From Rufibacter tibetensis (GTDB lineage Bacteria; Bacteroidota; Bacteroidia; Cytophagales; Hymenobacteraceae): a DNA stretch of 64,000 bases. Shown here one piece after another: positions 1-64,000 of this stretch. The notes beneath the pieces were generated by a model. It had not been told where the DNA came from. It saw only the letters and a list, made by a program, of their open reading frames with translations, and searched no databases. The DNA lies in the NCBI RefSeq assembly GCF_001310085.1, contig NZ_CP012643.1, positions 3,269,501-3,333,500 on the forward strand. Direction: 5' to 3'. Each line of letters starts with the position of its first letter. The stretch's first letter is position 1. The position numbers and the translations under genes were made by a program.

Positions 1-757
1 CCATGCCTTTGATCCGCCAAAAGCCGTCTGGGCCCTGTACCGTGTTGGAAAAGCAGTTGTAGTAGGAGTAGGGCAGTTCTTGGAATTCTGTGATCTGTAA
101 GTTCTGGTGCAGCAGCGAAGAGAAGACCTCGCTCAGTGCATGGTTCCAGGAGTACTCAGTATAGTGGATGGGGGCGTCAGGATCAGTATAAGTGCCGGAT
201 GATTCTTCTACAATGGGTCCTCCTGTATTGAAGTAAGGGTATTCCACCTGGGTGAAGCCGTTGCCAAACATCCAGACCATGGGGTGGAACTCCGCCAAAA
301 AGAAGGTGCCCCTTGGCTTCAGGAAATGCGAAATTACCTGTGCCCATTTCTCCAGATCAGGCAGCCAGCCAACAACCCCGTAGGAGGTAAAGACAATGTC
401 AAACTGACCCTCTAAGTGCTGAGGCAGGTCATAGACGTTGCAGCAGACAAACTCCGCATCCAATCCAAGCTCTTCGTTTAATTGCTGCGCCAGGGCAATG
501 GCCTCATCTGATAAATCTACTCCCGTGGCTTTGGCTCCCAACCTGGCCCAGGAAAGTGTATCTTGGCCGAAATGGCATTGCAGGTGCAGGAGCTTTTTAC
601 CACGTACATCGCCTAGCGCCTCCAACTCTAAAGGGTTTAAACTGCTTTTCCCATTCTTGAACGCCTCTATATCATAAAACGTGGAGTCTTTGTGCACGCC
701 GGTGCGCAGGTTCCAAGCCTGACGGTTGAGTTCAAAGTAATCTACAGAGGCATCCAT
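1..757 (-). CDS. Class I SAM-dependent methyltransferase (3' end cut by window edge)
   Basis: The reading frame is open from an ATG at 757 down to the window edge, giving at least 252 residues, so the C-terminus is missing. The protein begins MDASVDYFELN. It then carries a Rossmann methyltransferase core: a glycine-poor motif I region (LLHLQCHFGQDTLSWA followed by GVDLSDEAI), and a later VCCNVYDLP and DIVFTSYGVVGWLPDL, as expected for motifs II to IV of the Methyltransf_11/25 type. The family transfers a methyl group from S-adenosylmethionine to a small molecule or protein; the substrate cannot be told. It lies on the same strand as the polymerase IV gene, which ends 98 bases upstream of its start. 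The fold call is firm; the function is not. Confidence 0.8.
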   Translation of the reverse strand, partial: MDASVDYFELNRQAWNLRTGVHKDSTFYDIEAFKNGKSSLNPLELEALGDVRGKKLLHLQCHFGQDTLSWARLGAKATGVDLSDEAIALAQQLNEELGLDAEFVCCNVYDLPQHLEGQFDIVFTSYGVVGWLPDLEKWAQVISHFLKPRGTFFLAEFHPMVWMFGNGFTQVEYPYFNTGGPIVEESSGTYTDPDAPIHYTEYSWNHALSEVFSSLLHQNLQITEFQELPYSYYNCFSNTVQGPDGFWRIKGM

Positions 758-855
758 GGTGGGTTTTGAAGCTAGTTTGGGAAAATATAGCAAAAAGGCA
801 AGCTTGATAGGATGACAGTGAACTCATCGTCAGCCCCTATTACCTCTTCGGCTAT

Positions 856-1917
856 TTAGAAAGGAAAAGACAGTTGGCCGCTTTGGTGCTTGCCGTAGTT
901 GAGATTTGAAACGGTGATACCAAGCAGCCGGACCGGTTTGGTAGGGAAGAAAGGCGTACGCAGCAATTCAACGGCAATGTCTAACAACACTTCCTCGGCC
1001 CGTACTGAAGAAAAGAAGGTCTTGCTGCGGGTATTCAGCGTGAAATCGTGGTACTTGAGTTTGAGCGTGATGGTTTTGCCTGAGGCTTCCAGCCGATGCA
1101 GGTCGTAGGCAACTTCCTCGGCCAGCCGCTGCAGTTCCGGTAGCATCTCTTCCTCCGATTCCAAGTCCTGGCCAAAGGTGCGCTCTGAGCCAATGCTTTT
1201 CCGGATGCGGTTAGGTTCCACGGGACGTTCGTCCTGCGCCCGCGCAATCTGGTAGAAGTAAGAACCTGATTTCCCGAAGTGCCGCCGCAAATCCATTTCA
1301 GACCGGTTCTTTAAATCGGCTCCGGAATGGATGCCCAATTGCTTCATCTTAGCCGCAGTCACATCACCAATGCCGTAGAATTTTTCAATGGGCAGCGCCT
1401 CAACAAATGCTTCGGCCTCATCGGGCAATACCACCGTAAGCCCATCAGGCTTGTTTTTACCAGAAGCCACTTTAGCCAGGAACTTATTGAAAGAAACACC
1501 CGCCGAGGCCGTTAAACGTGTCTCTTGCTGAATCTCGTTCTTGATGCGTTGGGCAATAAGCATCGCTGATTTCAGCCCGAACTTGTTTTCGGTAACGTCC
1601 AGATAAGCCTCGTCCAGGGAGAGAGGTTCCACCAGATCGGTGTAGCGCAGGAAGATTTCCCTTATCTGGCGGGAGACCTGCTGGTACACCTCAAAGCGCG
1701 TGGGCACCATGATGAGGTGCGGACACTTGCGAAGGGCCAATTGGGAGGACATGGCTGAGAAAACCCCGTATTGCCGCGCCTCATAACTGGCCGCTGCCAC
1801 TACTCCCCGCGCTTTGGTACCACCCACTGCTACCGGTTTGCCGCGCAAGGCTGGGTTGTCGCGCTGCTCTACAGAGGCGAAGAAGGCGTCCATGTCTATG
1901 TGGATAATTTTGCGCAC
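856..1917 (-). CDS. dinB: DNA polymerase IV (Y-family translesion polymerase)
   Basis: A 353-residue Y-family polymerase, the usual DinB length. The N-terminal HIDMDAFFASVEQ places the metal-binding aspartate at D8, and SLDEAYLDV supplies D102 and E103, so the catalytic triad is intact. A helix-hairpin-helix region around GIGDVTAAKMKQLGI and a little-finger domain follow. The extreme C-terminus, QLSFPF, resembles a beta-clamp-binding motif, as expected for an enzyme recruited to stalled forks. The start is a GTG at 1917 (MRKIIHIDMD); no better upstream ATG exists. Known role of the family: error-prone bypass of damaged bases. No SOS-type operator was recognised upstream. Confidence 0.95.
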   Translation of the reverse strand: MRKIIHIDMDAFFASVEQRDNPALRGKPVAVGGTKARGVVAAASYEARQYGVFSAMSSQLALRKCPHLIMVPTRFEVYQQVSRQIREIFLRYTDLVEPLSLDEAYLDVTENKFGLKSAMLIAQRIKNEIQQETRLTASAGVSFNKFLAKVASGKNKPDGLTVVLPDEAEAFVEALPIEKFYGIGDVTAAKMKQLGIHSGADLKNRSEMDLRRHFGKSGSYFYQIARAQDERPVEPNRIRKSIGSERTFGQDLESEEEMLPELQRLAEEVAYDLHRLEASGKTITLKLKYHDFTLNTRSKTFFSSVRAEEVLLDIAVELLRTPFFPTKPVRLLGITVSNLNYGKHQSGQLSFPF

Positions 1918-2074
1918 AGCTACTGGCTTTGGGTAGGTAAAAGTAAGGGGTTAAAAGAAGCGTTTGGGGTGCTTAATGTAGTCTGACTGGCTTGGTTCTA
2001 ATTTTTTTGTCCTGATAATCAGGTTAGAAAAAGTAAGAAGGTTTGGATTATAAAATGATTCGTGAACTTGCAGC

Positions 2075-2104
2075 GTTAGTCTACGTACTGCGAAGTTAGT
2101 CTAT
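2075..2104 (+). promoter_or_regulatory. Direct repeat with 20-bp period upstream of the 2183 lipoprotein gene
   Basis: GTTAGTCTAC at 2075-2084 recurs as GTTAGTCTAT at 2095-2104, two helical turns apart and about 80 bases before the ATG at 2183. This is the geometry of a dimeric activator site. The GTT core with about 20-bp period recalls LytTR-family sites, but the flanking bases fit only partly. That it is an operator is inference. Confidence 0.3.
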
Positions 2105-2182
2105 GAAATTTTTATGGACTAGTTTAGCAGGTAGGTTCTTTTTATTTACCCTTTAAACCCAACATTCTTAACCTTCTTCTCT

Positions 2183-2785
2183 ATGAAAATCAAATCTTTA
2201 CTGTTTCTTTTAGTTTGCGGTGTTACCAGTCAGTTCATGATTGGTTGTTCTTCTGGTCAATACTATGATTTCAGCACACCAGCAACTACTTATCATAAAG
2301 CCGCTCCCGCACCTGTTCAGGCCGCACAGGCAGAACAAGTTGATGCCGTTGCTCCTGCCCAAACTGCAGTTGTAGCCCAGGCAGAACAAGAGAAAGCACA
2401 AACGCCTCTGGCGGCGTCTACTCCTAAGGCTGCTCCAGCGTTAGAAGCCAACGCTGCTAAACCAGTAGCTTCCAGAGAAGTGGCTCGCACCGCTCCTTTA
2501 ACTTCTACGGCAGTTGCTTCCGCATTGGAAGCCAATTCCAGCATGAAGGCAATGGCCAATGAGTTGGCTTCGGCTAAAAGCAAAAAAGAAGTGAAAATGG
2601 CCACCAAGAAAATCTTGCGGGAGGCCAAAGCCGCTAAGAAGGCTAACGCCTTAAATCAGTACGTTAAAATTGGTTTGGTTCTTTTGCTGGCTGGTGTGGT
2701 ATTAGGGATACTAAGTGCTCCGCTTGGCACAGTAGTCGCCATTGTGGGTCTGGTCTTCATCATTCTCGGCTTACTTGAGTTGTAG
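2183..2785 (+). CDS. Lipoprotein with disordered Ala-rich linker and C-terminal membrane hairpin
   Basis: A 200-residue protein starting MKIKSLLFLLVCGV with a lipobox ending FMIGC, so it should be lipidated after signal peptidase II cleavage. The middle (about residues 35-150) is a low-complexity Ala/Pro/Gln and then Lys-rich segment. The C-terminus (about 160-200) holds two closely spaced hydrophobic segments, VGLVLLLAGVVLGIL-type and VVAIVGLVFIILGLL. Bacteroidota lipoproteins with this C-terminal hairpin are common and uncharacterised. It is transcribed alone, with a strong terminator directly downstream and a direct repeat upstream that could be an activator site. No enzymatic motif is visible; function unknown. 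Confidence 0.75.
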   Translation: MKIKSLLFLLVCGVTSQFMIGCSSGQYYDFSTPATTYHKAAPAPVQAAQAEQVDAVAPAQTAVVAQAEQEKAQTPLAASTPKAAPALEANAAKPVASREVARTAPLTSTAVASALEANSSMKAMANELASAKSKKEVKMATKKILREAKAAKKANALNQYVKIGLVLLLAGVVLGILSAPLGTVVAIVGLVFIILGLLEL

Positions 2786-2812
2786 ATAGCCATAGGGAAT
2801 TTCTCTATTAGT

Positions 2813-2853
2813 AACAACGGCACCGTCTCTACAGGCGGTGCCGTTGTTGTTTT
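2813..2853 (+). terminator. Rho-independent terminator after the 2183 lipoprotein
   Basis: A 13-bp perfect stem (AACAACGGCACCG, 2813-2825, with its complement at 2836-2848) is followed by a short T run. Confidence 0.9.
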
Positions 2854-2883
2854 AAAGCCATTTTAGAAAAAGAGGCCCTAAAA
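2851..2883. repeat. Copy of the 3'-end palindromic element (degraded)
   Basis: Left half TTTAAAGCCATTTT and right half GAGGCCCTAAAA fit the dispersed family described in the findings. It sits between the convergent ends of the 2183 and 2890 genes. Confidence 0.55.
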
Positions 2884-2889
2884 GGAAGG

Positions 2890-3075
2890 TTAGTCATCGT
2901 TCCGGTGGAGGTAATATAAGACGTACCCAAAAATGGTAATGGCTACCCTTATGGCCCACCCAATGGAGCGGCCCCAGTTATCTACCCATAAAAGGAGAAA
3001 GTGGTTTGCGCCAAAAGAAGCGACCAGCAGCGAAACCAAGCCAACCAGAAAGATGAGTAATCCTAAAAATTTCAT
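2890..3075 (-). CDS. Small two-helix membrane protein
   Basis: A 61-residue protein from the ATG at 3075 (MKFLGLLIFLVGLVSLL). A longer reading from an ATG at 3156 adds 27 residues without family character, so the inner start is preferred. Two hydrophobic segments (about 3-22 and 40-57) are separated by a tryptophan-containing loop (LLWVDNWGRSIGW). The C-terminus is the short polar tail YLHRNDD. Small bitopic proteins of this sort are frequent in Bacteroidota and mostly hypothetical. It is flanked by a degraded palindromic element on its 3' side and a perfect one on its 5' side. Function unknown. Confidence 0.6.
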   Translation of the reverse strand: MKFLGLLIFLVGLVSLLVASFGANHFLLLWVDNWGRSIGWAIRVAITIFGYVLYYLHRNDD

Positions 3076-3188
3076 AGGCAAGAGCGGTGTAGAGTGAATG
3101 CCGAAGATGAATATAAGAAAGATGTGCCTCACTCCTGAATTCCATACTGCGTTCACCTAAAATTTTGAATGCATGACATAAAAGGAAA

Positions 3189-3237
3189 GGGCTCTGTTTA
3201 GAGGCTGTTTATACAAAACAGCCTCTAAACAGAGCCC
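3189..3237. terminator. 22-bp perfect hairpin, full copy of the 3'-end palindromic element
   Basis: GGGCTCTGTTTAGAGGCTGT begins the left arm (3189-3210), which pairs perfectly over 22 bp with 3216-3237 around a 5-base loop. It sits 35 bases beyond the stop of the minus-strand 3272 gene. It can serve as its terminator and is also one of the two longest perfect copies of the dispersed element. Confidence 0.85.
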
Positions 3238-3271
3238 TCAGTATTTGAATGCTTATCCTTAAATGTATTTG

Positions 3272-3658
3272 CTAGTTGTTATACTCTTGCGGAACTCCGC
3301 CGGTGCCGGCTTGCGACGGGATGCCCAGTTTGCGTTCGCGTTGCTGTTGGTATTGCTGGAACTGCGTAATGGAAAGTACGCCTTTCAAAGACTCCAGACG
3401 AGTAGCGCTAATCAGGTCCATGGTAGCTTTCAACTGGCGCGGATCGCTTTTGTGGTCTTTCTTCGCCTTCTCCAACTGCTGGATGCTGGTCAGGTTAATG
3501 GCTTTCACCTTGGCGGCCTGGGCTGCATTCAGCTTCAGGTGCTGCGTCATGGTGGTGGTCATGTTCTGGGCACGGGTCTCAGGCGTAACCGCTCCGGTTT
3601 GGGCTTGGCTGGCGAGCGTGGTAAATACAAAAGCCAACAAGAAAATAATCCTCTTCAT
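3272..3658 (-). CDS. Small secreted helical protein
   Basis: A 128-residue protein with a clear signal peptide (MKRIIFLLAFVFTTLASQAQ, cleavage after AQA/Q). The mature part is almost all helix, with the sequence LKLNAAQAAKVKAINL and a later LKGVLSITQFQQYQQQRE. This layout, with 'thresholds' such as L-T-x-x-Q, resembles the short periplasmic Spy/DUF4890-like proteins of Bacteroidota, but similarity is only at the level of pattern. It is transcribed alone on the minus strand, with the 3189 hairpin downstream and a 256-base gap before the divergent tex gene. A periplasmic stress or chaperone-like role is possible; I cannot support more. Confidence 0.7.
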   Translation of the reverse strand: MKRIIFLLAFVFTTLASQAQTGAVTPETRAQNMTTTMTQHLKLNAAQAAKVKAINLTSIQQLEKAKKDHKSDPRQLKATMDLISATRLESLKGVLSITQFQQYQQQRERKLGIPSQAGTGGVPQEYNN

Positions 3659-3914
3659 ATTCGTTTAGGTGTTAATGCTTCAGGAAATAGGGAAGCCAGC
3701 ATTGGTTCCCATACGCCGAAAACAAGGCCAATAGTTCCGGTCCCTGAGTGGCAAAGATACAAATACCGGGCCAGCTTCAACCTAACATCAGCTGCTAAAA
3801 CCGTAGGTTTCGGGTGCAGGGTTTCCGCTAATTTCGCCTTATCTTTGAAATCCATAGTCTGCGGTTACAACGCAGCAAGAAAGTAACAGAGTCTTTTCAG
3901 AACGATTATTTAGC

Positions 3915-6182
3915 ATGCCAGAAAACCATTTCAAGACGATTGCGGGGGAGCTGCAAGTAAACCAGAAACAAGTAGAAGCCACTGTGGCGTTGCTGGACGA
4001 GGGAGCCACCGTTCCTTTTATTGCCCGGTACCGCAAGGAAGTAACCGGTAGTTTGGACGAGGTAGCCATTGCTGCCATCAGGGACCGTGTAGAGCAACTT
4101 CGCGAACTGGACAAACGCCGCGAAAGCATCCTGAAATCTTTAAAAGACCAGGGAAAACTGACTCCAGAACTGGAATCCCAGGTACTGGCCGCCGAGACCA
4201 TGGCCGTGCTGGAAGATATTTACCTGCCGTACAAACCAAAACGCCGCACCCGCGCCACCATCGCCCGTGAGAAAGGACTGGAGCCGCTGGCGCAAAGGTT
4301 GTTTGAGCAAGCCAACATGGACGTAGCTTCTGAGGCCGCCGCCTATGTGAGCGAAGAAAAAGAAGTAAAATCTACCGAGGAAGCCCTAGCCGGTGCCCGC
4401 GACATTATTGCCGAGTGGGTGAACGAAAACCCAGATGCCCGTGCCAACATCCGGAATTTGTTTGAGAAGAAAGGCGTGTTCAAAGCACGCGTGATCCCAG
4501 GCAAAGAAGAGGAAGGCCAGAAATACAAAGACTACTTTGAATGGGACGAACCCATTGAGAAAGCTCCTTCGCACCGAATCCTGGCCATGCGCCGCGGCGA
4601 AAAGGAGATGGTTTTGATGCTGGATGCCCAACCTGAGGAAGAAGCAGCTTTAGCCATTCTGGAAGATCAGTTTGTAACCGGTCATAACGCTGCCGCTGAG
4701 CAGGTGAGACTGGCTATCAAGGAAAGCTACAAGCGTTTGCTTCGCTTGAACATGGAAACCGAGGTGCGTCTTTCTTCCAAGAAACGCGCCGACGAAGAAG
4801 CCATTAAAGTATTCGCCGATAACTTAAGACCCATGCTCTTGTCTGCGCCGTTGGGGCAGAAACGCGTACTTGCCATTGACCCGGGTTTCAGAACCGGTTG
4901 TAAAGTGGTCGCACTGGATGAGCAAGGCAAACTGTTGCATTACGAAGCCATTTTCCCGCACAACGGTGCGCACCAAGCTACTACGGCCGGGCAACAGGTA
5001 ATGGTTATGTGCCACAAATACCAGATTGAAGCCATTGCTATTGGTAACGGAACCGCTAGCCGCGAGACCGAAACCTTTGTACGTGGATTGGGCTTGCCCA
5101 ATACCATTGCCATTGTCATGGTAAATGAAAGCGGTGCCTCCATCTACTCGGCTTCAGATGTAGCCCGCGAGGAGTTCCCCGACCAGGACATCACCGTTCG
5201 TGGTGCCGTTTCCATTGGTCGCCGGTTGATGGACCCATTAGCTGAATTGGTGAAACTGGACCCGAAATCCATAGGCGTAGGCCAGTACCAGCACGACGTG
5301 GACCAGAACGCCTTGAAGCATAGCTTGGATGACGTGGTAATGAGCTGCGTGAACGCCGTGGGCGTGGAGGTGAACACCGCCAGCAAGCAGTTGCTAACCT
5401 ACGTTTCGGGCTTAGGACCGCAGTTGGCGCAGAACATCGTGGACTATCGCAACCAGAACGGACCGTTCAAAACCCGTAACGAACTACGCAAAGTTGCCCG
5501 TTTAGGTGATAAAGCCTTTGAACAAGCGGCCGGTTTCTTGCGCATCAGAGGGGGGAAACACCCACTAGATGCCAGTGCCGTGCACCCAGAGCGTTATGCC
5601 TTGGTGGAGCAGATGGCGAAGGACCTGGACGCTACCGTAGAGGACCTGCTGAAGAACGCAGAACTCCGCAAGAAGATTGACCTGAAGAAGTACGTGTCTG
5701 ACACCGTTGGTCTGCCTACCCTGCAAGACATCCTGAGCGAATTAGCTAAACCAGGCCGTGACCCGCGCGAAAGCTACGAGGCATTCAGCTTCACTGAAGG
5801 CGTAAATGAGATCAAAGACCTTCGCACCGGCATGAAGTTGCCAGGCATTGTCACCAACATCACCGCCTTCGGGGCGTTTGTGGACATTGGGGTGCACCAG
5901 GATGGCTTGGTACACGTGAGTCACCTGTCTGACCGTTTTGTGAGTAATCCGCATGAGGTAGTGAAAGTAGGGCAGAAGGTAGAGGTAACTGTGCTGGAAG
6001 TGGAAGTTGGCCGCAAACGCATTGCTCTTTCCATGAAAGGTGATCCGCAGGCCGCTGCCCGTCCGAGCCGCGGCAATGACCGCAAGCCTGGTAATGCTAG
6101 TAATGGTAGCAGACGTGAAGCACCGAAAGAGGAAGAAGACATGGCTACTAAACTGAACAAGTTGAAGAACATGTTCCGGTAG
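3915..6182 (+). CDS. tex: Tex-family RNA-binding transcription accessory protein
   Basis: A 755-residue protein with the full Tex layout. The N-terminal Tex_N helical region spans about 1-200. A YqgF/RNase H-like domain follows, beginning VLAIDPGFRTGCKVVALD near residue 317. Helix-hairpin-helix repeats sit around 480-560 (LLTYVSGLGPQLAQNIVDYR, RLGDKAFEQAAGFLRI). A C-terminal S1 RNA-binding domain is at about 635-705 (GIVTNITAFGAFVDIG, DGLVHVSHLSDRFV), followed by a basic disordered tail. Family knowledge: Tex binds nucleic acid and the transcription complex and affects expression of varied genes. The start ATG at 3915 gives the usual MPENHFKTIAGELQV. It is monocistronic, with a wobble-rich hairpin after the stop. 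Confidence 0.95.
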   Translation: MPENHFKTIAGELQVNQKQVEATVALLDEGATVPFIARYRKEVTGSLDEVAIAAIRDRVEQLRELDKRRESILKSLKDQGKLTPELESQVLAAETMAVLEDIYLPYKPKRRTRATIAREKGLEPLAQRLFEQANMDVASEAAAYVSEEKEVKSTEEALAGARDIIAEWVNENPDARANIRNLFEKKGVFKARVIPGKEEEGQKYKDYFEWDEPIEKAPSHRILAMRRGEKEMVLMLDAQPEEEAALAILEDQFVTGHNAAAEQVRLAIKESYKRLLRLNMETEVRLSSKKRADEEAIKVFADNLRPMLLSAPLGQKRVLAIDPGFRTGCKVVALDEQGKLLHYEAIFPHNGAHQATTAGQQVMVMCHKYQIEAIAIGNGTASRETETFVRGLGLPNTIAIVMVNESGASIYSASDVAREEFPDQDITVRGAVSIGRRLMDPLAELVKLDPKSIGVGQYQHDVDQNALKHSLDDVVMSCVNAVGVEVNTASKQLLTYVSGLGPQLAQNIVDYRNQNGPFKTRNELRKVARLGDKAFEQAAGFLRIRGGKHPLDASAVHPERYALVEQMAKDLDATVEDLLKNAELRKKIDLKKYVSDTVGLPTLQDILSELAKPGRDPRESYEAFSFTEGVNEIKDLRTGMKLPGIVTNITAFGAFVDIGVHQDGLVHVSHLSDRFVSNPHEVVKVGQKVEVTVLEVEVGRKRIALSMKGDPQAAARPSRGNDRKPGNASNGSRREAPKEEEDMATKLNKLKNMFR

Positions 6183-6210
6183 TCTTCTTCTGATTGCTTG
6201 TTGTTTTAAA

Positions 6211-6270
6211 GAAGCCTTCGGGTGTTTGGTGGCCTTTTTTAAATGTGCTTCCTAAACGCCTGAGGGCTTC
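6211..6270 (+). terminator. Long GU-wobble hairpin after tex
   Basis: The arm starting GAAGCCTTCGGGTGTTTGG (6211-6229) pairs with 6252-6270 (ending GAGGGCTTC) over 19 bp, with four G-U wobbles and no mismatch. The wobbles make it an RNA-level structure, not a DNA palindrome. A T run lies inside the loop region, so the exact termination point is unclear. Confidence 0.6.
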
Positions 6271-6616
6271 TCTATTTTCAAGGAGATCAGGTAGAGTGGT
6301 TATGGTATAATTAGAAGCAACAAGGCCTGGGCTATTCCAGATTTAGCTGCTTTTGTGTTTTAGCGGAGTATTGATTAATACAAAATTGGGGTAGGTGAGT
6401 GTGATGACACGTGCTAAAGGGAGGGTTGTTATTTATAGTTAAATTTTTAGAGGCTAGTGGTTATGTTTGTTGAAGAGGATTCATTCTAATTGAATGCTTT
6501 TATAGGATTAACTGAATTAGGGTGGTCTGTGAATAGTTAAATTTTTTGTGTATACATTAGTGATTTTTTTAAATTTATTCTTATTTTTATAAAGTATAAA
6601 TTCATTATTTCAGCTT
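6271..6616. other. AT-rich intergenic region upstream of the 6617 gene
   Basis: About 350 bases without a coding frame worth calling. It becomes very AT-rich after 6530, as expected for a promoter region of the 6617 gene. I could not pick a clear -33/-7 pair. Confidence 0.5.
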
Positions 6617-8179
6617 ATGCAAAAACCTTTACTCCTCTTGCTGCTGGTGTTCTTTTCCTTGTATGCCCAGGCGCAAAAAGATACTTTACGCATCAAGAAC
6701 ATTTCTTACTCCTCGGGTTTTGAGGAAAAGTATTTTAAGGCCTTAGATAAAGGAGAGCAAAACAAGCTTGCACTATTACTGGCAGTTAATCCCTTCGTTA
6801 CTGATAAGGAACTTGAATCAGCAGGGCAATCCATGCAGCGGCTTTACGCAGCTTTAGAGCTAAGCAAAATCAGGGAAAAGGCTTTGCCTAAGCAGGTGAA
6901 ACTCATTTTTGATGTGGCGCACAGGCAGTTCCTGAAAAAATACGAGGAGGTCGCATCCTTTGACCAGATCATGAAAACGGGGACGTACAACTGTGTGAGT
7001 GCTACTGCCTTGTATGCGCTGGTGCTGGAGCATTATGGTATTGACTATGAGGTAAAGCAGCTGCCTACCCACGTCTACCTGGTTGCCGACCCCAAAGGAA
7101 GCAAGATCATGATGGAAACCACCAATCCTCTAGGCGGTTACTTTGTCCCAGATCCTAAGTTCAAGAAAAGCTATGTAGAATATCTACAGAAAGGCAAACT
7201 GGTGAGCGAAGAAGAGGTGCGCACTAAAGGGGTGGATGCGGTTTTCAACGAAAACTTCAAAGCCGATAAATCCATCAATTTCCAACAGTTGGTTTCCTTG
7301 CAGTATTACAATGAGGGTTTAAAGCAGTATGAAGATCAGGCGTATGAGAAATCTGGAAAAGCGTTTCAAAAAGCGTACCGGTTGCACCCATCGCACGAAA
7401 CCCGCTACCTGCTTACTTCAGCCTTGGCGTTGCAAATGGAAGGGCTGAACTACGATAAAATGGAACAGGTAGACTTGTTGACCAGTTTCTACGCCATGCA
7501 ACCAGGCGACGCCTACCGCGATGAATTCACCAATGATTTCAAGGTATTAACCCAAAAGCACTTATTAGATAAGCCTGATACTATCTTCTATAACAAGGTT
7601 TATGCAGCTTTCAAAAGCTCGGCCCGTGATAGCGTCTCTTATAAAGATATCGCGTACGTCTATAATTTTCACAACGGCAGGGTGAAGGCATTAAATAACC
7701 ATTACGAGCAGGCCATGGCCTATTTCACCAAAGCGTACGGCTTCAATCCTGCTAGCACTGAGTTAACAGGCATGCTGAAATCAGTGATCTATGAGCAACT
7801 GAACCGGAACCGTTTCTCGGGCGATCTTTCCAAAACGCTGGAAAACTACCAGAAAAGCTTTCCCTTCCTGCAATCCGATCCGAACTACCATCATAATTCT
7901 ATGTTAGCATACGCCAGAGCCATTCAGAACGCGTTCAATGCCGACAGCCGGACCGAAGGAAAGAAGTTGCTGCTTTCCCTGGAAGCCCTCTACAAGAAAG
8001 ACAAAGGAGACTTCACCGAGCGAATGATGGGCGATTTATTCCTGGGAGCCTGTCAATCTTATTACCGGGCCAAAAGCGCACCCACTATGAAAGAGTTTGC
8101 GAAAAAAGGCTTAGCCTATGATCCAAGAAATGAAAGCTTGCGTCTGGTGGTTTCCATGCCTGCCAATACCAGGTTCTAA
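6617..8179 (+). CDS. Secreted transglutaminase-like protein with TPR region
   Basis: A 520-residue protein with a signal peptide (MQKPLLLLLLVFFSLYAQAQ). Residues about 95-175 look like a transglutaminase/SirB1-type papain fold: Cys126 in GTYNCVSATALYALVLEHYG, His152 in LPTHVYLV, and an acidic METTNP at 167-170 as the third element. From about 225 onward it is helical, with TPR-like units (YNEGLKQYEDQAYEKSGKAF; ALNNHYEQAMAYFTKAYGFN). In the families that share this layout the papain-like part may cleave or cross-link proteins, and TPRs bind partners. Whether it is an active enzyme is unknown, but the Cys-His pair is intact. It is monocistronic and ends at a hairpin terminator. Confidence 0.75.
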   Translation: MQKPLLLLLLVFFSLYAQAQKDTLRIKNISYSSGFEEKYFKALDKGEQNKLALLLAVNPFVTDKELESAGQSMQRLYAALELSKIREKALPKQVKLIFDVAHRQFLKKYEEVASFDQIMKTGTYNCVSATALYALVLEHYGIDYEVKQLPTHVYLVADPKGSKIMMETTNPLGGYFVPDPKFKKSYVEYLQKGKLVSEEEVRTKGVDAVFNENFKADKSINFQQLVSLQYYNEGLKQYEDQAYEKSGKAFQKAYRLHPSHETRYLLTSALALQMEGLNYDKMEQVDLLTSFYAMQPGDAYRDEFTNDFKVLTQKHLLDKPDTIFYNKVYAAFKSSARDSVSYKDIAYVYNFHNGRVKALNNHYEQAMAYFTKAYGFNPASTELTGMLKSVIYEQLNRNRFSGDLSKTLENYQKSFPFLQSDPNYHHNSMLAYARAIQNAFNADSRTEGKKLLLSLEALYKKDKGDFTERMMGDLFLGACQSYYRAKSAPTMKEFAKKGLAYDPRNESLRLVVSMPANTRF

Positions 8180-8200
8180 TCCGCTTTAACCTTGAATAAG

Positions 8201-8232
8201 AAAAGGCGAGTGGTTTGCACTGGCCTTTTTTG
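8201..8232 (+). terminator. Terminator after the 6617 gene
   Basis: AAAAGGCGAGTG pairs with CACTGGCCTTTT (one G/G mismatch) around a 5-base loop, followed by a T run. Confidence 0.8.
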
Positions 8233-8289
8233 TTTTGGTGCTTTTTAGCAAAAGAATGGTCTGAAGCAGAATCATCGCAGAAAGTCGCA

Positions 8290-8450
8290 GGTTCTCCCCT
8301 TGAGGGGAGGTAAAGAGGGGTTTTACACAGGAGAGTGCGTCTTCAGGAGCTAAGTACATAAACATCTACTCATAAGAGCAAAGAATGATCAGCAATGCCT
8401 GGATCGGCAGATGTAAACACCCCTCTAACTCCCCTCAAGGGGAGAATCTC
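8290..8450. repeat. Inverted repeat built from a CTCCCC/GGGGAG palindrome
   Basis: The left arm at about 8290-8328 contains TCTCCCCTTGAGGGGAGG then AGAGGGGT. The right arm at about 8412-8450 is its imperfect reverse complement (ACCCCTCTAACTCCCCTCAA, then GGGGAGAA). Each arm itself holds the 16-bp palindrome CTCCCCTTGAGGGGAG. The two arms face each other across about 85 bases. Similar CCCCTC-AAGGGG units are, from memory, widespread intergenic repeats in Bacteroidota. The rest of the 8233-8547 gap shows no gene. It borders the decayed S41 remnant. Confidence 0.65.
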
Positions 8451-8547
8451 CGTTTGGTGAATGATAAACCAGATGGAGGACATTTGAAGTGATTACCTGA
8501 TTTAAGTGATTATCCTCTTTGAAAGATTCTCACTGCAAACAAAGCCT

Positions 8548-9018
8548 CTACTTTGCCTGCGTTGAAGAAGCCTTCTTGGGCTTGATCAGGTCCATGGTGA
8601 ACTCCAGGTCTACATCCCGTTTCTGGATCAGATCTTCTGCGGTGTACGTAATAGGGTAGTCTGGCAGAATGCCCCGGTCTTTATAGGGATAGCCGGAAAC
8701 CGCCATAAAGTAATTCCACTGCGGAATGGCTAGTTCAAGATCAGTATTGGCCAGTTTGACAGACAAGTGTAAACCGCTGGTATTCCGTAATAGCCACCGC
8801 CGTAGACATCTCTTGTAATGCGTTCCGGACTTATATCTATGGAAAACCAGGGCAGATAAACCAATTTCTGTTCGATTTGCCTTGGTAAAAGCCTCTGCTA
8901 AAATACTAAGCCCGTTTGGTAAACTGGTATAAGGTAACCAGAAGGTAAAATTTATCACAGTGAACAAGGTAAAGATTATTTCCTGCGTTAAGTAAATCAA
9001 GCTGAAACCCTGGACCAA
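8548..9018 (-). pseudogene. Remnant of an S41-family (C-terminal processing) peptidase
   Basis: The last 80 residues read like the C-terminal end of a Bacteroidota S41 peptidase: LANTDLELAIPQWNYFMAV, KDRGILPDYPITYTAEDLIQ, RDVDLEFTMDLI. Upstream, the alternate frame around 8775-8825 encodes RDVYGGGYYG, which in intact family members runs straight into NTSG. Here NTSG is in a different frame, so a frameshift lies near 8782. Further upstream the frame reads as unrelated sequence and no PDZ domain, catalytic Ser-Lys region or signal peptide is found. This is a decayed gene fragment, not an expressed peptidase. The 156-residue open frame is an accident of the decay. Confidence 0.7.
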
Positions 9019-9212
9019 GTCAAATCAGTAGAAGTCCGTATAATAGGAGCAGGAAAATACAGGAAAGGAGTATAGTACAATTACTTTATTTGATGTGTTC
9101 AAAACCCCGCCTTGCAGAATCCTGTTTAAACATAGGTTAGGAGGCTAGGAAAATGGGCTGTCTAGCTGGTGTAAACCAGTTTCAGGTAGCAACGCCTAAC
9201 AAAAACAAAGAA

Positions 9213-9644
9213 ATGGAAGAACCTGAACCATACTTACACCTGGAAACCGACCGGTTGCACCATTCTCTGGTGCTGCACTGGAATGGCTTTGTGCCTAGTG
9301 AAGTATACCGCGACGGGTTAATGGAAGCTATTCAGGACTCTAGGAAAGAAGGCATCCAGAGCTGGGTCATGAACATGAAACACATGAAGGTGATTCGGCA
9401 GGCCGATCAGGAATGGACCCTTTCCACGTGGTTTCCGCAGTTCCAGTTGCTGGGCGTGAAACGGTTAGCCTTTGTGGTCTCAGATGATATTTTCAACCAG
9501 ATGGCGGTGAGTAGCATGATTGCTACCATAAGGCCCAGGTTCCACGCTGAGTTGGAGTACTTCCAGGAGCTGGACTCTGCCGTGCGGTGGGCCCAGGAAA
9601 ATAAAGGCAGCCTTGGCGATTTACGTCTGTTTTCCGTAAAATAG
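9213..9644 (+). CDS. STAS/SpoIIAA-like domain protein
   Basis: A 143-residue protein from the ATG at 9213 ([33 protein letters not shown] opens it in part). An ATG at 9153 would add 20 residues with no family character and is less likely. The order beta-strand ([10 protein letters not shown]), helix ([13 protein letters not shown]), strand ([13 protein letters not shown]), helix and strand ([13 protein letters not shown]) fits the single-domain SpoIIAA-like/STAS-like proteins common in Bacteroidota. Their partner is generally unknown. It precedes two small genes at 23- and 10-base spacing and may share a transcript with them. Confidence 0.6.
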
Positions 9645-9667
9645 GCCTAAATCACATTTTTCTCTGC

Positions 9668-9859
9668 ATGAACATCCGTAAGAAAGTAAAAACAATCCTT
9701 CCCCTGGAAGGTGGCCGCTTTGTGGCCTTAGGCGTATTTGTGAAAGCCGCTGAGCAGGCAAAATGGTCAGACAACGAAATCCAATCAGTGATAGATGAAA
9801 TAGTGGAAGCCGATGAAACTGAGGCGCTTTCCATCCTTCAATCGTACACCACCACCTAA
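9668..9859 (+). CDS. Conserved-looking small protein, function unknown
   Basis: A 63-residue protein beginning [22 protein letters not shown]. The second half is acidic and helical ([32 protein letters not shown]). It starts 23 bases after the STAS-like gene and ends 10 bases before the next one, which supports real translation in an operon. No known domain is recognised. Confidence 0.6.
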
Positions 9860-9869
9860 CCCAATCGCC

Positions 9870-10130
9870 ATGCCCTTAAGCCCCAAGCTCGAAGCCAAAC
9901 TAAGCAAACCGTTCGCCCCAGACAGCCGCATAGATGATGTGTTCGCAGGCAATGACATCACATTCATCACGGATGGGCAGGGCCACGCCATTACCTTATT
10001 CATTGGCAAGCGCAAGCCAGACGGCAGCATCAACGGTGAACGCTTTGTGCGGCGCCTCAAGTTTGAGGCCGATGGGGTGACCCTGAAAGCCAGCCACTGG
10101 GAAAACAAAGGCAAAGTGACCCGGTTCTGA
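9870..10130 (+). CDS. Small protein of unknown function
   Basis: An 86-residue protein from the ATG at 9870 (MPLSPKLEAKLSKPFAPDSR). An alternative ATG at 9813 would overlap the previous gene and is rejected. It is rich in beta-type hydrophobic/charged alternation (DDVFAGNDITFITDG, HAITLFIGKRKPDGS, FVRRLKFEADGVTLKASHWE) and resembles small secreted-type hypothetical proteins, but it has no signal peptide. Third gene of the 9213 group. A degraded palindromic element starts immediately after its stop. Confidence 0.6.
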   Translation: MPLSPKLEAKLSKPFAPDSRIDDVFAGNDITFITDGQGHAITLFIGKRKPDGSINGERFVRRLKFEADGVTLKASHWENKGKVTRF

Positions 10131-10164
10131 TTTGAGCCATTTTTTTTGCAAAAGCAACCCTAAA
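10131..10164. repeat. Copy of the 3'-end palindromic element (degraded)
   Basis: TTTGAGCCATTTTTTTTGCA begins immediately after the stop of the 9870 gene, and the right half is CAACCCTAAA. Family described in the findings. Confidence 0.6.
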
Positions 10165-10208
10165 CAGAAAATAAAATTTAGGGGCCTTTCACCAACTCCC
10201 AAAAGTAG

Positions 10209-10828
10209 CAGATAGAACAGCAGGTTACCTTCGGGGCGACCGGTGATTACAAAGGTATTTCCCTGGTGGGCAACACCGCTTGCTTTGTGCACAGCGACGG
10301 GAAAATTTTTGAAGTGACCAGCATCAACGCTCTAACGAATGAGGTAAAAGAATATGAGATGCCCTTAAAGGCTGAACATAAAGTGAAAGGGCTGGGTTAT
10401 GATGCCAAAAACTAGCGCCTGCAGCTGGCTATTAAAGGTGAGGAACCGGGTGAACCGGCTTACAAAGGTGTTTACGGGTTTGATCTGGCATCTAAAAAAT
10501 TATTGGCGGACCCGGTATTCAAGCTGAATCTGAAAGACCCACTGCTTCCGCAGGGCACCGCAAAAAGCCTGAGTAAAGTGTGATAGCCGTCAGAAATCGC
10601 CATCTGTCCGGTGACCGTCGACATTTACCTCATGGAAGCTTCTAACCCGCAGCTCTTTATCCTCAAACCAAACGGCAGCATCAAGACCCGGTACAAATTA
10701 AGTGATGCTGCTTTCTACAAACCAGAAGGAATTACGTTTAGCCCAAGCGGGGAGAGATGTATATCTCCAATGAGGGGAAAAAAGATCCCGGCAATATTCT
10801 GCTGGTGAAACTTAAGGAAACAAGATAA
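10209..10828 (+). pseudogene. Broken SdiA-regulated/YjiK-like beta-propeller protein
   Basis: Reading through from 10209 gives a recognisable protein: GATGDYKGISLVGNTACFVH, SDGKIFEVTS, KGVYGFDLASKKL, then VDIYLMEASNPQLFILKPNG, KPEGITFSPSGE. This is the SdiA-regulated (YjiK-like) beta-propeller pattern, including the PEGITFSPSGE-type repeat. The frame is interrupted by an in-frame TAG near 10413, a TGA-TAG pair near 10580, and a frameshift near 10755, after which MYISNEGKKDPGNILLVKLK continues in a new frame to a stop at 10828. The signal peptide is also missing. Three independent lesions make this an old pseudogene, not a sequencing error. It sits between the small-gene group and the bestrophin-like gene. 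Confidence 0.75.
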
Positions 10829-10865
10829 GTACTAAGCTGTTTCTGCTTCAATAATCATTTAGTAT

Positions 10866-11825
10866 ATGTTGGTTCGACGGAATCTGAAGTGGAGTGTCAT
10901 TGCACATTATACCTGGAAGAGCATGCTGTATTACACGCTGCTCGCCATTGCGGTGTTCCTCCTGCATGATCATTTTGAAGTACTTAAGTTACACTTGCCT
11001 TTCAGCACCATCACGGCTTTAAGCACGGCTCTGGCTATTTTCCTGGGTTTCAAGAACAGCAACGCCTATGAACGCTGGTGGGAAGCACGCCAGATCTGGG
11101 GCCAGTTGGTGAACAGCAGCCGCGCCTGGTCAAGGCAGGTGGTGACCATGATCATTCCAGAGGAGTCGCATGAGGCGCAAATGGTGAAAGAACTGCAGGA
11201 GCGGTTGGTGTACCGGCATATGGCCTTTGTGCATGGGCTTCGGGTTTTCCTGCGCAAGCCTAAGCAATACAATGAAACCCGGCAGGAAGAAATCTACGAA
11301 GAAACCAACGAGTACTCAGACACGATGGCTTTCCTGTCGCCCAATGAGTACAAGATTTTCTGCCAGAAAAACAACCCGCCCAATTACCTGCTCAACCTGC
11401 AAGGCGATGACCTGAGAAGGGCCTATGACCGGGGCTGGCTTTCCGATTACAGGTTTGTTCAATTAGAGCAGACGCTGGTGGAGTTCAACAACGTTCAGGG
11501 CCGCAGCGAACGAATCAAGAACACGCCTTTCCCGCGGCAGTACAGTTTCTTTTCCAGGGTGTTTGTGTTCATCCATGCCTCTCTGCTTCCATTTGTGTTT
11601 GTGGAAGAAATTGGGTGGGCCAGTATGCCTGTATCGGTCATCATTTCCTTTGTATTCCTTTGCCTTGACTTAGTGGGCGAGCGCATGGAAGACCCGTTTG
11701 AAAACCGCTTGGAAGACGTGCCGCTCACTTCCATGTCTTTGGGCATAGAAACCAACCTCAAAGAACACTGGGGCGACAAGAACTTTCCGGCTTCAAAAGA
11801 TATGTCCAAGGGCATTGTGCTGTAA
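10866..11825 (+). CDS. Bestrophin-like (UPF0187) membrane protein
   Basis: A 319-residue membrane protein starting MLVRRNLKWSVIAHYTWKSM. The sequence FSTITALSTALAIFLGFKNS followed by NAYERWWEARQIWGQLVNSSRAW is the signature of bacterial bestrophin homologues, near residues 43-88. Hydrophobic helices lie at about 18-36, 48-65, 228-245 and 250-268. The C-terminus holds EDPFENRLEDVPLTSM, also typical. Relatives form pentameric anion or cation channels in the inner membrane. The physiological ion is not known for this subfamily. It is a single gene, and the 11891 terminator follows the stop. Confidence 0.85.
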   Translation: MLVRRNLKWSVIAHYTWKSMLYYTLLAIAVFLLHDHFEVLKLHLPFSTITALSTALAIFLGFKNSNAYERWWEARQIWGQLVNSSRAWSRQVVTMIIPEESHEAQMVKELQERLVYRHMAFVHGLRVFLRKPKQYNETRQEEIYEETNEYSDTMAFLSPNEYKIFCQKNNPPNYLLNLQGDDLRRAYDRGWLSDYRFVQLEQTLVEFNNVQGRSERIKNTPFPRQYSFFSRVFVFIHASLLPFVFVEEIGWASMPVSVIISFVFLCLDLVGERMEDPFENRLEDVPLTSMSLGIETNLKEHWGDKNFPASKDMSKGIVL

Positions 11826-11863
11826 AGCTTGTTTATGTTTTTAATAGAAAACTGAGGAGTAGG

Positions 11864-11895
11864 TTTAATGGCTGTTTTCTGGAAAAGGTAAAAAG
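11864..11895. repeat. Copy of the 3'-end palindromic element (degraded)
   Basis: TTTAATGGCTGTTTTCTGGA followed by AAAGGTAAAAA fits the left half well and the right half poorly. It lies in the convergent gap between the bestrophin-like and SPW genes. Confidence 0.45.
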
Positions 11896-11938
11896 CGAGC
11901 GGCTCCTTTGTGTCATCACAAAGGAGCCGCTCGCTTTT
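11891..11938. terminator. Bidirectional terminator, 22-bp perfect stem
   Basis: AAAAGCGAGCGGCTCCTTTG begins the left arm (11891-11912), which pairs perfectly with 11917-11938 around TCAT. A-rich and T-rich ends let it serve both convergent genes. Confidence 0.92.
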
Positions 11939-11953
11939 CAATAGCTCAGGAAA

Positions 11954-12322
11954 TTACCTGGATCTTGAAGCTTCCATGGCTGGGGTCATGCGCGTCATAA
12001 CGGCTTGTCCCACAATCAAGAGACCTACAATGAAGTGAGGTTCCCAGATGTAGTCATGGAAGAAGAACAGCCAGGGAGACAAAGCCAGCAGAAAGCCGAT
12101 GGCCAGGTCACTGATGATGTGTGCCGGCATGGGAATCACCTTCATAGCTCCGGTTTCATTTTTAGTCATGAGCGCCTGAACCAGAATCACGGCTCCAATC
12201 CCTATGGGAAGGTAGCTTTCAATTCCGCCTCTGTAGAAGCCAAACACCCAGGGCGATGCAATCAATAGAATGGCAATGAGATAGTCCATCATTCCGTGGA
12301 CACTGGTTGGTATAATCCGCAT
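11954..12322 (-). CDS. SPW-repeat integral membrane protein
   Basis: A 122-residue four-helix membrane protein with two copies of the SPW motif: LLIASPWVFGFYRGG and LLALSPWLFFFHDY. Each is followed by a hydrophobic helix, and this duplication defines the SPW family. The start is the ATG at 12322 (MRIIPTSVHGMMDY), not an upstream frame-opening ATG at 12367. The chosen start has AAAGGAGG five bases upstream, a full anti-Shine-Dalgarno match that is unusual for this phylum. Function of the family is unknown; members are often linked to membrane stress. The gene is convergent with the bestrophin-like gene. Confidence 0.8.
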   Translation of the reverse strand: MRIIPTSVHGMMDYLIAILLIASPWVFGFYRGGIESYLPIGIGAVILVQALMTKNETGAMKVIPMPAHIISDLAIGFLLALSPWLFFFHDYIWEPHFIVGLLIVGQAVMTRMTPAMEASRSR

Positions 12323-12327
12323 AAAAA

Positions 12328-12337
12328 CCTCCTTTGT
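12328..12337 (-). promoter_or_regulatory. Strong Shine-Dalgarno site deciding the SPW start
   Basis: On the minus strand AAAGGAGG is followed by TTTTT and the ATG at 12322. Nearly all other genes in this window lack such a site. Confidence 0.75.
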
Positions 12338-12824
12338 AAAAACGTAAACGTATCTTTTTATACGCACCTGAAGGAGGTTGGCTGATAGAGTTTATACTGA
12401 TTTTCAAGTGTTTATAAGGAATAAATACTTACCTGAGGCATTTTGTATGCGGAATGGTGTCCTTTTAAAACCAAATATGGAATGAAGCCACCAAAGCAGA
12501 TATCGTATTGTGCCACTTATGGGTACTTGAGTCTACCTATTTTAAAAATATTCGTATAGGCTGCAGGCTTAGGCTCTTACCTGCCACTTTAGGGTGGTGC
12601 TGCCTCCGATCTCTTACAATTTCTTTTTGTGCTTGTTTTTTCATAAAAGCTACAAAACCAAATAGATACAAAAACTTTCTATATATTAGATTTGGTATGT
12701 AGTATTAATGCAGTAAGTTATAGGAAAAATACTGAATTGAGGTTGGAAAGAAATTAGATAAATTAACCATAAAGTTTACGGGTATACTAAGCGTACCTAT
12801 TCATCAAGTTAAAACACTATACAT
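12338..12824. other. Divergent intergenic region between SPW gene and inositol operon
   Basis: Nearly 490 bases without a credible gene. A short 64-residue frame at 12508-12702 has no family character. The second half is AT-rich. TAGATTTG at 12687-12694 matches the Bacteroidota -7 consensus TAnnTTTG, about 130 bases before the operon start, but no convincing -33 element was seen. Confidence 0.4.
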
Positions 12825-14150
12825 ATGGACTACGAAGTGAAAGGGGCGGAGGGGAAGTTAGGAATTTTGATCCCGGGGTTAGGGGCAGTGGCCACCACGT
12901 TTATAGCCGGGGTAGAGGCGGTCAAGAAAGGACTGGCCAGCCCGGTAGGGTCACTCACCCAAATGGGCCGCATCAGGTTGGGCAAGCGGACTGAAGGTCG
13001 TTTCCCGCTTATCAAGGACTTTGTGCCCTTGGCCGGACTGGAGGATATTGTCTTCGGGGGCTGGGACGTGTACGCCGACAATGTGTTTGAAGCCGCGGTT
13101 AACGCTAAAGTTCTAGAGCCTATGCTGCTGCACGCCGTAAAGCCCGAGTTGGAAGCCATAGTGCCCATGAAAGCGGTATTTGACCAGGCCTATGCCCGTA
13201 ACCTGGAGGGAACAAACGTCAAGGAAGGCGCAGACAAAATGGAGTTGGCCGAAGCCCTGATGGAAGACATCCGGAACTTCAAGGAAGCCAATGGCTGTGA
13301 CCGTTTGGTGATGGTATGGTGCGGTTCTACGGAGATTTATATTGAGGAGTCTGAGGTACACCAAACCATTGAGGCATTTGAACAAGGCTTACGTGACAAT
13401 GATCCACAAATAGCACCCAGCATGGTGTACGCGTATGCTGCCGTGAAAATGGGCGTTCCTTTCGCCAATGGAGCTCCTAACTTAACGGTTGATATTCCGG
13501 CCATTGTAGAGCTGGCCAAAGAGAACGACATCGCCATCTCGGGTAAAGACTTTAAAACGGGCCAGACCTTGATGAAAACCATTCTTGCCCCGGGTCTGCA
13601 TGCCAGAGCCTTGGGTGTGAAAGGTTGGTTCTCTTCCAATATTCTGGGTAACCGTGACGGCTACGTACTGGATCACCCGGAAAACTTCAAGACCAAAGAA
13701 GTTTCCAAATTGAGCGTGCTGGACGAAATCTTCAAGCCAGAGGCTAACCCAGAACTGTATGGGGACATGTACCACAAGGTACGCATCAACTACTACCCTC
13801 CGCACGGTGACAACAAAGAAAGCTGGGACAACATTGACATCTTCGGGTGGCTGGGCTACCAGATGCAGATCAAAATCAACTTCCTGTGCCGTGACTCTAT
13901 TCTGGCCGCGCCGTTAGTGTTAGACCTGGCCCTGTTCACTGATCTGGCGCAACGCGCCGGCATGAGTGGAATTCAGGAATGGTTGTCTTTCTATTACAAA
14001 TCACCGCAAACTGCCGAGGGCTTGCCACCAGAGCACGATATCTTCAAACAACTCATGAAAATGCAGAATACCCTGCGCCACATGATGGGCGAAGACCTGA
14101 TCACGCACCTGGGCCTGGACTATTACCAGGACCTGGTAGACACCTTGTAG
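12825..14150 (+). CDS. Inositol-3-phosphate synthase (myo-inositol-1-phosphate synthase)
   Basis: A 441-residue member of the MIPS family, which converts glucose 6-phosphate to 1D-myo-inositol 3-phosphate using NAD. Visible family features are the N-terminal dinucleotide site GILIPGLGAVATTFIAG (about 12-28), VFGGWDVYADNVFEAA (75-92), and the catalytic-domain stretch AISGKDFKTGQTLMKT (about 242-257). Also present are WFSSNILGNRDGYVL and KINFLCRDSILAAPLVLDLA. Length and order fit the bacterial enzyme. It opens a tight operon with a PgpA-like phosphatase 7 bases downstream, a GtrA protein and a CDP-alcohol phosphatidyltransferase, so its product most likely feeds an inositol phospholipid. Confidence 0.93.
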   Translation: MDYEVKGAEGKLGILIPGLGAVATTFIAGVEAVKKGLASPVGSLTQMGRIRLGKRTEGRFPLIKDFVPLAGLEDIVFGGWDVYADNVFEAAVNAKVLEPMLLHAVKPELEAIVPMKAVFDQAYARNLEGTNVKEGADKMELAEALMEDIRNFKEANGCDRLVMVWCGSTEIYIEESEVHQTIEAFEQGLRDNDPQIAPSMVYAYAAVKMGVPFANGAPNLTVDIPAIVELAKENDIAISGKDFKTGQTLMKTILAPGLHARALGVKGWFSSNILGNRDGYVLDHPENFKTKEVSKLSVLDEIFKPEANPELYGDMYHKVRINYYPPHGDNKESWDNIDIFGWLGYQMQIKINFLCRDSILAAPLVLDLALFTDLAQRAGMSGIQEWLSFYYKSPQTAEGLPPEHDIFKQLMKMQNTLRHMMGEDLITHLGLDYYQDLVDTL

Positions 14151-14157
14151 GGCCTCA

Positions 14158-14616
14158 GTGATAGAAGTACATAAACTCATTTCCTCCGGCCTGGGCATTG
14201 GGTACGTAGGCAAAGGAGGCGGAACGGTTGCTGCCATAGCCACCTGCCTTCTTTGGTACCTGCTGCAGGCTGGCGGGGAAATGAGCTTGCCTGCCCAACT
14301 TATTTGCGCGCTGCTGTTGACAGTAGTGGGCATTTGGTCGGCAGACCAGGTAGAGCCTTTGTGGGGGAAAGACGACAAAAAGGTAGTTATTGATGAGGTA
14401 GCAGGCATGTGCCTTGCTTTGGTGGCGATACCATTGACCCTTCCTCATGTACTAGCTGGCCTGGTGTTGTTCCGTTTTTTTGATATACTCAAACCGCTGG
14501 GCATCAGGAGGGCCGAGCAGGTGAGAGGTGGTTGGGGCGTCATGTTAGATGACGTGCTGGCCGGTATTTGCGCCAACCTCCTGCTTCAAGTAATCATGTA
14601 CTTTACACAATTTTAG
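14158..14616 (+). CDS. PgpA-family lipid phosphatase (candidate phosphatidylinositol-phosphate phosphatase)
   Basis: A 152-residue membrane protein of the PgpA family. Asp79-Glu80 in VVIDEVAGM is the conserved acidic pair, and FRFFDILKPLGIRRAEQ is the conserved C-terminal block. Four hydrophobic helices are visible. PgpA normally removes phosphate from phosphatidylglycerophosphate. Here it lies between the inositol-phosphate synthase and the lipid synthase genes, so phosphatidylinositol phosphate is the more likely substrate. In Bacteroides thetaiotaomicron a comparable cluster was reported to make inositol lipids (recalled, not checked). The start is a GTG at 14158, 7 bases after the MIPS stop. 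The substrate assignment is inference from context. Confidence 0.85.
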   Translation: MIEVHKLISSGLGIGYVGKGGGTVAAIATCLLWYLLQAGGEMSLPAQLICALLLTVVGIWSADQVEPLWGKDDKKVVIDEVAGMCLALVAIPLTLPHVLAGLVLFRFFDILKPLGIRRAEQVRGGWGVMLDDVLAGICANLLLQVIMYFTQF

Positions 14617-14988
14617 ATGCTCACTTTTCTAAAGGCACAAACGGCCTCTGTGGGCGCCACAGTAGTTGATTTCGTGGTCACCGTATTGGCCGTGGAGTTC
14701 TTCGGGTTATGGTATGTGATGGCAAACCTGATTGGAACTGTCTCAGGGGGCATTACCCATTTTGCGTTGGGTAGAACCTGGGTTTTCCATTCAGAGAACC
14801 CTAATGTAAAAGCACAAGCCATCCGCTACTTCCTCATCTGGAACGGAAGCCTGGTGTTGAATGCGGTAGGTATCTTCCTGATTACCCATTACAGTGGTAT
14901 CAGCTATATCATCTCAAAAGTGATCACGTCTATTGTAGTGGGCATTGGCTACAATTACGTCATGCAGAAGAGCTTTGTGTTTAAATAA
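14617..14988 (+). CDS. GtrA-like small membrane protein
   Basis: A 123-residue protein with four membrane segments that starts at the base after the PgpA-like stop. The family pattern is clear: VGATVVDFVVTVLAVEFFG, then GGITHFALGRTWVF, then IRYFLIWNGSLVLNAVGIFL, and the closing YNYVMQKSFVFK. GtrA proteins are thought to flip or present lipid-linked sugars such as undecaprenyl-phosphate-glucose. In this operon it could move an inositol lipid or its precursor across the inner membrane, or help glycosylate it. That role is inference; the family call is firm. Confidence 0.85.
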   Translation: MLTFLKAQTASVGATVVDFVVTVLAVEFFGLWYVMANLIGTVSGGITHFALGRTWVFHSENPNVKAQAIRYFLIWNGSLVLNAVGIFLITHYSGISYIISKVITSIVVGIGYNYVMQKSFVFK

Positions 14989-15020
14989 ACTATTTTCTCT
15001 ACCCCTCAGATAGATAGCAC

Positions 15021-15800
15021 ATGGAAGCAAGAGAAAGAATTGCCCTGACCACTACCGTGAAAGCGAAAGCTCCCGGCGAGAAGGCCTGGAAAGTTTTCCT
15101 GCAGCAGGGTATCTACAAGATCGTGAACCCGTTTGTGCGGCTGTTGATCAAACTGGGCTTTACGCCCAATGCGGTCACCACCACCGGGTTTATCATGAAC
15201 GTAGGCGTAGCCGTCATCTTTGTGGTAGGGGGCGAAGACGAGAACCGAAACGATCTGTCTTACGTGGGCTGGGCCGGATTCCTGATCATGATGGCTGGTC
15301 TGTTTGACATGCTGGATGGGCAGGTGGCCCGCATGGGCAACATGGGATCTACCTTCGGAGCTCTGTTTGACTCAGTGCTGGACCGGTACAGTGAGCTGAT
15401 CATGTTTCTGGGCATCTGCTACTACCTCATGGCCCACCATTACTTTCTGAGCTCGTTGTTTGCGTTCATTGCCATGATCGGTTCCATGATGGTGAGTTAC
15501 ACCCGCGCCCGCGCGGAAGGACTGGGGGTAGAATGCAAGGGGGGGTTCTTCCAGCGGCCCGAACGTGTGGTACTGATTGCTTTGGCCGGAATGTTCTGTG
15601 GCCTTACCGCCTCTTTGATTGGGGCCGATTACAAACTCTACATTCCCGGCATTCCGTTCCACGTGTTTGAGACCATGTCTGTCTTCACCATTCCCATTAC
15701 CGTGTTGGCTATTTTTACCAACGTGACGGCCATTACCCGCCTGATGCAAGCCAGGCATGCCATAGAAGCCAAAGAAAGAAGTCAGGCTTTGAAGCCGTAA
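15021..15800 (+). CDS. CDP-alcohol phosphatidyltransferase, probable phosphatidylinositol-phosphate synthase
   Basis: A 259-residue membrane enzyme with an intact CDP-alcohol phosphotransferase signature: D96, D99-G100, A103-R104, G113, D117 and D121 in DMLDGQVAR...FGALFDSVLD. These residues bind the metal and the CDP-diacylglycerol. Several membrane helices follow, with the basic loop SYTRARAEGL in the middle. The family joins CDP-diacylglycerol to an alcohol or to inositol phosphate. As the last gene of an operon that starts with inositol-3-phosphate synthase, the acceptor is most likely inositol phosphate, giving phosphatidylinositol phosphate that the PgpA-like enzyme would then dephosphorylate. 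Synthesis of another alcohol lipid cannot be excluded. Confidence 0.85.
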   Translation: MEARERIALTTTVKAKAPGEKAWKVFLQQGIYKIVNPFVRLLIKLGFTPNAVTTTGFIMNVGVAVIFVVGGEDENRNDLSYVGWAGFLIMMAGLFDMLDGQVARMGNMGSTFGALFDSVLDRYSELIMFLGICYYLMAHHYFLSSLFAFIAMIGSMMVSYTRARAEGLGVECKGGFFQRPERVVLIALAGMFCGLTASLIGADYKLYIPGIPFHVFETMSVFTIPITVLAIFTNVTAITRLMQARHAIEAKERSQALKP

Positions 15801-15825
15801 GAAAACTTCTTGTAGTCATCTCTTG

Positions 15826-15877
15826 AATAAAGCGATTAGGGCCTGTTTTCCAGAAAACAGGCCCTAATCGCTTTATT
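15826..15877. terminator. Bidirectional 25-bp terminator containing a full palindromic element
   Basis: A perfect 25-bp stem with a 2-base loop runs from 15826 to 15877. Its core is ATTAGGGCCTGTTTTC and the complement, a full copy of the dispersed 3'-end element with extra stem at its foot. It sits between convergent genes; the outer base overlaps the last base of the 15877 stop. Confidence 0.93.
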
Positions 15878-16869
15878 TATTCTCCTAAGTGAACGTGCTC
15901 CTGAAACAGCTCCGTCATGGGTTCACCGTCTCGCTTTGGAATAGGGAAACCGAGCAATTCAGCAATGGTAGCGGCCACATCTGCCTGAGAGCGGGGCTGA
16001 GTAACTGTTTTTCCGCGCTTTAGATCAGGCCCCAGCGCTAAAAGGCTGATGTGCCGGCAGCCCTCACAATTATCGCCGTGGCTCTCAAAGTTCTTGCCTG
16101 TATGTCGGCCGTGGTCGTTGGTGATGAGGAGGGTGGTGTTGTTCTGGTACTGCGGTTGTTTTTGGAGCCATTTCCACAAATCGGCCACTAAACGATCGCT
16201 TTGCCTGATGGCTTTGAGGTAGCCGTTCCAGTTACCGGCATGGGCTTCAGAATCTGGTTCGCGCAGGTTAATGAGCATCAGTTTTGGTTGGTGCCGGCTT
16301 AATACCTGTTTGGCTACTCTAATGGTAGTAGTGTCATCACGGTAGCCAGTGCCTAAGCCCTTGATCCCGCTGTTGACCGATGGCGCAAAGGCAGCGGCGG
16401 AGTCTGAACTGTATGTGCGGGCCAGAACCTCAAGTTTGTCTTTACTGGTAACTACCCAGGCATCCGTAGCAGGGGCGCCCGTATGCTGGCGGTAATAATG
16501 AAAGACAGACGGAAATCTGGGCAGCTCATCGCCATTGTTCTTTATTTTTTGGTGATACCCAGTGGTGAGCGCCACATGCCCGGGGTTGGTCAAGGTAACG
16601 CCTTGGTTGTAAAACTGCGGATTGAATACACCTTGGGGCGCTAAATAACGGGCCATGTTGGGAATATTAGAGAACGTGGAGTCCCCCCAAGAGTCTGAGT
16701 ACCGCACTCCGTCAATCACCACCAGAATCACGTGCTGGGTAGCGTACGTTTGAGAGGGTTTCTGCAGGGGAGTTGACCCTGCCCTGCTGGAGGGGGAAGA
16801 AGACTGACAGGCGCCAAAAAGGCAAATAAGAAAAAAAGTAAAGAGGCGACTTAAAAACCGATAAATCAT
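15877..16869 (-). CDS. Phosphodiesterase-like lipoprotein (alkaline phosphatase superfamily)
   Basis: A 330-residue protein with a lipobox ending LFGAC near residue 20. The mature part has the metal-binding pattern of type I phosphodiesterases/nucleotide pyrophosphatases: VILVVIDGVRYSDSW, NQGVTLTNPGHVALTTGYH (candidate nucleophile Thr), INLREPDSEAHAGNW (Asp/His ligands) and LLITNDHGRHTGKNFESHGD. These enzymes hydrolyse phosphate mono- or diesters outside the cytoplasm. It follows the NamZ-like and NagZ-like genes on the same strand at 26-base spacing. It may belong to that cell-wall scavenging group, for example removing phosphate from released muropeptide sugars or teichoic acid; that link is inference. 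Confidence 0.8.
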   Translation of the reverse strand: MIYRFLSRLFTFFLICLFGACQSSSPSSRAGSTPLQKPSQTYATQHVILVVIDGVRYSDSWGDSTFSNIPNMARYLAPQGVFNPQFYNQGVTLTNPGHVALTTGYHQKIKNNGDELPRFPSVFHYYRQHTGAPATDAWVVTSKDKLEVLARTYSSDSAAAFAPSVNSGIKGLGTGYRDDTTTIRVAKQVLSRHQPKLMLINLREPDSEAHAGNWNGYLKAIRQSDRLVADLWKWLQKQPQYQNNTTLLITNDHGRHTGKNFESHGDNCEGCRHISLLALGPDLKRGKTVTQPRSQADVAATIAELLGFPIPKRDGEPMTELFQEHVHLGE

Positions 16870-16895
16870 GCAACTGAAAAAATGGTGTCTGGCTA

Positions 16896-18176
16896 CTATT
16901 TATAGAGCAGGTATTTTGCTCTAACAGTTTTAAAGTAAGCAAGTTCCTCCGCCCAGGTTTTAATAATATCCTGAGGGGCGGCACCAGCCTGGAGCTGCTT
17001 ACGGGTGACATCGGTTTTCCAAAGGCCATCCAGGCGGCTGTTCTTCCATTCCAGTTGGGCAGGGTAGAGCGTTTTCAAAGCATGCATGATGTACACCGTG
17101 GCTTTGGCAGATTCAAACTTGTTTCTATCGGTTACCACCGCCTGCGCTCCGTAGCAGGTTTGCCCCACGAACTTGGGCGGATAAATCCGGATGCCGTCTA
17201 CCACGCTGTCGGGTTTGAAGGAGGCGGGTTTGAAGGTGATGCCAGCCAATTTGTAGCTGTTCAGTTGTTTGGCCAGTTTCTCCCCGTCTATCCAGGGCGC
17301 GCCAATAAACTCAAAGGGCTGCATAGTGCCTCTACCTTCTGAGACATTGGTGCCTTCCAGAACACACATGGCGGGGTAGAGGGTAGCGGTGGTGAGATTG
17401 ATCATGTTGGGCGAAGGCTTGATCCAGGGCAAACCGGTCTGGTCAAACCACTGGCTTCGGATGTAGTGGCGCATGGGCACCACCATCAACTCGGCTTGCG
17501 GTAGCTTTTTGGCGGCACGTTCTCCGTTGAACATCTTGGCCAATTCGCCTACCGTCATGCCATGGGTGATAGGCAGGAAGTTGGGGCTGGTAACCGGTGC
17601 TTTGGCGTTTCTGCCTACGCCGCCGTCCACATACAGGCCGGTAATGGGGTTAGGCCGGTCCAGCACAATCATCAGTTTCTTGTTTTCCGCGGCGGCTTCC
17701 ATCACGGCAGTCATGGTGGCGATGTATGTATAGTAGCGGGCTCCTACATCCTGGATATCGAAAATCAGCACGTCCACGTCCTTCAGCATTTCAGGCGTGG
17801 GCTTACGGACGTTCCCGTACAGCGATATTACTTTCAATCCGGTTTTCTTGTCTACCTCGTTGGCCACGTGCGTGTCTGCCTCGCCCCGTATACCGTGTTC
17901 GGGACTGAACAATTTGACCACCTTTACGTCTGAGCGGGCGTGCAGCAAATCCACAATATGGCCCTTGTCTGGCATAATGCCCGTATGGTTGGTCAGGATG
18001 GCTACCCGGCGGTTCTGTATGAAAGGAAGAAACTCTGGCGTTACCAACCGCTCAATGCCAATGATCACCCGGTTAGCCGGGGAGGTGGCTTTTGGAGTTT
18101 GCGAGAAAGCAGGGGCAAACCCTGGTAATAAAGTAATTAATAGAAAGAAAGTTAAGAAGGAGAGACATGTCTTCAT
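16896..18176 (-). CDS. DUF1343/NamZ-like exo-N-acetylmuramidase
   Basis: A 426-residue protein with a signal peptide (MKTCLSFLTFFLLITLLPGF...AFSQ). The DUF1343 pattern is complete: VAILTNHTGIMPDKGHIVDLL, KVVKLFSPEHGIRGEA, LIFDIQDVGARYYTYIATM, LDRPNPITGLYVDG, LPWIKPSPNMI, EGTNVSEGRGTMQPFEFIGAPWI in parts, and the closing WKTDVTRKQLQAG. Members of this family such as NamZ release N-acetylmuramic acid from the non-reducing end of peptidoglycan chains. The gene immediately upstream is NagZ-like, the enzyme that removes the other sugar, so together they could take apart foreign or recycled wall chains. The enzyme class is firm, and the substrate follows from the family. Confidence 0.88.
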   Translation of the reverse strand: MKTCLSFLTFFLLITLLPGFAPAFSQTPKATSPANRVIIGIERLVTPEFLPFIQNRRVAILTNHTGIMPDKGHIVDLLHARSDVKVVKLFSPEHGIRGEADTHVANEVDKKTGLKVISLYGNVRKPTPEMLKDVDVLIFDIQDVGARYYTYIATMTAVMEAAAENKKLMIVLDRPNPITGLYVDGGVGRNAKAPVTSPNFLPITHGMTVGELAKMFNGERAAKKLPQAELMVVPMRHYIRSQWFDQTGLPWIKPSPNMINLTTATLYPAMCVLEGTNVSEGRGTMQPFEFIGAPWIDGEKLAKQLNSYKLAGITFKPASFKPDSVVDGIRIYPPKFVGQTCYGAQAVVTDRNKFESAKATVYIMHALKTLYPAQLEWKNSRLDGLWKTDVTRKQLQAGAAPQDIIKTWAEELAYFKTVRAKYLLYK

Positions 18177-18228
18177 CTTCCCAAGATAGCAAAAGAAGCG
18201 CAGGTTTTCCAGAAGAAGGTGCGGGCTG

Positions 18229-18261
18229 TTTAGGCCGTATTTTAGAAAACCAGACCTAAAA
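18229..18261. repeat. Copy of the 3'-end palindromic element (degraded)
   Basis: TTTAGGCCGTATTTTAGAAA followed by ACCAGACCTAAAA. It lies 12 bases beyond the stop of the NagZ-like gene and ahead of the NamZ-like gene. Confidence 0.55.
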
Positions 18262-18272
18262 CAAACGCAGGA

Positions 18273-20087
18273 TTATAGCCCATCACCGTACTTAAAATGG
18301 GAATTCACGGTAACAGGTAATTTGCCTTGAGGTGTCAACTCGCCTATCAGCAATTTGGCGGCAGCGGCCTGTACCGCGGGTAATTGCTGGTACCCCACCA
18401 ACAGTGCACTGGCCTCGTGAATGTTTTCAAACCGGTTGAGGGTATAAGCATTGTCAAACAACACCACCACGCATCTTTTCTTCCGGATGAGTTCGTTTAC
18501 CAATGCTCTTTCCTCGGGAGTAAAACCCAGGTTATTGCTGGGCCTGATGCTGGGGCCATAGATACTGATCAACAGCAAGTCATACTTCAGTAATTCCTTC
18601 CGGAGTTTTTCTAGATCTTTTTTATTGGTTTTGCGAGGCAAAAAGAAATCTGTGGTGGTGAGAGAGGCCTTAATTTTCTGTTGGAAAAAAGTGCTTCTAT
18701 TGCCGCCTAATGCCAGACTTGCCACTTTCCGGCGCTTCTTTTCTTCCAGCGGAATTAGTTTCCGTTTGTTCTGGAGCAGGGTAAGCGAGCCTTCGGCCAG
18801 ATTGCGCAGCATTACGTGCGCGTGCGGGGCATGCAGGTCTTTGTACAGACTGTCTATTTCAATGGGTTTGTACTTGTTCAGGCCTAACCAGTATTTAGCG
18901 GCCAACACCTTTTTGCACCGACGGTCTATCTCTTTCTGGCTAAGCCTGCCCTGCCTGATCGCGGCTTTGATAGCGGCCAATGCTTTGGGTACGTTCACTA
19001 AACGCTCCAGCACATCGTTACCGGCCTCTAAAGCCATGACTTCGGCCTCGCCGGGAGCGAAGTATTTGGTCACACCTTTCATGACCATAGCGTCTGTGAA
19101 GATAAGCCCCGCGTACCGGAATTCTTTTTTCAAAATGCCGGTCACAATGGGTTTGGACAGAGTGGCTGGTAAGTTGGCGGTAGAGTCTAATTTAGGTAAA
19201 TGAATGTGACCCACCATCACACCGCCCACCCCGCTTTGAATAAGATGCCGAAAGGGGTGCAGTTCTAAAGAATCAAGCCGGTTACGGCCATAGGGAATTA
19301 CGGGCAGATCCAGGTGAGAGTCAACTTCGGTATCACCATGACCAGGAAAGTGCTTGGCCACGGCAATAATGCCGTTGTCCTGCATGCCCATCATCTGGGC
19401 CAGACTTTTAGAGCTTACATCGTCTTTATTTTCCCCGAAAGACCGGTAACTGATGATAGGGTTCTTGGGGTTGTTGTTCACGTCTACCACCGGGGCGAAA
19501 TTTACGTGCATGCCCATGCGGGTGAATTCATGCCCCATTTCTACGCCCATCTGGTAAATGAGACTGTCATTGTTGATGGCGCCCAGCAACATGGGCAATG
19601 GGTATTGCATGGCGCTGTCCATGCGCATGCCAATACCATTCTCGGCGTCCATGCCAATCCAGAGAGGAATCTTAGAGGCGGCCTGTAACCGGTTTGTCAT
19701 TTTAGCCTGCCGTATGGGCCCACCCTGGAAGAAAATCAGTCCACCTACTTTGTACCGCCTGATGAGTAACCGTACGTCCTCCTCGTGCTGGGCTCCTTGG
19801 TTAGAGAACACCTCAATCATCATGAGTTGCGTGATGCGCTCATCTGGTGTCATGCGCCTGAACACTGAATCTACCCACTTGTTTTTGCGGTTAAGGGCGG
19901 TGATCAGGGCATTAGGGTATTTGATGGTGTCCTCCGGGGAGATAGGCTGCGGTTTGAAGACCACTGTGTCATCTGCGTGCGGATCTTTCTTTTTACACGC
20001 AGAAAACGTGAGGCCTGCCAACAGCACCACTAGCAAACAGACAAAAAGGGAAGGTTTTAGACGATTGGTTGAGAACATAGGTAACAA
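18273..20087 (-). CDS. Glycoside hydrolase family 3 lipoprotein, NagZ-like beta-N-acetylglucosaminidase
   Basis: A 604-residue protein with a lipobox at Cys31 (GLTFSAC). The GH3 N-terminal barrel is complete: IGMDAENGIGMRMD, FAPVVDVNNNPKNPIISYRSFGE in parts, and the NagZ hallmark KHFPGHGDTEVDSH (245-258), whose Asp-His pair is the acid/base loop. The nucleophile is Asp332 in IFTDAMVMKGV. A second, C-terminal alpha/beta domain follows, ending near VNSHFKYGDGL. NagZ removes N-acetylglucosamine from muropeptides; this one is secreted and membrane-anchored. It is upstream of the NamZ-like gene on the same strand. A beta-hexosaminidase acting on chitin-type sugars is an alternative. Confidence 0.9.
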   Translation of the reverse strand: MLPMFSTNRLKPSLFVCLLVVLLAGLTFSACKKKDPHADDTVVFKPQPISPEDTIKYPNALITALNRKNKWVDSVFRRMTPDERITQLMMIEVFSNQGAQHEEDVRLLIRRYKVGGLIFFQGGPIRQAKMTNRLQAASKIPLWIGMDAENGIGMRMDSAMQYPLPMLLGAINNDSLIYQMGVEMGHEFTRMGMHVNFAPVVDVNNNPKNPIISYRSFGENKDDVSSKSLAQMMGMQDNGIIAVAKHFPGHGDTEVDSHLDLPVIPYGRNRLDSLELHPFRHLIQSGVGGVMVGHIHLPKLDSTANLPATLSKPIVTGILKKEFRYAGLIFTDAMVMKGVTKYFAPGEAEVMALEAGNDVLERLVNVPKALAAIKAAIRQGRLSQKEIDRRCKKVLAAKYWLGLNKYKPIEIDSLYKDLHAPHAHVMLRNLAEGSLTLLQNKRKLIPLEEKKRRKVASLALGGNRSTFFQQKIKASLTTTDFFLPRKTNKKDLEKLRKELLKYDLLLISIYGPSIRPSNNLGFTPEERALVNELIRKKRCVVVLFDNAYTLNRFENIHEASALLVGYQQLPAVQAAAAKLLIGELTPQGKLPVTVNSHFKYGDGL

Positions 20088-20290
20088 GCGATAATCTATC
20101 TCTAAGGGCTGCTCTGCAGAGAAGACCTTAGAAAGCCCTTACCTTACGGCATAAGACCGAGATGGTTGATGTGGCGGACAGAAGTACCCAGAAGAAACAG
20201 GGCTTAGTTCTGTAAGTGCTTCTAAGATAGAAGCGAAAGGTATGGTTTTCTTTCTCAACTGCAGAACAAAGTAGAAAGTACTTAAAACAA

Positions 20291-20330
20291 AAACGCCTTT
20301 GCCGGAAGTATTCCAGCAAAGGCGTTTATT
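20291..20330. terminator. Terminator after the dienelactone-hydrolase-like gene
   Basis: AAACGCCTTTGC pairs with GCAAAGGCGTTT around 13 bases. It lies just beyond the stop of the minus-strand gene at 20351. Confidence 0.85.
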
Positions 20331-20350
20331 AGAGGTAAATTGCTTTGAGC

Positions 20351-21139
20351 TTACTTTTTGAAAATCTCCCCGAAAAACTGCTTCATAGCTTCCCAGGACC
20401 TGCGGTCAGCCGCTGCATTGTAAGCAGCTCCTTTTTTGATGTCTGACCCAGCTTCAGGATTGGTGAAAGAATGGACAGCGTTGCTGTAGGCAATGAATTG
20501 GTAATCCACGTTAGCATCGTTCATTTCTTTGAAGAAAGCATCTACCTCGGCTTTGGGTACGAAGGGATCAATGGCGCCGTGGGCCACTAACACTTTGGCT
20601 TTGATGTTCTTGGCATCGGCTGGAGAGGGAGTAGCCAAGCCTCCGTGGAAACTTACCACACCGGCTACATCGGCGCCGCTCCGGGCCAATTCCAGCACGG
20701 TGGTGCCGCCAAAGCAGTACCCAATGGCTGCCACTCTGGAGGCATCTACGTTGGGTTGTTTTTTGACCTGGGCTAAGGCCGCATTGACGCGCTGGCGTAG
20801 CAAAGGCACGTTGTTTTTGTATTTGCCGGCTTCAGCGGCAGATTCCTGTGGGGTTTTAGGTCTCACACCTTTGCCGTAGATATCAGCTGCAAAGGCTACG
20901 TAGCCCATTTTGGCCAACTGTTCACACCGTTTCCGGGTGTAATCACTAATGCCGTTCCACTCGTGCACCACCAGTACTGCCGGAAGTTTGCCTTTCTTAG
21001 AGGCGTCATAAGCAAGGTAACCCTCTAAGGTGGTGGTTCCTTCTTTATATTCTACCACCTGGGTTTTGATTTGTTGGGCCTGAGCCGATACTGCCATAAA
21101 GGTTAACAGGAAAGCAAAAGCAAAAGAAAGCTTATTCAT
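20351..21139 (-). CDS. Secreted dienelactone hydrolase-family protein
   Basis: A 262-residue alpha/beta hydrolase with a signal peptide (MNKLSFAFAFLLTFMAVSAQAQ). The catalytic triad is Cys142 in IGYCFGGTTVLE, Asp191 in AHGAIDPFVP and His223 in NAVHSFT, with Glu60 in VVHEWNGI as in dienelactone hydrolase. The C-x-G-G nucleophile elbow points to the DLH family, which opens lactones or esters; many secreted Bacteroidota members have unknown substrates. It is alone between terminators. Periplasmic location is expected from the signal peptide. Confidence 0.88.
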   Translation of the reverse strand: MNKLSFAFAFLLTFMAVSAQAQQIKTQVVEYKEGTTTLEGYLAYDASKKGKLPAVLVVHEWNGISDYTRKRCEQLAKMGYVAFAADIYGKGVRPKTPQESAAEAGKYKNNVPLLRQRVNAALAQVKKQPNVDASRVAAIGYCFGGTTVLELARSGADVAGVVSFHGGLATPSPADAKNIKAKVLVAHGAIDPFVPKAEVDAFFKEMNDANVDYQFIAYSNAVHSFTNPEAGSDIKKGAAYNAAADRRSWEAMKQFFGEIFKK

Positions 21140-21351
21140 AAACGAGGTTGGGTTTAAAGTGGTGATGTAGCCTCTCTATCGTGAATCGTAATCAGAAAGG
21201 TGAGCAAAACTTCACGGTGGTGGCAGTTTCGCCTTGCATCGGCTTAGAGAGTAACTCCGTTGCCTCTGGAATGGTTTTGAGACGCCGCTTTCTTTTGAGA
21301 AACCAGGTGCCTGGTTGATAGCAGATCTTTACCTCAAAGAGAATAAAACCA

Positions 21352-22179
21352 TCAAAACCGTAGGGAGGCATTCAAGCCAGCTCCGCCGTTATGCCATGCC
21401 GGAGAGACAACCCAGCTTCTTTTATTGATGGCCTTCTTTACCCTGTGATACCCCCAGTAGGTGGCTTTGCCGGTAAGGTAACCCAGGGCAGCCCCAGCCA
21501 GGACATCAGAAGCCCAGTGTTTGTTGTCATTGATGCGGGACAAACCCACCAACGTGGCTAAGCCGTAGGCCGCCTGAGGCACCCAGTGGTTGTCTTGGTA
21601 CACAGAGGCAATGGCGGTAGCCGCGGCAAAGGCGTTAGAGGTATGCGAGGAGGGAAAGGAAGTGTTTTGGCCATCACCATTTGGGCCTTCAAACAAGTGG
21701 CTGTCATTTGTGCTGCTAGGCCGATGCCTTTGAAAAGTTTTCTTCAATTTGTCAGTGGCCAGGGCATTCAGGTAAAAGCTACCTAACCCCACAATGGCCG
21801 CCTCTTTCATTTTGGGGCGTTTAGCCAAAGCACCCACTGTGAACATGGTCGCAAAAGTAGCTTGTATGGGCAGGGCAGTGCCCATGGGGTCCAGCACCTT
21901 GGCTGCATTGTTAGAGGCCGAGGTCCTGCTCTGCTGCGCCAGGTACTGAATGTGCCTGTCTAAACGGTTATAAGAATGGATAAACATACCCGTCACCACC
22001 AGGGCAGTGGAGGATTTAAGCAGGAATCTTCGGTGCTGCTTCACCCATGAGGGTTTGGGTTGATAGAGGGTGAAGGTAGTGTCTTTTGGTTCTTGGAGAG
22101 GAGTTGAGTTAAAAGAGTCGGCAACTACAGATGCTCTGAAAAGGCAAAGCAACGCTACTATGAGCAGGAACAGGCGCAT
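21352..22179 (-). CDS. Membrane-associated PAP2-family phosphatase
   Basis: A 275-residue protein with an N-terminal signal sequence (MRLFLLIVALLCLFRASVVA). The three PAP2 phosphatase motifs are in place: KLKKTFQRHRP (motif 1), NTSFPSSHTSNAFAAAT (motif 2) and SRINDNKHWASDVLAGAALG (motif 3). The His residues of motifs 2 and 3 are the catalytic pair. Such enzymes remove phosphate from lipids such as undecaprenyl pyrophosphate or phosphatidic acid on the periplasmic face. It is monocistronic. The intergenic sequence after it contains a tight AACCAGG/CCTGGTT hairpin at 21301-21316. Confidence 0.9.
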   Translation of the reverse strand: MRLFLLIVALLCLFRASVVADSFNSTPLQEPKDTTFTLYQPKPSWVKQHRRFLLKSSTALVVTGMFIHSYNRLDRHIQYLAQQSRTSASNNAAKVLDPMGTALPIQATFATMFTVGALAKRPKMKEAAIVGLGSFYLNALATDKLKKTFQRHRPSSTNDSHLFEGPNGDGQNTSFPSSHTSNAFAAATAIASVYQDNHWVPQAAYGLATLVGLSRINDNKHWASDVLAGAALGYLTGKATYWGYHRVKKAINKRSWVVSPAWHNGGAGLNASLRF

Positions 22180-22358
22180 AAGAACTTAAGAGTCAAAAGA
22201 GTAGAAGATGTTTTTTGAAGGCTATTCCTCCTCTTTTAGTTTCATGATGCTCAGTATTTACTTATAAAATTTGCCTCCTTCTTAGTTGGGTAGCTACAAG
22301 GTGTAACTTCTTTTATCTTAAGGGAATAGCATTTAAGAAAGGCGGGGGAGAAAGCAGA

Positions 22359-22392
22359 TTTTAGAGTCTGTTTTCAGGAAAGGGGCATAAAA
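22359..22392. repeat. Copy of the 3'-end palindromic element (degraded)
   Basis: TTTTAGAGTCTGTTTTCAGG with a poor right half GGGGCATAAAA. It lies downstream of the DUF2059 gene and abuts its terminator. Confidence 0.6.
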
Positions 22393-22431
22393 CAGGCGGG
22401 CTCCTCTTTTAGTGAGGAGCCCGCCTGTTTT
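22389..22431. terminator. Terminator after the DUF2059 gene
   Basis: A perfect 18-bp stem (AAAACAGGCGGGCTCCTC, 22389-22406, with 22414-22431) around 7 bases. Confidence 0.92.
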
Positions 22432-22456
22432 ACTTAACACTGTGGTTGATGGGGAT

Positions 22457-22915
22457 TTAATTATCGCCTTGCATTTTATTCTGAATGGCTTGCTGCAGTT
22501 CCATCATGTGCGGCTCTACTTTGGCCTGGCCAATCTGTGCACTTTTCATAGTGATGACAGACTGTTTCTGGGCCATTTTCTTGCCCACTGGGGTAAGGTA
22601 AAATGCATTCAGTTCTTTCAGTTCTTTCTCAGTGAATTCATCCATGTATAATTTGATAAGGTCGCCTTTCACGGCATCCCAGTTCATGTACTTGGAAAAG
22701 AAGGACCGCACTTCCACCTCGGCCGCTTTCATGGCCGGAACCTGTTCCATTTGCATGGTCAGCATCTGTTGAAGGTTGTCGTCAATGGTTTTGGGGCTGC
22801 CCATGGTTAAGAGCAGAGTTTCGGCGGCTTTGTAATGGCTGCTCTGAGTTTGTGCCATGGCACTGCCTGCTGAAACCACCAGCAGAAACACCCAAAGAGA
22901 GAATATCTTTTTCAT
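22457..22915 (-). CDS. Secreted DUF2059-type protein
   Basis: A 152-residue protein with a signal peptide (MKKIFSLWVFLLVVSAGSAMAQ). The helical mature part fits DUF2059: HYKAAETLLLTMGSPKTIDD, a middle WDAVKGDLIKLYMDEFTEKE, and LNAFYLTPVGKKMAQKQSVI, the last being the family hallmark (FY-x-TP-x-G-K). Function is unknown; it is periplasmic and helical. It is transcribed alone with its own terminator. Confidence 0.8.
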   Translation of the reverse strand: MKKIFSLWVFLLVVSAGSAMAQTQSSHYKAAETLLLTMGSPKTIDDNLQQMLTMQMEQVPAMKAAEVEVRSFFSKYMNWDAVKGDLIKLYMDEFTEKELKELNAFYLTPVGKKMAQKQSVITMKSAQIGQAKVEPHMMELQQAIQNKMQGDN

Positions 22916-23082
22916 TTTAGAGGGTTGATTAGGCTCCTAATTACGTAAGGGGCTGCAGAATAACCAGCATAGCCCAGTATTTATTTTGGAGAGCCATAGA
23001 GGTAGTAAACCACGGGAAACTACTTCCGTACCACAGGGTTGAAAGCATTTTCCCTACAACCATCCCTTTTGCACCTAGTTTT

Positions 23083-23640
23083 ATGAAAATAACCAAAAAA
23101 GAGACTGCCTACCAGGGCTATTACCGGCTACAGGTTTTTACGGTAGAAGACAAAGGAAAAGAATTTGAACGCGAGGTCTTCCAGACCGGTAGGGCGGCGG
23201 CGGCGCTGGTCTATGACACCAAGAAGCAGAAGTTCATTTTGGCTAAGCAGTTCAGGCCAGCCGTGGAGCAGGAGATGGTAGAAGCAGTGGCCGGCATGCT
23301 GGACAGCGCTGACGAAAAGCCAGAGGCTGCCATCCGGCGCGAAATAGAAGAGGAGATCGGCTATGCCGTAGATCACCTGCAACTCTTGTATGAATACTTC
23401 CCGTCACCGGGTGCTTTCTCAGAGCAAATGTTCTTGTTTTACGCCGAAGTAAGTGAGAAAACGGGTGAAGGTGGGGGCAAAGACGATGAAAACGAAGACA
23501 TTACCACGCTTGAACTTACCCCGGAACAATTGGTGAAACAGCCTATTACAGACGGGAAAACCATTCTGGCCATTGAGTGGGCTAAAGCCAATCTGCTGCC
23601 AAAGCTGAAAGAACAGAAGAACGGCAAGAAGTCTTCCTGA
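23083..23640 (+). CDS. Nudix hydrolase, ADP-ribose pyrophosphatase type
   Basis: A 185-residue enzyme. The Nudix box is AGMLDSADEKPEAAIRREIE then EEIGY, with the conserved E, RE, EE and G in register, but with one extra residue between the first Gly and the first Glu. The upstream QTGRAAAALVYDTKKQKFILAKQFRPAV and downstream PSPGAFSEQMFLFYAEV are typical of ADP-ribose/NudF-type members, which cleave ADP-ribose and related nucleoside diphosphate compounds to control their levels. It is monocistronic, cytoplasmic, with no signal peptide. Confidence 0.88.
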   Translation: MKITKKETAYQGYYRLQVFTVEDKGKEFEREVFQTGRAAAALVYDTKKQKFILAKQFRPAVEQEMVEAVAGMLDSADEKPEAAIRREIEEEIGYAVDHLQLLYEYFPSPGAFSEQMFLFYAEVSEKTGEGGGKDDENEDITTLELTPEQLVKQPITDGKTILAIEWAKANLLPKLKEQKNGKKSS

Positions 23641-23756
23641 AGTTGAATCTTCAGCGGGAAAGCGGTTCTAATATCAGTGGTACTTTAACTCTCCCGGCTT
23701 ACTCCCGTAAACAGACTCACAAGTTTAGTGTATTAACCTATTAACCTGACCATACT

Positions 23757-24302
23757 ATGGAAGATCAAAATAAAAACCAAGGCACGCCTCAGCAAGAAGG
23801 TTCTGGCTCCAACAACAGCCAGGACGGAAATAACGGAGAAGGTGTATTTGCAGACCATAATTACGGCACCAAGGCCGAGGGCGGTAATACGGCTAACTAT
23901 GACGCTGATGGCAATTTTGTTGACTTCAACGGCAAAGAAGACTATGGCACCCCACATGTTGATATAAACGGTGGCGGAGACATCCAGGGCCGTCGTGGCG
24001 GAGGATACGGTGAAAAAGACTTGGAACTGGGCAAACACCCAACCGGAGACAACAAACAAGCCAAACATGACGCCGAAAGTGACAAGGATACCGGTTACGG
24101 TACTCACGCCGGTGGCCTAAGCGATAGCCACAGCGGCTTCAAAGGAAACCACAACGGTAACGACGGGACTGGTGGTGGCCGCAGCAGCGGACACGCAGGG
24201 CACGGGGGAGACCCGGATGATGAGAAATACTCGCCTAACAAAGGCGGCAAAGACCAGAACAATGATCCAGACGTAGCTGGCAGAGGAGCTAGAACTAATT
24301 AG
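23757..24302 (+). CDS. Intrinsically disordered Gly/Asn/Asp-rich hydrophilic protein
   Basis: A 181-residue protein of very low hydrophobicity starting MEDQNKNQGTPQQEGSGSNN. Gly, Asn, Asp, His and Lys dominate and there are few aliphatic residues and no Cys. Several short segments recur: NYGT, GGYGEKD and HAGG/HAGHGGD. It has no signal peptide and no membrane segment. This is the profile of hydrophilin-like stress or desiccation proteins. It is followed by a strong terminator and is a single gene. A similar protein lies at 27609. Coding status is supported by the long stop-free frame and by the terminator placed right after the stop; the function is inference. Confidence 0.65.
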   Translation: MEDQNKNQGTPQQEGSGSNNSQDGNNGEGVFADHNYGTKAEGGNTANYDADGNFVDFNGKEDYGTPHVDINGGGDIQGRRGGGYGEKDLELGKHPTGDNKQAKHDAESDKDTGYGTHAGGLSDSHSGFKGNHNGNDGTGGGRSSGHAGHGGDPDDEKYSPNKGGKDQNNDPDVAGRGARTN

Positions 24303-24317
24303 GAACATCATTTCAGG

Positions 24318-24362
24318 AAACAAGAAGGCCTGTCTCTGTTAAGAGGCAGGCCTTCTTGTTTT
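24318..24362 (+). terminator. Terminator after the 23757 gene
   Basis: AAACAAGAAGGCCTGTCTC (24318-24336) pairs with GAGGCAGGCCTTCTTGTTT (one G-U wobble), followed by TTTT. Confidence 0.92.
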
Positions 24363-24394
24363 AGAGCCATTTTGTCAAAAGCACCTGAGAAATA
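24361..24394. repeat. Copy of the 3'-end palindromic element (degraded)
   Basis: TTTTAGAGCCATTTTGTCAA with right half AAGCACCTGAGAAA, directly joined to the terminator of the 23757 gene. Confidence 0.5.
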
Positions 24395-24507
24395 CCAGCC
24401 AGGAATACTTAGCTAAAAAAGGAAACTTCCGTAAAAAGACGGGACAAGGCAAAGGCTTCAACCACCTGATAGGCAGTCACCTTGAACAAGAAGCTTTAAA
24501 ATAGCAT

Positions 24508-25419
24508 ATGGCAGAAGACACCCTGACGCTTGAACTGGACGGGCACCAAGTCCAGATTTCACACCCGGAGAAACAGTATTGGCCCGAGGAAGACATCACC
24601 AAGAAAGACCTGGTGCTCTACTACCAAAGCATGGCAGATGTCATTCTGCCTTACCTGCAAGATCGTCCTGAGTCTCTGCTGCGCCACCCCAATGGTATTT
24701 CTAAACCCGGGTTCTTCCAGAAGGATGCCGGAGACCAAGCGCCAGATTGGGTGCAGACCACCTCCATCAAAGCAGAATCTACGGGCAAAGATGTAGACTA
24801 CATTGTCTGCCAAAACAAAGCCACCTTAGCGTACTTGAACAACCTGGGGTGCATTCAACTCAACCCCTGGAACTCAACCCTGCAAAACCTGCACAAGCCT
24901 ACTTACCTGGTGCTGGACCTAGACCCCGGCGAGAATACCTATGATGAAGTAGTGGAAACCGCCTTGGTAGCCAAACAAGTGCTGGATGAACTGGAGATAC
25001 CGGTGTATGTCAAGACCTCAGGCGCCACGGGCATGCACCTGTATGTTCCACTGGGTGCTAAGTGGCCGTTTGAGCAGGTGAAGGAACTGGCTTTTGCGTT
25101 GGCCCAACGGGTGCATGAGCAATTGCCAGACCTCACCAGCTTAGAGCGTAGCCCTAAAGAGCGCCGGAACCAGATCTACATAGATTTCCTGCAGAATGCC
25201 ATTGCCCAAACTGTAGCTGCACCCTATTGTGTGCGGCCCCGGGCAGGTGCCCCAGTTTCTACCCCTCTTTTGTGGAAAGAAGTAAAAACCGGATTGCACC
25301 CTTCGCAGTTTACTATACAGAACGTGCCGCAGCGCGTGAAAGAATTAGGTGACCCCTTTCTGCCCGTGTTGGGCAAAGGCATTGATGTGCCCGCTTCCCT
25401 CAAAAAACTGAAAAAATAA
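24508..25419 (+). CDS. Stand-alone LigD-type polymerase/primase (PolDom)
   Basis: A 303-residue archaeo-eukaryotic-primase-fold polymerase matching the LigD polymerase domain alone, with no ligase or 3'-phosphoesterase domain. The catalytic acids are D137 and D139 in YLVLDLDPGE and D226 in QIYIDFLQN; the nucleotide-contacting loop is SGATGMHLYVPL (171-182, His177). Other hallmarks are HPEKQYWPE at the N-terminus and APYCVRPRAGAPVSTPL. In non-homologous end joining it adds nucleotides at broken ends with Ku and a ligase. Neither partner is in this window. The short-chain dehydrogenase gene follows after 4 bases, but no functional link is evident. Confidence 0.92.
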   Translation: MAEDTLTLELDGHQVQISHPEKQYWPEEDITKKDLVLYYQSMADVILPYLQDRPESLLRHPNGISKPGFFQKDAGDQAPDWVQTTSIKAESTGKDVDYIVCQNKATLAYLNNLGCIQLNPWNSTLQNLHKPTYLVLDLDPGENTYDEVVETALVAKQVLDELEIPVYVKTSGATGMHLYVPLGAKWPFEQVKELAFALAQRVHEQLPDLTSLERSPKERRNQIYIDFLQNAIAQTVAAPYCVRPRAGAPVSTPLLWKEVKTGLHPSQFTIQNVPQRVKELGDPFLPVLGKGIDVPASLKKLKK

Positions 25420-25423
25420 AACT

Positions 25424-26446
25424 ATGGAAAAGAAAAGAAGAAACTCCCTCTTGCTGGCTGGGGCTGGTTTAAGTGCATTAGTGGCCTTACGGGCCTTCAC
25501 CAAACGAAAACGTGAGTTCTCCTTCACAGACCGTACGGTCCTGATTACGGGAGGAAGCCGGGGGCTGGGTTTAGTGTTAGCCAGGATGTTTGCCGAGCAA
25601 GGAGCAAAGATAGCGATCTGTTCCCGCACTCAGCACCAGCTAGATACCGCCCGCGAAGAACTGCAGGCCGGTGGGGCTACGGTTTTGGCTTTCAACTGTG
25701 ACGTGACTGACCGGGCGCAGGTAAGAGCCATGATCTCAGAGATTAAGGAAAAGCTGGGACCAATAGAAGTACTCATCAACAATGCGGGCATTATTGCCGC
25801 CGGGCCTTTAGAGGAAATGCGGGTAGAGGATTTTAGAGCCGCCATGGACATCCACTATTTCGCTTCGCTCTACACCATGCTGGAAGTGATCCCGGAAATG
25901 AAAGCCCGGGGCGAAGGACGTATTGTCAACATTGCCTCTGTTGGTGGAAAAGTGAGTGTACCGCATCTGGTGCCGTATAGTGGCAGCAAGTTTGCGTTGG
26001 TGGGCATGTCTGAAGGTTTCCGGTCTGAACTGCTGAAAGACGGAATTTATGTGACCACCATCAACCCGGGCCTTATGCGTACTGGCAGCGCCCGCAATGC
26101 CTTTGTGAAGGGGCAAAACCAGAAAGAATACACCGCCTTTGCCTTGATGGATGCCAATCCCATGATTTCGCTCGCGGCCAATGTTGCCGCCCAGAAAATT
26201 ATGGACGCCTGCCGGTATGGGAAAGCAGAAGCGACATTGGGGCTGAACGCCAAGTTCATCAGTACCCTGCATGGGCTTTTCCCCGGCACCACTGCTGATC
26301 TGATGGGCTACGTGAACATGTTTTTGCCGGGCCCGGGCGGAATAGGATCAAAAGCCGTGCGTGGGTATGAAAGCGAGACAGAGCTTACACAATCGGTTTT
26401 GAATGCTCCTAATCAAAAAGCGGCTCAGGAGAACAATGAAATGTAA
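25424..26446 (+). CDS. Membrane-anchored short-chain dehydrogenase/reductase
   Basis: A 340-residue SDR. An N-terminal hydrophobic stretch (LLLAGAGLSALVALRAF) is followed by a basic patch (TKRKRE), so it is probably anchored to the inner membrane with the enzyme in the cytoplasm. The Rossmann motif is TGGSRGLG (42-49), NNAG is at 119-122, and the catalytic Ser172, Tyr185 and Lys189 are all present (ASVGG, YSGSK). Beyond residue 250 the sequence is unlike the classical SDRs and ends in a short polar tail. The substrate is unknown. It starts 4 bases after the LigD-type polymerase gene, so the two are co-transcribed. Confidence 0.85.
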   Translation: MEKKRRNSLLLAGAGLSALVALRAFTKRKREFSFTDRTVLITGGSRGLGLVLARMFAEQGAKIAICSRTQHQLDTAREELQAGGATVLAFNCDVTDRAQVRAMISEIKEKLGPIEVLINNAGIIAAGPLEEMRVEDFRAAMDIHYFASLYTMLEVIPEMKARGEGRIVNIASVGGKVSVPHLVPYSGSKFALVGMSEGFRSELLKDGIYVTTINPGLMRTGSARNAFVKGQNQKEYTAFALMDANPMISLAANVAAQKIMDACRYGKAEATLGLNAKFISTLHGLFPGTTADLMGYVNMFLPGPGGIGSKAVRGYESETELTQSVLNAPNQKAAQENNEM

Positions 26447-26562
26447 AAGGGTTAAAGGAAGATGGGCTGATAATTGAGGTTAATTTTTTTACTTAGTTTT
26501 CTTCCTAAAAGCCTTTGTCTCAGAATATCCCGTACACCTTAGTTCATTTAACCCAAACCATT

Positions 26563-26904
26563 ATGAGCGATACCACTGTAACTAAAATTGACGGTGCTTT
26601 TTCTCCAAAAGGAGAAGACGGAGAAAAGTACCTGGCCTCTGGAAAAACAGTTTCCATGCGCCTCTGGGAAAAAGAACAGCCCGACGACACCAAGCCTGAA
26701 GTACGCCGCGAGTACGAAACCGTAGGTTATGTGATCTCCGGACGTGCCGAGTTGCATGTAGAAGGGCAGACGGTGATACTGGAGCCCGGCAACTCATATG
26801 TGGTGCCTAAAGGGGCCTCGCACACCTACCGTATTCTGGAGGAATTCACCGCCGTAGAAGCTACTTCGCCGCCTGCTCAGGTGAAAGGTCGTGATGAAGG
26901 CTGA
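26563..26904 (+). CDS. Small cupin protein
   Basis: A 113-residue protein from the ATG at 26563 (MSDTTVTKIDGAFSPKGED). A non-ATG opening at 26515 is less likely. It is a single cupin barrel: YETVGYVISGRAELHVEGQ and VILEPGNSYVVPKGASHTYR form the two conserved motifs, with H in the second (ASHTYRIL) but glutamate/tyrosine positions replacing some of the usual metal-binding His of the first. Single-domain cupins bind metals or small ligands; the ligand here is unknown. Strong wobble-containing terminator follows. Confidence 0.8.
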   Translation: MSDTTVTKIDGAFSPKGEDGEKYLASGKTVSMRLWEKEQPDDTKPEVRREYETVGYVISGRAELHVEGQTVILEPGNSYVVPKGASHTYRILEEFTAVEATSPPAQVKGRDEG

Positions 26905-26962
26905 TAATTCTAGATACTCTAACTCCTGAGCTATCAAGTTTAGGAAAATTTTCCTCTTAGTA

Positions 26963-27015
26963 CTTGCTAGTCCTGTTTACTTGTCTAAATCAGTAAACAG
27001 GGCCAGCAAGGTATC
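26963..27015 (+). terminator. Terminator-like hairpin after the cupin gene
   Basis: CTTGCTAGTCCTGTTTACT (26963-26981) pairs with AGTAAACAGGGCCAGCAAG (26992-27010) over 19 positions with one A/C mismatch and one wobble, followed by a weak T run. Confidence 0.7.
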
Positions 27016-27056
27016 TTTTCAGTTTAAGATGGTGTGGTATAAACCTGCATGAAGAA

Positions 27057-27443
27057 ATGAATACCAAAGAGCAGAATGACTTTTGTGAAAGTATAGGCAG
27101 GCTTGATTTTGAGCAGGCACGCATTAAACACGTTTTGTTTAAATCAAAGCTAAGAGCCCTGCTTTACGGAGCAGACATAGACCCCGCGCCGGTAGTCTCT
27201 ACCACCGGGTGCTCTCTTGGAAAGTGGATTTATGAAGTAGCCATGCCCCGCATTGGGCACATGCCAGAAGTGAAAGACTTGGAGAGGATACACAATGACA
27301 TGCATGCCATTGCCCATAGGCTACTGCAGGAATACCAACAAGGCAAGCAGGAGCAGGCCTTGAAAGAGCTTCAAAAGGTAGATGATACTGCCCAGAAGCT
27401 GTTGCACCTGCTTGATGTGATTGAACGCAGAACAATTGTTTAG
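27057..27443 (+). CDS. Stand-alone CZB (chemoreceptor zinc-binding) domain protein
   Basis: A 128-residue all-helical protein. It shows the CZB signature: His25 in the first helix (ARIKHVLFKSKLRALL), the C-x-L-G-K-W motif with Cys52 (TTGCSLGKWIYE) and later His79 and His83 (LERIHNDMHAIAHRL). These four ligands bind one zinc. CZB domains are usually attached to chemoreceptors, diguanylate cyclases or kinases and sense zinc or oxidants. Here the domain stands alone, as in several Bacteroidota, so it must act through a partner. No chemotaxis gene lies nearby. Confidence 0.88.
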   Translation: MNTKEQNDFCESIGRLDFEQARIKHVLFKSKLRALLYGADIDPAPVVSTTGCSLGKWIYEVAMPRIGHMPEVKDLERIHNDMHAIAHRLLQEYQQGKQEQALKELQKVDDTAQKLLHLLDVIERRTIV

Positions 27444-27608
27444 AAAATATGTCAACACCTTTGTGCGCAGGCTGTTATTATGTCATGGGCTTACTCCTTG
27501 GTTCTATTACTCTCTGTTTGAAAGAACTTTTTGCTGCGGGTATAGTAAAGCTATAGGAGCCCGACGAAGAGTAGGGGCGAACCAGATGTACGACTAAAGC
27601 AAACAATT

Positions 27609-27860
27609 ATGCCAGATAAAGTAAACAACCCCGGACCCGAAGAAAACAACAACTCGGCAAACAACATGGAACAAGGCAAACAGTCAGAGCACCAGCGCCA
27701 GGACGTCAGTGACAATGACAGCTATCGTCGCTCCATGACCGGGTATGATTCAAGCAAACAAGATGAGAACTTCATGGGTACCGAGAAAACAGGTGGCGGA
27801 AACTCACTGGATGAGCGCGACACCAATGATGGTGACTCAAACCAGGAAAACAACTTCTAA
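27609..27860 (+). CDS. Small disordered Asn/Asp/Glu-rich protein
   Basis: An 83-residue, almost purely hydrophilic protein starting MPDKVNNPGPEENNNSANNM. It is rich in Asn, Asp, Gln, Ser and Gly and has no Cys, Trp or hydrophobic core. In composition it resembles the protein at 23757 but shares no clear alignment. No signal peptide. It is followed by a strong terminator, which supports expression. A stress-protective or hydrophilin-like role is possible; I cannot support more. Confidence 0.6.
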   Translation: MPDKVNNPGPEENNNSANNMEQGKQSEHQRQDVSDNDSYRRSMTGYDSSKQDENFMGTEKTGGGNSLDERDTNDGDSNQENNF

Positions 27861-27872
27861 CTTCCATTAGTA

Positions 27873-27906
27873 AAGCCCTTGGCGTATATGCGCTAAGGGT
27901 TTTTTT
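27873..27906 (+). terminator. Terminator after the 27609 gene
   Basis: AAGCCCTTGGCG pairs with CGCTAAGGGTTT around a short AT loop, with a T run of seven. Confidence 0.85.
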
Positions 27907-28073
27907 GTGCTTTTCTAGGAACTAAAAAAATATTTTGTACACCCTCTTTCATAGGGGCGGTTTAACTCTGATTTTGGAAAAACTGGCAGAAAACTTGCTA
28001 TAAGAAGGGTATGCAATGATTTGATAGTGTCAGCGTTGAATCAATAGGCGTGTTCTTCTGTTATAAATTGACT

Positions 28074-29018
28074 ATGAAAAGGCATATGAAAAAGGTTCTT
28101 TTATCAATACTTACCGGTTTAGTGATGACCGGTGCTTCGGTTGCCACACCCGCTGTGGCCGAGGTGAAGGGAGGAGCTGCAACCACATATGCAGCGTCTG
28201 CCAAACTAGGAGCTAGAGATATTATCACTGAAATTATTGACGTAGTGGGGTTGAAGCCTCGGTTTGAGGTGCGGGCGGCCAACGTGCCAAACGCGGCGGC
28301 AGTCATCATGAATGGCCAGCGGTACATCCTCTACAATGAAAACTTCGTGAACACGCTGAATAACGCCCTCAGAACAGACTGGGCTGGGGTGAGTATTCTG
28401 GCTCACGAGATTGGCCACCACCTGAACGGGCATACCCTTTCTAAAGGAGGCAGTAACCAGCGAGATGAATTGGAGGCCGATGAGTTCTCTGGTTTTGTGT
28501 TGCGTAAGATGGGTGCCAGCTTAAGCGAAGCCCAGGCCGCTATCAAAGCTTTAGCCGATGACGAAGATTCGTACACGCACCCGGGTAGAACCTCAAGGTT
28601 AGCGGCAATCAGCAAGGGCTGGAGAAATGCGCAGGATCAAATCCTGGCCAGTGCAAAAGCCGGAACCCCTAACCGTACAGTGGCTGGTATTAACCGTTCC
28701 ATTGCTACAGAGCAGGCAGTAGCTAACAGCAGCAGACGTACTTCCTCTTCTTCGGCCAGAAGAATGCCATCGCAAAGCATTCTGCGCCAGGTGAAGTTGC
28801 AGAGCTTGCCTCAGGAGCGTATGTACGTGACCACTTCGTTGAACGTGGTGCGTGAAACCGAGAGAGGTATGGAAGTAATTGGTAAGCTAGAAAAAACAAA
28901 CAACCGCAACTTCCCTTACGTGTTAGAGAGCCGCTACTTTAGCAACCTCTTCGTAAGTACTGACGGTTTACTACTTAATGAAAATGGCCAACGGGTGGGT
29001 GTGTTAACCACTACCTAA
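28074..29018 (+). CDS. Secreted M48-like zinc metallopeptidase
   Basis: A 314-residue protein from the ATG at 28074 (MKRHMKKVLLSILTGLVMTG), with a signal peptide cleaved near TPAVAE. An upstream ATG at 28050 is also possible. The zinc site is HEIGHH at residues 111-116 (SILAHEIGHHLNGHTL), with the third ligand in DELEADEF around 131-138, the pattern of the M48 family. The second half is disordered, Ser/Arg-rich, and ends in beta-type sequence. M48 proteases process or degrade envelope proteins. The protein seems periplasmic, not membrane-embedded. It is followed by a terminator. Confidence 0.87.
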   Translation: MKRHMKKVLLSILTGLVMTGASVATPAVAEVKGGAATTYAASAKLGARDIITEIIDVVGLKPRFEVRAANVPNAAAVIMNGQRYILYNENFVNTLNNALRTDWAGVSILAHEIGHHLNGHTLSKGGSNQRDELEADEFSGFVLRKMGASLSEAQAAIKALADDEDSYTHPGRTSRLAAISKGWRNAQDQILASAKAGTPNRTVAGINRSIATEQAVANSSRRTSSSSARRMPSQSILRQVKLQSLPQERMYVTTSLNVVRETERGMEVIGKLEKTNNRNFPYVLESRYFSNLFVSTDGLLLNENGQRVGVLTTT

Positions 29019-29041
29019 GCCTTTCTATATATTAATTGACT

Positions 29042-29077
29042 ACCGCCACCTTCTTTCCAGAGGGTGGCGGTTTTTTA
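29042..29077 (+). terminator. Terminator after the M48-like gene
   Basis: ACCGCCACC pairs with GGTGGCGGT around a short loop, followed by six T. Confidence 0.9.
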
Positions 29078-29197
29078 TGGCACATTTACCTGCGTATAGA
29101 AGCCATTTTGAGTTCTGGAGTTCTTTAACCAGCCTTAAAAACAACCAAGAGGAGCCTGCAGGGTACAAGATGCCGTTTTTTGCCGTACCTTTTCACC

Positions 29198-30118
29198 ATG
29201 AACCGTTGCTCTTTTCTTCAAGGCCTGTTAGTGGCCTCCTTTAGCTTTTGTGCCCTTAGCCTTAGCTCCTGCGCGCAGGAAGTTTACCAGCCCAACCAGG
29301 TTTTAAAAGATGTGGAGATACTTTCCGCTGACTCCATGGGTGGCCGATTACCCAACACTCCTGGGCACGCCAAGGCGCAGCAATATCTTCTGCAGCGTTA
29401 TCAGAATATCGGGTTAAAACCAGTGGGACAACAGTACCAGCATACCTTCACTTTCACGCAGCGTAACACCACCACTACCCAGCCGGGGGTGAACCTGGTG
29501 GGCATGATTGAAGGGAAATCTGATAAAGTGATCGTGATCTCAGCGCATTATGACCACGTGGGTACCCGCAACGGAAAAGTCTTCAACGGCGCCGATGATG
29601 ATGCCTCAGGGATTGGTGCTATACTGGCTTTAGCCACCCATTTTAATAAGCAGAAACCCCAGCATACTTTAATTTTTGCGGCCTTTGACGCGGAGGAACA
29701 AGGCCTGGCCGGGTCTAAAGCTTTCGTGGCTAACCTCCCCATCGCTAAAGAACGCATTCTGTTGAATGTAAACCTGGATATGGTGAGTATCTCAGAGAAA
29801 AATGAATTGTACGCGTCTGGTACCTACCATCACCCAAACCTTAAGCCTTTGCTGGAGCAAGTAAAAGTAGCAGAGGGATTGAACCTGAAATTCGGCCATG
29901 ACCGCCCGGAGCAAGGCCATGATGACTGGACCTTGCAGTCTGACCATGGAAGCTTCCATCAGGCTAAAATTCCGTTCATTTACTTTGGGGTAGAGGATCA
30001 TCCGCATTACCATAAAGAGACGGATGAGTTCAAAAACATCCACCAGTCATTCTACCTTAAAGCAGTAGAGACCATATTGCATGCAACACAGGTGCTGGAT
30101 AAGCAACTGCCTTTGTAA
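29198..30118 (+). CDS. M28-family metalloaminopeptidase lipoprotein
   Basis: A 306-residue protein from the ATG at 29198, with a lipobox at Cys25 (LSLSSC). An ATG 18 bases upstream is less likely. The M28 metal ligands are visible: His and Asp in VISAHYDHVGT and FNGADDDASGIG, Glu-Glu in FAAFDAEEQGLAGS, Asp in NLDMVSI, and the last His in HPHYHKETDEF. The family removes N-terminal residues from peptides using two zinc ions. As a lipoprotein it should sit in the periplasm or outer membrane. It is one of two M28 genes in this window; the other is larger and carries a PA domain. Confidence 0.9.
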   Translation: MNRCSFLQGLLVASFSFCALSLSSCAQEVYQPNQVLKDVEILSADSMGGRLPNTPGHAKAQQYLLQRYQNIGLKPVGQQYQHTFTFTQRNTTTTQPGVNLVGMIEGKSDKVIVISAHYDHVGTRNGKVFNGADDDASGIGAILALATHFNKQKPQHTLIFAAFDAEEQGLAGSKAFVANLPIAKERILLNVNLDMVSISEKNELYASGTYHHPNLKPLLEQVKVAEGLNLKFGHDRPEQGHDDWTLQSDHGSFHQAKIPFIYFGVEDHPHYHKETDEFKNIHQSFYLKAVETILHATQVLDKQLPL

Positions 30119-30156
30119 CATTCAGATATAGAGATAATTTGCTGTCTTAACATAAG

Positions 30157-30208
30157 ATTTCGTTATTGACTCATTTGATGAAAATGCGTCGATAACGAAA
30201 TGTTTTTT
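30157..30208 (+). terminator. Terminator after the M28 gene
   Basis: ATTTCGTTATTGACTCATTT (30157-30176) pairs with 30182-30201 (ending GATAACGAAAT) with one mismatch and one wobble, followed by a T run of six. Confidence 0.85.
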
Positions 30209-30375
30209 ATGCTTATCATTCAAACCCTATTCGTTCAGTAGAGTCCCTTCTGGCATATTTTGTGTTCAATACTGATTCAAAATCAGAAATTGCACTTTTA
30301 TTATAAAGAAAACCCTATAAAATATAAACCGTTTAAGACCATTACCTAAACCGATGTTTCACCAACAACGAAAGC

Positions 30376-30867
30376 ATGGTCAAGAATCAAACGTATGGAC
30401 TTTTTCTTTTAATAATTCTCCCCTTCCTGAAAGAAATATCAGGGTCAACTACACCGGCTCCCGCTATGCCGGTCTTAGATCCTCATCCTGTCGCGATGAA
30501 AGCTCCTGCTACACCTAAGGCAAATGCCAACACGGTACAAATCAACGTGGATGCCTCGGTTTACTTTCCACTAGAGGAGCAAACCGACGAAGACCCTCTC
30601 ATCACAGCCGATGGTTCTAAAATAAATGAGAAGAACCCCAGGCAACACCGTTGGCTAGCCTTGTCCAGAAATCTGCTGTCCAGGTGGGGAGGCAAGATTG
30701 AATATGGTGACTCTGTCATGGTAGAAGGAATCTCAAACCAGTTAGATGGTGTGTATGTAGTTAGAGATGCCATGCACCATCGCATTAAAAATCGGGTAGA
30801 TATTTTAGTTGGCCCCGATGATAATATAATGGGCTACTGGGAGGATGTAAAGCTTAGCAAGCTATAG
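30376..30867 (+). CDS. Secreted 3D-domain (double-psi beta-barrel) protein
   Basis: A 163-residue protein with an N-terminal hydrophobic segment (GLFLLIILPFLKEI), then a proline/alanine-rich linker to about residue 55. From about 75 it matches the 3D domain found in bacterial cell-wall proteins: TADGSKIN, RWLALSRNLLSRWGGKIEYGD, GVYVVRDAMHHRIKNRVDILVG. The conserved Asp of that domain are present (DG, YGD, RVDI). Related proteins cleave peptidoglycan or bind sugars; without the conserved catalytic residue mapped I would not call it a transglycosylase. Confidence 0.75.
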   Translation: MVKNQTYGLFLLIILPFLKEISGSTTPAPAMPVLDPHPVAMKAPATPKANANTVQINVDASVYFPLEEQTDEDPLITADGSKINEKNPRQHRWLALSRNLLSRWGGKIEYGDSVMVEGISNQLDGVYVVRDAMHHRIKNRVDILVGPDDNIMGYWEDVKLSKL

Positions 30868-30891
30868 CCTTTATTAAAATTCATTTAATGT

Positions 30892-30930
30892 AAGAGCCTC
30901 ATCATATAAGTGGTGGGGCTCTTCTGTTTT
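30892..30930 (+). terminator. Terminator after the 3D-domain gene
   Basis: AAGAGCCTCATCA pairs with TGGTGGGGCTCTT using two G-U wobbles, followed by a T-containing run. Confidence 0.7.
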
Positions 30931-31107
30931 GTGGCTGTGAAGCTTGATATTTATTTAAATATAACCAATATATAATCAGTTGATTATCTATTGGTTCAAG
31001 CCGAATGTGAATGTCGTCTTGGACGAAAAGGAGTGTTTTGGCACGGTTTTTCCATTTAGGCAAATACAGCCCGCAGGATGGGTTAGAGGAAGAAAAAAAC
31101 AGGTGTT

Positions 31108-31785
31108 ATGAGAAAGATTATACTAATAGTGGTGGTTCTGCTGGCAGGACTTCTACCAGAAGGATTCGCCCAGGATGGGGGCGTAAGAGTTGGAATCAAA
31201 GGTGGGTACAACCACTTCGGGTGGCAAGGTGAAACCGTGAAAAGCTTTGGAAACTTGCTGGAATACACCAACGGTAATGTGCAGACCAGAATGCGGCAGG
31301 GCTTCCATGCAGGGGCTTATTTGAGTATACCATTATCAAATGGTTTTGAGTTTGAGCCGGGCGTGCAGTATTCTCAAAAAGGCATGGTGCTGGAAGGGCG
31401 AGTACCTGGTGACGCCGCTCAGTTTGCCAATGCCAAAATCAGGCTTACTAATAAAGCTGAATACATTGATGTGCCTTTGCTGGCGAAGGTGTATGTGGGC
31501 GAGGGCTTCAATTTATTCGCTGGTCCTCAGATCTCGTTCCTGTTGTCAAATAAGGTGAACGTGAACGCCGGGGCATTTGGCTTCTCAGCCTACAACAGTG
31601 ATTTTGAGTGGCAAAACAGCCAGCGCAAAGTTGACCTAGGAATGTCAGCGGGAGCGGGGTACCAATTCCAGAATGGCTTGAACGTGGGAGGTAGCTATGA
31701 CATGGGCTTCACCACCCTTGATGACAATGCCAGTTACAAATCTTACAACCATGGCTTTAAAGCCTCTCTAGGTTTCAGATTCTAA
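31108..31785 (+). CDS. Outer-membrane beta-barrel protein, PorT/OmpW-like
   Basis: A 225-residue protein with a signal peptide (MRKIILIVVVLLAGLLPEGFAQ). The mature sequence alternates polar and hydrophobic residues as in a small barrel: VRVGIKGGYNHFGW, GFHAGAYLSIPL, FEFEPGVQYSQKGM, YIDVPLLAKVYVGEGFNLFAGPQ, DLGMSAGAGYQF, and a final FKASLGFRF ending in Phe. This is the PorT-type outer-membrane beta-barrel pattern. Role not known; such proteins are often of unknown function. It is transcribed alone and shares its downstream terminator with the convergent DUF2383-like gene. Confidence 0.82.
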   Translation: MRKIILIVVVLLAGLLPEGFAQDGGVRVGIKGGYNHFGWQGETVKSFGNLLEYTNGNVQTRMRQGFHAGAYLSIPLSNGFEFEPGVQYSQKGMVLEGRVPGDAAQFANAKIRLTNKAEYIDVPLLAKVYVGEGFNLFAGPQISFLLSNKVNVNAGAFGFSAYNSDFEWQNSQRKVDLGMSAGAGYQFQNGLNVGGSYDMGFTTLDDNASYKSYNHGFKASLGFRF

Positions 31786-31823
31786 TGATTTTAGTTGTAG
31801 TGAAGTGTTATAGGATGAGAGGA

Positions 31824-31853
31824 AAAACGGCGGACAATGTCCGCCGTTTTTTT
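31824..31853. terminator. Terminator between the barrel gene and the 31855 gene
   Basis: A 12-bp perfect stem (AAAACGGCGGAC with GTCCGCCGTTTT) and a T run. It ends one base before the stop of the convergent gene. Confidence 0.92.
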
Positions 31854-31854
31854 G

Positions 31855-32568
31855 TTATTGGTTTACTCTGTTTTTCTTCTTTTTAGTTTGACCGTTGCCT
31901 TGTCCATTGCCCTGGCCTCCAGAAAGGCCTAATCTGCTGGATAAGCCAGACAAGGTAGTCGTAAGCCTGTCAATAGGAATTCTTTTGGTCACTAAGCCAT
32001 ATACTAAGGCGGCGCCAATGGCACCCGCTGCTATGTATAAAGCAGTTCTCCAGGTGGTATTAGAAACAGCCGTAACTGTAGTAGCGGCAGCCAGGCCAGT
32101 TGGCGCAGGTTCTCCATAGTTAGCGGCTTCCCATAATTGGTGCAGGTAGGTGAGTACGTCTGTAGAGGCTTCTCTCTGGCGCAGGATGGTGCCACGTACC
32201 TCAGCTGGTAAGTCATGGTCCAGAGCATCTCTATATGCTTTCTGCGCCCATTCCTCACCATGGATACACGAGCCTAAGATGCCTTCTTCGTTGCCGCCAG
32301 AAATAGCAGCTTTAAAATCCATCCATTGGCGGTACAGTTTGCCTTTGGCAGTGGTATCACGTTCAGGGGTTCCTCCGTGTTGTTGAATGATCTGGTTCAG
32401 TTCATTTGCAAACGCCAGCCGTTGCTGTGAAAAGCGACGGTACGCATCTTGCCGAAGGGTATCTGTGCTTTCCCGGGCGGCACGCTCGTAGCCTTCCAGG
32501 CCATCATGGACAAATTCGTTCAGTTCCTTTAGAACCTGCACGACTCTTTGTTTCTCGTTAGTTGACAT
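31855..32568 (-). CDS. PA2169/DUF2383-type four-helix protein with C-terminal membrane segment
   Basis: A 237-residue protein. The N-terminal 150 residues form the four-helix bundle of the PA2169/DUF2383 family: QRVVQVLKELNEFVHDGLEGYERAA, RRFSQQRLAFANELNQIIQQHGGTP, then LGSCIHGEEWAQKAYRDAL. The Glu/His residues of this ferritin-like bundle could bind metals, but no full di-iron site was mapped. A hydrophobic segment at about 178-197 (ALYIAAGAIGAALVYGLV) and a repeated QGNGQGNGQ basic tail follow. It sits convergent to the barrel gene. Such genes often respond to stress. Function unknown. Confidence 0.8.
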   Translation of the reverse strand: MSTNEKQRVVQVLKELNEFVHDGLEGYERAARESTDTLRQDAYRRFSQQRLAFANELNQIIQQHGGTPERDTTAKGKLYRQWMDFKAAISGGNEEGILGSCIHGEEWAQKAYRDALDHDLPAEVRGTILRQREASTDVLTYLHQLWEAANYGEPAPTGLAAATTVTAVSNTTWRTALYIAAGAIGAALVYGLVTKRIPIDRLTTTLSGLSSRLGLSGGQGNGQGNGQTKKKKNRVNQ

Positions 32569-32784
32569 ACGTTCGGTTTTGAGTTAATGAAGTTTTATGA
32601 ACGTGAACCAACGTGACAGGTTTAGGAAAAATACGGATTGCTTCTGGTCAAAGGAAATGAGAACGGCTTTTGTGGTTCTGACCTCCTTTTCTGAAACTAC
32701 TCTCTAAACTAAGAACTTTGCTTTCAGCAAAAGAGGTGTTTTGTTTCTGGTTTTAAAAAATAAGCTCAAAAGTAGACCAGTAAG

Positions 32785-33336
32785 CTATTCTACCTCAAAT
32801 TGCATGGGCAGGTTAAACGGCAACTGGCGGCGTTTGCTGCGGCCATTAAGGTCGGTCAGGAAGGTGTTTAGCTGGTCCTGGTACTCCAGGTGGTAGTCTT
32901 CATGGAGGTGCTTTTTGATGAGCGTGATGGTGCGCAACACCATACGGGCCGTGGCTACATAAAAGCCTTTGTAGATGCTTTCAAACTGGCCGGTGAAGTT
33001 CTCGAAGATCAGGTGCAGGAGGTACAGGTGCAGTTCTATTTCGCCTTTGCGGTCTTTGGTGATACGCTGGTAACGTCCAATTTCCTGCGAAGCTTTTTTC
33101 AAGCCCCGGCTTAACGCTTTGCTCAAAGAACGTCCCGACACAGAAAACATGATGTCATGCAGGGTTTCTGAACTTCGGGCAAAGAGGGTTTCCAGCGTCA
33201 CGTCTTCCAATAACTCATAAGCCAGTGTGTCATATGCCTCGGCGTCTTTCCGGACCAGGCGCAACACCAGAGCTTCTTTCTCTTTTTCACTTAGTTTTTT
33301 CAACGCCTGCTTAAAATCAGCGGAAGGGACGGGCAT
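32785..33336 (-). CDS. Conserved-looking helical protein, function unknown
   Basis: A 183-residue soluble helical protein starting MPVPSADFKQALKKLSEKEK. Charged helices with heptad-like spacing run throughout (LVLRLVRKDAEAYDTLAYEL, SKALSRGLKKASQEIG, LHLYLLHLIFENFTGQFES). There is no signal peptide, metal motif or membrane segment. I do not recognise the family with confidence. It is a single gene, divergent from the Xaa-Pro aminopeptidase gene. Confidence 0.6.
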   Translation of the reverse strand: MPVPSADFKQALKKLSEKEKEALVLRLVRKDAEAYDTLAYELLEDVTLETLFARSSETLHDIMFSVSGRSLSKALSRGLKKASQEIGRYQRITKDRKGEIELHLYLLHLIFENFTGQFESIYKGFYVATARMVLRTITLIKKHLHEDYHLEYQDQLNTFLTDLNGRSKRRQLPFNLPMQFEVE

Positions 33337-33644
33337 GGGTACTACTTAAAGATTACAGTATAGGATTAGGAAATAGTTTCTTGTAAAGACTCAATCCTAG
33401 TAGCTTCAAAATTACAGCTTTATGAGGAGAAGTTGGCAATATCACATTTGAAAGGGCAGGGGGCACTAGTCTATCTTTAGAAAAATTGAGACCAGCTTTA
33501 GAAGTGACAAGTTTTAATTGACCGAATTTTAATCAGGCAAACCCTAGCAGGAGATAATGTACTTGGTTTACAAGAGCTTGCTTCCAGGACAAGGCTTTTG
33601 GCTTTTTATTGGATAGAGTCCTTGGTAAATTGGCAGGCAATAAA
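33337..33644. other. Divergent promoter region before the Xaa-Pro aminopeptidase gene
   Basis: About 300 bases with no credible gene. It has a hairpin with TAGGATT and AATCCTA arms (33361-33399). No clear -33/-7 promoter was identified. Confidence 0.4.
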
Positions 33645-35432
33645 ATGAAGCATATGACCCATCAAGATAAACTAGCCGGCATACGGCAGCAGATGCAGGA
33701 GCAGGGCGTGAGCGCCTATATCATACCGTCGGCAGACCCGCACATGAGTGAATATCTGCCAGAGTATTACAAAGGCATTGCCTTCGCCTCAGGTTTTATG
33801 GGGTCAGCGGGTACGTTGGTGATTACCCATGATTTTGCCGGGCTCTGGACCGATGCCCGTTACTTTGAGCAGGCCCAAGAGCAGTTGGAAGGTTCTGGCT
33901 TTGAATTGGTGAAACTGAAGGTGCAGCACGCCCCTGAGTACATTCAGTGGCTGGCCGGAAAGCTGACCACAGGCGAGACCGTGGCGTTTGACGGAAGGCT
34001 GATGTCGCTGCAGTTGGCCCAATTACTGGAGCAGCAATTACAGAAACGAGGCATTTACCTAGCCAGTGACCGTGACTTTTTAGAAGCTGTGTGGGAAAAC
34101 CGTCCAGCTTTGCCTACTGCCCCGGCGTTCTTACTGCATGAGCAACTCACCGGTAAATCCTCGGTTCAAAAACTGAAAGAAGTACGGGCAGCATTACAAC
34201 AGGCAGGAACAGAGTATCACTTGATTTCTTCCTTAGATGACATTGCCTGGCTCTTTAACCTGCGGGGCAGTGACGTGAAATGCAACCCGGTAGTGCTGGC
34301 CTTTGCGCTCATCAGCCAAGAGAAAGCGACGCTCTTCATAGATGAAGTAAAACTACACCAGGATGACAAAAGGCAATTAGAACAGGCAGGTGTAACCCTG
34401 CAGCCTTATGAAGCGGTGGCACAAGCGTTAGGGGAACTCCCTGCTGAGTATTTCATTTACCTTGATCCCAAACGTACCTGTCAAGCGCTATACGAGCAGT
34501 TGCCGGAGCAGATGGGCGTGGTACAGGATACCAACCCCACTACCGTCTTCAAAGCGATTAAGAACGAAGTGGAGGCGGCTAATACCAGAAGCACCATGGT
34601 GAAAGACGGCGTAGCCTTAACCCGTTTTTTCAAGTGGCTGGAAGAAAACCTGACCAAAACGGAGATCACCGAGATTTCCGCCGCAGAGAAATTACGCGAG
34701 TTTAGGGCCGAGCAGGAAGGCTTTGTGGGCGAAAGCTTTGACACCATTGCCGGCTACCGCGAGCACGGTGCCCTGCCGCACTATAAAGCTACCCCGCAAA
34801 GTGACGTCACTTTAAAGCCTGAGGGGCTTTTCCTGTTAGATTCAGGTGGGCAGTACCAGACCGGTACTACTGACATTACCCGGGTTATCTCTTTAGGAAA
34901 CCTCACCGAAGAAGAGAGAACAGACTACACTCTTGTACTGAAGGGCACCATAGACGGCTCCACTGCTCGTTTCCCGAAAGGTACCCGTGGCTACCAGATT
35001 GACGCCATCACCCGCAAACCGCTCTGGGATCACGCCCGCAATTACGGCCACGGCACCGGTCACGGTGTGGGCTTCTTCCTGAACGTGCACGAGGGGCCTC
35101 AGGTAATTAACCCTACCCCTACACCCGTTGACATAGAATTAGGAATGATTACCTCAATAGAGCCAGGCATTTATAAACCCGGCCGATACGGTGTCAGAAT
35201 TGAAAACCTTGTCTTGACTGTGCCAGATGAAGTAAATGAATTTGCTGAGTTCTACACCTTTGAAACCCTGACTCAGTTCCTGATTGACACAACTCCGGTG
35301 AACAAGGACTTGTTGGAACAGCACCACATTGAATGGCTGAACAACTACAACCAGGGAGTGGTAGAGAAGTTAGGACCGCATTTGACAGAAGATGAACTAG
35401 CATGGCTTCAAGAGAAAGCAAAAGCTATTTAA
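33645..35432 (+). CDS. Xaa-Pro aminopeptidase, M24B family (aminopeptidase P)
   Basis: A 595-residue enzyme from the ATG at 33645 (MKHMTHQDKLAGIRQQMQE); a TTG at 33609 would add 12 residues with no family character. Two creatinase-like N-terminal domains (about 1-290) precede the M24 catalytic domain. The dimetal ligands are visible: LLDSGGQYQTGTTDITR (two Asp), the GHGTGHGVGFFLNVHEGPQ block (His), and SIEPGIYKPGRYGVRIENLVL (Glu, Glu). The family removes the N-terminal residue before proline. The three-domain eukaryote-like architecture is usual in Bacteroidota. It is cytoplasmic, with no signal peptide, and is followed by a long terminator. Confidence 0.95.
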   Translation: MKHMTHQDKLAGIRQQMQEQGVSAYIIPSADPHMSEYLPEYYKGIAFASGFMGSAGTLVITHDFAGLWTDARYFEQAQEQLEGSGFELVKLKVQHAPEYIQWLAGKLTTGETVAFDGRLMSLQLAQLLEQQLQKRGIYLASDRDFLEAVWENRPALPTAPAFLLHEQLTGKSSVQKLKEVRAALQQAGTEYHLISSLDDIAWLFNLRGSDVKCNPVVLAFALISQEKATLFIDEVKLHQDDKRQLEQAGVTLQPYEAVAQALGELPAEYFIYLDPKRTCQALYEQLPEQMGVVQDTNPTTVFKAIKNEVEAANTRSTMVKDGVALTRFFKWLEENLTKTEITEISAAEKLREFRAEQEGFVGESFDTIAGYREHGALPHYKATPQSDVTLKPEGLFLLDSGGQYQTGTTDITRVISLGNLTEEERTDYTLVLKGTIDGSTARFPKGTRGYQIDAITRKPLWDHARNYGHGTGHGVGFFLNVHEGPQVINPTPTPVDIELGMITSIEPGIYKPGRYGVRIENLVLTVPDEVNEFAEFYTFETLTQFLIDTTPVNKDLLEQHHIEWLNNYNQGVVEKLGPHLTEDELAWLQEKAKAI

Positions 35433-35445
35433 AAGATTTGAGAGA

Positions 35446-35490
35446 AAAGCAAAGAGGGCGGCATCAATGCGATGCCGCCCTCTTTGCTTT
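35446..35490 (+). terminator. Terminator after the Xaa-Pro aminopeptidase gene
   Basis: A 20-bp perfect stem: AAAGCAAAGAGGGCGGCATC at 35446-35465 with its complement at 35471-35490, five-base loop, T-rich tail. Confidence 0.93.
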
Positions 35491-35527
35491 TAATTTGTTT
35501 TAAGAAACTAGCCTGAAAACTGCCCGG

Positions 35528-37234
35528 TTACTGTTTGGGCATGTACTTGTCCCGTACGGTCTTGAACTCAGATCCAGTTTTCCATTGGGGCCACTCATTG
35601 GAGAAGGCAAGACGCTTTCCCATTTGGTAAAGCAGTTGTAAGTCAGCTACGGCTCCGTCAAACTTGAAAGCAGTGTTTACCTCGTCATTAGGCTTGTGGT
35701 AGATGTTGGCGGTAAAGTTGTCCAACAGTCTTTTACCTTCGGCTTTGCCGAGTTGGAGGTGATCTGTGCCCATTCCGGTAAACAAAGCAGGAACCCCCGT
35801 TTTCGCGAAGTTGAAGTGGTCTGAGCGGTAGTAAAGACCTGACTCGGGGTTTGGGTCACGGGCAATGTACCGGCCCGCTTTCTGGGCCTCTTCGGCGAGG
35901 AGGTCTTCCAGTTCAGATTGCCCCATGCCTATCAAAACAATGTCTTTAGTAGCACCAAACGGGTTGAGCATGTCCATGTTGAGGTTGGCGACGGTCTTCT
36001 CTTTCGGGAACACAGGATTCTCTGCATAATGCTGGGAGCCTAACAAACCTTGCTCTTCGGCAGTCACGGAAAGGAAAACGATGGATCTGTCTGGTTTCTG
36101 GCCTTGGCCTGTGAACGCTTTGGCAACGGCCAACAACCCGGCAGTGCCGCTGGCGTTGTCGGCGGCACCGTTGTAGATGCTGTCGTTCTGGGCGTTCTTC
36201 TTGCCTATGCCCAAGTGGTCCCAATGCGCAGAGTACACGATGGCTTCCTCAGGACGTTTGCTTCCGCTAATCTTCGCGATGAAGTTGTACGATTTGTCAT
36301 ACTTCACGGTGGCTTTTAGGGAAGTGCTCACCGTCATGCCCAGTGCATTGCCCTTAAAACCACGTTTTGCTGCCCGTTGCAGTTCGGCTTGGTAGTTTTT
36401 GCCGGCGGCGGCAAAGATCTTCTCTGCCACGGGCGTTGTAATCCAGCCTTCCATGGCGCATTTGTAGGTTTCTTTGCCGCGGGTGTCCAGATAAAATTTA
36501 GAGGTGTTCCAGTTGTTTTGCACCACCTGGAATCCATAACCGGCCGGCTCGGTGGCATGCACAATCAGGCAACCTTTGGCGCCTTGGCGGGCGGCTTCCT
36601 CAAATTTGTAAGTCCAGCGGCCGTAATACGTCATGGTGCGGCCCTTGAAGAAAGTAGTGTCTGAAGAGTAGAACCCCGGGTCACTCACCAGCACCACCAC
36701 AACCTTGTCTTTTACATTGAGGCCAGCGTAGTCGTTCCAGTTGTATTCCGGCGCCACAATCCCGAAACCGGCATATACCAGTTCACTATCTTTGATGGAG
36801 ACATTTTCTTCGGGACGCCTAGCCCAGACCACATACTCTTCTAGCCCCTTCAACGTCATGGTTTTTTTGCCTTTCACCGTCAAGGTTGGGGCGGGAGCCG
36901 AGGTGATTTCCACCATGGGTACTTCCTGCAGAAAGCTGTTGCCATTGCCGGGTTCCAGGCCTAGTGCTTTGGCCTCTTTCTCCAGGTAAGCGAGGGTTTT
37001 TCTCTCGCCGGTGGTGAACGGCTTGCGGCCTTCCATGTCATCGGCGGCCAAGGCGGTCACATAGGTACTATAGCTTTCCAGCGTAACTTGAGCAGTAGTT
37101 GTAGACTCGTTAGTTGTAGGCTCAGCAAGAATTGCCTCAGATGCGGTGGCGTGCTGAGTATTAGTGGTAGTTTGGCAAGCCGAGAAAACTGTAAACCCGA
37201 GGGGCAAGGCCCAGAAATATATGCTTTTGAACAT
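35528..37234 (-). CDS. PA-domain M28 peptidase lipoprotein
   Basis: A 568-residue protein with a lipobox at Cys20 (GFTVFSAC). After a Thr/Ala-rich linker, the central part holds a protease-associated insert (about 140-280). The M28 catalytic half has VYSAHWDHLGIG, IYNGAADNASGTAGLLAVA, VFLSVTAEEQGLLGSQHYA, VANLNMDMLNPFG and the final YHKPNDE, giving the full set of zinc ligands. It removes N-terminal residues from peptides and should lie in the periplasm or on the outer membrane. It precedes the HNH-like gene and the S9 peptidase on the same strand. A peptide-scavenging role with its neighbour S9 enzyme is plausible. Confidence 0.9.
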   Translation of the reverse strand: MFKSIYFWALPLGFTVFSACQTTTNTQHATASEAILAEPTTNESTTTAQVTLESYSTYVTALAADDMEGRKPFTTGERKTLAYLEKEAKALGLEPGNGNSFLQEVPMVEITSAPAPTLTVKGKKTMTLKGLEEYVVWARRPEENVSIKDSELVYAGFGIVAPEYNWNDYAGLNVKDKVVVVLVSDPGFYSSDTTFFKGRTMTYYGRWTYKFEEAARQGAKGCLIVHATEPAGYGFQVVQNNWNTSKFYLDTRGKETYKCAMEGWITTPVAEKIFAAAGKNYQAELQRAAKRGFKGNALGMTVSTSLKATVKYDKSYNFIAKISGSKRPEEAIVYSAHWDHLGIGKKNAQNDSIYNGAADNASGTAGLLAVAKAFTGQGQKPDRSIVFLSVTAEEQGLLGSQHYAENPVFPKEKTVANLNMDMLNPFGATKDIVLIGMGQSELEDLLAEEAQKAGRYIARDPNPESGLYYRSDHFNFAKTGVPALFTGMGTDHLQLGKAEGKRLLDNFTANIYHKPNDEVNTAFKFDGAVADLQLLYQMGKRLAFSNEWPQWKTGSEFKTVRDKYMPKQ

Positions 37235-37262
37235 GCGTAATTTATTTAGTATGCTACTGAGC

Positions 37263-38051
37263 TTATTTATTTAAACTTCTTAAAGTAAAATCTAAATCCG
37301 TTATATACTCCATTTCTACTAGATGGCTGAAAAATACTTTGTTATTTATCCATTCATTAGCCTCATCAAATAGATATTTGTCCCTTGTGAAAATTGCTCT
37401 TGGTGTTACTTCTAAAAAGAAAACATGACCTAAGAACAACATCTGGTAAAAACCACATTCATTAATATGAGTTAACGATTGTTCAGTAAATGCAAGGGAG
37501 GGGTTGTTGAAATTTTCTTCAACAAAATAAATTCCATTGTTTTTCAGGAAGTAAAGGGGTAAATCTCCTATCCCAAATCGTGCAAAATTTCTAACAGTAT
37601 TAAATTTGGTGTCTAATCCATTTTTTGTACACCGATGATATTCTTGTAAAAACACTTCATAAACTCCTCGTTTAAATTGTCTTGTGAAGTTTCTTAAAAA
37701 CCTTGGCTGTATTTCAAAAGACTTTTTAATCTGTATTGTTAATCTTGAATGGTGATAGTTAAAGTATCTAGATTTTAACTCTTTGTAGGAGTTTTCGTTT
37801 TTGTTTTGTTTAAATAAGAATTTAATAATATTGAAAATTTCTTTGAAGGCTAGTTCAGGGGACATGACAAACTCCTTAAACTTATCTTTAGTTGATGTGC
37901 CAAAATAGGAATTGCAAGCATCACAGATGTCAACACCTATCATAGTTGAGCCTAATTTTCTTGAGATAGTATGGGGTTCATTATTAAAAGACACTTCTGT
38001 CTTTTCCTTCAAGCACCAAATACATTTTCCTTTGTGAATGTACTCCTTCAT
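37263..38051 (-). CDS. HNH-like zinc-ribbon protein, AT-rich, probably acquired
   Basis: A 262-residue protein with two CxxC knuckles: Cys10 and Cys13 (GKCIWCLKEK), Cys43 and Cys46 (DICDACNSYFG). Between them EPHTISRKLG carries His27 in the place of the first His of an HNH core, and Asn47 follows the second knuckle as in many HNH endonucleases. The remaining 200 residues are charged and helical with no known domain. Composition is strikingly different: a sampled stretch (37321-37380) is 28% G+C against 55% in a comparable piece of the adjacent peptidase gene. Codon use follows the AT richness. Horizontal transfer and a role in defence or mobility are inferences; a plain HNH nuclease is the conservative call. 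Confidence 0.65.
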   Translation of the reverse strand: MKEYIHKGKCIWCLKEKTEVSFNNEPHTISRKLGSTMIGVDICDACNSYFGTSTKDKFKEFVMSPELAFKEIFNIIKFLFKQNKNENSYKELKSRYFNYHHSRLTIQIKKSFEIQPRFLRNFTRQFKRGVYEVFLQEYHRCTKNGLDTKFNTVRNFARFGIGDLPLYFLKNNGIYFVEENFNNPSLAFTEQSLTHINECGFYQMLFLGHVFFLEVTPRAIFTRDKYLFDEANEWINNKVFFSHLVEMEYITDLDFTLRSLNK

Positions 38052-38095
38052 AGGTCTTTATTAGAAGGCAAAACAGCTTATTTATTCGACTCCTT

Positions 38096-38129
38096 TTTAG
38101 GGTCTGTTTTGTAGAAAACAGACCCTAAA
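38096..38129. repeat. Perfect copy of the 3'-end palindromic element (15-bp arms)
   Basis: TTTAGGGTCTGTTTT (38096-38110), GTAG loop, then the exact complement to 38129. It lies six bases beyond the stop of the S9 peptidase and is the type copy of the family; it probably also terminates transcription. Confidence 0.85.
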
Positions 38130-38134
38130 CGTTT

Positions 38135-40291
38135 CTATTTCAGATGCTCGTCTAAGTACTCAGTTACTTTCTTATACAGATGCACGCGGTCTTTGCCGCC
38201 CACGTTGTGCGGATGACCCGGGTACACGAAGTAGTCCAGCAGCACGCCTTCATCCACGGCTTTTTTCAGGAAGGCTTGGCTGTGTTGCCACACGACCACG
38301 TCGTCTACGGTGCCATGAATCATGAGCAGTTTGCCTTTCAGGTTCTTCACGTGGTTGAGTAAGTTGGCTTGCTCGTAGCCTTGCGGGTTTTCCTGCGGGG
38401 TGTCCATGTAACGTTCAGTGTACATGACCTCGTAGAGGCGCCAGTCTATCACCGGTCCGCCGGCCACGCCTACTTTGAAAACGCCGGGCTCCTTGAGCAT
38501 GAGCGAAGTGGTCATGAAGCCGCCGTAGCTCCAGCCGTGCACGCCCAGGCGGTTGACATCCACATAGGGCAGGCTTTTCAGGTGTTCCACGCCTTTCATT
38601 TGGTCGCTTACTTCGGCTACGCCGGCCTGGCGGAAGATGGCTTGTTCAAAGGCGCGGCCTCTATCGGCGGAACCGCGGTTGTCCAGCGTGAACACGATGT
38701 AGCCTTTCTGAGCCATAAGCTGCATCCAAAGGTTGGAGCCGCCTAACCAGCTATTGGTGATCATTTGGGCGTGCGGACCACCGTATACGTACACCACCAC
38801 CGAGTATTTTTTCTTCTCGTCAAAGTTGGGCGGGGTAATCATGCGGCAGAACAGATCGGTGCCGTCCTCGGCCTTGATGGGGAAGAGGGTGGTTTCGCCC
38901 AGTTTGTAGTCCTGCAGTGGGTTTGGAGCCGTTAACAAGGTTCTGGCTACTTTACCCGCATCAGTGTCCAGAATCCGGATGGTGCGCGGAGTGGCGGGGC
39001 TGCTGTAGTTATCTATGAAGTACTGGCCGGTAGGGCTGAAGGAAATATTGTGCACGCCGCTTCCCTGCGTGAGACGACCGATACGACCAGTGCTGAGTTC
39101 CACGGCGTATAAATGACGTTCCAACGGACTCTCGGCGGTAGAGGTGAAGTACGCTTCGCGGCCGTTTTTGTCAAAACCCACCAAGTTCTTCACAATCCAC
39201 TCGCCTTTGGTGAGTTGCCGGATGAGCTGGCCGTTGGTGTTGTACAGGTACAGGTGGTCAAAGCCGTCTCGTTCGCTGAACCAAACAAATTGGTCAGGCT
39301 TACCGGGCACAAAGTAGAGGCCGCGCTCGGGTTCTATCCATTTGTTATTTTTCTCTTCAAACAAGGTCTTCACAAAGGCGCCGGTGGCAGCGTCATACTG
39401 GTTTAGCCACATGTGGTTTTGGGCGCGGTTCACTACCGCCAGGTAGATGGATCTCTCGTCGGGGCTCCAGGTGAGGTTGGTGAGGTATTGCTCCGCAGGT
39501 TCGCCGGTTTTCAGGAAAATGGTTTTGCCTGAGGCCACGTTGTACACGCCAATGGTCACGTGGTGGCTCTTGCCGCCAGCCATGGGGTATTTGATGTTGT
39601 TCAGGGTGGCGGGCACGGTGCTCACATCTACCAAGGGGTAATCGGTGACCATGCTCTGGTCCATGCGCGAATACGCCAGACTGTTGCCGCTGGGGCTCCA
39701 GAAGGTTCCTTTGGTAATCCCGAACTCAGAGCGGTGGGCCGCCTGTCCGTTGACAATAGCAGGGTTGGTTTCTTGGGTTATTTGCTTGTTTTCGGCGCCG
39801 GGCTGAGAGATGAACAGGTTCTGGGCTTTGGTATACGCCACCCGTTGTTTGTTGGGGGCAAAGTCAACGTTCTCGGCAGCGGCATCTAGTTTGTAGAACG
39901 GCTGGGCTGCTTTGTTCTGGACATTGTAACGGTACAGGCTTCCGCGCTGGTTTACCAGAAGCTCAGAGCTGTTCAGCCATTCCAGTCCGTTTACCCCAGT
40001 AGCTTTGTTTCCGCCGGCTTTTTCCAAAGCGGCGCTTAAATCGATTAGGGTCACTACGGCTCTGGGAGCGTCCTTCACGGAGCCCCGCAGGAGTTGGTCG
40101 TTGGTGTTGCTGACGTAGCTGTAGTCATTGGTGCCGGGCACCCAGGTAAGCTGACGGAGGTTGGCAGGAGAGAGGCTGGGATTCAGGAAAGCGTCTTCCA
40201 TGGTGAGCAGCTTCTCCTGGGCGGTTCCCGTAAAAGAAGCCAAGAAAGCCAGCCAGAAAAAGGCTAGAAAGGCAGGTGATTTTTTATACAT
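38135..40291 (-). CDS. S9 peptidase, dipeptidyl peptidase IV type
   Basis: A 718-residue serine peptidase with a signal peptide (MYKKSPAFLAFFWLAFLASF...GTAQ). The N-terminal part (about 30-460) is an eight-bladed beta-propeller with repeated LxWxPG and WSP blades. The alpha/beta hydrolase domain carries Ser588 in HGWSYGGFMT, Asp664 in IHGTVDDVVVW and His695 in YPGHPHNVGG, the complete triad. The family removes dipeptides, usually after Pro or Ala, from peptide N-termini. In Bacteroidota it supports growth on peptides. It is followed by the perfect palindromic element. A strong signal of periplasmic location is the N-terminal signal peptide. Confidence 0.95.
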   Translation of the reverse strand: MYKKSPAFLAFFWLAFLASFTGTAQEKLLTMEDAFLNPSLSPANLRQLTWVPGTNDYSYVSNTNDQLLRGSVKDAPRAVVTLIDLSAALEKAGGNKATGVNGLEWLNSSELLVNQRGSLYRYNVQNKAAQPFYKLDAAAENVDFAPNKQRVAYTKAQNLFISQPGAENKQITQETNPAIVNGQAAHRSEFGITKGTFWSPSGNSLAYSRMDQSMVTDYPLVDVSTVPATLNNIKYPMAGGKSHHVTIGVYNVASGKTIFLKTGEPAEQYLTNLTWSPDERSIYLAVVNRAQNHMWLNQYDAATGAFVKTLFEEKNNKWIEPERGLYFVPGKPDQFVWFSERDGFDHLYLYNTNGQLIRQLTKGEWIVKNLVGFDKNGREAYFTSTAESPLERHLYAVELSTGRIGRLTQGSGVHNISFSPTGQYFIDNYSSPATPRTIRILDTDAGKVARTLLTAPNPLQDYKLGETTLFPIKAEDGTDLFCRMITPPNFDEKKKYSVVVYVYGGPHAQMITNSWLGGSNLWMQLMAQKGYIVFTLDNRGSADRGRAFEQAIFRQAGVAEVSDQMKGVEHLKSLPYVDVNRLGVHGWSYGGFMTTSLMLKEPGVFKVGVAGGPVIDWRLYEVMYTERYMDTPQENPQGYEQANLLNHVKNLKGKLLMIHGTVDDVVVWQHSQAFLKKAVDEGVLLDYFVYPGHPHNVGGKDRVHLYKKVTEYLDEHLK

Positions 40292-40487
40292 GTGGTTTGG
40301 GGTTAACAGCGTAGAACAGTAGGCAAAGGCAGAAAATGAGGTAGCTTTTGCAGGAGTTCTTCTATCAAAAATAAGGCTAAACTACCTTTTTTTCAGGAAC
40401 AAGAGGTGGTTTTTAGCTGTTTTACTTTTGCTGAGACCTACGCAGATGGGACTTCCTAAACTCATGTTAATTGCTTAATTTTGTGTT

Positions 40488-40769
40488 ATGGACATTCTAA
40501 CTGAAATTCTGGAGCAGGAAGACGTGTTGTTATTGGAGGAAACCACCGATGTACGCGAGCTGGTGGTCTACAATGATGACGTTAATACGTTTGAGCACGT
40601 CATCAACACGCTGGTGCAGGTTTGCCGCCACACACAGGAGCAGGCTGAGCAATGTACCATGTTGATTCACTACAAAGGGAAGTGCACCGTAAAGCTGGGC
40701 ACGTTCTCTGAGCTGGAAATCATGTGCACTGCCATCCATGACCGGGGTATCTCAGCAGATATCGTTTAA
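40488..40769 (+). CDS. clpS: ClpS, adaptor for the ClpAP protease
   Basis: A 93-residue protein with the ClpS fold: ELVVYNDDVNTFEHVINTL (the ND/DVNTFEHV pocket), VCRHTQEQAEQCTMLIHYKG and KCTVKLGTFSELEIMCTAIH. The N-terminal extension is short and acidic, as usual. ClpS delivers proteins with N-degron residues to ClpAP. It lies 15 bases upstream of recR and is probably co-transcribed. A TAATTTTG just before the start (40476-40483) matches the -7 consensus but would put the transcription start at the ATG, so I do not call it. Confidence 0.92.
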   Translation: MDILTEILEQEDVLLLEETTDVRELVVYNDDVNTFEHVINTLVQVCRHTQEQAEQCTMLIHYKGKCTVKLGTFSELEIMCTAIHDRGISADIV

Positions 40770-40784
40770 CCCTGAACTAACTGG

Positions 40785-41393
40785 ATGAATTTCCCTTCTA
40801 AGCTGATTGAAAATGCGGTAGAAGAGTTGGCGAAGTTACCTGGCGTGGGCAAAAAGACTGCCCTGCGTTTGGTGCTGCACCTGCTCAAAGCCGAAACCGA
40901 AGATACCAAACAACTTTCTGAGGCCCTGGTGCGCATGCGTACCGGCATACGTTACTGCAAAACCTGCCATAACATTTCTGACATGGAGGTATGCGGCATC
41001 TGTTCCAATCCGCTCCGTGACCGTTCCCTGCTGTGCGTGGTAAGCGACATGCGTGATGTAATTGCCATTGAGAACACAGCCCAGTACAAAGGCGTGTACC
41101 ATGTGCTGGGTGGCGTGATTTCTCCGCTGGAAGGCGTTGGCCCCTCAGACCTGCACATTCAGTCTCTGGTGGAGCGCTTGCCAAGCTCCGGGGTAAAAGA
41201 GATTATCCTGGCGCTCAGCCCCACCATGGAAGGCGATACCACGGCCTTTTACCTAACCCGTAAATTGAAAGAATATCCGGCCCGTATTTCCAGCATTGCC
41301 AGAGGCGTGCCGGTAGGTGGGGAGTTGGAGTACACTGATGAAATTACCTTAGGCCGAAGCATTCTAGACCGTACCGCTTACAGCCAGATTTAA
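40785..41393 (+). CDS. recR: Recombination mediator RecR
   Basis: A 202-residue protein with the RecR layout. An N-terminal helix-hairpin-helix region (VEELAKLPGVGKKTALRLVLHLL) is followed by the zinc finger C58-x2-C61...C70-x2-C73 (YCKTCHN, VCGICSN). The Toprim domain follows (LLCVVSDMRDVIAIENTAQY), and the C-terminal block is TAFYLTRKLKE...ISSIARGVPVGGELEYTDEIT. RecR works with RecO/RecF to load RecA at gaps. It follows clpS by 15 bases and is ended by a terminator. Confidence 0.96.
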   Translation: MNFPSKLIENAVEELAKLPGVGKKTALRLVLHLLKAETEDTKQLSEALVRMRTGIRYCKTCHNISDMEVCGICSNPLRDRSLLCVVSDMRDVIAIENTAQYKGVYHVLGGVISPLEGVGPSDLHIQSLVERLPSSGVKEIILALSPTMEGDTTAFYLTRKLKEYPARISSIARGVPVGGELEYTDEITLGRSILDRTAYSQI

Positions 41394-41428
41394 GCTTCTT
41401 TTTAGAAATCAAGCTTTAAAGGGTCAGG

Positions 41429-41459
41429 AAAGCAGGAACAAACGTTCCTGCTTTTTTTA
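41429..41459 (+). terminator. Terminator after recR
   Basis: AAAGCAGGAAC pairs with GTTCCTGCTTT around four bases, followed by seven T. Confidence 0.92.
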
Positions 41460-41532
41460 TGTTTGTCTTTCTTTTCAGAACTTACCTCAGAATACATAGA
41501 CTAAGAAGAAAACCTGCTCCAACCTTACCCTT

Positions 41533-43494
41533 TTGAAAGACCTTTCCGTCATCATTGTCAATTACAACGTCAGCTATTTTCTGGAGCAATGCCTGCTTTC
41601 CGTTAGAAAAGCAGTGCAAGGCCTGCAGGCGGAAGTGTTTGTGGTAGACAATAACTCGGTAGACGGATCGGTGGAGATGGTGCGGCGGCGGTTCCCCGAA
41701 GTGATTCTTCTGGCCAACAAAGAAAACCTGGGTTTCTCCAAAGCCAACAACCAAGCCATCAGGCAAGCACAAGGCAAATACATTTTGCTCCTGAACCCAG
41801 ACACGGTAGTAGAGGAAGACACCTTCCGGAAGTGCATCCGGTTTATGGAGGAGAACCCAGAGGCGGGTGCTTTGGGCGTGAAGATGATGGACGGCGCCGG
41901 CAAGTTTCTACCAGAGTCCAAGCGTGGGCTTCCTACACCGTGGGTGGCATTTTCGAAGGTGTTTGGGTTAGCCGCCCTGTTCCCAACTTCTTCCCTGTTC
42001 AACCGCTACCATCTAGGTCACCTTCCAGCAGATGAAGTGCACATAGTAGATATTTTAGCCGGAGCATTTATGTTCATACGGGCCGAGGCACTGCAGAAAG
42101 TGGGTTTGCTGGACGAGGACTTCTTTATGTACGGCGAAGACATAGACCTTTCTTACCGCATCAAAGAAGGCGGGTACGAGGTGTTTTACTTTCCAGAAAC
42201 CCGAATCATCCATTACAAAGGCGAAAGCACCCGCAAGACCAGCGTGAACTACGTGTTCATGTTTTACCGGGCTATGATGGTCTTCGCGGAGAAGCATTTC
42301 AGCGGCAGCCAGGCCCGGGTGTACTCTTTTTTAATTAGGCTGGCCATCTACCTGCGGGCTGCCATTGCTCTTGTATTCAGAGCTGTACAGCAACTTTTAC
42401 CTATCGCTCTGGACGGGTTATGCCTGGCTATTGGAGTAATCATTGGCGAGAAGGTAGTGCCAGATCCGCTTTCCTTGGACCCATCGCCCATGTGGGCAAC
42501 ATACTTTGGGGTTTGGCTAGGTACGGCGTTCTTCAGCGGGGCTTATGACAAACCCACCCGCTTGTACCGGCTGGTACGCGGCATGTTATGGGGAAGCATC
42601 CTGCTTATGGCGTTCTCCAGCATTGTGGCCATTGTGGGCGAAACAAACAAAAAACATTTATTCGTGGCAGTTGTGCTGGGCTTGGTGGGAATGACCATCT
42701 GGCGTTTGCTCTGGCACTTCCAGGAATACGGCCATTGGCGGTTTGGAGAACCCAAAGCCAAACGCATAGCCGTGGTGGGCAGCGGGAAAGAAGTGAAACG
42801 CGCATCCCATCTTCTTCGGCAGGCCGGGGCGCAGGAACCCGTCGCACACCTGGAACCGCAGCACACCACCTCAGACTTGCAGCAGATTAGGGAGGTCATC
42901 GATATTTTCAAGATAAACGAACTCATCTTCTGCGGGAAAGACCTGGCCGTTTCTCAGATCATAGAATGGATGGTGCAGATCCATGACAGCGCCCTCGAAT
43001 TCAAGATACTTCCCGAAAACAGCACCTATATTATTGGGTCTTCGTCTAAAAACGCCCGCGGTGATTATTACGCCTTGCACATTGAGGTGAACCTGCTGAA
43101 CCCGTATCATCGCCGGAACAAAGTGGTGTTGAATTCACTGGTGAGTGCGCTTCTGCTTATCTTGTCTCCGTTCCTGGTTTGGCGCATCAAAGAAAAGCGG
43201 CAGTTTTTTAAAAATTGCCTCGGAAACCTGATCGGGTTGTACCAGTGGGTGGGGCTGAAAGCCACGGCCACGCCAGACACGCGTCCGGCTATTCTGTCGC
43301 CGGTAGACAAAGTTTCCCGTTCCAGAATCAGTCCGGCGGCGGCCCGGCAGATGGAAGTGGTGTACGCCAAAGAATACACGCCCTACGCAGATTTGCAGAT
43401 CATTGCCCGTAACCTTTCTAACCTAGGCAGACCCGCGAAACCGGTAAAACCCTTTGTGCCTGAAGCAGTACAAGTAAAAAGGCACGCCTTGTAG
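41533..43494 (+). CDS. Glycosyltransferase family 2 fused to a polyprenyl-phosphotransferase-like sensor region
   Basis: A 653-residue protein. It starts at a TTG (41533; MKDLSVIIVNYNV) because no in-frame ATG lies upstream. Residues 1-265 are a WbbL-type GT2 rhamnosyl/glycosyl transferase: SVIIVNYNVSYFLEQCLLSV, VVDNNSVDGSVEMV, LLLNPDTVVEEDTF, FMYGEDIDLSYRIK, and IIHYKGESTRK. From about 275 come four to five membrane helices and then a Rossmann-like part (KRIAVVGSGKEVKRASHLLRQ, INELIFCGKDLAVSQIIEWM), resembling the CoA-binding-like N-terminal half of WcaJ-type sugar-phosphate transferases. The final catalytic transferase domain of that family is absent. It may add a sugar to a lipid-linked precursor; the fusion is unusual. 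Confidence 0.8.
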   Translation: MKDLSVIIVNYNVSYFLEQCLLSVRKAVQGLQAEVFVVDNNSVDGSVEMVRRRFPEVILLANKENLGFSKANNQAIRQAQGKYILLLNPDTVVEEDTFRKCIRFMEENPEAGALGVKMMDGAGKFLPESKRGLPTPWVAFSKVFGLAALFPTSSLFNRYHLGHLPADEVHIVDILAGAFMFIRAEALQKVGLLDEDFFMYGEDIDLSYRIKEGGYEVFYFPETRIIHYKGESTRKTSVNYVFMFYRAMMVFAEKHFSGSQARVYSFLIRLAIYLRAAIALVFRAVQQLLPIALDGLCLAIGVIIGEKVVPDPLSLDPSPMWATYFGVWLGTAFFSGAYDKPTRLYRLVRGMLWGSILLMAFSSIVAIVGETNKKHLFVAVVLGLVGMTIWRLLWHFQEYGHWRFGEPKAKRIAVVGSGKEVKRASHLLRQAGAQEPVAHLEPQHTTSDLQQIREVIDIFKINELIFCGKDLAVSQIIEWMVQIHDSALEFKILPENSTYIIGSSSKNARGDYYALHIEVNLLNPYHRRNKVVLNSLVSALLLILSPFLVWRIKEKRQFFKNCLGNLIGLYQWVGLKATATPDTRPAILSPVDKVSRSRISPAAARQMEVVYAKEYTPYADLQIIARNLSNLGRPAKPVKPFVPEAVQVKRHAL

Positions 43495-43669
43495 TATATA
43501 CTTGGGCTTTTGCGCCCGCGTTAAAGGAGAGTGTAATTGCCGTTTCTGTCACGATTTTTATAGTTATATGGCGTAAATAGATGAAGTATTAATTAAATAT
43601 GCTCAGATACGCTATAAAAACAGCAAAAGGTCCTATTTTTGAGCCCATACCTTTAAGTCTTCTTAAGAG

Positions 43670-44878
43670 ATGATCACTACCGAACAAAAAACACTTTCAG
43701 ACCGCATCACCTCCCTTGCCGAATCACAAACCATCGCCATGGCGAAAAAGGCGCGTGAGTTGGCAGCCAAAGGAGTGGACGTGATAAACCTTTCCTTCGG
43801 GGAACCAGATTTCCAGACGCCGCAGTACATCAAAGATGCCGCTAAAAAGGCAATTGATGACGGCTATACTTTTTATACTCCGGTTGCCGGTTACCCAGAT
43901 CTGCGCAAGGCGATTGTAGAGAAACTTCGCCGCGACAACGGCCTGGAGTATGGTCCTGAGAACATTGTGGTTTCTACCGGAGCCAAGCAATCCATTGCCA
44001 ATGCGGTAATGTGCCTGGTGAACCCTGGCGATGAGGTCATCATCATCTCCCCGTATTGGGTGAGCTACGAAGAGGTAGTTAAACTGGCCGAGGGAATTCC
44101 GGTGCCGGTGAAAGGTCCTCTGGAGAACGACTTCAAAATTACGGCGCAGCAGTTAGAAGAGGCGATTACGTCCAACACTAAACTGGTGATGTATTCTTCG
44201 CCCTGCAACCCAACGGGTTCTGTGTTCACGAAGGACGAACTCGCCGCTTTTGCCGCTATTTTGGAAAAACACCCGCAAATCCACGTCATCGCTGACGAGA
44301 TTTACGAGTACATCAACTTCACAGGCGAGCATTACAGCTTGGCCCGTTTTGAGTCCATCAAAGACCGTGTGATTACGGTGAACGGTTTCTCTAAAGGCTA
44401 TGCCATGACTGGCTGGCGCGTGGGCTACATTGCGGCCCACAAAGACATCGCCGATGCCTGCGACAAAATGCAGAGCCAGATCACCAGCGGTACCTGCTCC
44501 ATTGCCCAGAAAGCTGCTCAAGCTGCTTTGGAAGGCGGAAGAGAATCAGCTGAGGAAATGAGCGCTTCTTACCTGCGTCGCCGCGATTTAGTGTTGGGTT
44601 TGATGAATGACATACCAGGCATCAAAACCTACGTGCCACAGGGTGCTTTCTATATCTTCCCAGATGTGAGCGCTTTCTTCGGGAAGTCTGCTGGTGACAT
44701 CAAAATCGAAAACTCAAACGACTTAGCCATGTACCTGCTGAATGACGCTCACGTGTCATTGGTAGAAGGTGGAGCCTTTGGTGCACCGCAGTGTATCCGG
44801 TTCTCCTTCGCTGCGTCTGATGCCAAATTGATTGAGGCGTTGGAGCGTATTAAGGCTAGTTTGGCGAAACTGAGCTAA
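43670..44878 (+). CDS. Aspartate aminotransferase (class I, type Ib)
   Basis: A 402-residue PLP enzyme. The pyridoxal lysine is K242 in NGFSKGYAMTGWRVGY. Other landmarks are INLSFGEPDFQTP at the N-terminus, GYPDLRKAIVEKL, the SPCNPTG motif (177-183), VIADEIYEYI (Asp209 region) and the C-terminal CIRFSFAASD, which binds the carboxylate. It matches AspAT type Ib, which exchanges the amino group between aspartate and 2-oxoglutarate, and in some members acts on prephenate. It is a single gene with a long terminator downstream. Confidence 0.9.
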   Translation: MITTEQKTLSDRITSLAESQTIAMAKKARELAAKGVDVINLSFGEPDFQTPQYIKDAAKKAIDDGYTFYTPVAGYPDLRKAIVEKLRRDNGLEYGPENIVVSTGAKQSIANAVMCLVNPGDEVIIISPYWVSYEEVVKLAEGIPVPVKGPLENDFKITAQQLEEAITSNTKLVMYSSPCNPTGSVFTKDELAAFAAILEKHPQIHVIADEIYEYINFTGEHYSLARFESIKDRVITVNGFSKGYAMTGWRVGYIAAHKDIADACDKMQSQITSGTCSIAQKAAQAALEGGRESAEEMSASYLRRRDLVLGLMNDIPGIKTYVPQGAFYIFPDVSAFFGKSAGDIKIENSNDLAMYLLNDAHVSLVEGGAFGAPQCIRFSFAASDAKLIEALERIKASLAKLS

Positions 44879-44914
44879 AACTGAGTATCACATTTTCTTA
44901 GTACTTTTGCCTTC

Positions 44915-44962
44915 CATTGGATAACGCGCCTGCAAGATAGGTGCGTTATCCAATGTTTTGTT
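44915..44962 (+). terminator. Terminator after the aminotransferase gene
   Basis: CATTGGATAACGC (44915-44927) pairs with GCGTTATCCAATG (44943-44955) over 13 bp; the tail TTTTGTTTG follows. Confidence 0.85.
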
Positions 44963-44983
44963 TGTAACCTATACATCTTCTGA

Positions 44984-46015
44984 ATGTCTATTCAGCACAC
45001 GGTTTCTGCCCTTTTTGACCGCTTCAGCCAACTGCGGGTTCTGGTTGTAGGCGATGTGATGATTGACTCCTATCTCTGGGGAAAATCATCACGCCTTTCG
45101 CCGGAGGCACCTGTGCCCATTGTGAACCGAACTAAAATTGAGCAGCGCCTAGGCGGTGCCGCCAACGTGGCCCTGAACATCCAGAGTTTGGGCGCTACCC
45201 CATTGCTGTGTTCCGTAGTAGGCGACGACGCAGACGGGGCCACTTTGCTTAGGCTGTTACAGGAGCAGGGCCAAACCCAGGAAGGCATTGTCTTGAGCCC
45301 AGACCGTCCTACCACAGTAAAGCAACGCATCATCTCCGGCGGACAGCAACTACTCAGGATAGATTCAGAAGTAGAAACGGATCTAAACGCGGTAGAACGA
45401 CAAGCCTTAATCCAGAAATTTCAGGACCTGCTGCCAGAGGCGCATGTGGTGATCTTTGAAGATTATGACAAAGGCGTTTTAAGTACCGAGGTAATCCAAG
45501 AGCTTCTAACCTTGTCTGCCCAGGCCGGAGTACCTACCGTGGTGGACCCTAAGAAAAAGAACTTCCTGTCTTACAAAGGAAGCACCCTGTTCAAACCCAA
45601 CCTGAAAGAACTTAAAGAAGGCCTGAAAGTTGATTTTGCAGATGCAAACTTAGCTGCTTTTGAACAGGCGGTAAACACCTTGCAGGAGCAGATGGCTTTG
45701 GAGAACGTGCTGGTGACGCTTTCAGAGAGAGGGGTGTTCTGCCAGTCGTCGGCCAAAGAGAAGATTTATTTAGATGCCCACATCCGGACCATTTCTGATG
45801 TTTCAGGCGCTGGAGATACCGTTGTGAGCATTGCAGCTCTAAGCTTGGCGGCCGGGTTGCCCTTGGCTGCCCTGGCGGAATTAGCGAATCTAGGCGGGGG
45901 ATTGGTCTGCGAACACGTAGGCGTAGTTCCCATCAACAAAGAACAACTGCGGCAAGAAGCACAGGCATCAAAAGTCTTGCAGAAAGAACTGGTTTCCTTT
46001 GCCATGAAAGCGTAG
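44984..46015 (+). CDS. RfaE1-type heptose-7-phosphate kinase (HldE kinase domain)
   Basis: A 343-residue PfkB-family kinase matching the N-terminal kinase domain of HldE. Landmarks are VLVVGDVMIDSYLWGKSSRLSPEAPVPIV at the N-terminus, QRLGGAANVALNIQSLGA, TTVKQRIISGGQQLLRIDSE, FEDYDKGVLS, VVDPKKKNF, and ISDVSGAGDTVVSIAAL with the catalytic Asp and the GAGD anion hole. The enzyme phosphorylates D-glycero-beta-D-manno-heptose 7-phosphate for ADP-heptose synthesis, and hence LPS core. The nucleotidyltransferase half is not fused and must be elsewhere. Other PfkB sugar kinases are the alternative. Confidence 0.85.
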   Translation: MSIQHTVSALFDRFSQLRVLVVGDVMIDSYLWGKSSRLSPEAPVPIVNRTKIEQRLGGAANVALNIQSLGATPLLCSVVGDDADGATLLRLLQEQGQTQEGIVLSPDRPTTVKQRIISGGQQLLRIDSEVETDLNAVERQALIQKFQDLLPEAHVVIFEDYDKGVLSTEVIQELLTLSAQAGVPTVVDPKKKNFLSYKGSTLFKPNLKELKEGLKVDFADANLAAFEQAVNTLQEQMALENVLVTLSERGVFCQSSAKEKIYLDAHIRTISDVSGAGDTVVSIAALSLAAGLPLAALAELANLGGGLVCEHVGVVPINKEQLRQEAQASKVLQKELVSFAMKA

Positions 46016-46022
46016 GCTTCTG

Positions 46023-46054
46023 TTTAGCGCCGATTTTAAAAAGCAGGCTCTAAA
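46023..46054. repeat. Copy of the 3'-end palindromic element (degraded)
   Basis: TTTAGCGCCGATTTTAAAAA then GCAGGCTCTAAA, 8 bases after the stop of the kinase gene. Confidence 0.6.
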
Positions 46055-46088
46055 GCAGCTCTTTCTCGATTCTTATTTAAAGCTATAA

Positions 46089-46126
46089 AAAATGGCTTCC
46101 TGCATACGTATGCAGGAGGCCGTTTT
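46089..46126. terminator. Hairpin between the convergent kinase and hemE genes
   Basis: AAAATGGCTTCCTGCATA (46089-46106) pairs with 46109-46126 over 18 positions with two G-U wobbles and a two-base loop. Confidence 0.85.
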
Positions 46127-46156
46127 AGTTTACTTTTCTGAAAAGAGGCTCGAAAA
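46123..46156. repeat. Copy of the 3'-end palindromic element (degraded)
   Basis: TTTTAGTTTACTTTTCTGAA then AAGAGGCTCGAAAA, ending two bases beyond the hemE stop. Confidence 0.5.
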
Positions 46157-46158
46157 CC

Positions 46159-47190
46159 CTATCGGTGGCTATACTCTTTCACCGTCTGGATAAAGCATTT
46201 TACTTTCTCCGGGTCAGTGTCTGGGTACACGCCGTGGCCTAGGTTGGCAATGTGACGGTTCGGGCCGAAGGCTTCCAGCATCTTGATGGTTTCACGTTTC
46301 ACACCGTTGAAGTCGTTGTACAGGGCGCAAGGATCCAGGTTGCCTTGCAGGGTTTTGTCAGGACCTACGGCCGCGCGGGCATCTTTCACGTCCATGTTCC
46401 AGTCCAAGCCAATGACTTGGCAATCTAACTTAGAAAACTCCGCGAGGGAGAAGAAAGCTCCTTTGGCGAAAACAGTTACCGGAATACCTTGAATAGCCTG
46501 GCAAATCTCCGCGATGTAGCGGTAAGAGAATTCTCTGTAATGCGCAGGAGGCAAAATACCCGCCCAGGAATCAAAGATCTGGATCAGGTCGGCTCCGGCT
46601 TCTACTTGGGCCTTTAAATAGGCGATAGTGGTATCGGTGATTTTGCGGAGGAGTTGGTGCGAAAGCTCAGGGGCTTCATACAGCATCTTCCGGGCTTTGG
46701 AGAACGTTTTGGAGCCGCTGCCTTCCACCATGTAGGCAAAGATAGTCCAGGGCGCACCCGCAAACCCAATGAGCGGCACGCGACCGTTCAGTTCCCGCTT
46801 GGTGACTTTGATGGCTTCCAGCACGTAGTTCAGGTGCTCGTATGGGTCTGCCACACGCACGTCTTCTACGTCGGCGGCAGTTTTAATGGTGTTGGGGAAC
46901 AGAGGTCCGCGCTTCTCTATCATTTCATAGGTGCAACCCATGGCTTCTGGTACCACTAGGATATCAGAGAAGATGATGGCGGCATCCACGTCCAGCAAAT
47001 CAACTGGTTGAATGGTCACCTCAGCAGCCAGTTCAGGGGTTTCTACCAGTTCTTTAAAGCCTGAAAGGCGTTCGCGCACGGCGCGGTATTCAGGTAAAAT
47101 ACGTCCTGCCTGACGCATGAGCCATACAGGAGTCCGTTCAGTTGGCTGGCCCATGGCAGCCCGAAGCAGCAAGTCGTTCTTTAATTGCAT
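46159..47190 (-). CDS. hemE: Uroporphyrinogen decarboxylase
   Basis: A 343-residue enzyme from the ATG at 47190 ([20 protein letters not shown]). An ATG 117 bases upstream gives an N-terminal tail with no family character and is rejected. Family hallmarks: [20 protein letters not shown] (the Arg pair binding the substrate), [59 protein letters not shown] and the final [14 protein letters not shown] (His). It removes the four acetate carboxyls from uroporphyrinogen III in haem synthesis. It is convergent with the kinase gene and ends in two stacked hairpins. Confidence 0.96.
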
Positions 47191-47287
47191 GCCGCAAAGA
47201 TAAAGCAAAAAAATATGAGTCCTGGGTTCTGAGTTCAGAGTTCTGAACTGGAATTTATGGGGAGCAGAGAAGATAAGCCCGAAATGA

Positions 47288-47319
47288 TTTCGGGTTCGTT
47301 TTTGCAAATCGGCTTCAAA
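47288..47319. repeat. Copy of the 3'-end palindromic element (degraded)
   Basis: Read on the minus strand, TTTGAAGCCGATTTGCAAAA then ACGAACCCGAAA, 17 bases beyond the stop of the MarC-like gene. Confidence 0.55.
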
Positions 47320-47336
47320 GCGAGTGAACGGCTTAT

Positions 47337-47969
47337 TTATACAGGCTTGAACAAGGCCAGCAAAGCTGTCACAATGAAGCTTACCCCTAGTGACAATACA
47401 ATGAAGCCCATGATTTTGGTGAGGGCGGCTAAGCCGGCTTTGCCCAGGAAAATCATCAGACGAGGCGAGAAAAGCAGGATGATGTAACTCACTATTCCCA
47501 GCAGGATGATGCCCAGGATGGTGAGGCCCATGTCTACATAGGTAAGCGTTTTGGTAAAAAGGCTGATAACAACAGCAATGGACCCAGGGCCAGATAGCAA
47601 GGGCATGGCCAGTGGCGTGAACGAGATATCTTCTTTCTCCACCCCTTCGGCCACTACGTCTTTGGATATTTTCTTGCCGTCATCAGATTTAGAATTGAGC
47701 AGGTCCAGGCCGGCGCGCATGATCATAATGCCGCCCGCAATACGTAGATCATGGATTCGGAGGCCGAAAAAGTCCAGCACCGCCTGCCCGGCCAGAAAGA
47801 ACACGGTTAAAATCAAAATCATGTACAGACAAGCTTTAAAGGCTTGTTCGTTGCGGCGCGTGGGCGTGTCATCATGGGTGAGCGTCAGGAACACCGGCAT
47901 GGCGCTAAACGGATTCACCACTGAGAATAAAGCGGAGAAAGTAGCGAGTAAGATTTCCATTGGCTTCAA
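47337..47969 (-). CDS. MarC-family integral membrane protein
   Basis: A 210-residue protein with six hydrophobic segments. Family marks are [23 protein letters not shown] at the N-terminus, [20 protein letters not shown] and [21 protein letters not shown] (the LLSGPGS motif) in the middle. The MarC/UPF0056 family is of unknown biochemical function despite its name from multiple antibiotic resistance. It is an inner-membrane protein transcribed as a single gene on the minus strand, downstream in orientation from the receiver-like gene at 48039. Confidence 0.88.
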
Positions 47970-48030
47970 TAATACAGAAAATCAATAATATACCCGCACG
48001 GGTGCTTTGGGGGAGAGAGCACCGAAAGCT

Positions 48031-48063
48031 TTTAAGCTTTATTTTAAAAGACGGCTCCAAAAA
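48031..48063. repeat. Copy of the 3'-end palindromic element (degraded), overlapping a stop codon
   Basis: TTTAAGCTTTATTTTAAAAG then ACGGCTCCAAAAA. It contains the stop codon of the minus-strand gene at 48039. Confidence 0.45.
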
Positions 48064-48506
48064 CCAGAGGGGGCAGGTTTTGGCTGGCGTGAATAGGTGC
48101 GTTTTAGTTGCACCAGTTGTAAGCGCTGGATGGCTTTGATCAGGTACTGGTAGGCTTGGGCATCGCGGGCCAATACACCGCTCACACCCGGTTTCCAGAG
48201 GCTCAGGATTTCTTCTCCTTCAGAGGCAGGGGTAAGGATAAAAATATGGGTGCGCTCCAGTTGGGAAATCAACCCTTTGAGGACTCTAATATCGGGATTG
48301 TACCCCAGGCTGGCCTTACCTCCCAAGATGATGATCTCCCTGGTGGAGTTGCGGGCAGACCCAAATTTGCTTGCAAATACCTCATAGCTCACGGCTTGGA
48401 CCTCAACCCGTTGGGTATATAAATTTTGCTTATCTAAAGCCTGAACTAATGATGCAGCCAGTGTTTGGTCGTCTTCCAACAGCAGCAGCCGATAGGATGT
48501 ATTCAT
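48039..48506 (-). CDS. Degenerate CheY-like receiver protein
   Basis: A 155-residue single-domain protein. The acidic patch at the start is intact (LLLLEDDQTLAASLVQAL, Glu9-Asp10-Asp11), and the later FILTPAS carries the conserved Thr. The strand where the phosphoacceptor Asp should lie (REIIILGGKAS) has Gly instead, and the Lys position near VLARDAQAY is also lost. It therefore looks like a pseudo-receiver that cannot be phosphorylated at the usual site but keeps the fold. No histidine kinase or output domain is adjacent. The C-terminal tail is basic. A protein-binding regulatory role is inference. Confidence 0.65.
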   Translation of the reverse strand: MNTSYRLLLLEDDQTLAASLVQALDKQNLYTQRVEVQAVSYEVFASKFGSARNSTREIIILGGKASLGYNPDIRVLKGLISQLERTHIFILTPASEGEEILSLWKPGVSGVLARDAQAYQYLIKAIQRLQLVQLKRTYSRQPKPAPSGFWSRLLK

Positions 48507-48809
48507 AGGTAAGTAAATATAAAAGAATCTGAATTCTCTGTATAGTGTCGCTTAAATAATGTTGTAAAATGTAAATTAGTTCTTTTTATTATTACAAACT
48601 AAAATCTATTTTGAACGTCAACAGCTGAAATTTGCTTTAATTAAGTCCATGTTGAAGGAGAGGAACGTTCCTGAATAAGAGAAAAATAGTCTTATCCTTC
48701 CTGAAAAAAGCTTGGAGCTTACCCGCATAAACGTGAGATTTGGGGTCTATGCAGAGGTTAGGAAAACGGGCCTTTCCATAGAATCAAAAGATGATTTACT
48801 TTCCACAAC
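48507..48809. other. Divergent intergenic region before purK
   Basis: About 300 bases, AT-rich in the first third, with no gene. A 12-bp palindrome AGGAACGTTCCT starts near 48661; it is short and has no assigned function. No known purine riboswitch or PurR site was recognised. Confidence 0.4.
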
Positions 48810-49937
48810 ATGAATGCAATTAAATTAGGCATATTGGGTGGCGGACAGCTTGGTCGCATGTTGCTGCAGGCAGGCCTTGATTTCAATCTCTACACACTGG
48901 TCCTGGACCCCGATGAACATGCTCCGTGCCGTCACCTCTGCGAAGAGTTTGTGCATGGTGACTTTAAAGACTATGACACCGTTTACGCCTTCGGGAAACG
49001 GTGTACGCACGTGACCATAGAAATTGAGCACGTAAACGTAGATGCCCTTTTTGCGCTAGAGAAAGATGGAATTCAGGTGTACCCAAAGCCCGCTTCTCTC
49101 CAGACTATCCAGGACAAAGGCCTGCAAAAGGAGTTTTTTCAAAAGAATAACATTCCTACTTCAGATTTCAGGTTGCTGCAAGATGCTGCCGAGTTGGAGG
49201 CGAACGTAGATTTTCTGCCTGCCTTCCAGAAACTTCGCCGCGGCGGGTATGATGGCAACGGCGTAACCCGACTTTCTTCTGCGAATGATTTCCATAAAGC
49301 ATTTCAAGCGCCTACGGTATTGGAAAAGTTGGTGGAGTTTGAGACTGAGATATCGGTTATCTGTGCCAGAAACGTGCAGGGTGAGGTGAAAGCGTTCCCG
49401 GTGGTGGAGCAAGTCATGCACCCAGAACACAACCTGGTAGATTACCTGTTGGCACCAGCTCAGATTGCCTACAAACTGCAACGCATGGCCATTGAAATTG
49501 CTACCCATGTAACCACTGGTCTGGACATTGTGGGGTTGTTGGCGGTAGAGATGTTTGTCACCCGTGACGGACAGATTTTGGTAAATGAGGTAGCGCCACG
49601 TCCGCATAACAGTGGCCATCATACCATGAAAGCAAACGCTACTTCTCAATTTGAGCAGCATTTACGTGCTATCCTGGGCTTGCCTTTAGGCGATGCCGAG
49701 CCGCATTGCCCAGCCGTGCTGGTAAACCTTCTGGGGGAGGCAGGCCATTCTGGTGAGGCGGTGTATGAAGGTTTGGAGACTACGCTTCAGGAGCCCGGCG
49801 TGCACATCCATTTGTACGGAAAGAAGTTTACGCGTCCTTTTCGGAAAATGGGCCATTTAACCGTACTGGCTCCTACCATTGAAGAAGTAAAACAAAAAGC
49901 AGATACCATCAAAAACCGCTTAAAAATCATTGCATGA
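48810..49937 (+). CDS. purK: 5-(carboxyamino)imidazole ribonucleotide synthase (PurK)
   Basis: A 375-residue ATP-grasp enzyme. The N-terminal [20 protein letters not shown] is the family opening, followed by [28 protein letters not shown] (the ATP-binding loop), [15 protein letters not shown] and [30 protein letters not shown], the metal/substrate block. It converts AIR, bicarbonate and ATP to N5-CAIR in purine synthesis. Its stop overlaps the start of purE (ATGA at 49934-49937), so translation is coupled with the partner enzyme. Confidence 0.96.
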
Positions 49938-50461
49938 GCCAATCTCCTGAGCAAAATAATGCCCTCGTAGGCATTATCATGGGCAGCCAGTCAGACCTGA
50001 AAGTGATGTCTGGTGCTGCCGATATCCTGGAACAACTGAACATTCCCTTTGAAGTAACCATCGTTTCAGCCCACCGCACGCCCCACCGCATGTTAGAATA
50101 TGCTGAAGGTGCCCGCAAGAAAGGCTTGAAAGTGATTATTGCCGGCGCAGGCGGAGCCGCCCATTTGCCTGGTATGGTGGCAGCCCTTACTACCTTGCCG
50201 GTGATTGGGGTACCGGTAAAATCCAGCAACTCCATTGATGGTTGGGATTCCATTTTGTCTATTCTACAGATGCCTTCCGGGGTGCCTGTAGCCACCGTAG
50301 CTTTAAACGGAGCTACCAACGCTGGTTTGCTCGCCGCCCAGATTCTGGGAAGCACCAACGCCGTAGTAGCCGATGCCTTGGAGAAACATCGCACCACGCA
50401 ACGCGATAAAGTGATGCGCTCGGTAGAGCAACTCCGCCGCGGAGACATTGAAATGGACTAG
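49934..50461 (+). CDS. purE: N5-carboxyaminoimidazole ribonucleotide mutase (PurE)
   Basis: A 175-residue class I Pur[21 protein letters not shown] near the start and [14 protein letters not shown] (catalytic His) are complete, as are [25 protein letters not shown] in parts and [17 protein letters not shown]. It moves the carboxyl of N5-CAIR to make CAIR, the next step after PurK. It overlaps purK by 4 bases and is followed 3 bases later by a GNAT gene, so the three form one transcript. Class I membership fits the presence of PurK. Confidence 0.96.
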
Positions 50462-50463
50462 CT

Positions 50464-50997
50464 TTGCTTTCCCTACAACCCATAGTAGAAACTGCCACGC
50501 CCGAGTTCTCTCAGGCGTGGCAGTTGTATGAAGAGGCTTTCCCACCAGAAGAGCAACGTTCCTTTGCGCAACAGCAAAGTCTGTTAGCCAATGCCGCTTA
50601 TCAGTTTTTCATTATCAGGCACCAGGAAGAGTTTGCCGGATTGCTAGGTGTTTGGCAACTGCCGGAAAGTACATTTCTGGAGCATTTTGCGGTGGTAACT
50701 ACGTTGCGAGGGAAAGGAATAGGAGCAGGTGCGCTGCAGTTACTGGTTAAAGAAAAAAGGCAACCTATAGTCCTGGAAGTGGAGCCGCCTTTGACAGAGA
50801 TTGCCAAACGCCGGATCAGTTTTTATGAGCGGCTTGGTTTCCATTTAAATGATTTCGAATACCGGCAACCGCCTTATGCTGCTGCCAAACCATGGGTGAA
50901 GTTACAGCTCATGACGTACCCCGAAAAGGTAGTGACCCCAGATTTAGAAATGATTAAAGCTCAATTGTATAAGCAGGTGTATGGGCAAGCAGTTTAG
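50464..50997 (+). CDS. GNAT-family N-acetyltransferase
   Basis: A 177-residue protein opening with a TTG at 50464 (MLSLQPIVETATPEFSQAWQ), two bases after the purE stop; no in-frame ATG lies closer to the domain start. The GNAT acetyl-CoA site is FAVVTTLRGKGIGAGALQLL, and IVLEVEPPLTE with AKRRISFYERLGFHL is the C-terminal block. It transfers an acetyl group to an amine; the substrate is unknown. Its position at the end of the purK-purE transcript is suggestive but not evidence of a role in purine synthesis. The stop overlaps a palindromic element. Confidence 0.82.
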   Translation: MLSLQPIVETATPEFSQAWQLYEEAFPPEEQRSFAQQQSLLANAAYQFFIIRHQEEFAGLLGVWQLPESTFLEHFAVVTTLRGKGIGAGALQLLVKEKRQPIVLEVEPPLTEIAKRRISFYERLGFHLNDFEYRQPPYAAAKPWVKLQLMTYPEKVVTPDLEMIKAQLYKQVYGQAV

Positions 50998-51026
50998 GGG
51001 CTGTTTTTGTAAAGAAAGCTTAAAAA
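50993..51026. repeat. Copy of the 3'-end palindromic element (degraded), overlapping a stop codon
   Basis: TTTAGGGGCTGTTTTTGTAA then AGAAAGCTTAAAAA. Its TTTAG contributes the stop codon of the GNAT gene. Confidence 0.5.
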
Positions 51027-51057
51027 GCTTACAGCCTAGCTTTCAGAAATTAAAAGT

Positions 51058-51405
51058 CTAGTCCCTATATCTCCATTCCAGGAGAAAGCAATAGACCATC
51101 ACCAGCGCGCAAATGGTGAGCCCCAATGATTCACGGGCTTCCTCAATGGCAGGGGAGCGGCTCATGTCAAAAAAAATGCCTTGGTAGATAGGAGGCCAAA
51201 GCAAGAAAGCGGCAATCGCATACCCCAGAAAAGCCAGTGCATAGACCCATCTGAATAACTTCCGCTTGAAGGCTAGAAAGCAAAGTATTGCTGCCGACAG
51301 GTAAACTGCCACCCAAACACCTGGATCAGGATCGTTCAATTGCACAAAGGCAAACAGGATGAACAGCACTGCAAATACAAGGAGAAGCAAGCCGCGTAAT
51401 TTCAT
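51058..51405 (-). CDS. TMEM220-like small membrane protein
   Basis: A 115-residue protein with four hydrophobic helices starting MKLRGLLLLVFAVLFILFA. The sequence FVQLNDPDPGVWVAVYLSAA is the family marker, followed by AFKRKLFRWVYALAFLGYAIAAF and a polar stretch DMSRSPAIEEARESLGL. It resembles the transmembrane 220 family, which has no assigned function. It is convergent with the GNAT gene. Confidence 0.75.
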   Translation of the reverse strand: MKLRGLLLLVFAVLFILFAFVQLNDPDPGVWVAVYLSAAILCFLAFKRKLFRWVYALAFLGYAIAAFLLWPPIYQGIFFDMSRSPAIEEARESLGLTICALVMVYCFLLEWRYRD

Positions 51406-51529
51406 AGAATCTGTAAAATGCTTTTAGAAATATTTTGCTTTAAATTATAATTATGTAAACAACGGGCAAAGGCAACTGTTTTACGTACTAAAAGTATCAT
51501 TGATAGACCTCCTATACAATTGCACGCCT

Positions 51530-52990
51530 ATGAAAATACTTCTCCGCTTATCTGTATTTACCTTAGTGCCTCTTCTTTTTTCCGGATGTTACAAACTTAA
51601 GGGAAGCTACGGTGGTCCTAAGACTTTTGAACCGCAACCGCGGGCGATACAAGCCAATGACGTGGCTTTGCCCTCCGGGTACACCATTGAGCCAGTCGCA
51701 TCAGGCTTGAATTACCCCACTGGTATCACCTTTGACGATCAAGGTACTGCCTACATCACTGAATCTGGCTATGCCTACGGCGAAGTCTGGCTACCTCCCA
51801 AGTTGCTGCGCCTGAACCCCGACGGCTCCACTACCCAGATTGCGGCTGGTGATAAAAATGGTCCCTGGACCGGTGCCACCTACCACGATGGCTTTTTCTT
51901 CGTCTCAGAAGGAGGGCAGCTGGAGGGCGGGCGCATTCTGAAAATCTCTAGGGATGGCCAGATTACCCGCTTGGTGGAAGGGCTGCCCAGTTATGGCGAC
52001 CACCACACCGATGCCCCAGTTATTGGTAAGGACGGCTACCTGTACTTCGGCCAGGGAACGGCCACTAACTCAGGAGTTGTAGGCACCGATAATTACCACT
52101 ACGGCTGGCTTAAACGACACCCTTCTTTTCATGATATTCCCTGCAAAGACGTCATCTTAAACGGGCAGAATTTTACTACTTACAACCCCCTCAATGAAAA
52201 CGACAAGGACGAAGCCTCTACAGGAGCTTTCCTGCCATTTGGGACGCCCAGTACCCCAAACCAGACCATCAAAGGAGCCTTGCCTTGTTCTGGAGCTATC
52301 ATGCGGGTGTCGTTGCAGGGTGGACCTTTGGAGTTAGTGGCCTGGGGGCTGCGTAATCCTTACGGACTGGCCTTTTCTCCAAACGGTCAGCTATATGTCA
52401 CGGATAACGGGTATGACACCCGGGGCAGTAGGCCAGGGTACGGCGCCGGCGATGTGCTGTGGACGGTCCAAACGGGGCAATGGTATGGTTGGCCAGATTT
52501 CGCAAACGGTCAGCCCATGGCTTCTGATGACTACAAAACTCCGCATGATGACCCAAAATTCCTGCTGGCCAAACACCCCGGCACGCCGCCTAAACCCGCG
52601 GCTATTCTGGGGGTGCATTCCTCTTCCAACGGACTGGATTTCTCCCGTACTACCAGCTTCGGCCACGTAGGCGAAGCGTTTATTGCCCAGTTCGGCGATA
52701 TGACCCCTAATGTAGGCCACACTTACGGGCCAGTTGGTTTCAAAGTGGTTCGGGTAAACCCCACGAGCGGCGTCATTGAGGACTTTGCCGTAAACAAAAG
52801 CAAAATGAACGGACCTGCCTCCCTCATGAAAAACGGAGGACTGGAGAGACCCATCGCCGTGAAATTTAACCCTTCGGGAAATGCCTTATACGTGGTTGAT
52901 TTTGGGGTCATGCCTATGACTGAGGAAGGCCCCGCGCCTAAACAGCAGACCGGGGTAATTTGGAAAATAACTAAAACCGCTGCCCGATGA
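51530..52990 (+). CDS. Sorbosone-dehydrogenase-like beta-propeller lipoprotein (PQQ type)
   Basis: A 486-residue protein from the ATG at 51530 (MKILLRLSVFTLVPLLFSGC), with a lipobox at Cys20; an ATG 30 bases upstream is less likely. The body is a six-bladed propeller typical of soluble glucose/sorbosone dehydrogenases: LNYPTGITFDDQGTAYITES, GYLYFGQGTATNSG, AWGLRNPYGLAFSPNGQLYVTDNG, GDVLWTVQTGQWYGWPDF, and ERPIAVKFNPSGNALYVVDFG. The family oxidises sugars with PQQ or merely binds ligand. It overlaps the cytochrome c gene by 4 bases (ATGA at 52987), which would be the electron acceptor. The substrate is unknown. Confidence 0.85.
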   Translation: MKILLRLSVFTLVPLLFSGCYKLKGSYGGPKTFEPQPRAIQANDVALPSGYTIEPVASGLNYPTGITFDDQGTAYITESGYAYGEVWLPPKLLRLNPDGSTTQIAAGDKNGPWTGATYHDGFFFVSEGGQLEGGRILKISRDGQITRLVEGLPSYGDHHTDAPVIGKDGYLYFGQGTATNSGVVGTDNYHYGWLKRHPSFHDIPCKDVILNGQNFTTYNPLNENDKDEASTGAFLPFGTPSTPNQTIKGALPCSGAIMRVSLQGGPLELVAWGLRNPYGLAFSPNGQLYVTDNGYDTRGSRPGYGAGDVLWTVQTGQWYGWPDFANGQPMASDDYKTPHDDPKFLLAKHPGTPPKPAAILGVHSSSNGLDFSRTTSFGHVGEAFIAQFGDMTPNVGHTYGPVGFKVVRVNPTSGVIEDFAVNKSKMNGPASLMKNGGLERPIAVKFNPSGNALYVVDFGVMPMTEEGPAPKQQTGVIWKITKTAAR

Positions 52991-53388
52991 AACAGCTTTT
53001 AACAATCCGTAATAATGCCTGGAAGATGCTGTGGCTACTTCCGGTATTGGTTCTCAGCAGTTGCGGCACAGCCCGGCGCAGTGAACCTATCATGGGACCT
53101 CTGACTCTGCAAACACAGCAACTGGAAAACGGCCGTCAGGTATTTATGCAAAACTGCCAGCGCTGCCATCCTTTGGGAGAAGCGGGGTTAGGACCTTCTC
53201 TCAACAATATTCCGCTGCCCGGCGCAGCCCTTCGGTTCAGGGTACGCAGCAAAGCCTTTTTCCTAGGCATTGGGCGAATGCCATCCTTCAAAAAGCACGA
53301 GATTTCCAGAGAGCAGATGGATGAACTGGTGGTGTATCTAAAAGCCCTCCGGCGGCACAAAAGATCTGAGGCCGTGGCTGCCCAGTAA
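52987..53388 (+). CDS. Cytochrome c lipoprotein
   Basis: A 133-residue protein with a hydrophobic signal and lipobox ending at Cys26 (LVLSSC). One haem-binding CxxCH is at Cys57-Cys60-His61 (FMQNCQRCHPLGEAG), and Met90s in GIGRMPSFKKHEISREQM gives the likely axial Met. It is the single-haem cytochrome c partner of the upstream propeller dehydrogenase, whose reading frame it overlaps by 4 bases. It should sit in the periplasm tethered to a membrane and pass electrons to the respiratory chain. Confidence 0.9.
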   Translation: MKQLLTIRNNAWKMLWLLPVLVLSSCGTARRSEPIMGPLTLQTQQLENGRQVFMQNCQRCHPLGEAGLGPSLNNIPLPGAALRFRVRSKAFFLGIGRMPSFKKHEISREQMDELVVYLKALRRHKRSEAVAAQ

Positions 53389-53464
53389 CAACTGCCATTT
53401 CCATAGCTGCTTTGGGTACAAAGAAATAAAGAACCAGTTCCTTTCCTCTTGGTACACTATTAAA

Positions 53465-53520
53465 ATCTAAGCCCGTTTTCGGAGCAGTTTTTGAAAACAG
53501 CTCCGAAAACGGGCTTAGAT
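53465..53520. terminator. Long bidirectional hairpin containing a palindromic element
   Basis: ATCTAAGCCCGTTTTCGGAG and 6 further bases (53465-53490) pair with 53495-53520 with one A/A mismatch. It lies between convergent genes and includes a core of the dispersed family (TTTTCGGAGCAGTTTT). Confidence 0.9.
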
Positions 53521-53537
53521 TAAAATGAATAAGGGTT

Positions 53538-54761
53538 TTACAATGTCAAGCTCAGCAACAGGTACACCTGACTTGTGGTGGAGCTGATTCCTGTATATCT
53601 GGAGAAGCCATTCCCTCTTTCAAACCTACCTTCTAATGAGAACTGGTGGTTGGTCCAGGCCGGGAAAAGCACACCGCCTCCCACAGCATAACTCTGGGCG
53701 TAATTCCTGAAGTCCTCCATAAAAGGTTCTTTCTTGACAGAAGTGTTTTCCTGTACACTGGAAGAACTGGTGGTGGTTATTTCTTGCTTGTAGTTGAAAG
53801 CGTAAGAGTTGATAATTCCTGCATTCACAAAAGGCTTAATCTTTTTGAAGGGCAAAGTATATCTCAAAAGAAGGGGGATTCTTAAATAAGGCAGATCAAA
53901 AAATACCTCATAATCTTTCCTGAAAGTGTTTTGTTGCTCGCTTAAACTTTTGGAGTATTGGTGACGGGTATATAAAATCTCGCCTTGCAAAGACATCTTA
54001 GGGTTTATCCAAGGCAGGGTTGTGTTTACAAATAACCCGAAGGCAGGACCCATGGAAGATGAATAGGTTTCATTCTCTTTAGGAAGGGTAGGGCCTCCCT
54101 TCACCGTTAAGCTGGAAGTGGCTCCGCCACCGGCAACACCCCAGGAGATAACTGCTTTCTTTGGAGTTTCCACGTACGTTAAGCTGGCCGGTGCGCTGCA
54201 TTGGTTATAACGGGCTACTATCTCAATAAGGGCTTTTTGCGAGAAAGGGAGGTTTTTAGTGCCTGCAACCTCATTAGGACAACCGATGAAAGCTTGGTTT
54301 AATGTTCCCCTAAACAGGTTATAAGGAACCAGAACCCTCTTACCATTAACTATCTCAGCCTGGGAATAAGAAATGAGTTCCTGTAAAGAGTCTCCATGCA
54401 GAAGATAGAAACGATCTTTGGTTTCAGCGTCACGGTAAGAGTAGAGACTTGCTTTTCCTTTCACTAAAAGGGTAAGAAAACGGTCTTGGGAGGAGCTTCC
54501 TTCTTTTAAACGCTTTACTTCAAACTTAGACCCAGCCAGAACGCCATAGCCTTGAATCTCAGTTGGAGTATATATTTCAACGGCACCATCTTCTGATGTC
54601 TTGAAATTGACTTTTTCGGCACTTCTTTTGTCTCCTCTTTGATCAACGAGGCCTTGGATAGTGTCATTTTTTTGAATAATGTACCCTGACTGGAAGTTTC
54701 GTTGAGCCGATGCGGAAAGGCAGAGTACTGAAAAGAATAAAGGGAGTAGGACTTTTTTTAT
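53538..54761 (-). CDS. Outer-membrane beta-barrel protein with signal peptide but ATA in place of ATG
   Basis: The open frame runs without a stop from a TAA near 54806 to 53538. A perfect signal peptide begins at 54761: (ATA)KKVLLPLFFSVLCLSASAQ, followed by RNFQSGYIIQKNDTIQGLVD. No in-frame ATG, GTG or TTG lies in the upstream part; the first common initiation codon is a GTG at 54464, deep inside the protein. The codon at the natural start is ATA, one base from ATG. The last 150 residues form a barrel typical of Bacteroidota envelope proteins: GLFVNTTLPWINPKMSLQGE, LPYLRIPLLLRYTLPFKKI, FSLEGRFERGNG, QVYLLLSLTL. About 407 residues. Function unknown; either ATA initiates or a recent mutation has silenced the gene. 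Confidence 0.7.
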   Translation of the reverse strand: MKKVLLPLFFSVLCLSASAQRNFQSGYIIQKNDTIQGLVDQRGDKRSAEKVNFKTSEDGAVEIYTPTEIQGYGVLAGSKFEVKRLKEGSSSQDRFLTLLVKGKASLYSYRDAETKDRFYLLHGDSLQELISYSQAEIVNGKRVLVPYNLFRGTLNQAFIGCPNEVAGTKNLPFSQKALIEIVARYNQCSAPASLTYVETPKKAVISWGVAGGGATSSLTVKGGPTLPKENETYSSSMGPAFGLFVNTTLPWINPKMSLQGEILYTRHQYSKSLSEQQNTFRKDYEVFFDLPYLRIPLLLRYTLPFKKIKPFVNAGIINSYAFNYKQEITTTSSSSVQENTSVKKEPFMEDFRNYAQSYAVGGGVLFPAWTNHQFSLEGRFERGNGFSRYTGISSTTSQVYLLLSLTL

Positions 54762-54878
54762 AAAACAGATTATGGAGCAATATAGAGGGGTTTCACGATC
54801 TTACAAAAAGAAGCCTGCTAAAGAAAGGTGCCCGTATACAACTTGAATGTGTTTTTCTGCTTGTCAAGCTTTTGTTTT

Positions 54879-55454
54879 ATGTCAACCTCTACTCCGCATA
54901 TTTACCTCATCCGTCACGCCCGGCCCCTCATCAACAAGCAAGGTTTTTTTACAAAAACGCAAGCCCAGCAATACCTTCAGGATTACAACGAGGCTGATGT
55001 GGAAGAAATCATTGAGCGGAGCGAACACCTGCCCATGGATCAAATAAAAAGAGTGTTCTGCAGCACCCTGCCCCGTGCGAAGGCTACTGCCCTGATGTTG
55101 TTTGGTCCTGATGTGGAACTGATAGAAGATGCCACTTTCAAAGAGTTTGAGAACCGAATGTGGGGTTTGCCCATGGGCAAGTTTCCTTTGAAATGGTGGC
55201 AGGTTACTTCCCGTGTTTTGTGGTTACTGGGCTTGAACCAGAAAGACATTGAAAGCTTTAAGCAAGCAAAGGCCCGCGCTGCTCAGGCTGCCGATCATTT
55301 AGTGCGGGAGGCTGAAGCAAATGGCTTGGCTGTGTTAGTGGCGCATGGCTTCCTGAATGAGTTCATCAAGAGGTCGCTTCGCAAGCAAGGCTGGAAGGTA
55401 GTACTAGATGGTGGCAGAGGCTACGTGGGAGTGACGCAATTAGAAAAGAGCTAA
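54879..55454 (+). CDS. Histidine phosphatase-superfamily protein with RHA motif
   Basis: A 191-residue protein from the ATG at 54879 (MSTSTPHIYLIRHARP). An ATG 51 bases upstream would give a hydrophobic extension and is less likely. Arg12 and His13 are the usual nucleophile pair, but the expected third residue Gly is Ala (RHA). RVFCSTLPRAKATALMLFG holds the second Arg, and AVLVAHGFLNEFI the second His. It removes phosphate from small molecules or proteins; the substrate is unknown. The gap before the convergent exonuclease gene is only 48 bases. Confidence 0.82.
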   Translation: MSTSTPHIYLIRHARPLINKQGFFTKTQAQQYLQDYNEADVEEIIERSEHLPMDQIKRVFCSTLPRAKATALMLFGPDVELIEDATFKEFENRMWGLPMGKFPLKWWQVTSRVLWLLGLNQKDIESFKQAKARAAQAADHLVREAEANGLAVLVAHGFLNEFIKRSLRKQGWKVVLDGGRGYVGVTQLEKS

Positions 55455-55502
55455 ATTGGATTGAACATTCTTTTAAGAAAGCAAACAATAAACGGAGATG
55501 TT

Positions 55503-56123
55503 TTAGAAAGGAAAGGCTTTCTTCTTCTTGGCTTCTTTTCTAGCTGAAGAGGCTTTGTACCCGCCTTCAAACAATTGCCCGAAATTTATTTTCAGCTTTT
55601 CAGGGAAATCGTCTAAGCAACTGCAGTTGGTGTGCGCCAGAGCCCTAAGGGTTAGCTCGGCGCAAGCGTAAGAATCAGCGGCGGCACGGTGGTGTTTGAA
55701 CTGGATGCCGTGGCGGTTGCAGAGTGATTTCAAGTCATACTGCGGAAGCCCTTGCCACACTTGTTTAGAAAACTGCACGCTGCAGGCATAATTCAGCTCG
55801 GGAAAAGGGAGTCCATAGGTAGTCAGCGTAGCGCGGAGTACGCTCATGTCAAAGCTGGCATTGTGGGCAATTACTAATTGGTTTTGCAGCAGCGGTCTCA
55901 GTTCCTGCCAGACCTGGTCAAACGTGGGGCTGTTCTTCACATCCTGCGGCTTTATGCCGTGAATGGCGATGTTCATGCCGTTGAAGTACGGGTAGGATTT
56001 AGGTTTGATGAGCCAGGCATCTGTTTTTACAATCTGCCCATTCTGCACAAACGTCAAACCAATCTCACAAGGACTGTCACGGTCAGTGGTGGCCGTCTCA
56101 AAATCAAGGGTAATAAAATTCAT
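55503..56123 (-). CDS. DnaQ-like 3'-5' exonuclease (DEDDh)
   Basis: A 206-residue exonuclease. Catalytic acids are Asp7 and Glu9 in TLDFETATT, Asp in AHNASFDMSVL, and the His-Asp pair in HHRAAADSYACAE. The middle has LIKPKSYPYFNGMNIAIHGI, typical of the DnaQ/PolC-type proofreading subunits and stand-alone homologues in Bacteroidota. It trims single-stranded 3' ends of DNA or RNA; whether it proofreads the replicative polymerase is unknown. A basic tail (KEAKKKKAFPF) closes it. Single gene. Confidence 0.88.
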   Translation of the reverse strand: MNFITLDFETATTDRDSPCEIGLTFVQNGQIVKTDAWLIKPKSYPYFNGMNIAIHGIKPQDVKNSPTFDQVWQELRPLLQNQLVIAHNASFDMSVLRATLTTYGLPFPELNYACSVQFSKQVWQGLPQYDLKSLCNRHGIQFKHHRAAADSYACAELTLRALAHTNCSCLDDFPEKLKINFGQLFEGGYKASSARKEAKKKKAFPF

Positions 56124-56258
56124 TTCCGTACTCCTTTAGCTCCAGAAGAAGCAAAGGTACGAAGCTTTGGAGGCATTGACGTCTGGTTGAAGTCTGGAAA
56201 GAGAAAAAGAATAGGTTTTGTAAAAACAGGCTGAAAAGAGAAATTCAATACTAAAGAA

Positions 56259-56299
56259 AAACAGAAAGGAGAAGCCATTGCCTCTCCTTTCTGCTTTTG
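56259..56299. terminator. Hairpin between the exonuclease and broken gene
   Basis: ACAGAAAGGAGA pairs with TCTCCTTTCTG around ten bases; it carries T runs on both strands and lies beyond the stop of the 56319 gene. Confidence 0.8.
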
Positions 56300-56318
56300 A
56301 ATTCAACTATCAACAAGA

Positions 56319-56866
56319 TTAACGACGGGGAAACAGGATGTCCAGAATGTCCCGGGTGACAGACCCTGGACGGCGTCTTTCCTCTTCTCTCCAGTCATAC
56401 TCTGCATCATAAGCCTGATCTCCGTGTAAAATGAAAGCACCGGGCTCTAATCTTACGCCGTACAGGGTCCGGCAATCAGTGGGAGGGGGTTGATGCCCCG
56501 GCGAACGGTTAGGGTACCAGATCCGGCACTCGCCGGGCGGCGGGTAATGGCCTTTAGGTACGCCCTGCAACTGCCGAGGGCCTGCCGTACCCCTTGGAGG
56601 AAGAATAACCCGGCCTAATATACCGTCTAAACCTCCATTCTCCCGTGGCTTCCTCCATTCTCCCGTGGCTTGGTTTGCTCATCCCGGGTATTGCGCCATT
56701 CCTGGTCATTGTAGCCTTTGTCTTTTTTATCTTTCTTCTTCTTGTACTCTTTATACTCCTTGCCCTCTTTGTGCTTTTTATTCTTTTCCTGGGCAGAGGC
56801 CGCCGGGCAAGCCAGGAGAGCAAGGCTGGCAGCAAACAATACCGCTGCTAATTTAGCTTTTATCAT
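56319..56866 (-). pseudogene. Secreted basic/proline-rich protein gene broken by a 20-bp tandem duplication
   Basis: Starting at an ATG at 56866, MIKAKLAAVLFAASLALLAC is a signal peptide with a PAASAQ cleavage site. A Lys/Glu/Tyr-rich stretch follows (EKNKKHKEGKEYKEYKKKKD). The 20 bases CCTCCATTCTCCCGTGGCTT at 56632-56651 recur exactly at 56652-56671, and 20 is not a multiple of 3. As it stands the frame ends at a stop at 56627. Deleting one copy by eye restores one frame that runs through RVILPPRGTAGPRQLQGVPKGHYPPPGECRIWYPNR to the stop at 56319, an intact product of about 175 residues. The downstream part also carries WREEERRRPG. This is a fresh, possibly reversible frameshift, not an ancient pseudogene. 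Confidence 0.78.
56632..56671. repeat. 20-bp tandem duplication causing a frameshift
   Basis: Two identical 20-base units (CCTCCATTCTCCCGTGGCTT) lie back to back with no spacer. See the gene at 56319. Confidence 0.95.
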
Positions 56867-57009
56867 AGGGCAAGGTTTTAAGGGTGAAACGATCAATCTA
56901 TTAGTTGCCATGGCAAAGTTCATACCACATCTGAAGAAGTCCCTTTTGAGAATTTTTTATAGCTTTTCATCAGAAGGGATAGGCCTCGGCTAACTGGTGC
57001 AAAAACAAA

Positions 57010-57038
57010 AAAGCCCTACCGCAAAGCGATAGGGCTTT
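57010..57038. terminator. Terminator after dnaK
   Basis: AAAGCCCTACCGC pairs with GCGATAGGGCTTT with one C/A mismatch, beyond the stop of the minus-strand dnaK. Confidence 0.85.
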
Positions 57039-57060
57039 CTCAACTAAACCTATTTTTTTA

Positions 57061-59001
57061 TTACTTAACTTCTTCGTAATCCACGTCGGTCACGTTATCT
57101 GCGCTGGCAGACTGAGTAGCACCGCTTTGTCCGTCAGAACCTGGCTGGGCTCCACCACCAAATCCGGCGTCAGCACCTGGCTGACCAGCACCACCCGTGG
57201 CAGCGTACATCTCCTGAGAGGCAGCTTGCCAGGCGTTGTTAATGTTTTCCATGGCGCTGTCAATCGCGGCTAAGTCTTTCGACTCATGCGCTTTCTTCAG
57301 GTCAGCCAAAGCACCTTCAATGGCAGTTCTGTTTCCGGCAGAAAGTTTCTCGCCGTACTCTTTCAGCTGCTTCTCGGTCTGGAAGATCATAGAGTCAGCC
57401 TGGTTCACTTTCTCTACTTGCTCTTTCGCTAAACGGTCAGACTCGGCGTTAGCCTCGGCCTCTTTCCGCATGCGCTCGATCTCCTGCTCAGACAGACCAG
57501 AGGAAGCCTCGATACGGATCTTCTGCTCTTTGCCGGTGCCTTTGTCTTTGGCAGACACGTGCAGGATACCATTGGCGTCAATGTCGAAGGTTACTTCGAT
57601 CTGCGGAACGCCGCGCGGTGCTGGCGGAATATCTGACAAGTGGAAACGACCGATGGTGCGGTTATCGCGGGCCATTGGGCGCTCACCCTGCAATACGTGG
57701 ATCTCCACGCTTGGCTGGTTGTCAGAAGCAGTTGAGAAGGTCTCAGACTTCTTGGTAGGGATAGTTGTGTTAGACTCAATCAATTTGGTCATCACACCAC
57801 CCATGGTCTCGATACCTAAGGAAAGTGGCGTTACGTCAAGCAACAACACATCTTTCACCTCACCCGTCAATACACCACCCTGGATAGCGGCACCAATCGC
57901 CACCACCTCATCTGGGTTTACACCCTTAGATGGCTTCTTGCCGAAGAATTTCTCAACTTCCTCCTGGATTCTTGGGATACGGGTAGAACCACCCACCAAG
58001 ATTACTTCGTCAATGTCACTTGGCTGCAAACCAGCGTCTTGTAACGCCTTGCGTACCGGCTCCATAGAACGACGTACCAGGTCATCAGCTAACTGCTCAA
58101 ACTTAGCACGAGACAGTCTGCGCACTAAGTGCTTAGGACCAGTCTGCGTAGCTGTAATGTAAGGCAGGTTTATCTCGGTCTCAGAAGAAGAGGAAAGCTC
58201 AATTTTCGCTTTCTCAGCAGCTTCTTTCAAACGCTGTAACGCCATTGGGTCAGTGCGTAAGTCCATGCCTTCTTCGGCTTTGAACTCATCGGCTAACCAG
58301 GCAATGATCACTTGGTCAAAGTCGTCGCCACCCAGGTGAGTGTCACCGTTGGTAGACAAAACTTCAAACACACCGTCACCTAACTCCAACACAGAGATAT
58401 CGAAAGTACCACCACCTAAGTCGTAGACCGCAATTTTCTGATCCGCGTGTTTTTTATCCAAGCCGTACGCCAAGGCTGCGGCAGTAGGCTCGTTGATGAT
58501 ACGTTTTACATCCAATCCAGCAATCTGTCCGGCTTCTTTCGTAGCCTGACGCTGTGCGTCGTTGAAGTAAGCAGGAACAGTGATGACCGCCTCGGTTACT
58601 GTAGTACCCAGGTAGTCTTCCGCAGTTTGCTTCATTTTTTGCAAAACCATGGCCGAAATCTCCTGTGGCGTGAACTCACGGTCACCGATCTTTACGCGCA
58701 CGGTATTGTTGCTTCCAGACTGCACGTTGTAAGAAACGTGGCTGGTTTCGTCTTTTACTTCTGAGAAGCCGCGGCCCATAAAACGCTTGATGGACGCGAT
58801 GGTATTTTGTGGGTTAGTGATAGCTTGACGTTTAGCAGGATCACCTACTTTACGCTCACCGTTCCCGTTATCCAGGAATGCCACGATGGACGGTGTAGTC
58901 CGGCGGCCTTCGCTGTTCGGAATCACCACTGGTTCGTTACCCTCCATTACAGCAACGCAAGAGTTGGTAGTTCCTAAGTCAATGCCTATGATTTTTCCCA
59001 T
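57061..59001 (-). CDS. dnaK: Chaperone protein DnaK (Hsp70)
   Basis: A 646-residue Hsp70. The nucleotide-binding domain starts [18 protein letters not shown], with [16 protein letters not shown] and [14 protein letters not shown] in the second half. The substrate-binding domain holds [20 protein letters not shown] and [20 protein letters not shown]. The C-terminal tail is Gly/Gln-rich and ends VDYEEVK, a bacterial DnaK-type EEVx end. It folds and protects proteins with DnaJ and GrpE, neither of which is adjacent. A hairpin follows. A TGGCAC-N5-TTG promoter-like site lies about 50 bases upstream. Confidence 0.98.
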
Positions 59002-59050
59002 AGTCTATAATTTTATTTTAGTAGTTCCTAGTTTAACTTGATGCAGTCTT

Positions 59051-59070
59051 ATTAACAAGACATGTGCCAA
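59051..59070 (-). promoter_or_regulatory. Sigma-54-like promoter element upstream of dnaK
   Basis: On the minus strand the sequence is TTGGCACATGTCTTGTTAAT. The -24-like TGGCAC and the spacing to TTG resemble the sigma-54 consensus, but the -12 GC is replaced by GT. It lies about 50 bases before the ATG. The match is partial, so this is a candidate only. Confidence 0.35.
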
Positions 59071-59266
59071 GGCCATAATTCTGCCGTTTTGTGACACAAT
59101 GTCATTTTAACAAAAACAATAAGTAAGGCTATACGAAACAATGGGCAGGCAGTGTCAGGTGCGAATGCGCTTTTGACTTGTTTTTGGAAAGCGAGCCTGA
59201 ATAGAAGGGAGTTTTGACAGTATTCCTGGATGTTTATTAGTAGATGAAGAAAGGAAGAAGTCCTGT

Positions 59267-59299
59267 TTTGAAGCACTTTTCAAGAAAACAGACCCCAAA
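59267..59299. repeat. Copy of the 3'-end palindromic element (degraded)
   Basis: TTTGAAGCACTTTTCAAGAA then AACAGACCCCAAA, 25 bases beyond the stop of the pseudouridine synthase gene. Confidence 0.55.
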
Positions 59300-59324
59300 T
59301 GGCCTTCTTTCTTTGTCACCAACT

Positions 59325-59930
59325 TTAGCGTTTTTTGTAAGGCCGCTGAAAAGTGTTCATGGGTTTAGCTAGTCCTTTCAGCTGTTTAACCTCTTCACCT
59401 GTAAGCGCCCTGAAGTCACCGGGCTGTAAAGAATCCAATTTCAAAGTGCCAACCGCCACGCGAACCAGCCGCAACGTAGGGTGTCCCACTGCCGCTGTCA
59501 TCTTGCGCACCTGGCGGTTCATGCCTTGGCTTATTTTGATTTCAACCCAGGAGGTAGGAATGTTGGCCCGGAACCGGATGGGCTTGGAACGTTCCCAGAG
59601 GATTACTTCTTCCAACAGCCTGGCTTTGGCCGGAGTGGTTTTTTTGCCCTGAAGCAGCACGCCCTTTTCCAATTGGTCTAGTGCGTCATCAGAGGGAACA
59701 CCTTCTACCTGCACCCAATAGGTTTTCTCCACCTTGAACTTGGGATCGGAAAGACGGTGCTGCAGTTGCTTGTCATCAGTGAGTAGTACCAGTCCTTCGC
59801 TATCATAGTCTAACCGGCCCACGGGGTACACGTTGGGAACAGGCACGAAATCTTTTAAGGTGCTTCGTCCGGCTTCGTCTGTGAACTGGGTGATGACTTC
59901 AAAGGGCTTGTTGAGGAGGAAGTACTGCAA
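59325..59930 (-). CDS. RsuA/RluE-family pseudouridine synthase
   Basis: A 201-residue enzyme without the N-terminal S4 domain. The catalytic Asp is in VGRLDYDSEGLVLLTDD. The family signature then continues with KTYWVQVEGVPSDDALDQLEKG, and SQGMNRQVRKMTAAVGHPTLRLVRVAVGTL in parts, and it closes with TLKLDSLQPGDFRALTGEE. This matches RluE, which modifies one uridine in the peptidyl-transferase region of 23S rRNA. It is on the same strand as the vWA gene upstream, 80 bases apart. The subfamily call is probable. Confidence 0.88.
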   Translation of the reverse strand: MQYFLLNKPFEVITQFTDEAGRSTLKDFVPVPNVYPVGRLDYDSEGLVLLTDDKQLQHRLSDPKFKVEKTYWVQVEGVPSDDALDQLEKGVLLQGKKTTPAKARLLEEVILWERSKPIRFRANIPTSWVEIKISQGMNRQVRKMTAAVGHPTLRLVRVAVGTLKLDSLQPGDFRALTGEEVKQLKGLAKPMNTFQRPYKKR

Positions 59931-59995
59931 AACGGATTAGATAAGGTGGACGGGCTAAAAGTACGGATTTAGTATTGATTGTACGTTGAAAAGGG

Positions 59996-60027
59996 TTTAA
60001 AGCCCATTTTCTACAAACTTCCGAAGA
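59996..60027. repeat. Copy of the 3'-end palindromic element (degraded), overlapping a stop codon
   Basis: TTTAAAGCCCATTTTCTACA then AACTTCCGAAG. It spans the stop of the minus-strand gene at 60011; weakest copy called. Confidence 0.35.
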
Positions 60028-62098
60028 AACGGCGCAAAGCCCATTCTGAACAGGCTAGCCCCAGCAGCAGGAAATAAAACCAGGATTGTTCCAGCAGGTC
60101 TTTCTCTTCCTCGTGGCTACGCAGGATAGTCTTGAAGTTTGCCTTAACTAAATCCTGTTCTAGTTGGGCCAATTGAGCCGGATAATACAGCTTGGTTTCG
60201 GACCGTTCCGCAATTTGGCTCAGCAGGCTATGGTCGGCCACAGCTAAAAGTGATTCCAGGTTTTGTTCTTGTACTACAAACTCTCCGTTGTCTGTATAGT
60301 TCTGGTTTTCTACCCTCGCGGAGGCGGCGTAGCGGTAAAAACCTGCCGGTAAGCTGCCCAGTTTCAGTCCTTCGCCGCCTTGCTCGTGCCGGAATGTATG
60401 ACGGGTTTGCTTTCCGCCCTCGTGGGTAAGGGTGAGCGAAACCGTCTGTCCGAAGATTTCTTCCTGTACCGCGTTGAACACATCAGCCTGCAGGTTTACT
60501 CCTTCAGAGGTTTCAAACTCATCTTTGACCGGGTACACGTGCAGGCGTTTCTGGTTTCTTCGGTTGGCCAGCAGCTGCACCACGTGCGTCATGAGCTCAT
60601 CGTAAATCTGAGAGGTTCCGTGGTCTACGGCCTCAGTGAGCCGCCACTGCCAGCTGCCGTCGGTGAGGAGCACTGCAGAAGGTGTAGGGGCCGAGGGTTT
60701 GTAAACCAAAAGTGGTTTGGTAGTTCTAACGGTACCTACCTGTTGATTCAGGATCACCTCAGCGGCCGGGGCAATTCGCCAATCTCCGTAAGTGACCGGT
60801 GTAGGGGGCCAGCTTCTAATACGGGTTTGGGCAGTAGGTTCCGTAGAGAAACGTCTGAATGCGTTGTTCAGCAGTGGCTGCACCTCGTCAAATTGCGGTG
60901 AAGGGCGGCTTAACTGCACCCCAGCCTGTACAGCGTTGAAGGCATTGAAATCGGTCTGGGCGCCCAGAATATAGAAGGAGGGAACTTTGGTGCTTTTCAA
61001 TCGGCGGAGCCAATCTGTTCCTACGCCACTCACGTTAGGAATCTGGTGCAGCACTGCCGCATCATAAGGTGTTTTGAAGGAAGGATTTTGGAAAGGTCCC
61101 AACACTACTTCCACGTCCAGCAGCGGATTAGAAAGCAAGGCGCTTCTTAAAGCTTTGATGTCTGGGTGCGGAGCCGCCGCAGCCACCAGAATCTTGAGTT
61201 TGCCTTTGATGACTTCAAGGTACGCGTGCCGGCGGTTGTTCAGGGCCGTGAATTCTCCGTTTACTGGTTGAATTCTTACCTCATAGTGCTTTTTGCCAGC
61301 TTGCGCGGCAGTTACCTGAAAGGTGGTTTGCAAGGCACCGCTTCTGGGTAAAGAAACCGTTTTCCGCTGAACGGTTTTGCCGTTTTCCTGCAGCAGCACA
61401 TTGACGTTGGTTCCATTGAAGCCGTTATGCCGTACCCGCGCCACAATAGGGAAGGAGGTACCGGTATAGTTGATTTTGTTGTACTGCACTTCCTCCAGCA
61501 CTACATCGCGCTTGGCTACTGTATCACCTAAAGCTAAAGGGTACACCGGGGCGGCATACATCTGGAAAGTAGGCGTGGGACCCTGGTTATGGATACCGTC
61601 TGAAATTAGCACGGTAGCGGCCAGGTTCTGGTCTCTGTAGGCGTTTTCCCCTTTTTCAAGAAGCGCATGTAAGTTAGTAACGGGTGCCTGGAGCGGAGTG
61701 GAGGCCAGTGAAGTGGCCGCAGAGTCGCCCTCCTGGAAAGAGGCATTTACCACCTCCAATCCCCTTTCCCGGAGCCGGTCTGCCAGTGCATCTACTCCTT
61801 GCAAGGTTCGGGTTAGGGCTTCTTTTTGGGTGAACAGACCTATGGATTGAGAGTTGTCTAAGGCTAGTACCACTTTAGGTTTTATTTCTTCCTGCCTGAT
61901 GCGGCGGGTGTAAGGTTCCAAAAGTAGAAAACACACCAATGCAACCAGCAAAGCCCGCAAAGAAGCCAAAAACCACCGCAAGCCTGTAGGCCAGGGACCA
62001 CCCCTGCGGTACATAAACCAGGAAACGGCAATTCCTGCCGCCAGGCAAAGCAATACATACCAAGGAGAATACGCGGTGTGAATTTGAAAGGATTGCAC
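60011..62098 (-). CDS. Membrane-anchored vWA-like protein
   Basis: A 695-residue protein with an N-terminal pair of membrane helices (about 13-30 and 44-62). A vWA-type domain opens at KVVLALDNSQSIGLF with a DxSxS MIDAS motif at D81, S83 and S85, continuing to ATVLISDGIHNQGPTP. The rest is extracellular beta-type sequence with an alpha/beta glutamine-amidotransferase-like stretch near 300-460, and it ends in a final membrane helix (QSWFYFLLLGLACSEWALRRFFG). This layout resembles Bacteroidota BatA-type or large vWA membrane proteins, which bind metal-dependent ligands. No neighbour supports a pathway. Confidence 0.75.
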   Translation of the reverse strand: MQSFQIHTAYSPWYVLLCLAAGIAVSWFMYRRGGPWPTGLRWFLASLRALLVALVCFLLLEPYTRRIRQEEIKPKVVLALDNSQSIGLFTQKEALTRTLQGVDALADRLRERGLEVVNASFQEGDSAATSLASTPLQAPVTNLHALLEKGENAYRDQNLAATVLISDGIHNQGPTPTFQMYAAPVYPLALGDTVAKRDVVLEEVQYNKINYTGTSFPIVARVRHNGFNGTNVNVLLQENGKTVQRKTVSLPRSGALQTTFQVTAAQAGKKHYEVRIQPVNGEFTALNNRRHAYLEVIKGKLKILVAAAAPHPDIKALRSALLSNPLLDVEVVLGPFQNPSFKTPYDAAVLHQIPNVSGVGTDWLRRLKSTKVPSFYILGAQTDFNAFNAVQAGVQLSRPSPQFDEVQPLLNNAFRRFSTEPTAQTRIRSWPPTPVTYGDWRIAPAAEVILNQQVGTVRTTKPLLVYKPSAPTPSAVLLTDGSWQWRLTEAVDHGTSQIYDELMTHVVQLLANRRNQKRLHVYPVKDEFETSEGVNLQADVFNAVQEEIFGQTVSLTLTHEGGKQTRHTFRHEQGGEGLKLGSLPAGFYRYAASARVENQNYTDNGEFVVQEQNLESLLAVADHSLLSQIAERSETKLYYPAQLAQLEQDLVKANFKTILRSHEEEKDLLEQSWFYFLLLGLACSEWALRRFFGSL

Positions 62099-62227
62099 AA
62101 ACGGTGAGTTAGGTCACAGGATCAAGTAGCAAGATAAAAGAAGTCTGCCATATATGAGCGAATAGTCCCTGGTTTACCTCTTTATTTCTTAAACTGAACG
62201 CCTACCCCTGTTATTGCCTTTCTGCGG

Positions 62228-62261
62228 TTTTAAGCAAGTTTTTGGAAAAGGACCCTAAAAA
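62228..62261. repeat. Copy of the 3'-end palindromic element (degraded)
   Basis: TTTTAAGCAAGTTTTTGGAA then AAGGACCCTAAAAA, about 90 bases beyond the fabG stop, before the hairpin below. Confidence 0.5.
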
Positions 62262-62284
62262 GGGATTGCTTTTACTATAAAAGA

Positions 62285-62320
62285 GAAAGCCGATGTCAGT
62301 TTTAACCAACATCGGCTTTC
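62285..62320. terminator. Terminator after fabG
   Basis: GAAAGCCGATGT pairs with ACATCGGCTTTC around 12 bases, just beyond the fabG stop. Confidence 0.9.
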
Positions 62321-62348
62321 TATTAAATTATGTTCTAAAACTTACTAC

Positions 62349-63095
62349 TTAGGTAAGCATACCGCCGTCTACCTGCAGGGTTTGGCCGGTTACGTAAGAA
62401 GATAAGTCTGAGGCCAGGAATACGGCTGCGTTGGCTACATCTTCCGGAGCGCCTCCGCGTTTCAACGGAATTGCTTTTCTCCACTCAGCTACAACAGCAG
62501 CGTCTAGTTCGTCGGTCATATCGGTTTCAATGAAGCCCGGCGCGATGGCGTTGCTGCGGATGTTTCTGGAGCCTAATTCCAAAGCCACTGATTTGGTAAA
62601 CCCGATGATACCTGATTTAGAAGCGGCGTAGTTAGCTTGTCCGGCGTTGCCTTTGATACCAACCACACTAGTCATATTGATGATAGAACCGCTTTTTGCG
62701 CGCATCATGTGTTTGGTGGCAGCCTTGGTTAAATTGAAAACCGATTTCAGGTTAGTGTTGATGACGGCGTCCCACTGGTCTTCGCTCATGCGCATCAAAA
62801 GACCGTCTTTGGTGATACCAGCGTTGTTCACCAGTACATCCAGTTTACCGAAGTCTTTCACCACGGCTTCCACTAATTGCTCGGCCTGGGTAAAGTCAGA
62901 GGCATCTGAACGGTAGCCTTTGGCTTGAATTCCGTACTCGGCTAATTCCTGCTCCAGAGCCTGACCTTTCTCCACGCTGGAGAGGTAGGTGAAGGCCACA
63001 TTGGCGCCCATTTCAGCATATTTCTTCGCGATGGCCCGGCCAATACCCTTGGAGGCGCCGGTTACTAAGGCAATTTTTCCTTCCAGTAATTTCAT
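62349..63095 (-). CDS. fabG: 3-oxoacyl-[acyl-carrier-protein] reductase
   Basis: A 248-residue classical SDR. The NADPH motif TGASKGIGRAIAKKYA is at the N-terminus, with VLVNNAGITKDGLLMRMSEDQWDAVI in parts, IINMTSVVGIKGNAGQANYAASKSGIIGF giving the Ser, Tyr and Lys of the active site, and the last NAIAPGFIETDMT. The pattern and length are those of FabG, which reduces 3-oxoacyl-ACP in fatty acid synthesis. It stands alone here, away from other fab genes, and its transcript is terminated by two hairpins. Confidence 0.92.
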   Translation of the reverse strand: MKLLEGKIALVTGASKGIGRAIAKKYAEMGANVAFTYLSSVEKGQALEQELAEYGIQAKGYRSDASDFTQAEQLVEAVVKDFGKLDVLVNNAGITKDGLLMRMSEDQWDAVINTNLKSVFNLTKAATKHMMRAKSGSIINMTSVVGIKGNAGQANYAASKSGIIGFTKSVALELGSRNIRSNAIAPGFIETDMTDELDAAVVAEWRKAIPLKRGGAPEDVANAAVFLASDLSSYVTGQTLQVDGGMLT

Positions 63096-63211
63096 AATGC
63101 TTGTTTAAAGGGCCATCTGCTACAGAAGATGCTCCCCGGTTCTCAGTCCCAAATATACAAATCTGGGACGGGAGCCAAAGAAACAAGCCTAGGTTTTCAA
63201 AAACAACCTGC

Positions 63212-63244
63212 TTTTGACCTGTTTTCAGGCAAGGGTGGCTAAAA
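63212..63244. repeat. Copy of the 3'-end palindromic element (degraded)
   Basis: TTTTGACCTGTTTTCAGGCA then AGGGTGGCTAAAA, 13 bases beyond the stop of the 63257 gene. Confidence 0.5.
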
Positions 63245-63256
63245 TGGGAGGGAAGC

Positions 63257-63982
63257 TTACTTGCAGAAGCGTTTGATCAGGTCATTTGCTTGGGGTGAGC
63301 CCAACTCAAAAGCCCTCTGCCAATCCTGGCAGGCGCTTTTGCGGTTCTTGAGTGTGTGGTTCAGGACGCCACGGTTGTAAAAGGCCTGCACCATGTTAGG
63401 GTCAAGGGAAATGGCTCTGTCATAGTCTTCTTTGGCCGGTGTGTATTGCTTCTGGCGCATTCTTAAATTTGCCCGGTTAAGGTAGGCTACGGCATAATCA
63501 TCTTGCAGGGTGATGGCCTGCGTGAAATCAGAAACTGCGCCTTTTGTGTCTTTCAGGCGGGCGCGGTTAAGGCCTCTGTTGTTGTACGCTTTGGCGTAAT
63601 TGGGTTGGTGCGTGATGGCTTGGTTATAATCTTCAATGGCTTGCTTGTACTGACCACGGTTCTGCTTGATATCGCCCCGGAACTTGAAAGACTCAGCATC
63701 AGTAGGCACCAGCAGAATGGCCTGGGAGAAATCGGCGAATGCCCCGTCAAAGTCTTCCATCTCGTACTTGGCTACTCCGCGCAGACGGTAAAGGCTACCA
63801 TCATCTGGTTTCTTGGCAATGGCTGCATCGTACTCGCGCACGGCGCCCGTGTAATCATTTTTGCTGGCTCGTTCCAAGCCTTCTCGGTAATGAGTTTTGG
63901 CCGTTTTACAGCCACTTACGGTTAGTGTTACCAGCAGAAAGAAAAAAGTAAGACGTACCAAATGTTGAAATTTCAGTTGCAT
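63257..63982 (-). CDS. TPR-repeat lipoprotein
   Basis: A 241-residue protein with a lipobox ending TVSGC near residue 25. The rest is at least five tetratricopeptide repeats: YTGAVREYDAAIAKKPDDG, FDGAFADFSQAILLVPTDA, YKQAIEDYNQAITHQPNYA, TKGAVSDFTQAITLQDDYA, YTPAKEDYDRAISLDPNMV. It should form a right-handed superhelix that binds other proteins in the periplasm or at the outer membrane. The partner cannot be told. It lies close to the window edge and no upstream neighbour is visible. Confidence 0.88.
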   Translation of the reverse strand: MQLKFQHLVRLTFFFLLVTLTVSGCKTAKTHYREGLERASKNDYTGAVREYDAAIAKKPDDGSLYRLRGVAKYEMEDFDGAFADFSQAILLVPTDAESFKFRGDIKQNRGQYKQAIEDYNQAITHQPNYAKAYNNRGLNRARLKDTKGAVSDFTQAITLQDDYAVAYLNRANLRMRQKQYTPAKEDYDRAISLDPNMVQAFYNRGVLNHTLKNRKSACQDWQRAFELGSPQANDLIKRFCK

Positions 63983-64000
63983 AGGCAGGTTGTAACTTAT

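What the first reader, a model, noticed from the sequence alone, without database searches (positions are those of the whole stretch)
2851..63244. Dispersed palindromic element at gene 3' ends: 19 copies by eye in 64 kb
A unit of about 33 bp with consensus TTTAgRGcCtgTTTTc-N3 followed by its reverse complement recurs at 2851, 3198, 10131, 11864, 15836, 18229, 22359, 24361, 38096, 46023, 46123, 47288, 48031, 50993, 53475, 59267, 59996, 62228 and 63212. Every copy is downstream of, or overlaps, a stop codon; none lies in a promoter region or within a gene body. Copies range from perfect hairpins (38096, 15836, 3198) to heavily decayed ones that can no longer terminate transcription, yet the spacing between half sites stays near constant. 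Some supply the stop codon. Two readings are possible: a mobile or REP-like element that targets 3' ends, or a regulatory 3'-UTR motif under selection. The decayed copies argue for the former, the position for the latter.
Basis: partly seen in the sequence, partly recalled or inferred. Interest (0 to 1): 0.72.

Follow-up and report, generated by a model that had tools for sequence, protein, structure and literature searches.

The report
Curved palindrome marking gene ends
Bacteria of the genus Rufibacter appear to carry well over a thousand copies of one 38-letter symmetrical DNA mark at the ends of genes, usually one between two genes that point at each other, with no sign found that it jumps around or occurs in related genera, which suggests a so far unknown protein-binding signal for ending or insulating transcription.

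Summary
All 19 copies are recovered; 38 in the window and 236 in 464 kb of this genome score at least 18 bits. The genome is a Rufibacter, inferred from Tex. The element is a 38-bp dyad, roughly TGTTTT-N5-TGTTTT-N4-AAAACA-N5-AAAACA. A core pattern is over-represented in 16 of 16 genus genomes and not in 188 others of the family or 394 drawn from the phylum. Of regions of 80-250 bp, 60 of 66 convergent and 9 of 42 divergent ones carry it; convergent ones mostly hold one copy. It is rare on sampled plasmid-like contigs. Halves do not covary in most copies; 76 of 465 3'-end copies are near-perfect hairpins, 29 expected. Sister species share 72 of 79 comparable copies without clean insertions, and T-tracts are conserved above flanks. 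REP and MITE hallmarks are missing. Best reading: a chromosomal DNA-binding site at transcription-unit ends, acting as roadblock or insulator; the protein was not found. A DNA uptake sequence is the main rival.

The parts
762..798 (.). dyad motif copy, 25.5 bits
   Evidence: PWM scan
8231..8268 (.). weak copy, 18.9 bits, convergent region
12623..12659 (.). copy, 25.6 bits, divergent region
16157..16194 (.). copy, 27.5 bits, inside ORF 15877-16869
20341..20378 (.). copy, 26.9 bits, overlaps stop of 20351-21139
23065..23102 (.). copy, 27.9 bits, at the 5' end of ORF 23083-23640
25254..25291 (.). copy, 20.3 bits, inside ORF 24508-25419
27958..27995 (.). copy, 28.8 bits
32673..32710 (.). copy, 23.9 bits
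32737..32773 (.). copy, 28.2 bits
35485..35521 (.). copy, 28.9 bits, convergent, next to a terminator-like hairpin
40006..40042 (.). copy, 22.1 bits, inside ORF 38135-40291
41386..41422 (.). copy, 29.7 bits, overlaps stop of 40785-41393, upstream of a terminator-like hairpin
44246..44282 (.). copy, 26.5 bits, inside ORF 43670-44878
44846..44883 (.). copy, 22.7 bits, overlaps stop of 43670-44878
49825..49862 (.). copy, 22.5 bits, inside ORF 48810-49937
55457..55494 (.). copy, 19.6 bits, convergent
56202..56239 (.). borderline copy; prints as 18.0 bits but falls just under the cut, so not among the 38
59168..59204 (.). copy, 27.2 bits

Best explanation
The element is a DNA-level binding site, not a decayed hairpin or a mobile repeat. 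Shown: it is a 38-bp dyad of four (C/T)GTTT(T/A)-type boxes, centred 11, 10 and 11 bp apart (the T/A runs alone are 11, 8 and 11 apart); among the genomes searched it is restricted to one genus; it prefers the 3' ends of transcription units on the chromosome, usually one per convergent junction; four T positions per half are conserved between sister species above the flanks; in most copies the halves vary independently; and a wedge model predicts 52-74 degrees of bend. Inferred: a dimer of a two-headed DNA-binding protein (or a dimer of dimers) specific to Rufibacter occupies it. Inferred further: bound there, it works in both directions as a roadblock or insulator at transcription-unit ends, helping RNA polymerase to stop, or pinning the supercoils that collide between convergent genes. 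A minority of 3'-end copies have become true hairpin terminators by completing the palindrome.
For: Position: with region length held at 80-250 bp, 60 of 66 convergent, 124 of 236 co-directional and 9 of 42 divergent regions carry a copy of 18 bits or more (eight genomes); Fisher P about 1e-13 for convergent versus divergent. Number: of 73 convergent regions of 80-300 bp, 7 have none, 54 one and 12 two (variance/mean 0.24; Poisson expects 25 with none), while 61 divergent regions look Poisson (1.02). Symmetry: halves near to and far from the stop score alike, 15.2 and 14.9 bits, n = 329 co-directional copies. DNA rather than RNA: left and right halves agree little more than permuted halves in 280 copies of this genome and in four other species. 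Dyad required: isolated half-sites are not in excess in four genomes, except 93 versus 73 at 12 bits in this genome. Selection: on 68 + 69 copies chosen in one of two sister species, four T positions per half are 94-97% identical, the other core positions 67-89%, flanks 80-82%. Not simple decay: random mutation of sharp copies does not reproduce this genome's profile. Bend: 52-74 degrees versus 19-23 shuffled and 19-28 in neighbouring 40-mers, falling when either spacing is changed by about half a turn. Near terminators but distinct: a detected intrinsic terminator lies at 127 of 360 ends with the motif versus 46 of 240 without (odds ratio 2.3), and motif centres are sparse over the hairpin in co-directional regions, 7 versus 21 expected.
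Against: No binding protein was identified; HU/IHF is not genus-specific. No expression, termination or binding data exist here. My terminator detector is weak on direction: 173 of 600 sense, 136 of 600 antisense, 25 of 600 shuffled; and it can count the motif's own hairpin; 233 of 360 motif-bearing ends had no terminator by it. Avoidance of the hairpin is weaker in convergent regions, 14 versus 19 expected. 55 of 141 divergent regions of 30-999 bp also carry copies (sum of the bins), and only 15 of 31 convergent regions of 30-79 bp do. In this genome 53 of 236 copies have their centre in a called gene. The predicted bend peaks at a spacer of 3-4, not the preferred 2. The less conserved core positions are no more conserved than the flanks, and the flank values are inflated by gapped alignment. 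Well over a thousand sites shifting together into species dialects is hard to explain by site-by-site selection. The plasmid-like contigs lack the element although their genes also need to end.
Confidence: 0.5

Rival explanations
1. A DNA uptake sequence: the mark by which naturally competent Rufibacter recognises DNA of its own kind, accumulated by uptake and recombination, with 3'-end copies tolerated or co-opted in terminators.
For: Over a thousand copies, genus restriction and species dialects and scarcity on sampled plasmid-like contigs match what is described for Neisseriaceae DUS (passages of PMC3630211; use of DUS gaps to find foreign DNA, passages of PMC7371117). DUS pairs also sit in terminators (section 10 of PMC1852404), and an overlapping DUS pair in dyad symmetry, perhaps read by a dimer, is mentioned for one species (passage of PMC3630211). 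ComEC (PF03772) is found in 16 of 16 genus genomes. It explains concerted dialects better than the best explanation does.
Against: Single, oriented units should be common; isolated half-sites are not in excess at most thresholds. Only 8 of 199 copies in five sharp-motif species lie in called genes, whereas intragenic DUS are described as common (passage of PMC3630211). The regular number per convergent junction is not expected from passive accumulation. ComEC is also in 18 of 19 non-genus genomes of that search, so it does not discriminate.
Confidence: 0.2
2. A REP-like or MITE-like mobile element that targets 3' ends, now mostly decayed, as in the first reader's first reading.
For: Preference for 3' ends and convergent genes is described for REPs (passages of PMC1525189); high copy number; a species-specific consensus could reflect re-amplification. 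One Y1 transposase hit exists in this genome, with motif copies on both sides.
Against: No convincing target duplications; 72 of 79 comparable copies shared between sister species, 4 elsewhere in the region, 3 absent without a clean site; 1 copy in 80 kb of the contig with conjugation genes; G007 has no PF01797 hit but a sharp motif, and genera without the motif have such genes; GTAG or CGTC edges are not in excess except CGTC 7 versus about 3 in G007, whose consensus begins CGTT; T positions conserved beyond simulated decay.
Confidence: 0.1
3. An RNA-level 3' element: an intrinsic terminator or mRNA-stabilising hairpin under selection.
For: Near-perfect hairpin cores exceed expectation at 3' ends: convergent 30 of 136 (10.2 expected), co-directional 46 of 329 (19.0 expected), but not divergent, 2 of 73 (4.5 expected). 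In this genome core positions 7 and 8 and the three flanking bases show a small pairing excess. Downstream of one gene the stem is kept in several of 10 species through changes on both sides, framed by A and T runs (read by eye).
Against: Most copies show little excess pairing; terminator-like hairpins are often separate and motif centres avoid them in co-directional regions; a transcript-level signal should be directional, but the two halves are alike.
Confidence: 0.13
4. Selection for intrinsically bent DNA alone (nucleoid packing or gyrase wrapping), with no dedicated protein.
For: Predicted bend is 2.2 to 3.5 times that of shuffled copies in eight genomes; the spacing between T-tracts is near the optimum of the wedge model. 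REPs of enterobacteria bind gyrase and IHF (passages of PMC1525189).
Against: The G, GG and CTG positions and the strict spacer of 2 in the sharper species are sequence-specific, and 2 is not the bend optimum; genus restriction is unexpected for a generic physical property. The wedge parameters were recalled, not fetched.
Confidence: 0.07

Closest known systems
REP / BIME elements with RAYT transposases (GTAG- and CGTC-tagged repeats)
   Same: Short, palindromic, extragenic, high copy, at 3' ends and between convergent genes.
   Different: No tag, no RAYT hit in one sharp-motif species, no sign of mobility between two sister species; halves vary independently; a T-tract dyad rather than a tagged hairpin.
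DNA uptake sequences of Neisseriaceae and Pasteurellaceae (DUS/USS)
   Same: Thousands of copies, lineage dialects, scarce in foreign DNA, some copies form terminators; the extended Haemophilus signal also has two A/T tracts about a turn apart (section 10 of PMC1852404).
   Different: A full dyad of 38 bp, hardly ever in genes in the sharp-motif species, usually one per convergent junction; uptake untested.
Rho-independent terminators
   Same: At 3' ends; a minority of copies are hairpins with extended arms.
   Different: Most copies lack excess pairing, and many lie beside a separate terminator-like hairpin.
Roadblock terminators such as Reb1/TTF-I sites, and replication Ter sites (recalled, no call)
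   Same: A protein-bound DNA site that would stop a polymerase.
   Different: Those are few or confined to special loci; here a symmetrical site is repeated over a whole bacterial chromosome, and no protein is known.

Membership tests
REP/RAYT elements | GTAG or CGTC tetranucleotide at one end | tested here: not met
   At the element edge GTAG in 16 and CGTC in 13 of 1258 half-site edges over seven sets; composition predicts about 34 (estimate made for GTAG); only G007 has CGTC in 7 of 122 versus about 3
REP/RAYT elements | Y1 transposase (RAYT) in the genome | tested here: not met
   PF01797 found in 15 of 16 genus genomes but not in G007, a single-contig genome with a sharp motif; also found in motif-free genera. 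A very divergent transposase could be missed.
REP/RAYT elements | Extragenic 3' location, often between convergent genes | tested here: met
   60 of 66 convergent versus 9 of 42 divergent regions of 80-250 bp
REP/RAYT elements | Stem-loop maintained | tested here: not met
   Only a minority exceed permuted halves: 76 of 465 3'-end copies near-perfect, 29 expected
MITE / insertion element | Target-site duplication | tested here: not met
   In 147 and 158 copies, matches of 3 bp or more at any boundary rest on 1-3 copies each in the rows shown; the 2-bp excesses (17-18 copies) lie at or inside the motif edge
MITE / insertion element | Presence/absence polymorphism with clean empty sites | tested here: not met
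   72 of 79 shared, 4 at another place, 3 absent without a clean site; one species pair only
DNA uptake sequence | Hundreds to thousands of copies restricted to a lineage, with dialects | tested here: met
DNA uptake sequence | Scarce in foreign DNA | tested here: met
   1 copy in 80 kb sampled of a 235-kb contig bearing TraG- and TraM-type genes; 1 in 20 kb of the 155-kb second contig of G012; the nature of the latter contig was not checked
DNA uptake sequence | Works as a single oriented unit, so single units are frequent | tested here: not met
   No excess of isolated half-sites at 8, 10 and 14 bits in four genomes; at 12 bits 93 versus 73 in this genome and none in the other three
DNA uptake sequence | Enhances DNA uptake | not testable with these tools
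   needs transformation assays
Intrinsic terminator | GC-rich stem followed by a T run | tested here: not met
   not met as a class; a minority of copies qualify
Known Rfam RNA family | Covariance-model match | tested here: not met
   0 matches at gathering threshold in the window

The most novel reading that the evidence does not exclude
A genus of bacteria has evolved its own site-specific DNA-binding protein that marks the end of nearly every transcription unit on the chromosome, one symmetrical site per convergent junction, as a genome-wide, bidirectional roadblock or insulator, with well over a thousand sites and the protein co-evolving into species dialects.
Probability: 0.33. Interest if true: 0.92.

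Novelty: new variant of a known kind. Interest (0 to 1): 0.76.

Why it matters
Bacterial transcription is thought to end by intrinsic terminators or Rho (general knowledge). A lineage-specific dyad at most convergent junctions, scarce on plasmid-like contigs and absent from the relatives searched, would mean that another, factor-marked way of bounding transcription units (or of absorbing colliding supercoils) can arise and spread over a chromosome within one genus. If it is instead an uptake mark, it would add one in Bacteroidota; a single search found no paper holding its three terms on that, which is weak evidence of novelty. Either way the sharp boundary between Rufibacter and the other genera of its family makes the origin of a DNA code of many sites directly testable.

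Tried and rejected
Rejected or left unproven. (1) Decayed hairpins: halves are little more complementary than permuted halves in most copies, and uniform mutation of 125 sharp copies of four species does not give this genome's profile; that simulation has no indels and assumes a sharp ancestor. (2) RAYT link: the only Y1 transposase hit of this genome (L006) has motif copies at both sides, but at the general density that is unremarkable, and G007 has no hit. (3) Target duplications: none convincing. (4) HU/IHF as the genus-specific factor: 1-2 hits per genome in and outside the genus, 35 genomes. (5) ComEC as a discriminator for the uptake model: in 34 of 35 genomes. (6) Rfam: no match in the window. 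(7) PHROGs on 10 proteins of the motif-free stretch L025: one match, so its nature stays open. (8) A second junction comparison through the gene at 37263-38051: the protein is found in only 4 of 16 genus genomes, so the junction could not be followed. (9) Literature: from listings, abstract starts and passages, searches showed no paper describing this element; only open-licence papers are searched.

Limits. Gene calls are from my own simple caller, with better stops than starts. Searches used eight genomes (G000, G001, G004, G005, G006, G007, G012, G014); the stretches of G003 and G009 and the two named Rufibacter loci were not included there. One search used seven (without G014). G004 and G014 are sisters, so not independent; one search gives the same ratio without G014. 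Copies near the ends of stretches, or without a neighbour on both sides, were dropped. In one search only 79 of the 120 copies of G004 lay in intergenic regions with conserved neighbours. The motif's own length limits crowding in short regions, which lowers the variance. The PWM was trained on this genome and may under-detect divergent dialects such as that of G012.
Full report
What was checked. A simple consensus scan of the window gives 19 places at a score of 22 or more and 0-2 in four shuffles. I then took 20 spaced 20-kb stretches of the genome, added the window (464 kb in all), and refined a position weight matrix for two inverted half-sites. It finds 280 copies at 14 bits or more against 16 in a second-order Markov shuffle, 236 against 3 at 18 bits, and 206 against 2 at 20 bits. 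Extrapolated from samples at that cut, the main contig of this genome holds about 2,600 copies, and those of three other species about 1,400 to 2,000.

Anatomy. The consensus over species is about (C/T)GTTT(T/A)nGGnCTGTTTT(C/T)-NN-(G/A)AAAACAGnCCn(T/A)AAAC(G/A). It can be read as four TGTTTT/AAAACA-type boxes centred 11, 10 and 11 bp apart; the T/A runs alone are centred 11, 8 and 11 apart. In this genome the central spacer is 2 in 159 of 230 copies and 1 in 65; in five sharper species it is 2 in 178 of 187. Isolated half-sites are not enriched at 8, 10 or 14 bits in four genomes; at 12 bits this genome shows 93 against 73. The full dyad therefore looks like the unit. The information content of the core is 26 bits in this genome, 29 in G004 with G014, and 43 to 53 in the five sharper species.

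Who has it. The window's Tex protein is 92% and 91% identical (best segment) to Rufibacter roseus and R. ruber, and 78% to Pontibacter, so I take the genus to be Rufibacter. The pattern TTT-N9-TTT-N4-AAA-N9-AAA occurs 531 to 1,710 times in 16 of 16 genus genomes, against 6 to 21 for the pattern read backwards. In the 43 other genomes of that search it occurs 0 to 133 times against 1 to 100 backwards; the largest ratios there are 9 to 1 and 4 to 1 at low counts, and about 2 to 1 in two genomes of one other genus (38 to 18, 39 to 17). A stricter form gives 186 to 1,561 in the 16 and 0 to 3 in the 188 other genomes of the family, with 0 to 2 backwards. In 394 other genomes drawn from the phylum, three of them also in the family set, it gives 0 to 4 with 0 to 5 backwards. 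The sampled species differ in consensus: for example CGTTTAGGGGCTGTTTTT in G005, CGTTTTTGGCCTGTTTTC in G007 and TGTTTTtGGcCTGTTTTt in G001, and CGTTTTcGGGCTCATTTC in G012.

Where it sits. In eight genomes, 60 of 66 convergent regions of 80-250 bp carry a copy, as do 124 of 236 co-directional and 9 of 42 divergent ones (Fisher P about 1e-13 for convergent against divergent). Of very short convergent regions (30-79 bp) 15 of 31 do, and over all lengths 55 of 141 divergent regions do. In co-directional regions of 150-600 bp copies lie towards the upstream stop: 144 of 222 are in the first four tenths. In 73 convergent regions of 80-300 bp, 54 have exactly one copy, 12 two and 7 none; the variance is a quarter of the mean, though the length of the motif itself limits crowding; in 61 divergent regions variance equals the mean. 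In five sharper species 8 of 199 copies have their centre in a called gene; in this genome 53 of 236, in G004 29 of 120 and in G014 23 of 114. A 235-kb contig of this genome with conjugation-type genes has 1 copy in the 80 kb sampled, against about 10 per 20 kb on its chromosome; the second contig of G012 has 1 in 20 kb, against 4 to 9 per 20 kb on its main contig.

DNA or RNA. If the element worked as a hairpin, the two halves should match each other better than halves from different copies. In most copies they do not: of 280 in this genome, the spread of core matches is close to the permuted one, with an excess in the top classes (14 copies with 8 or 9 of 9 matches against about 1) and small excesses at two core and three flanking positions. 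Mean agreement in four other species is within 0.03 of the permuted value. Over eight genomes near-perfect cores number 30 of 136 in convergent regions (10.2 expected), 46 of 329 in co-directional ones (19.0 expected), 2 of 73 in divergent ones (4.5 expected) and 1 of 110 in genes (0.6 expected). The hairpin excess therefore occurs only at 3' ends and looks like terminators built on the motif. One such case, at 15833, can be followed: 10 of 13 genus genomes with the orthologous gene have a copy within 400 bp downstream, 9 of them within 60 bp, each in its own wording while the sequence just around it differs.

Selection, not spread. In two sister species with genes 89% identical at the median, 79 of the 120 copies in a 200-kb piece of G004 lie in comparable intergenic regions; 72 have a partner at the aligned position, 4 have one elsewhere in the region, and 3 have none, without a clean empty site. 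Taking copies detected in one species as the starting point (68 and 69 copies), four T positions per half are 94-97% identical, the neighbouring T and G positions 86-89%, the GG/CC positions 78-84%, the remaining core positions 67-78%, and the flanks 80-82%; the values count aligned columns only, which favours the flanks. Mutating sharp copies at random does not produce the profile of this genome, in which five T positions per half stay at 89-96% while the rest lies at 39-72%. No convincing target duplication was found. The REP tag is absent, and a Y1 transposase is neither sufficient nor, in G007, detected.

Bend and terminators. With wedge parameters that I recalled, the mean predicted bend of 40 bp is 52 to 74 degrees in eight genomes against 19 to 23 for shuffled copies and 19 to 28 for neighbouring DNA. 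It drops when a spacing is altered by about half a turn, but its optimum spacer (3-4) is not the one preferred (2), so bend is a property rather than the whole target. My terminator detector of 600 3' ends in sense, 136 of 600 in antisense and 25 of 600 shuffled, so it finds real stems but says little about direction. It is positive at 127 of 360 ends with the motif and 46 of 240 without. In co-directional regions 7 motif centres lie within 40 bp before the T-tail against 21 expected, and 26 within 40 bp after it against 18; in convergent regions the figures are 14 against 19 and 23 against 18. The motif is thus mostly a separate site that tends to lie near terminators.

Mechanism. The data fit a symmetrical protein site. 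A half-site with two direct TGTTTT-type boxes one turn apart suggests a monomer with two recognition helices, or two monomers, per half (inference). At transcription-unit ends such a complex could stop polymerase from either side or hold supercoils (inference). The strongest rival is a DNA uptake sequence, which better explains dialects and scarcity on plasmid-like contigs, but predicts single units and genic copies that are hardly seen in the sharper species. The papers consulted were seen as follows: section 10 of PMC1852404; passages of PMC3733652, PMC4060949, PMC1525189, PMC3630211 and PMC7371117; others only in search listings.

Verdict. A real, abundant, genus-restricted element whose factor is unknown. 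I rate the DNA-level, 3'-end role as likely and the roadblock or insulator mechanism as an inference at about even odds.

Noticed in passing
L179-L182 (G000:C2): The 235-kb second contig carries TraG- and TraM-type conjugation genes (in L181) and almost no motif, so it looks like a conjugative plasmid.
   Followed up: partly
L183 (G000:C3, 7.5 kb): A 7.5-kb contig with 3 motif copies; by motif density it resembles chromosome rather than plasmid.
   Followed up: no
L025 (G000:C1:4650001-4670000): A 20-kb chromosomal stretch with no motif copy of 18 bits; a caller trained on the plasmid-like contig gives 21 genes, 20 on one strand. Ten of its proteins gave one PHROG match (esterase/lipase). Possibly an acquired island.
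   Followed up: partly
G107, G109, G117, G121, G144, G174 (listed): One similar 36-bp sequence (GTTTACACGGCGGTTTACACAAACGTAGTAGAAAAC in G109, variants in the others) is the single hit of the strict pattern in each of these genomes of another genus of the family; perhaps a conserved operator.
   Followed up: no
window 37263-38051, strand -: A 262-aa protein with an HNH_5 match just under the cut-off, found in 4 of 16 genus genomes (one a weak partial match), with a second copy elsewhere in this genome.
   Followed up: no
L184-L187 (G012): The dialect of this species has an altered inner box (CTCATTTC instead of CTGTTTTC) and a stronger TTTC flank; the PWM may miss copies there.
   Followed up: no
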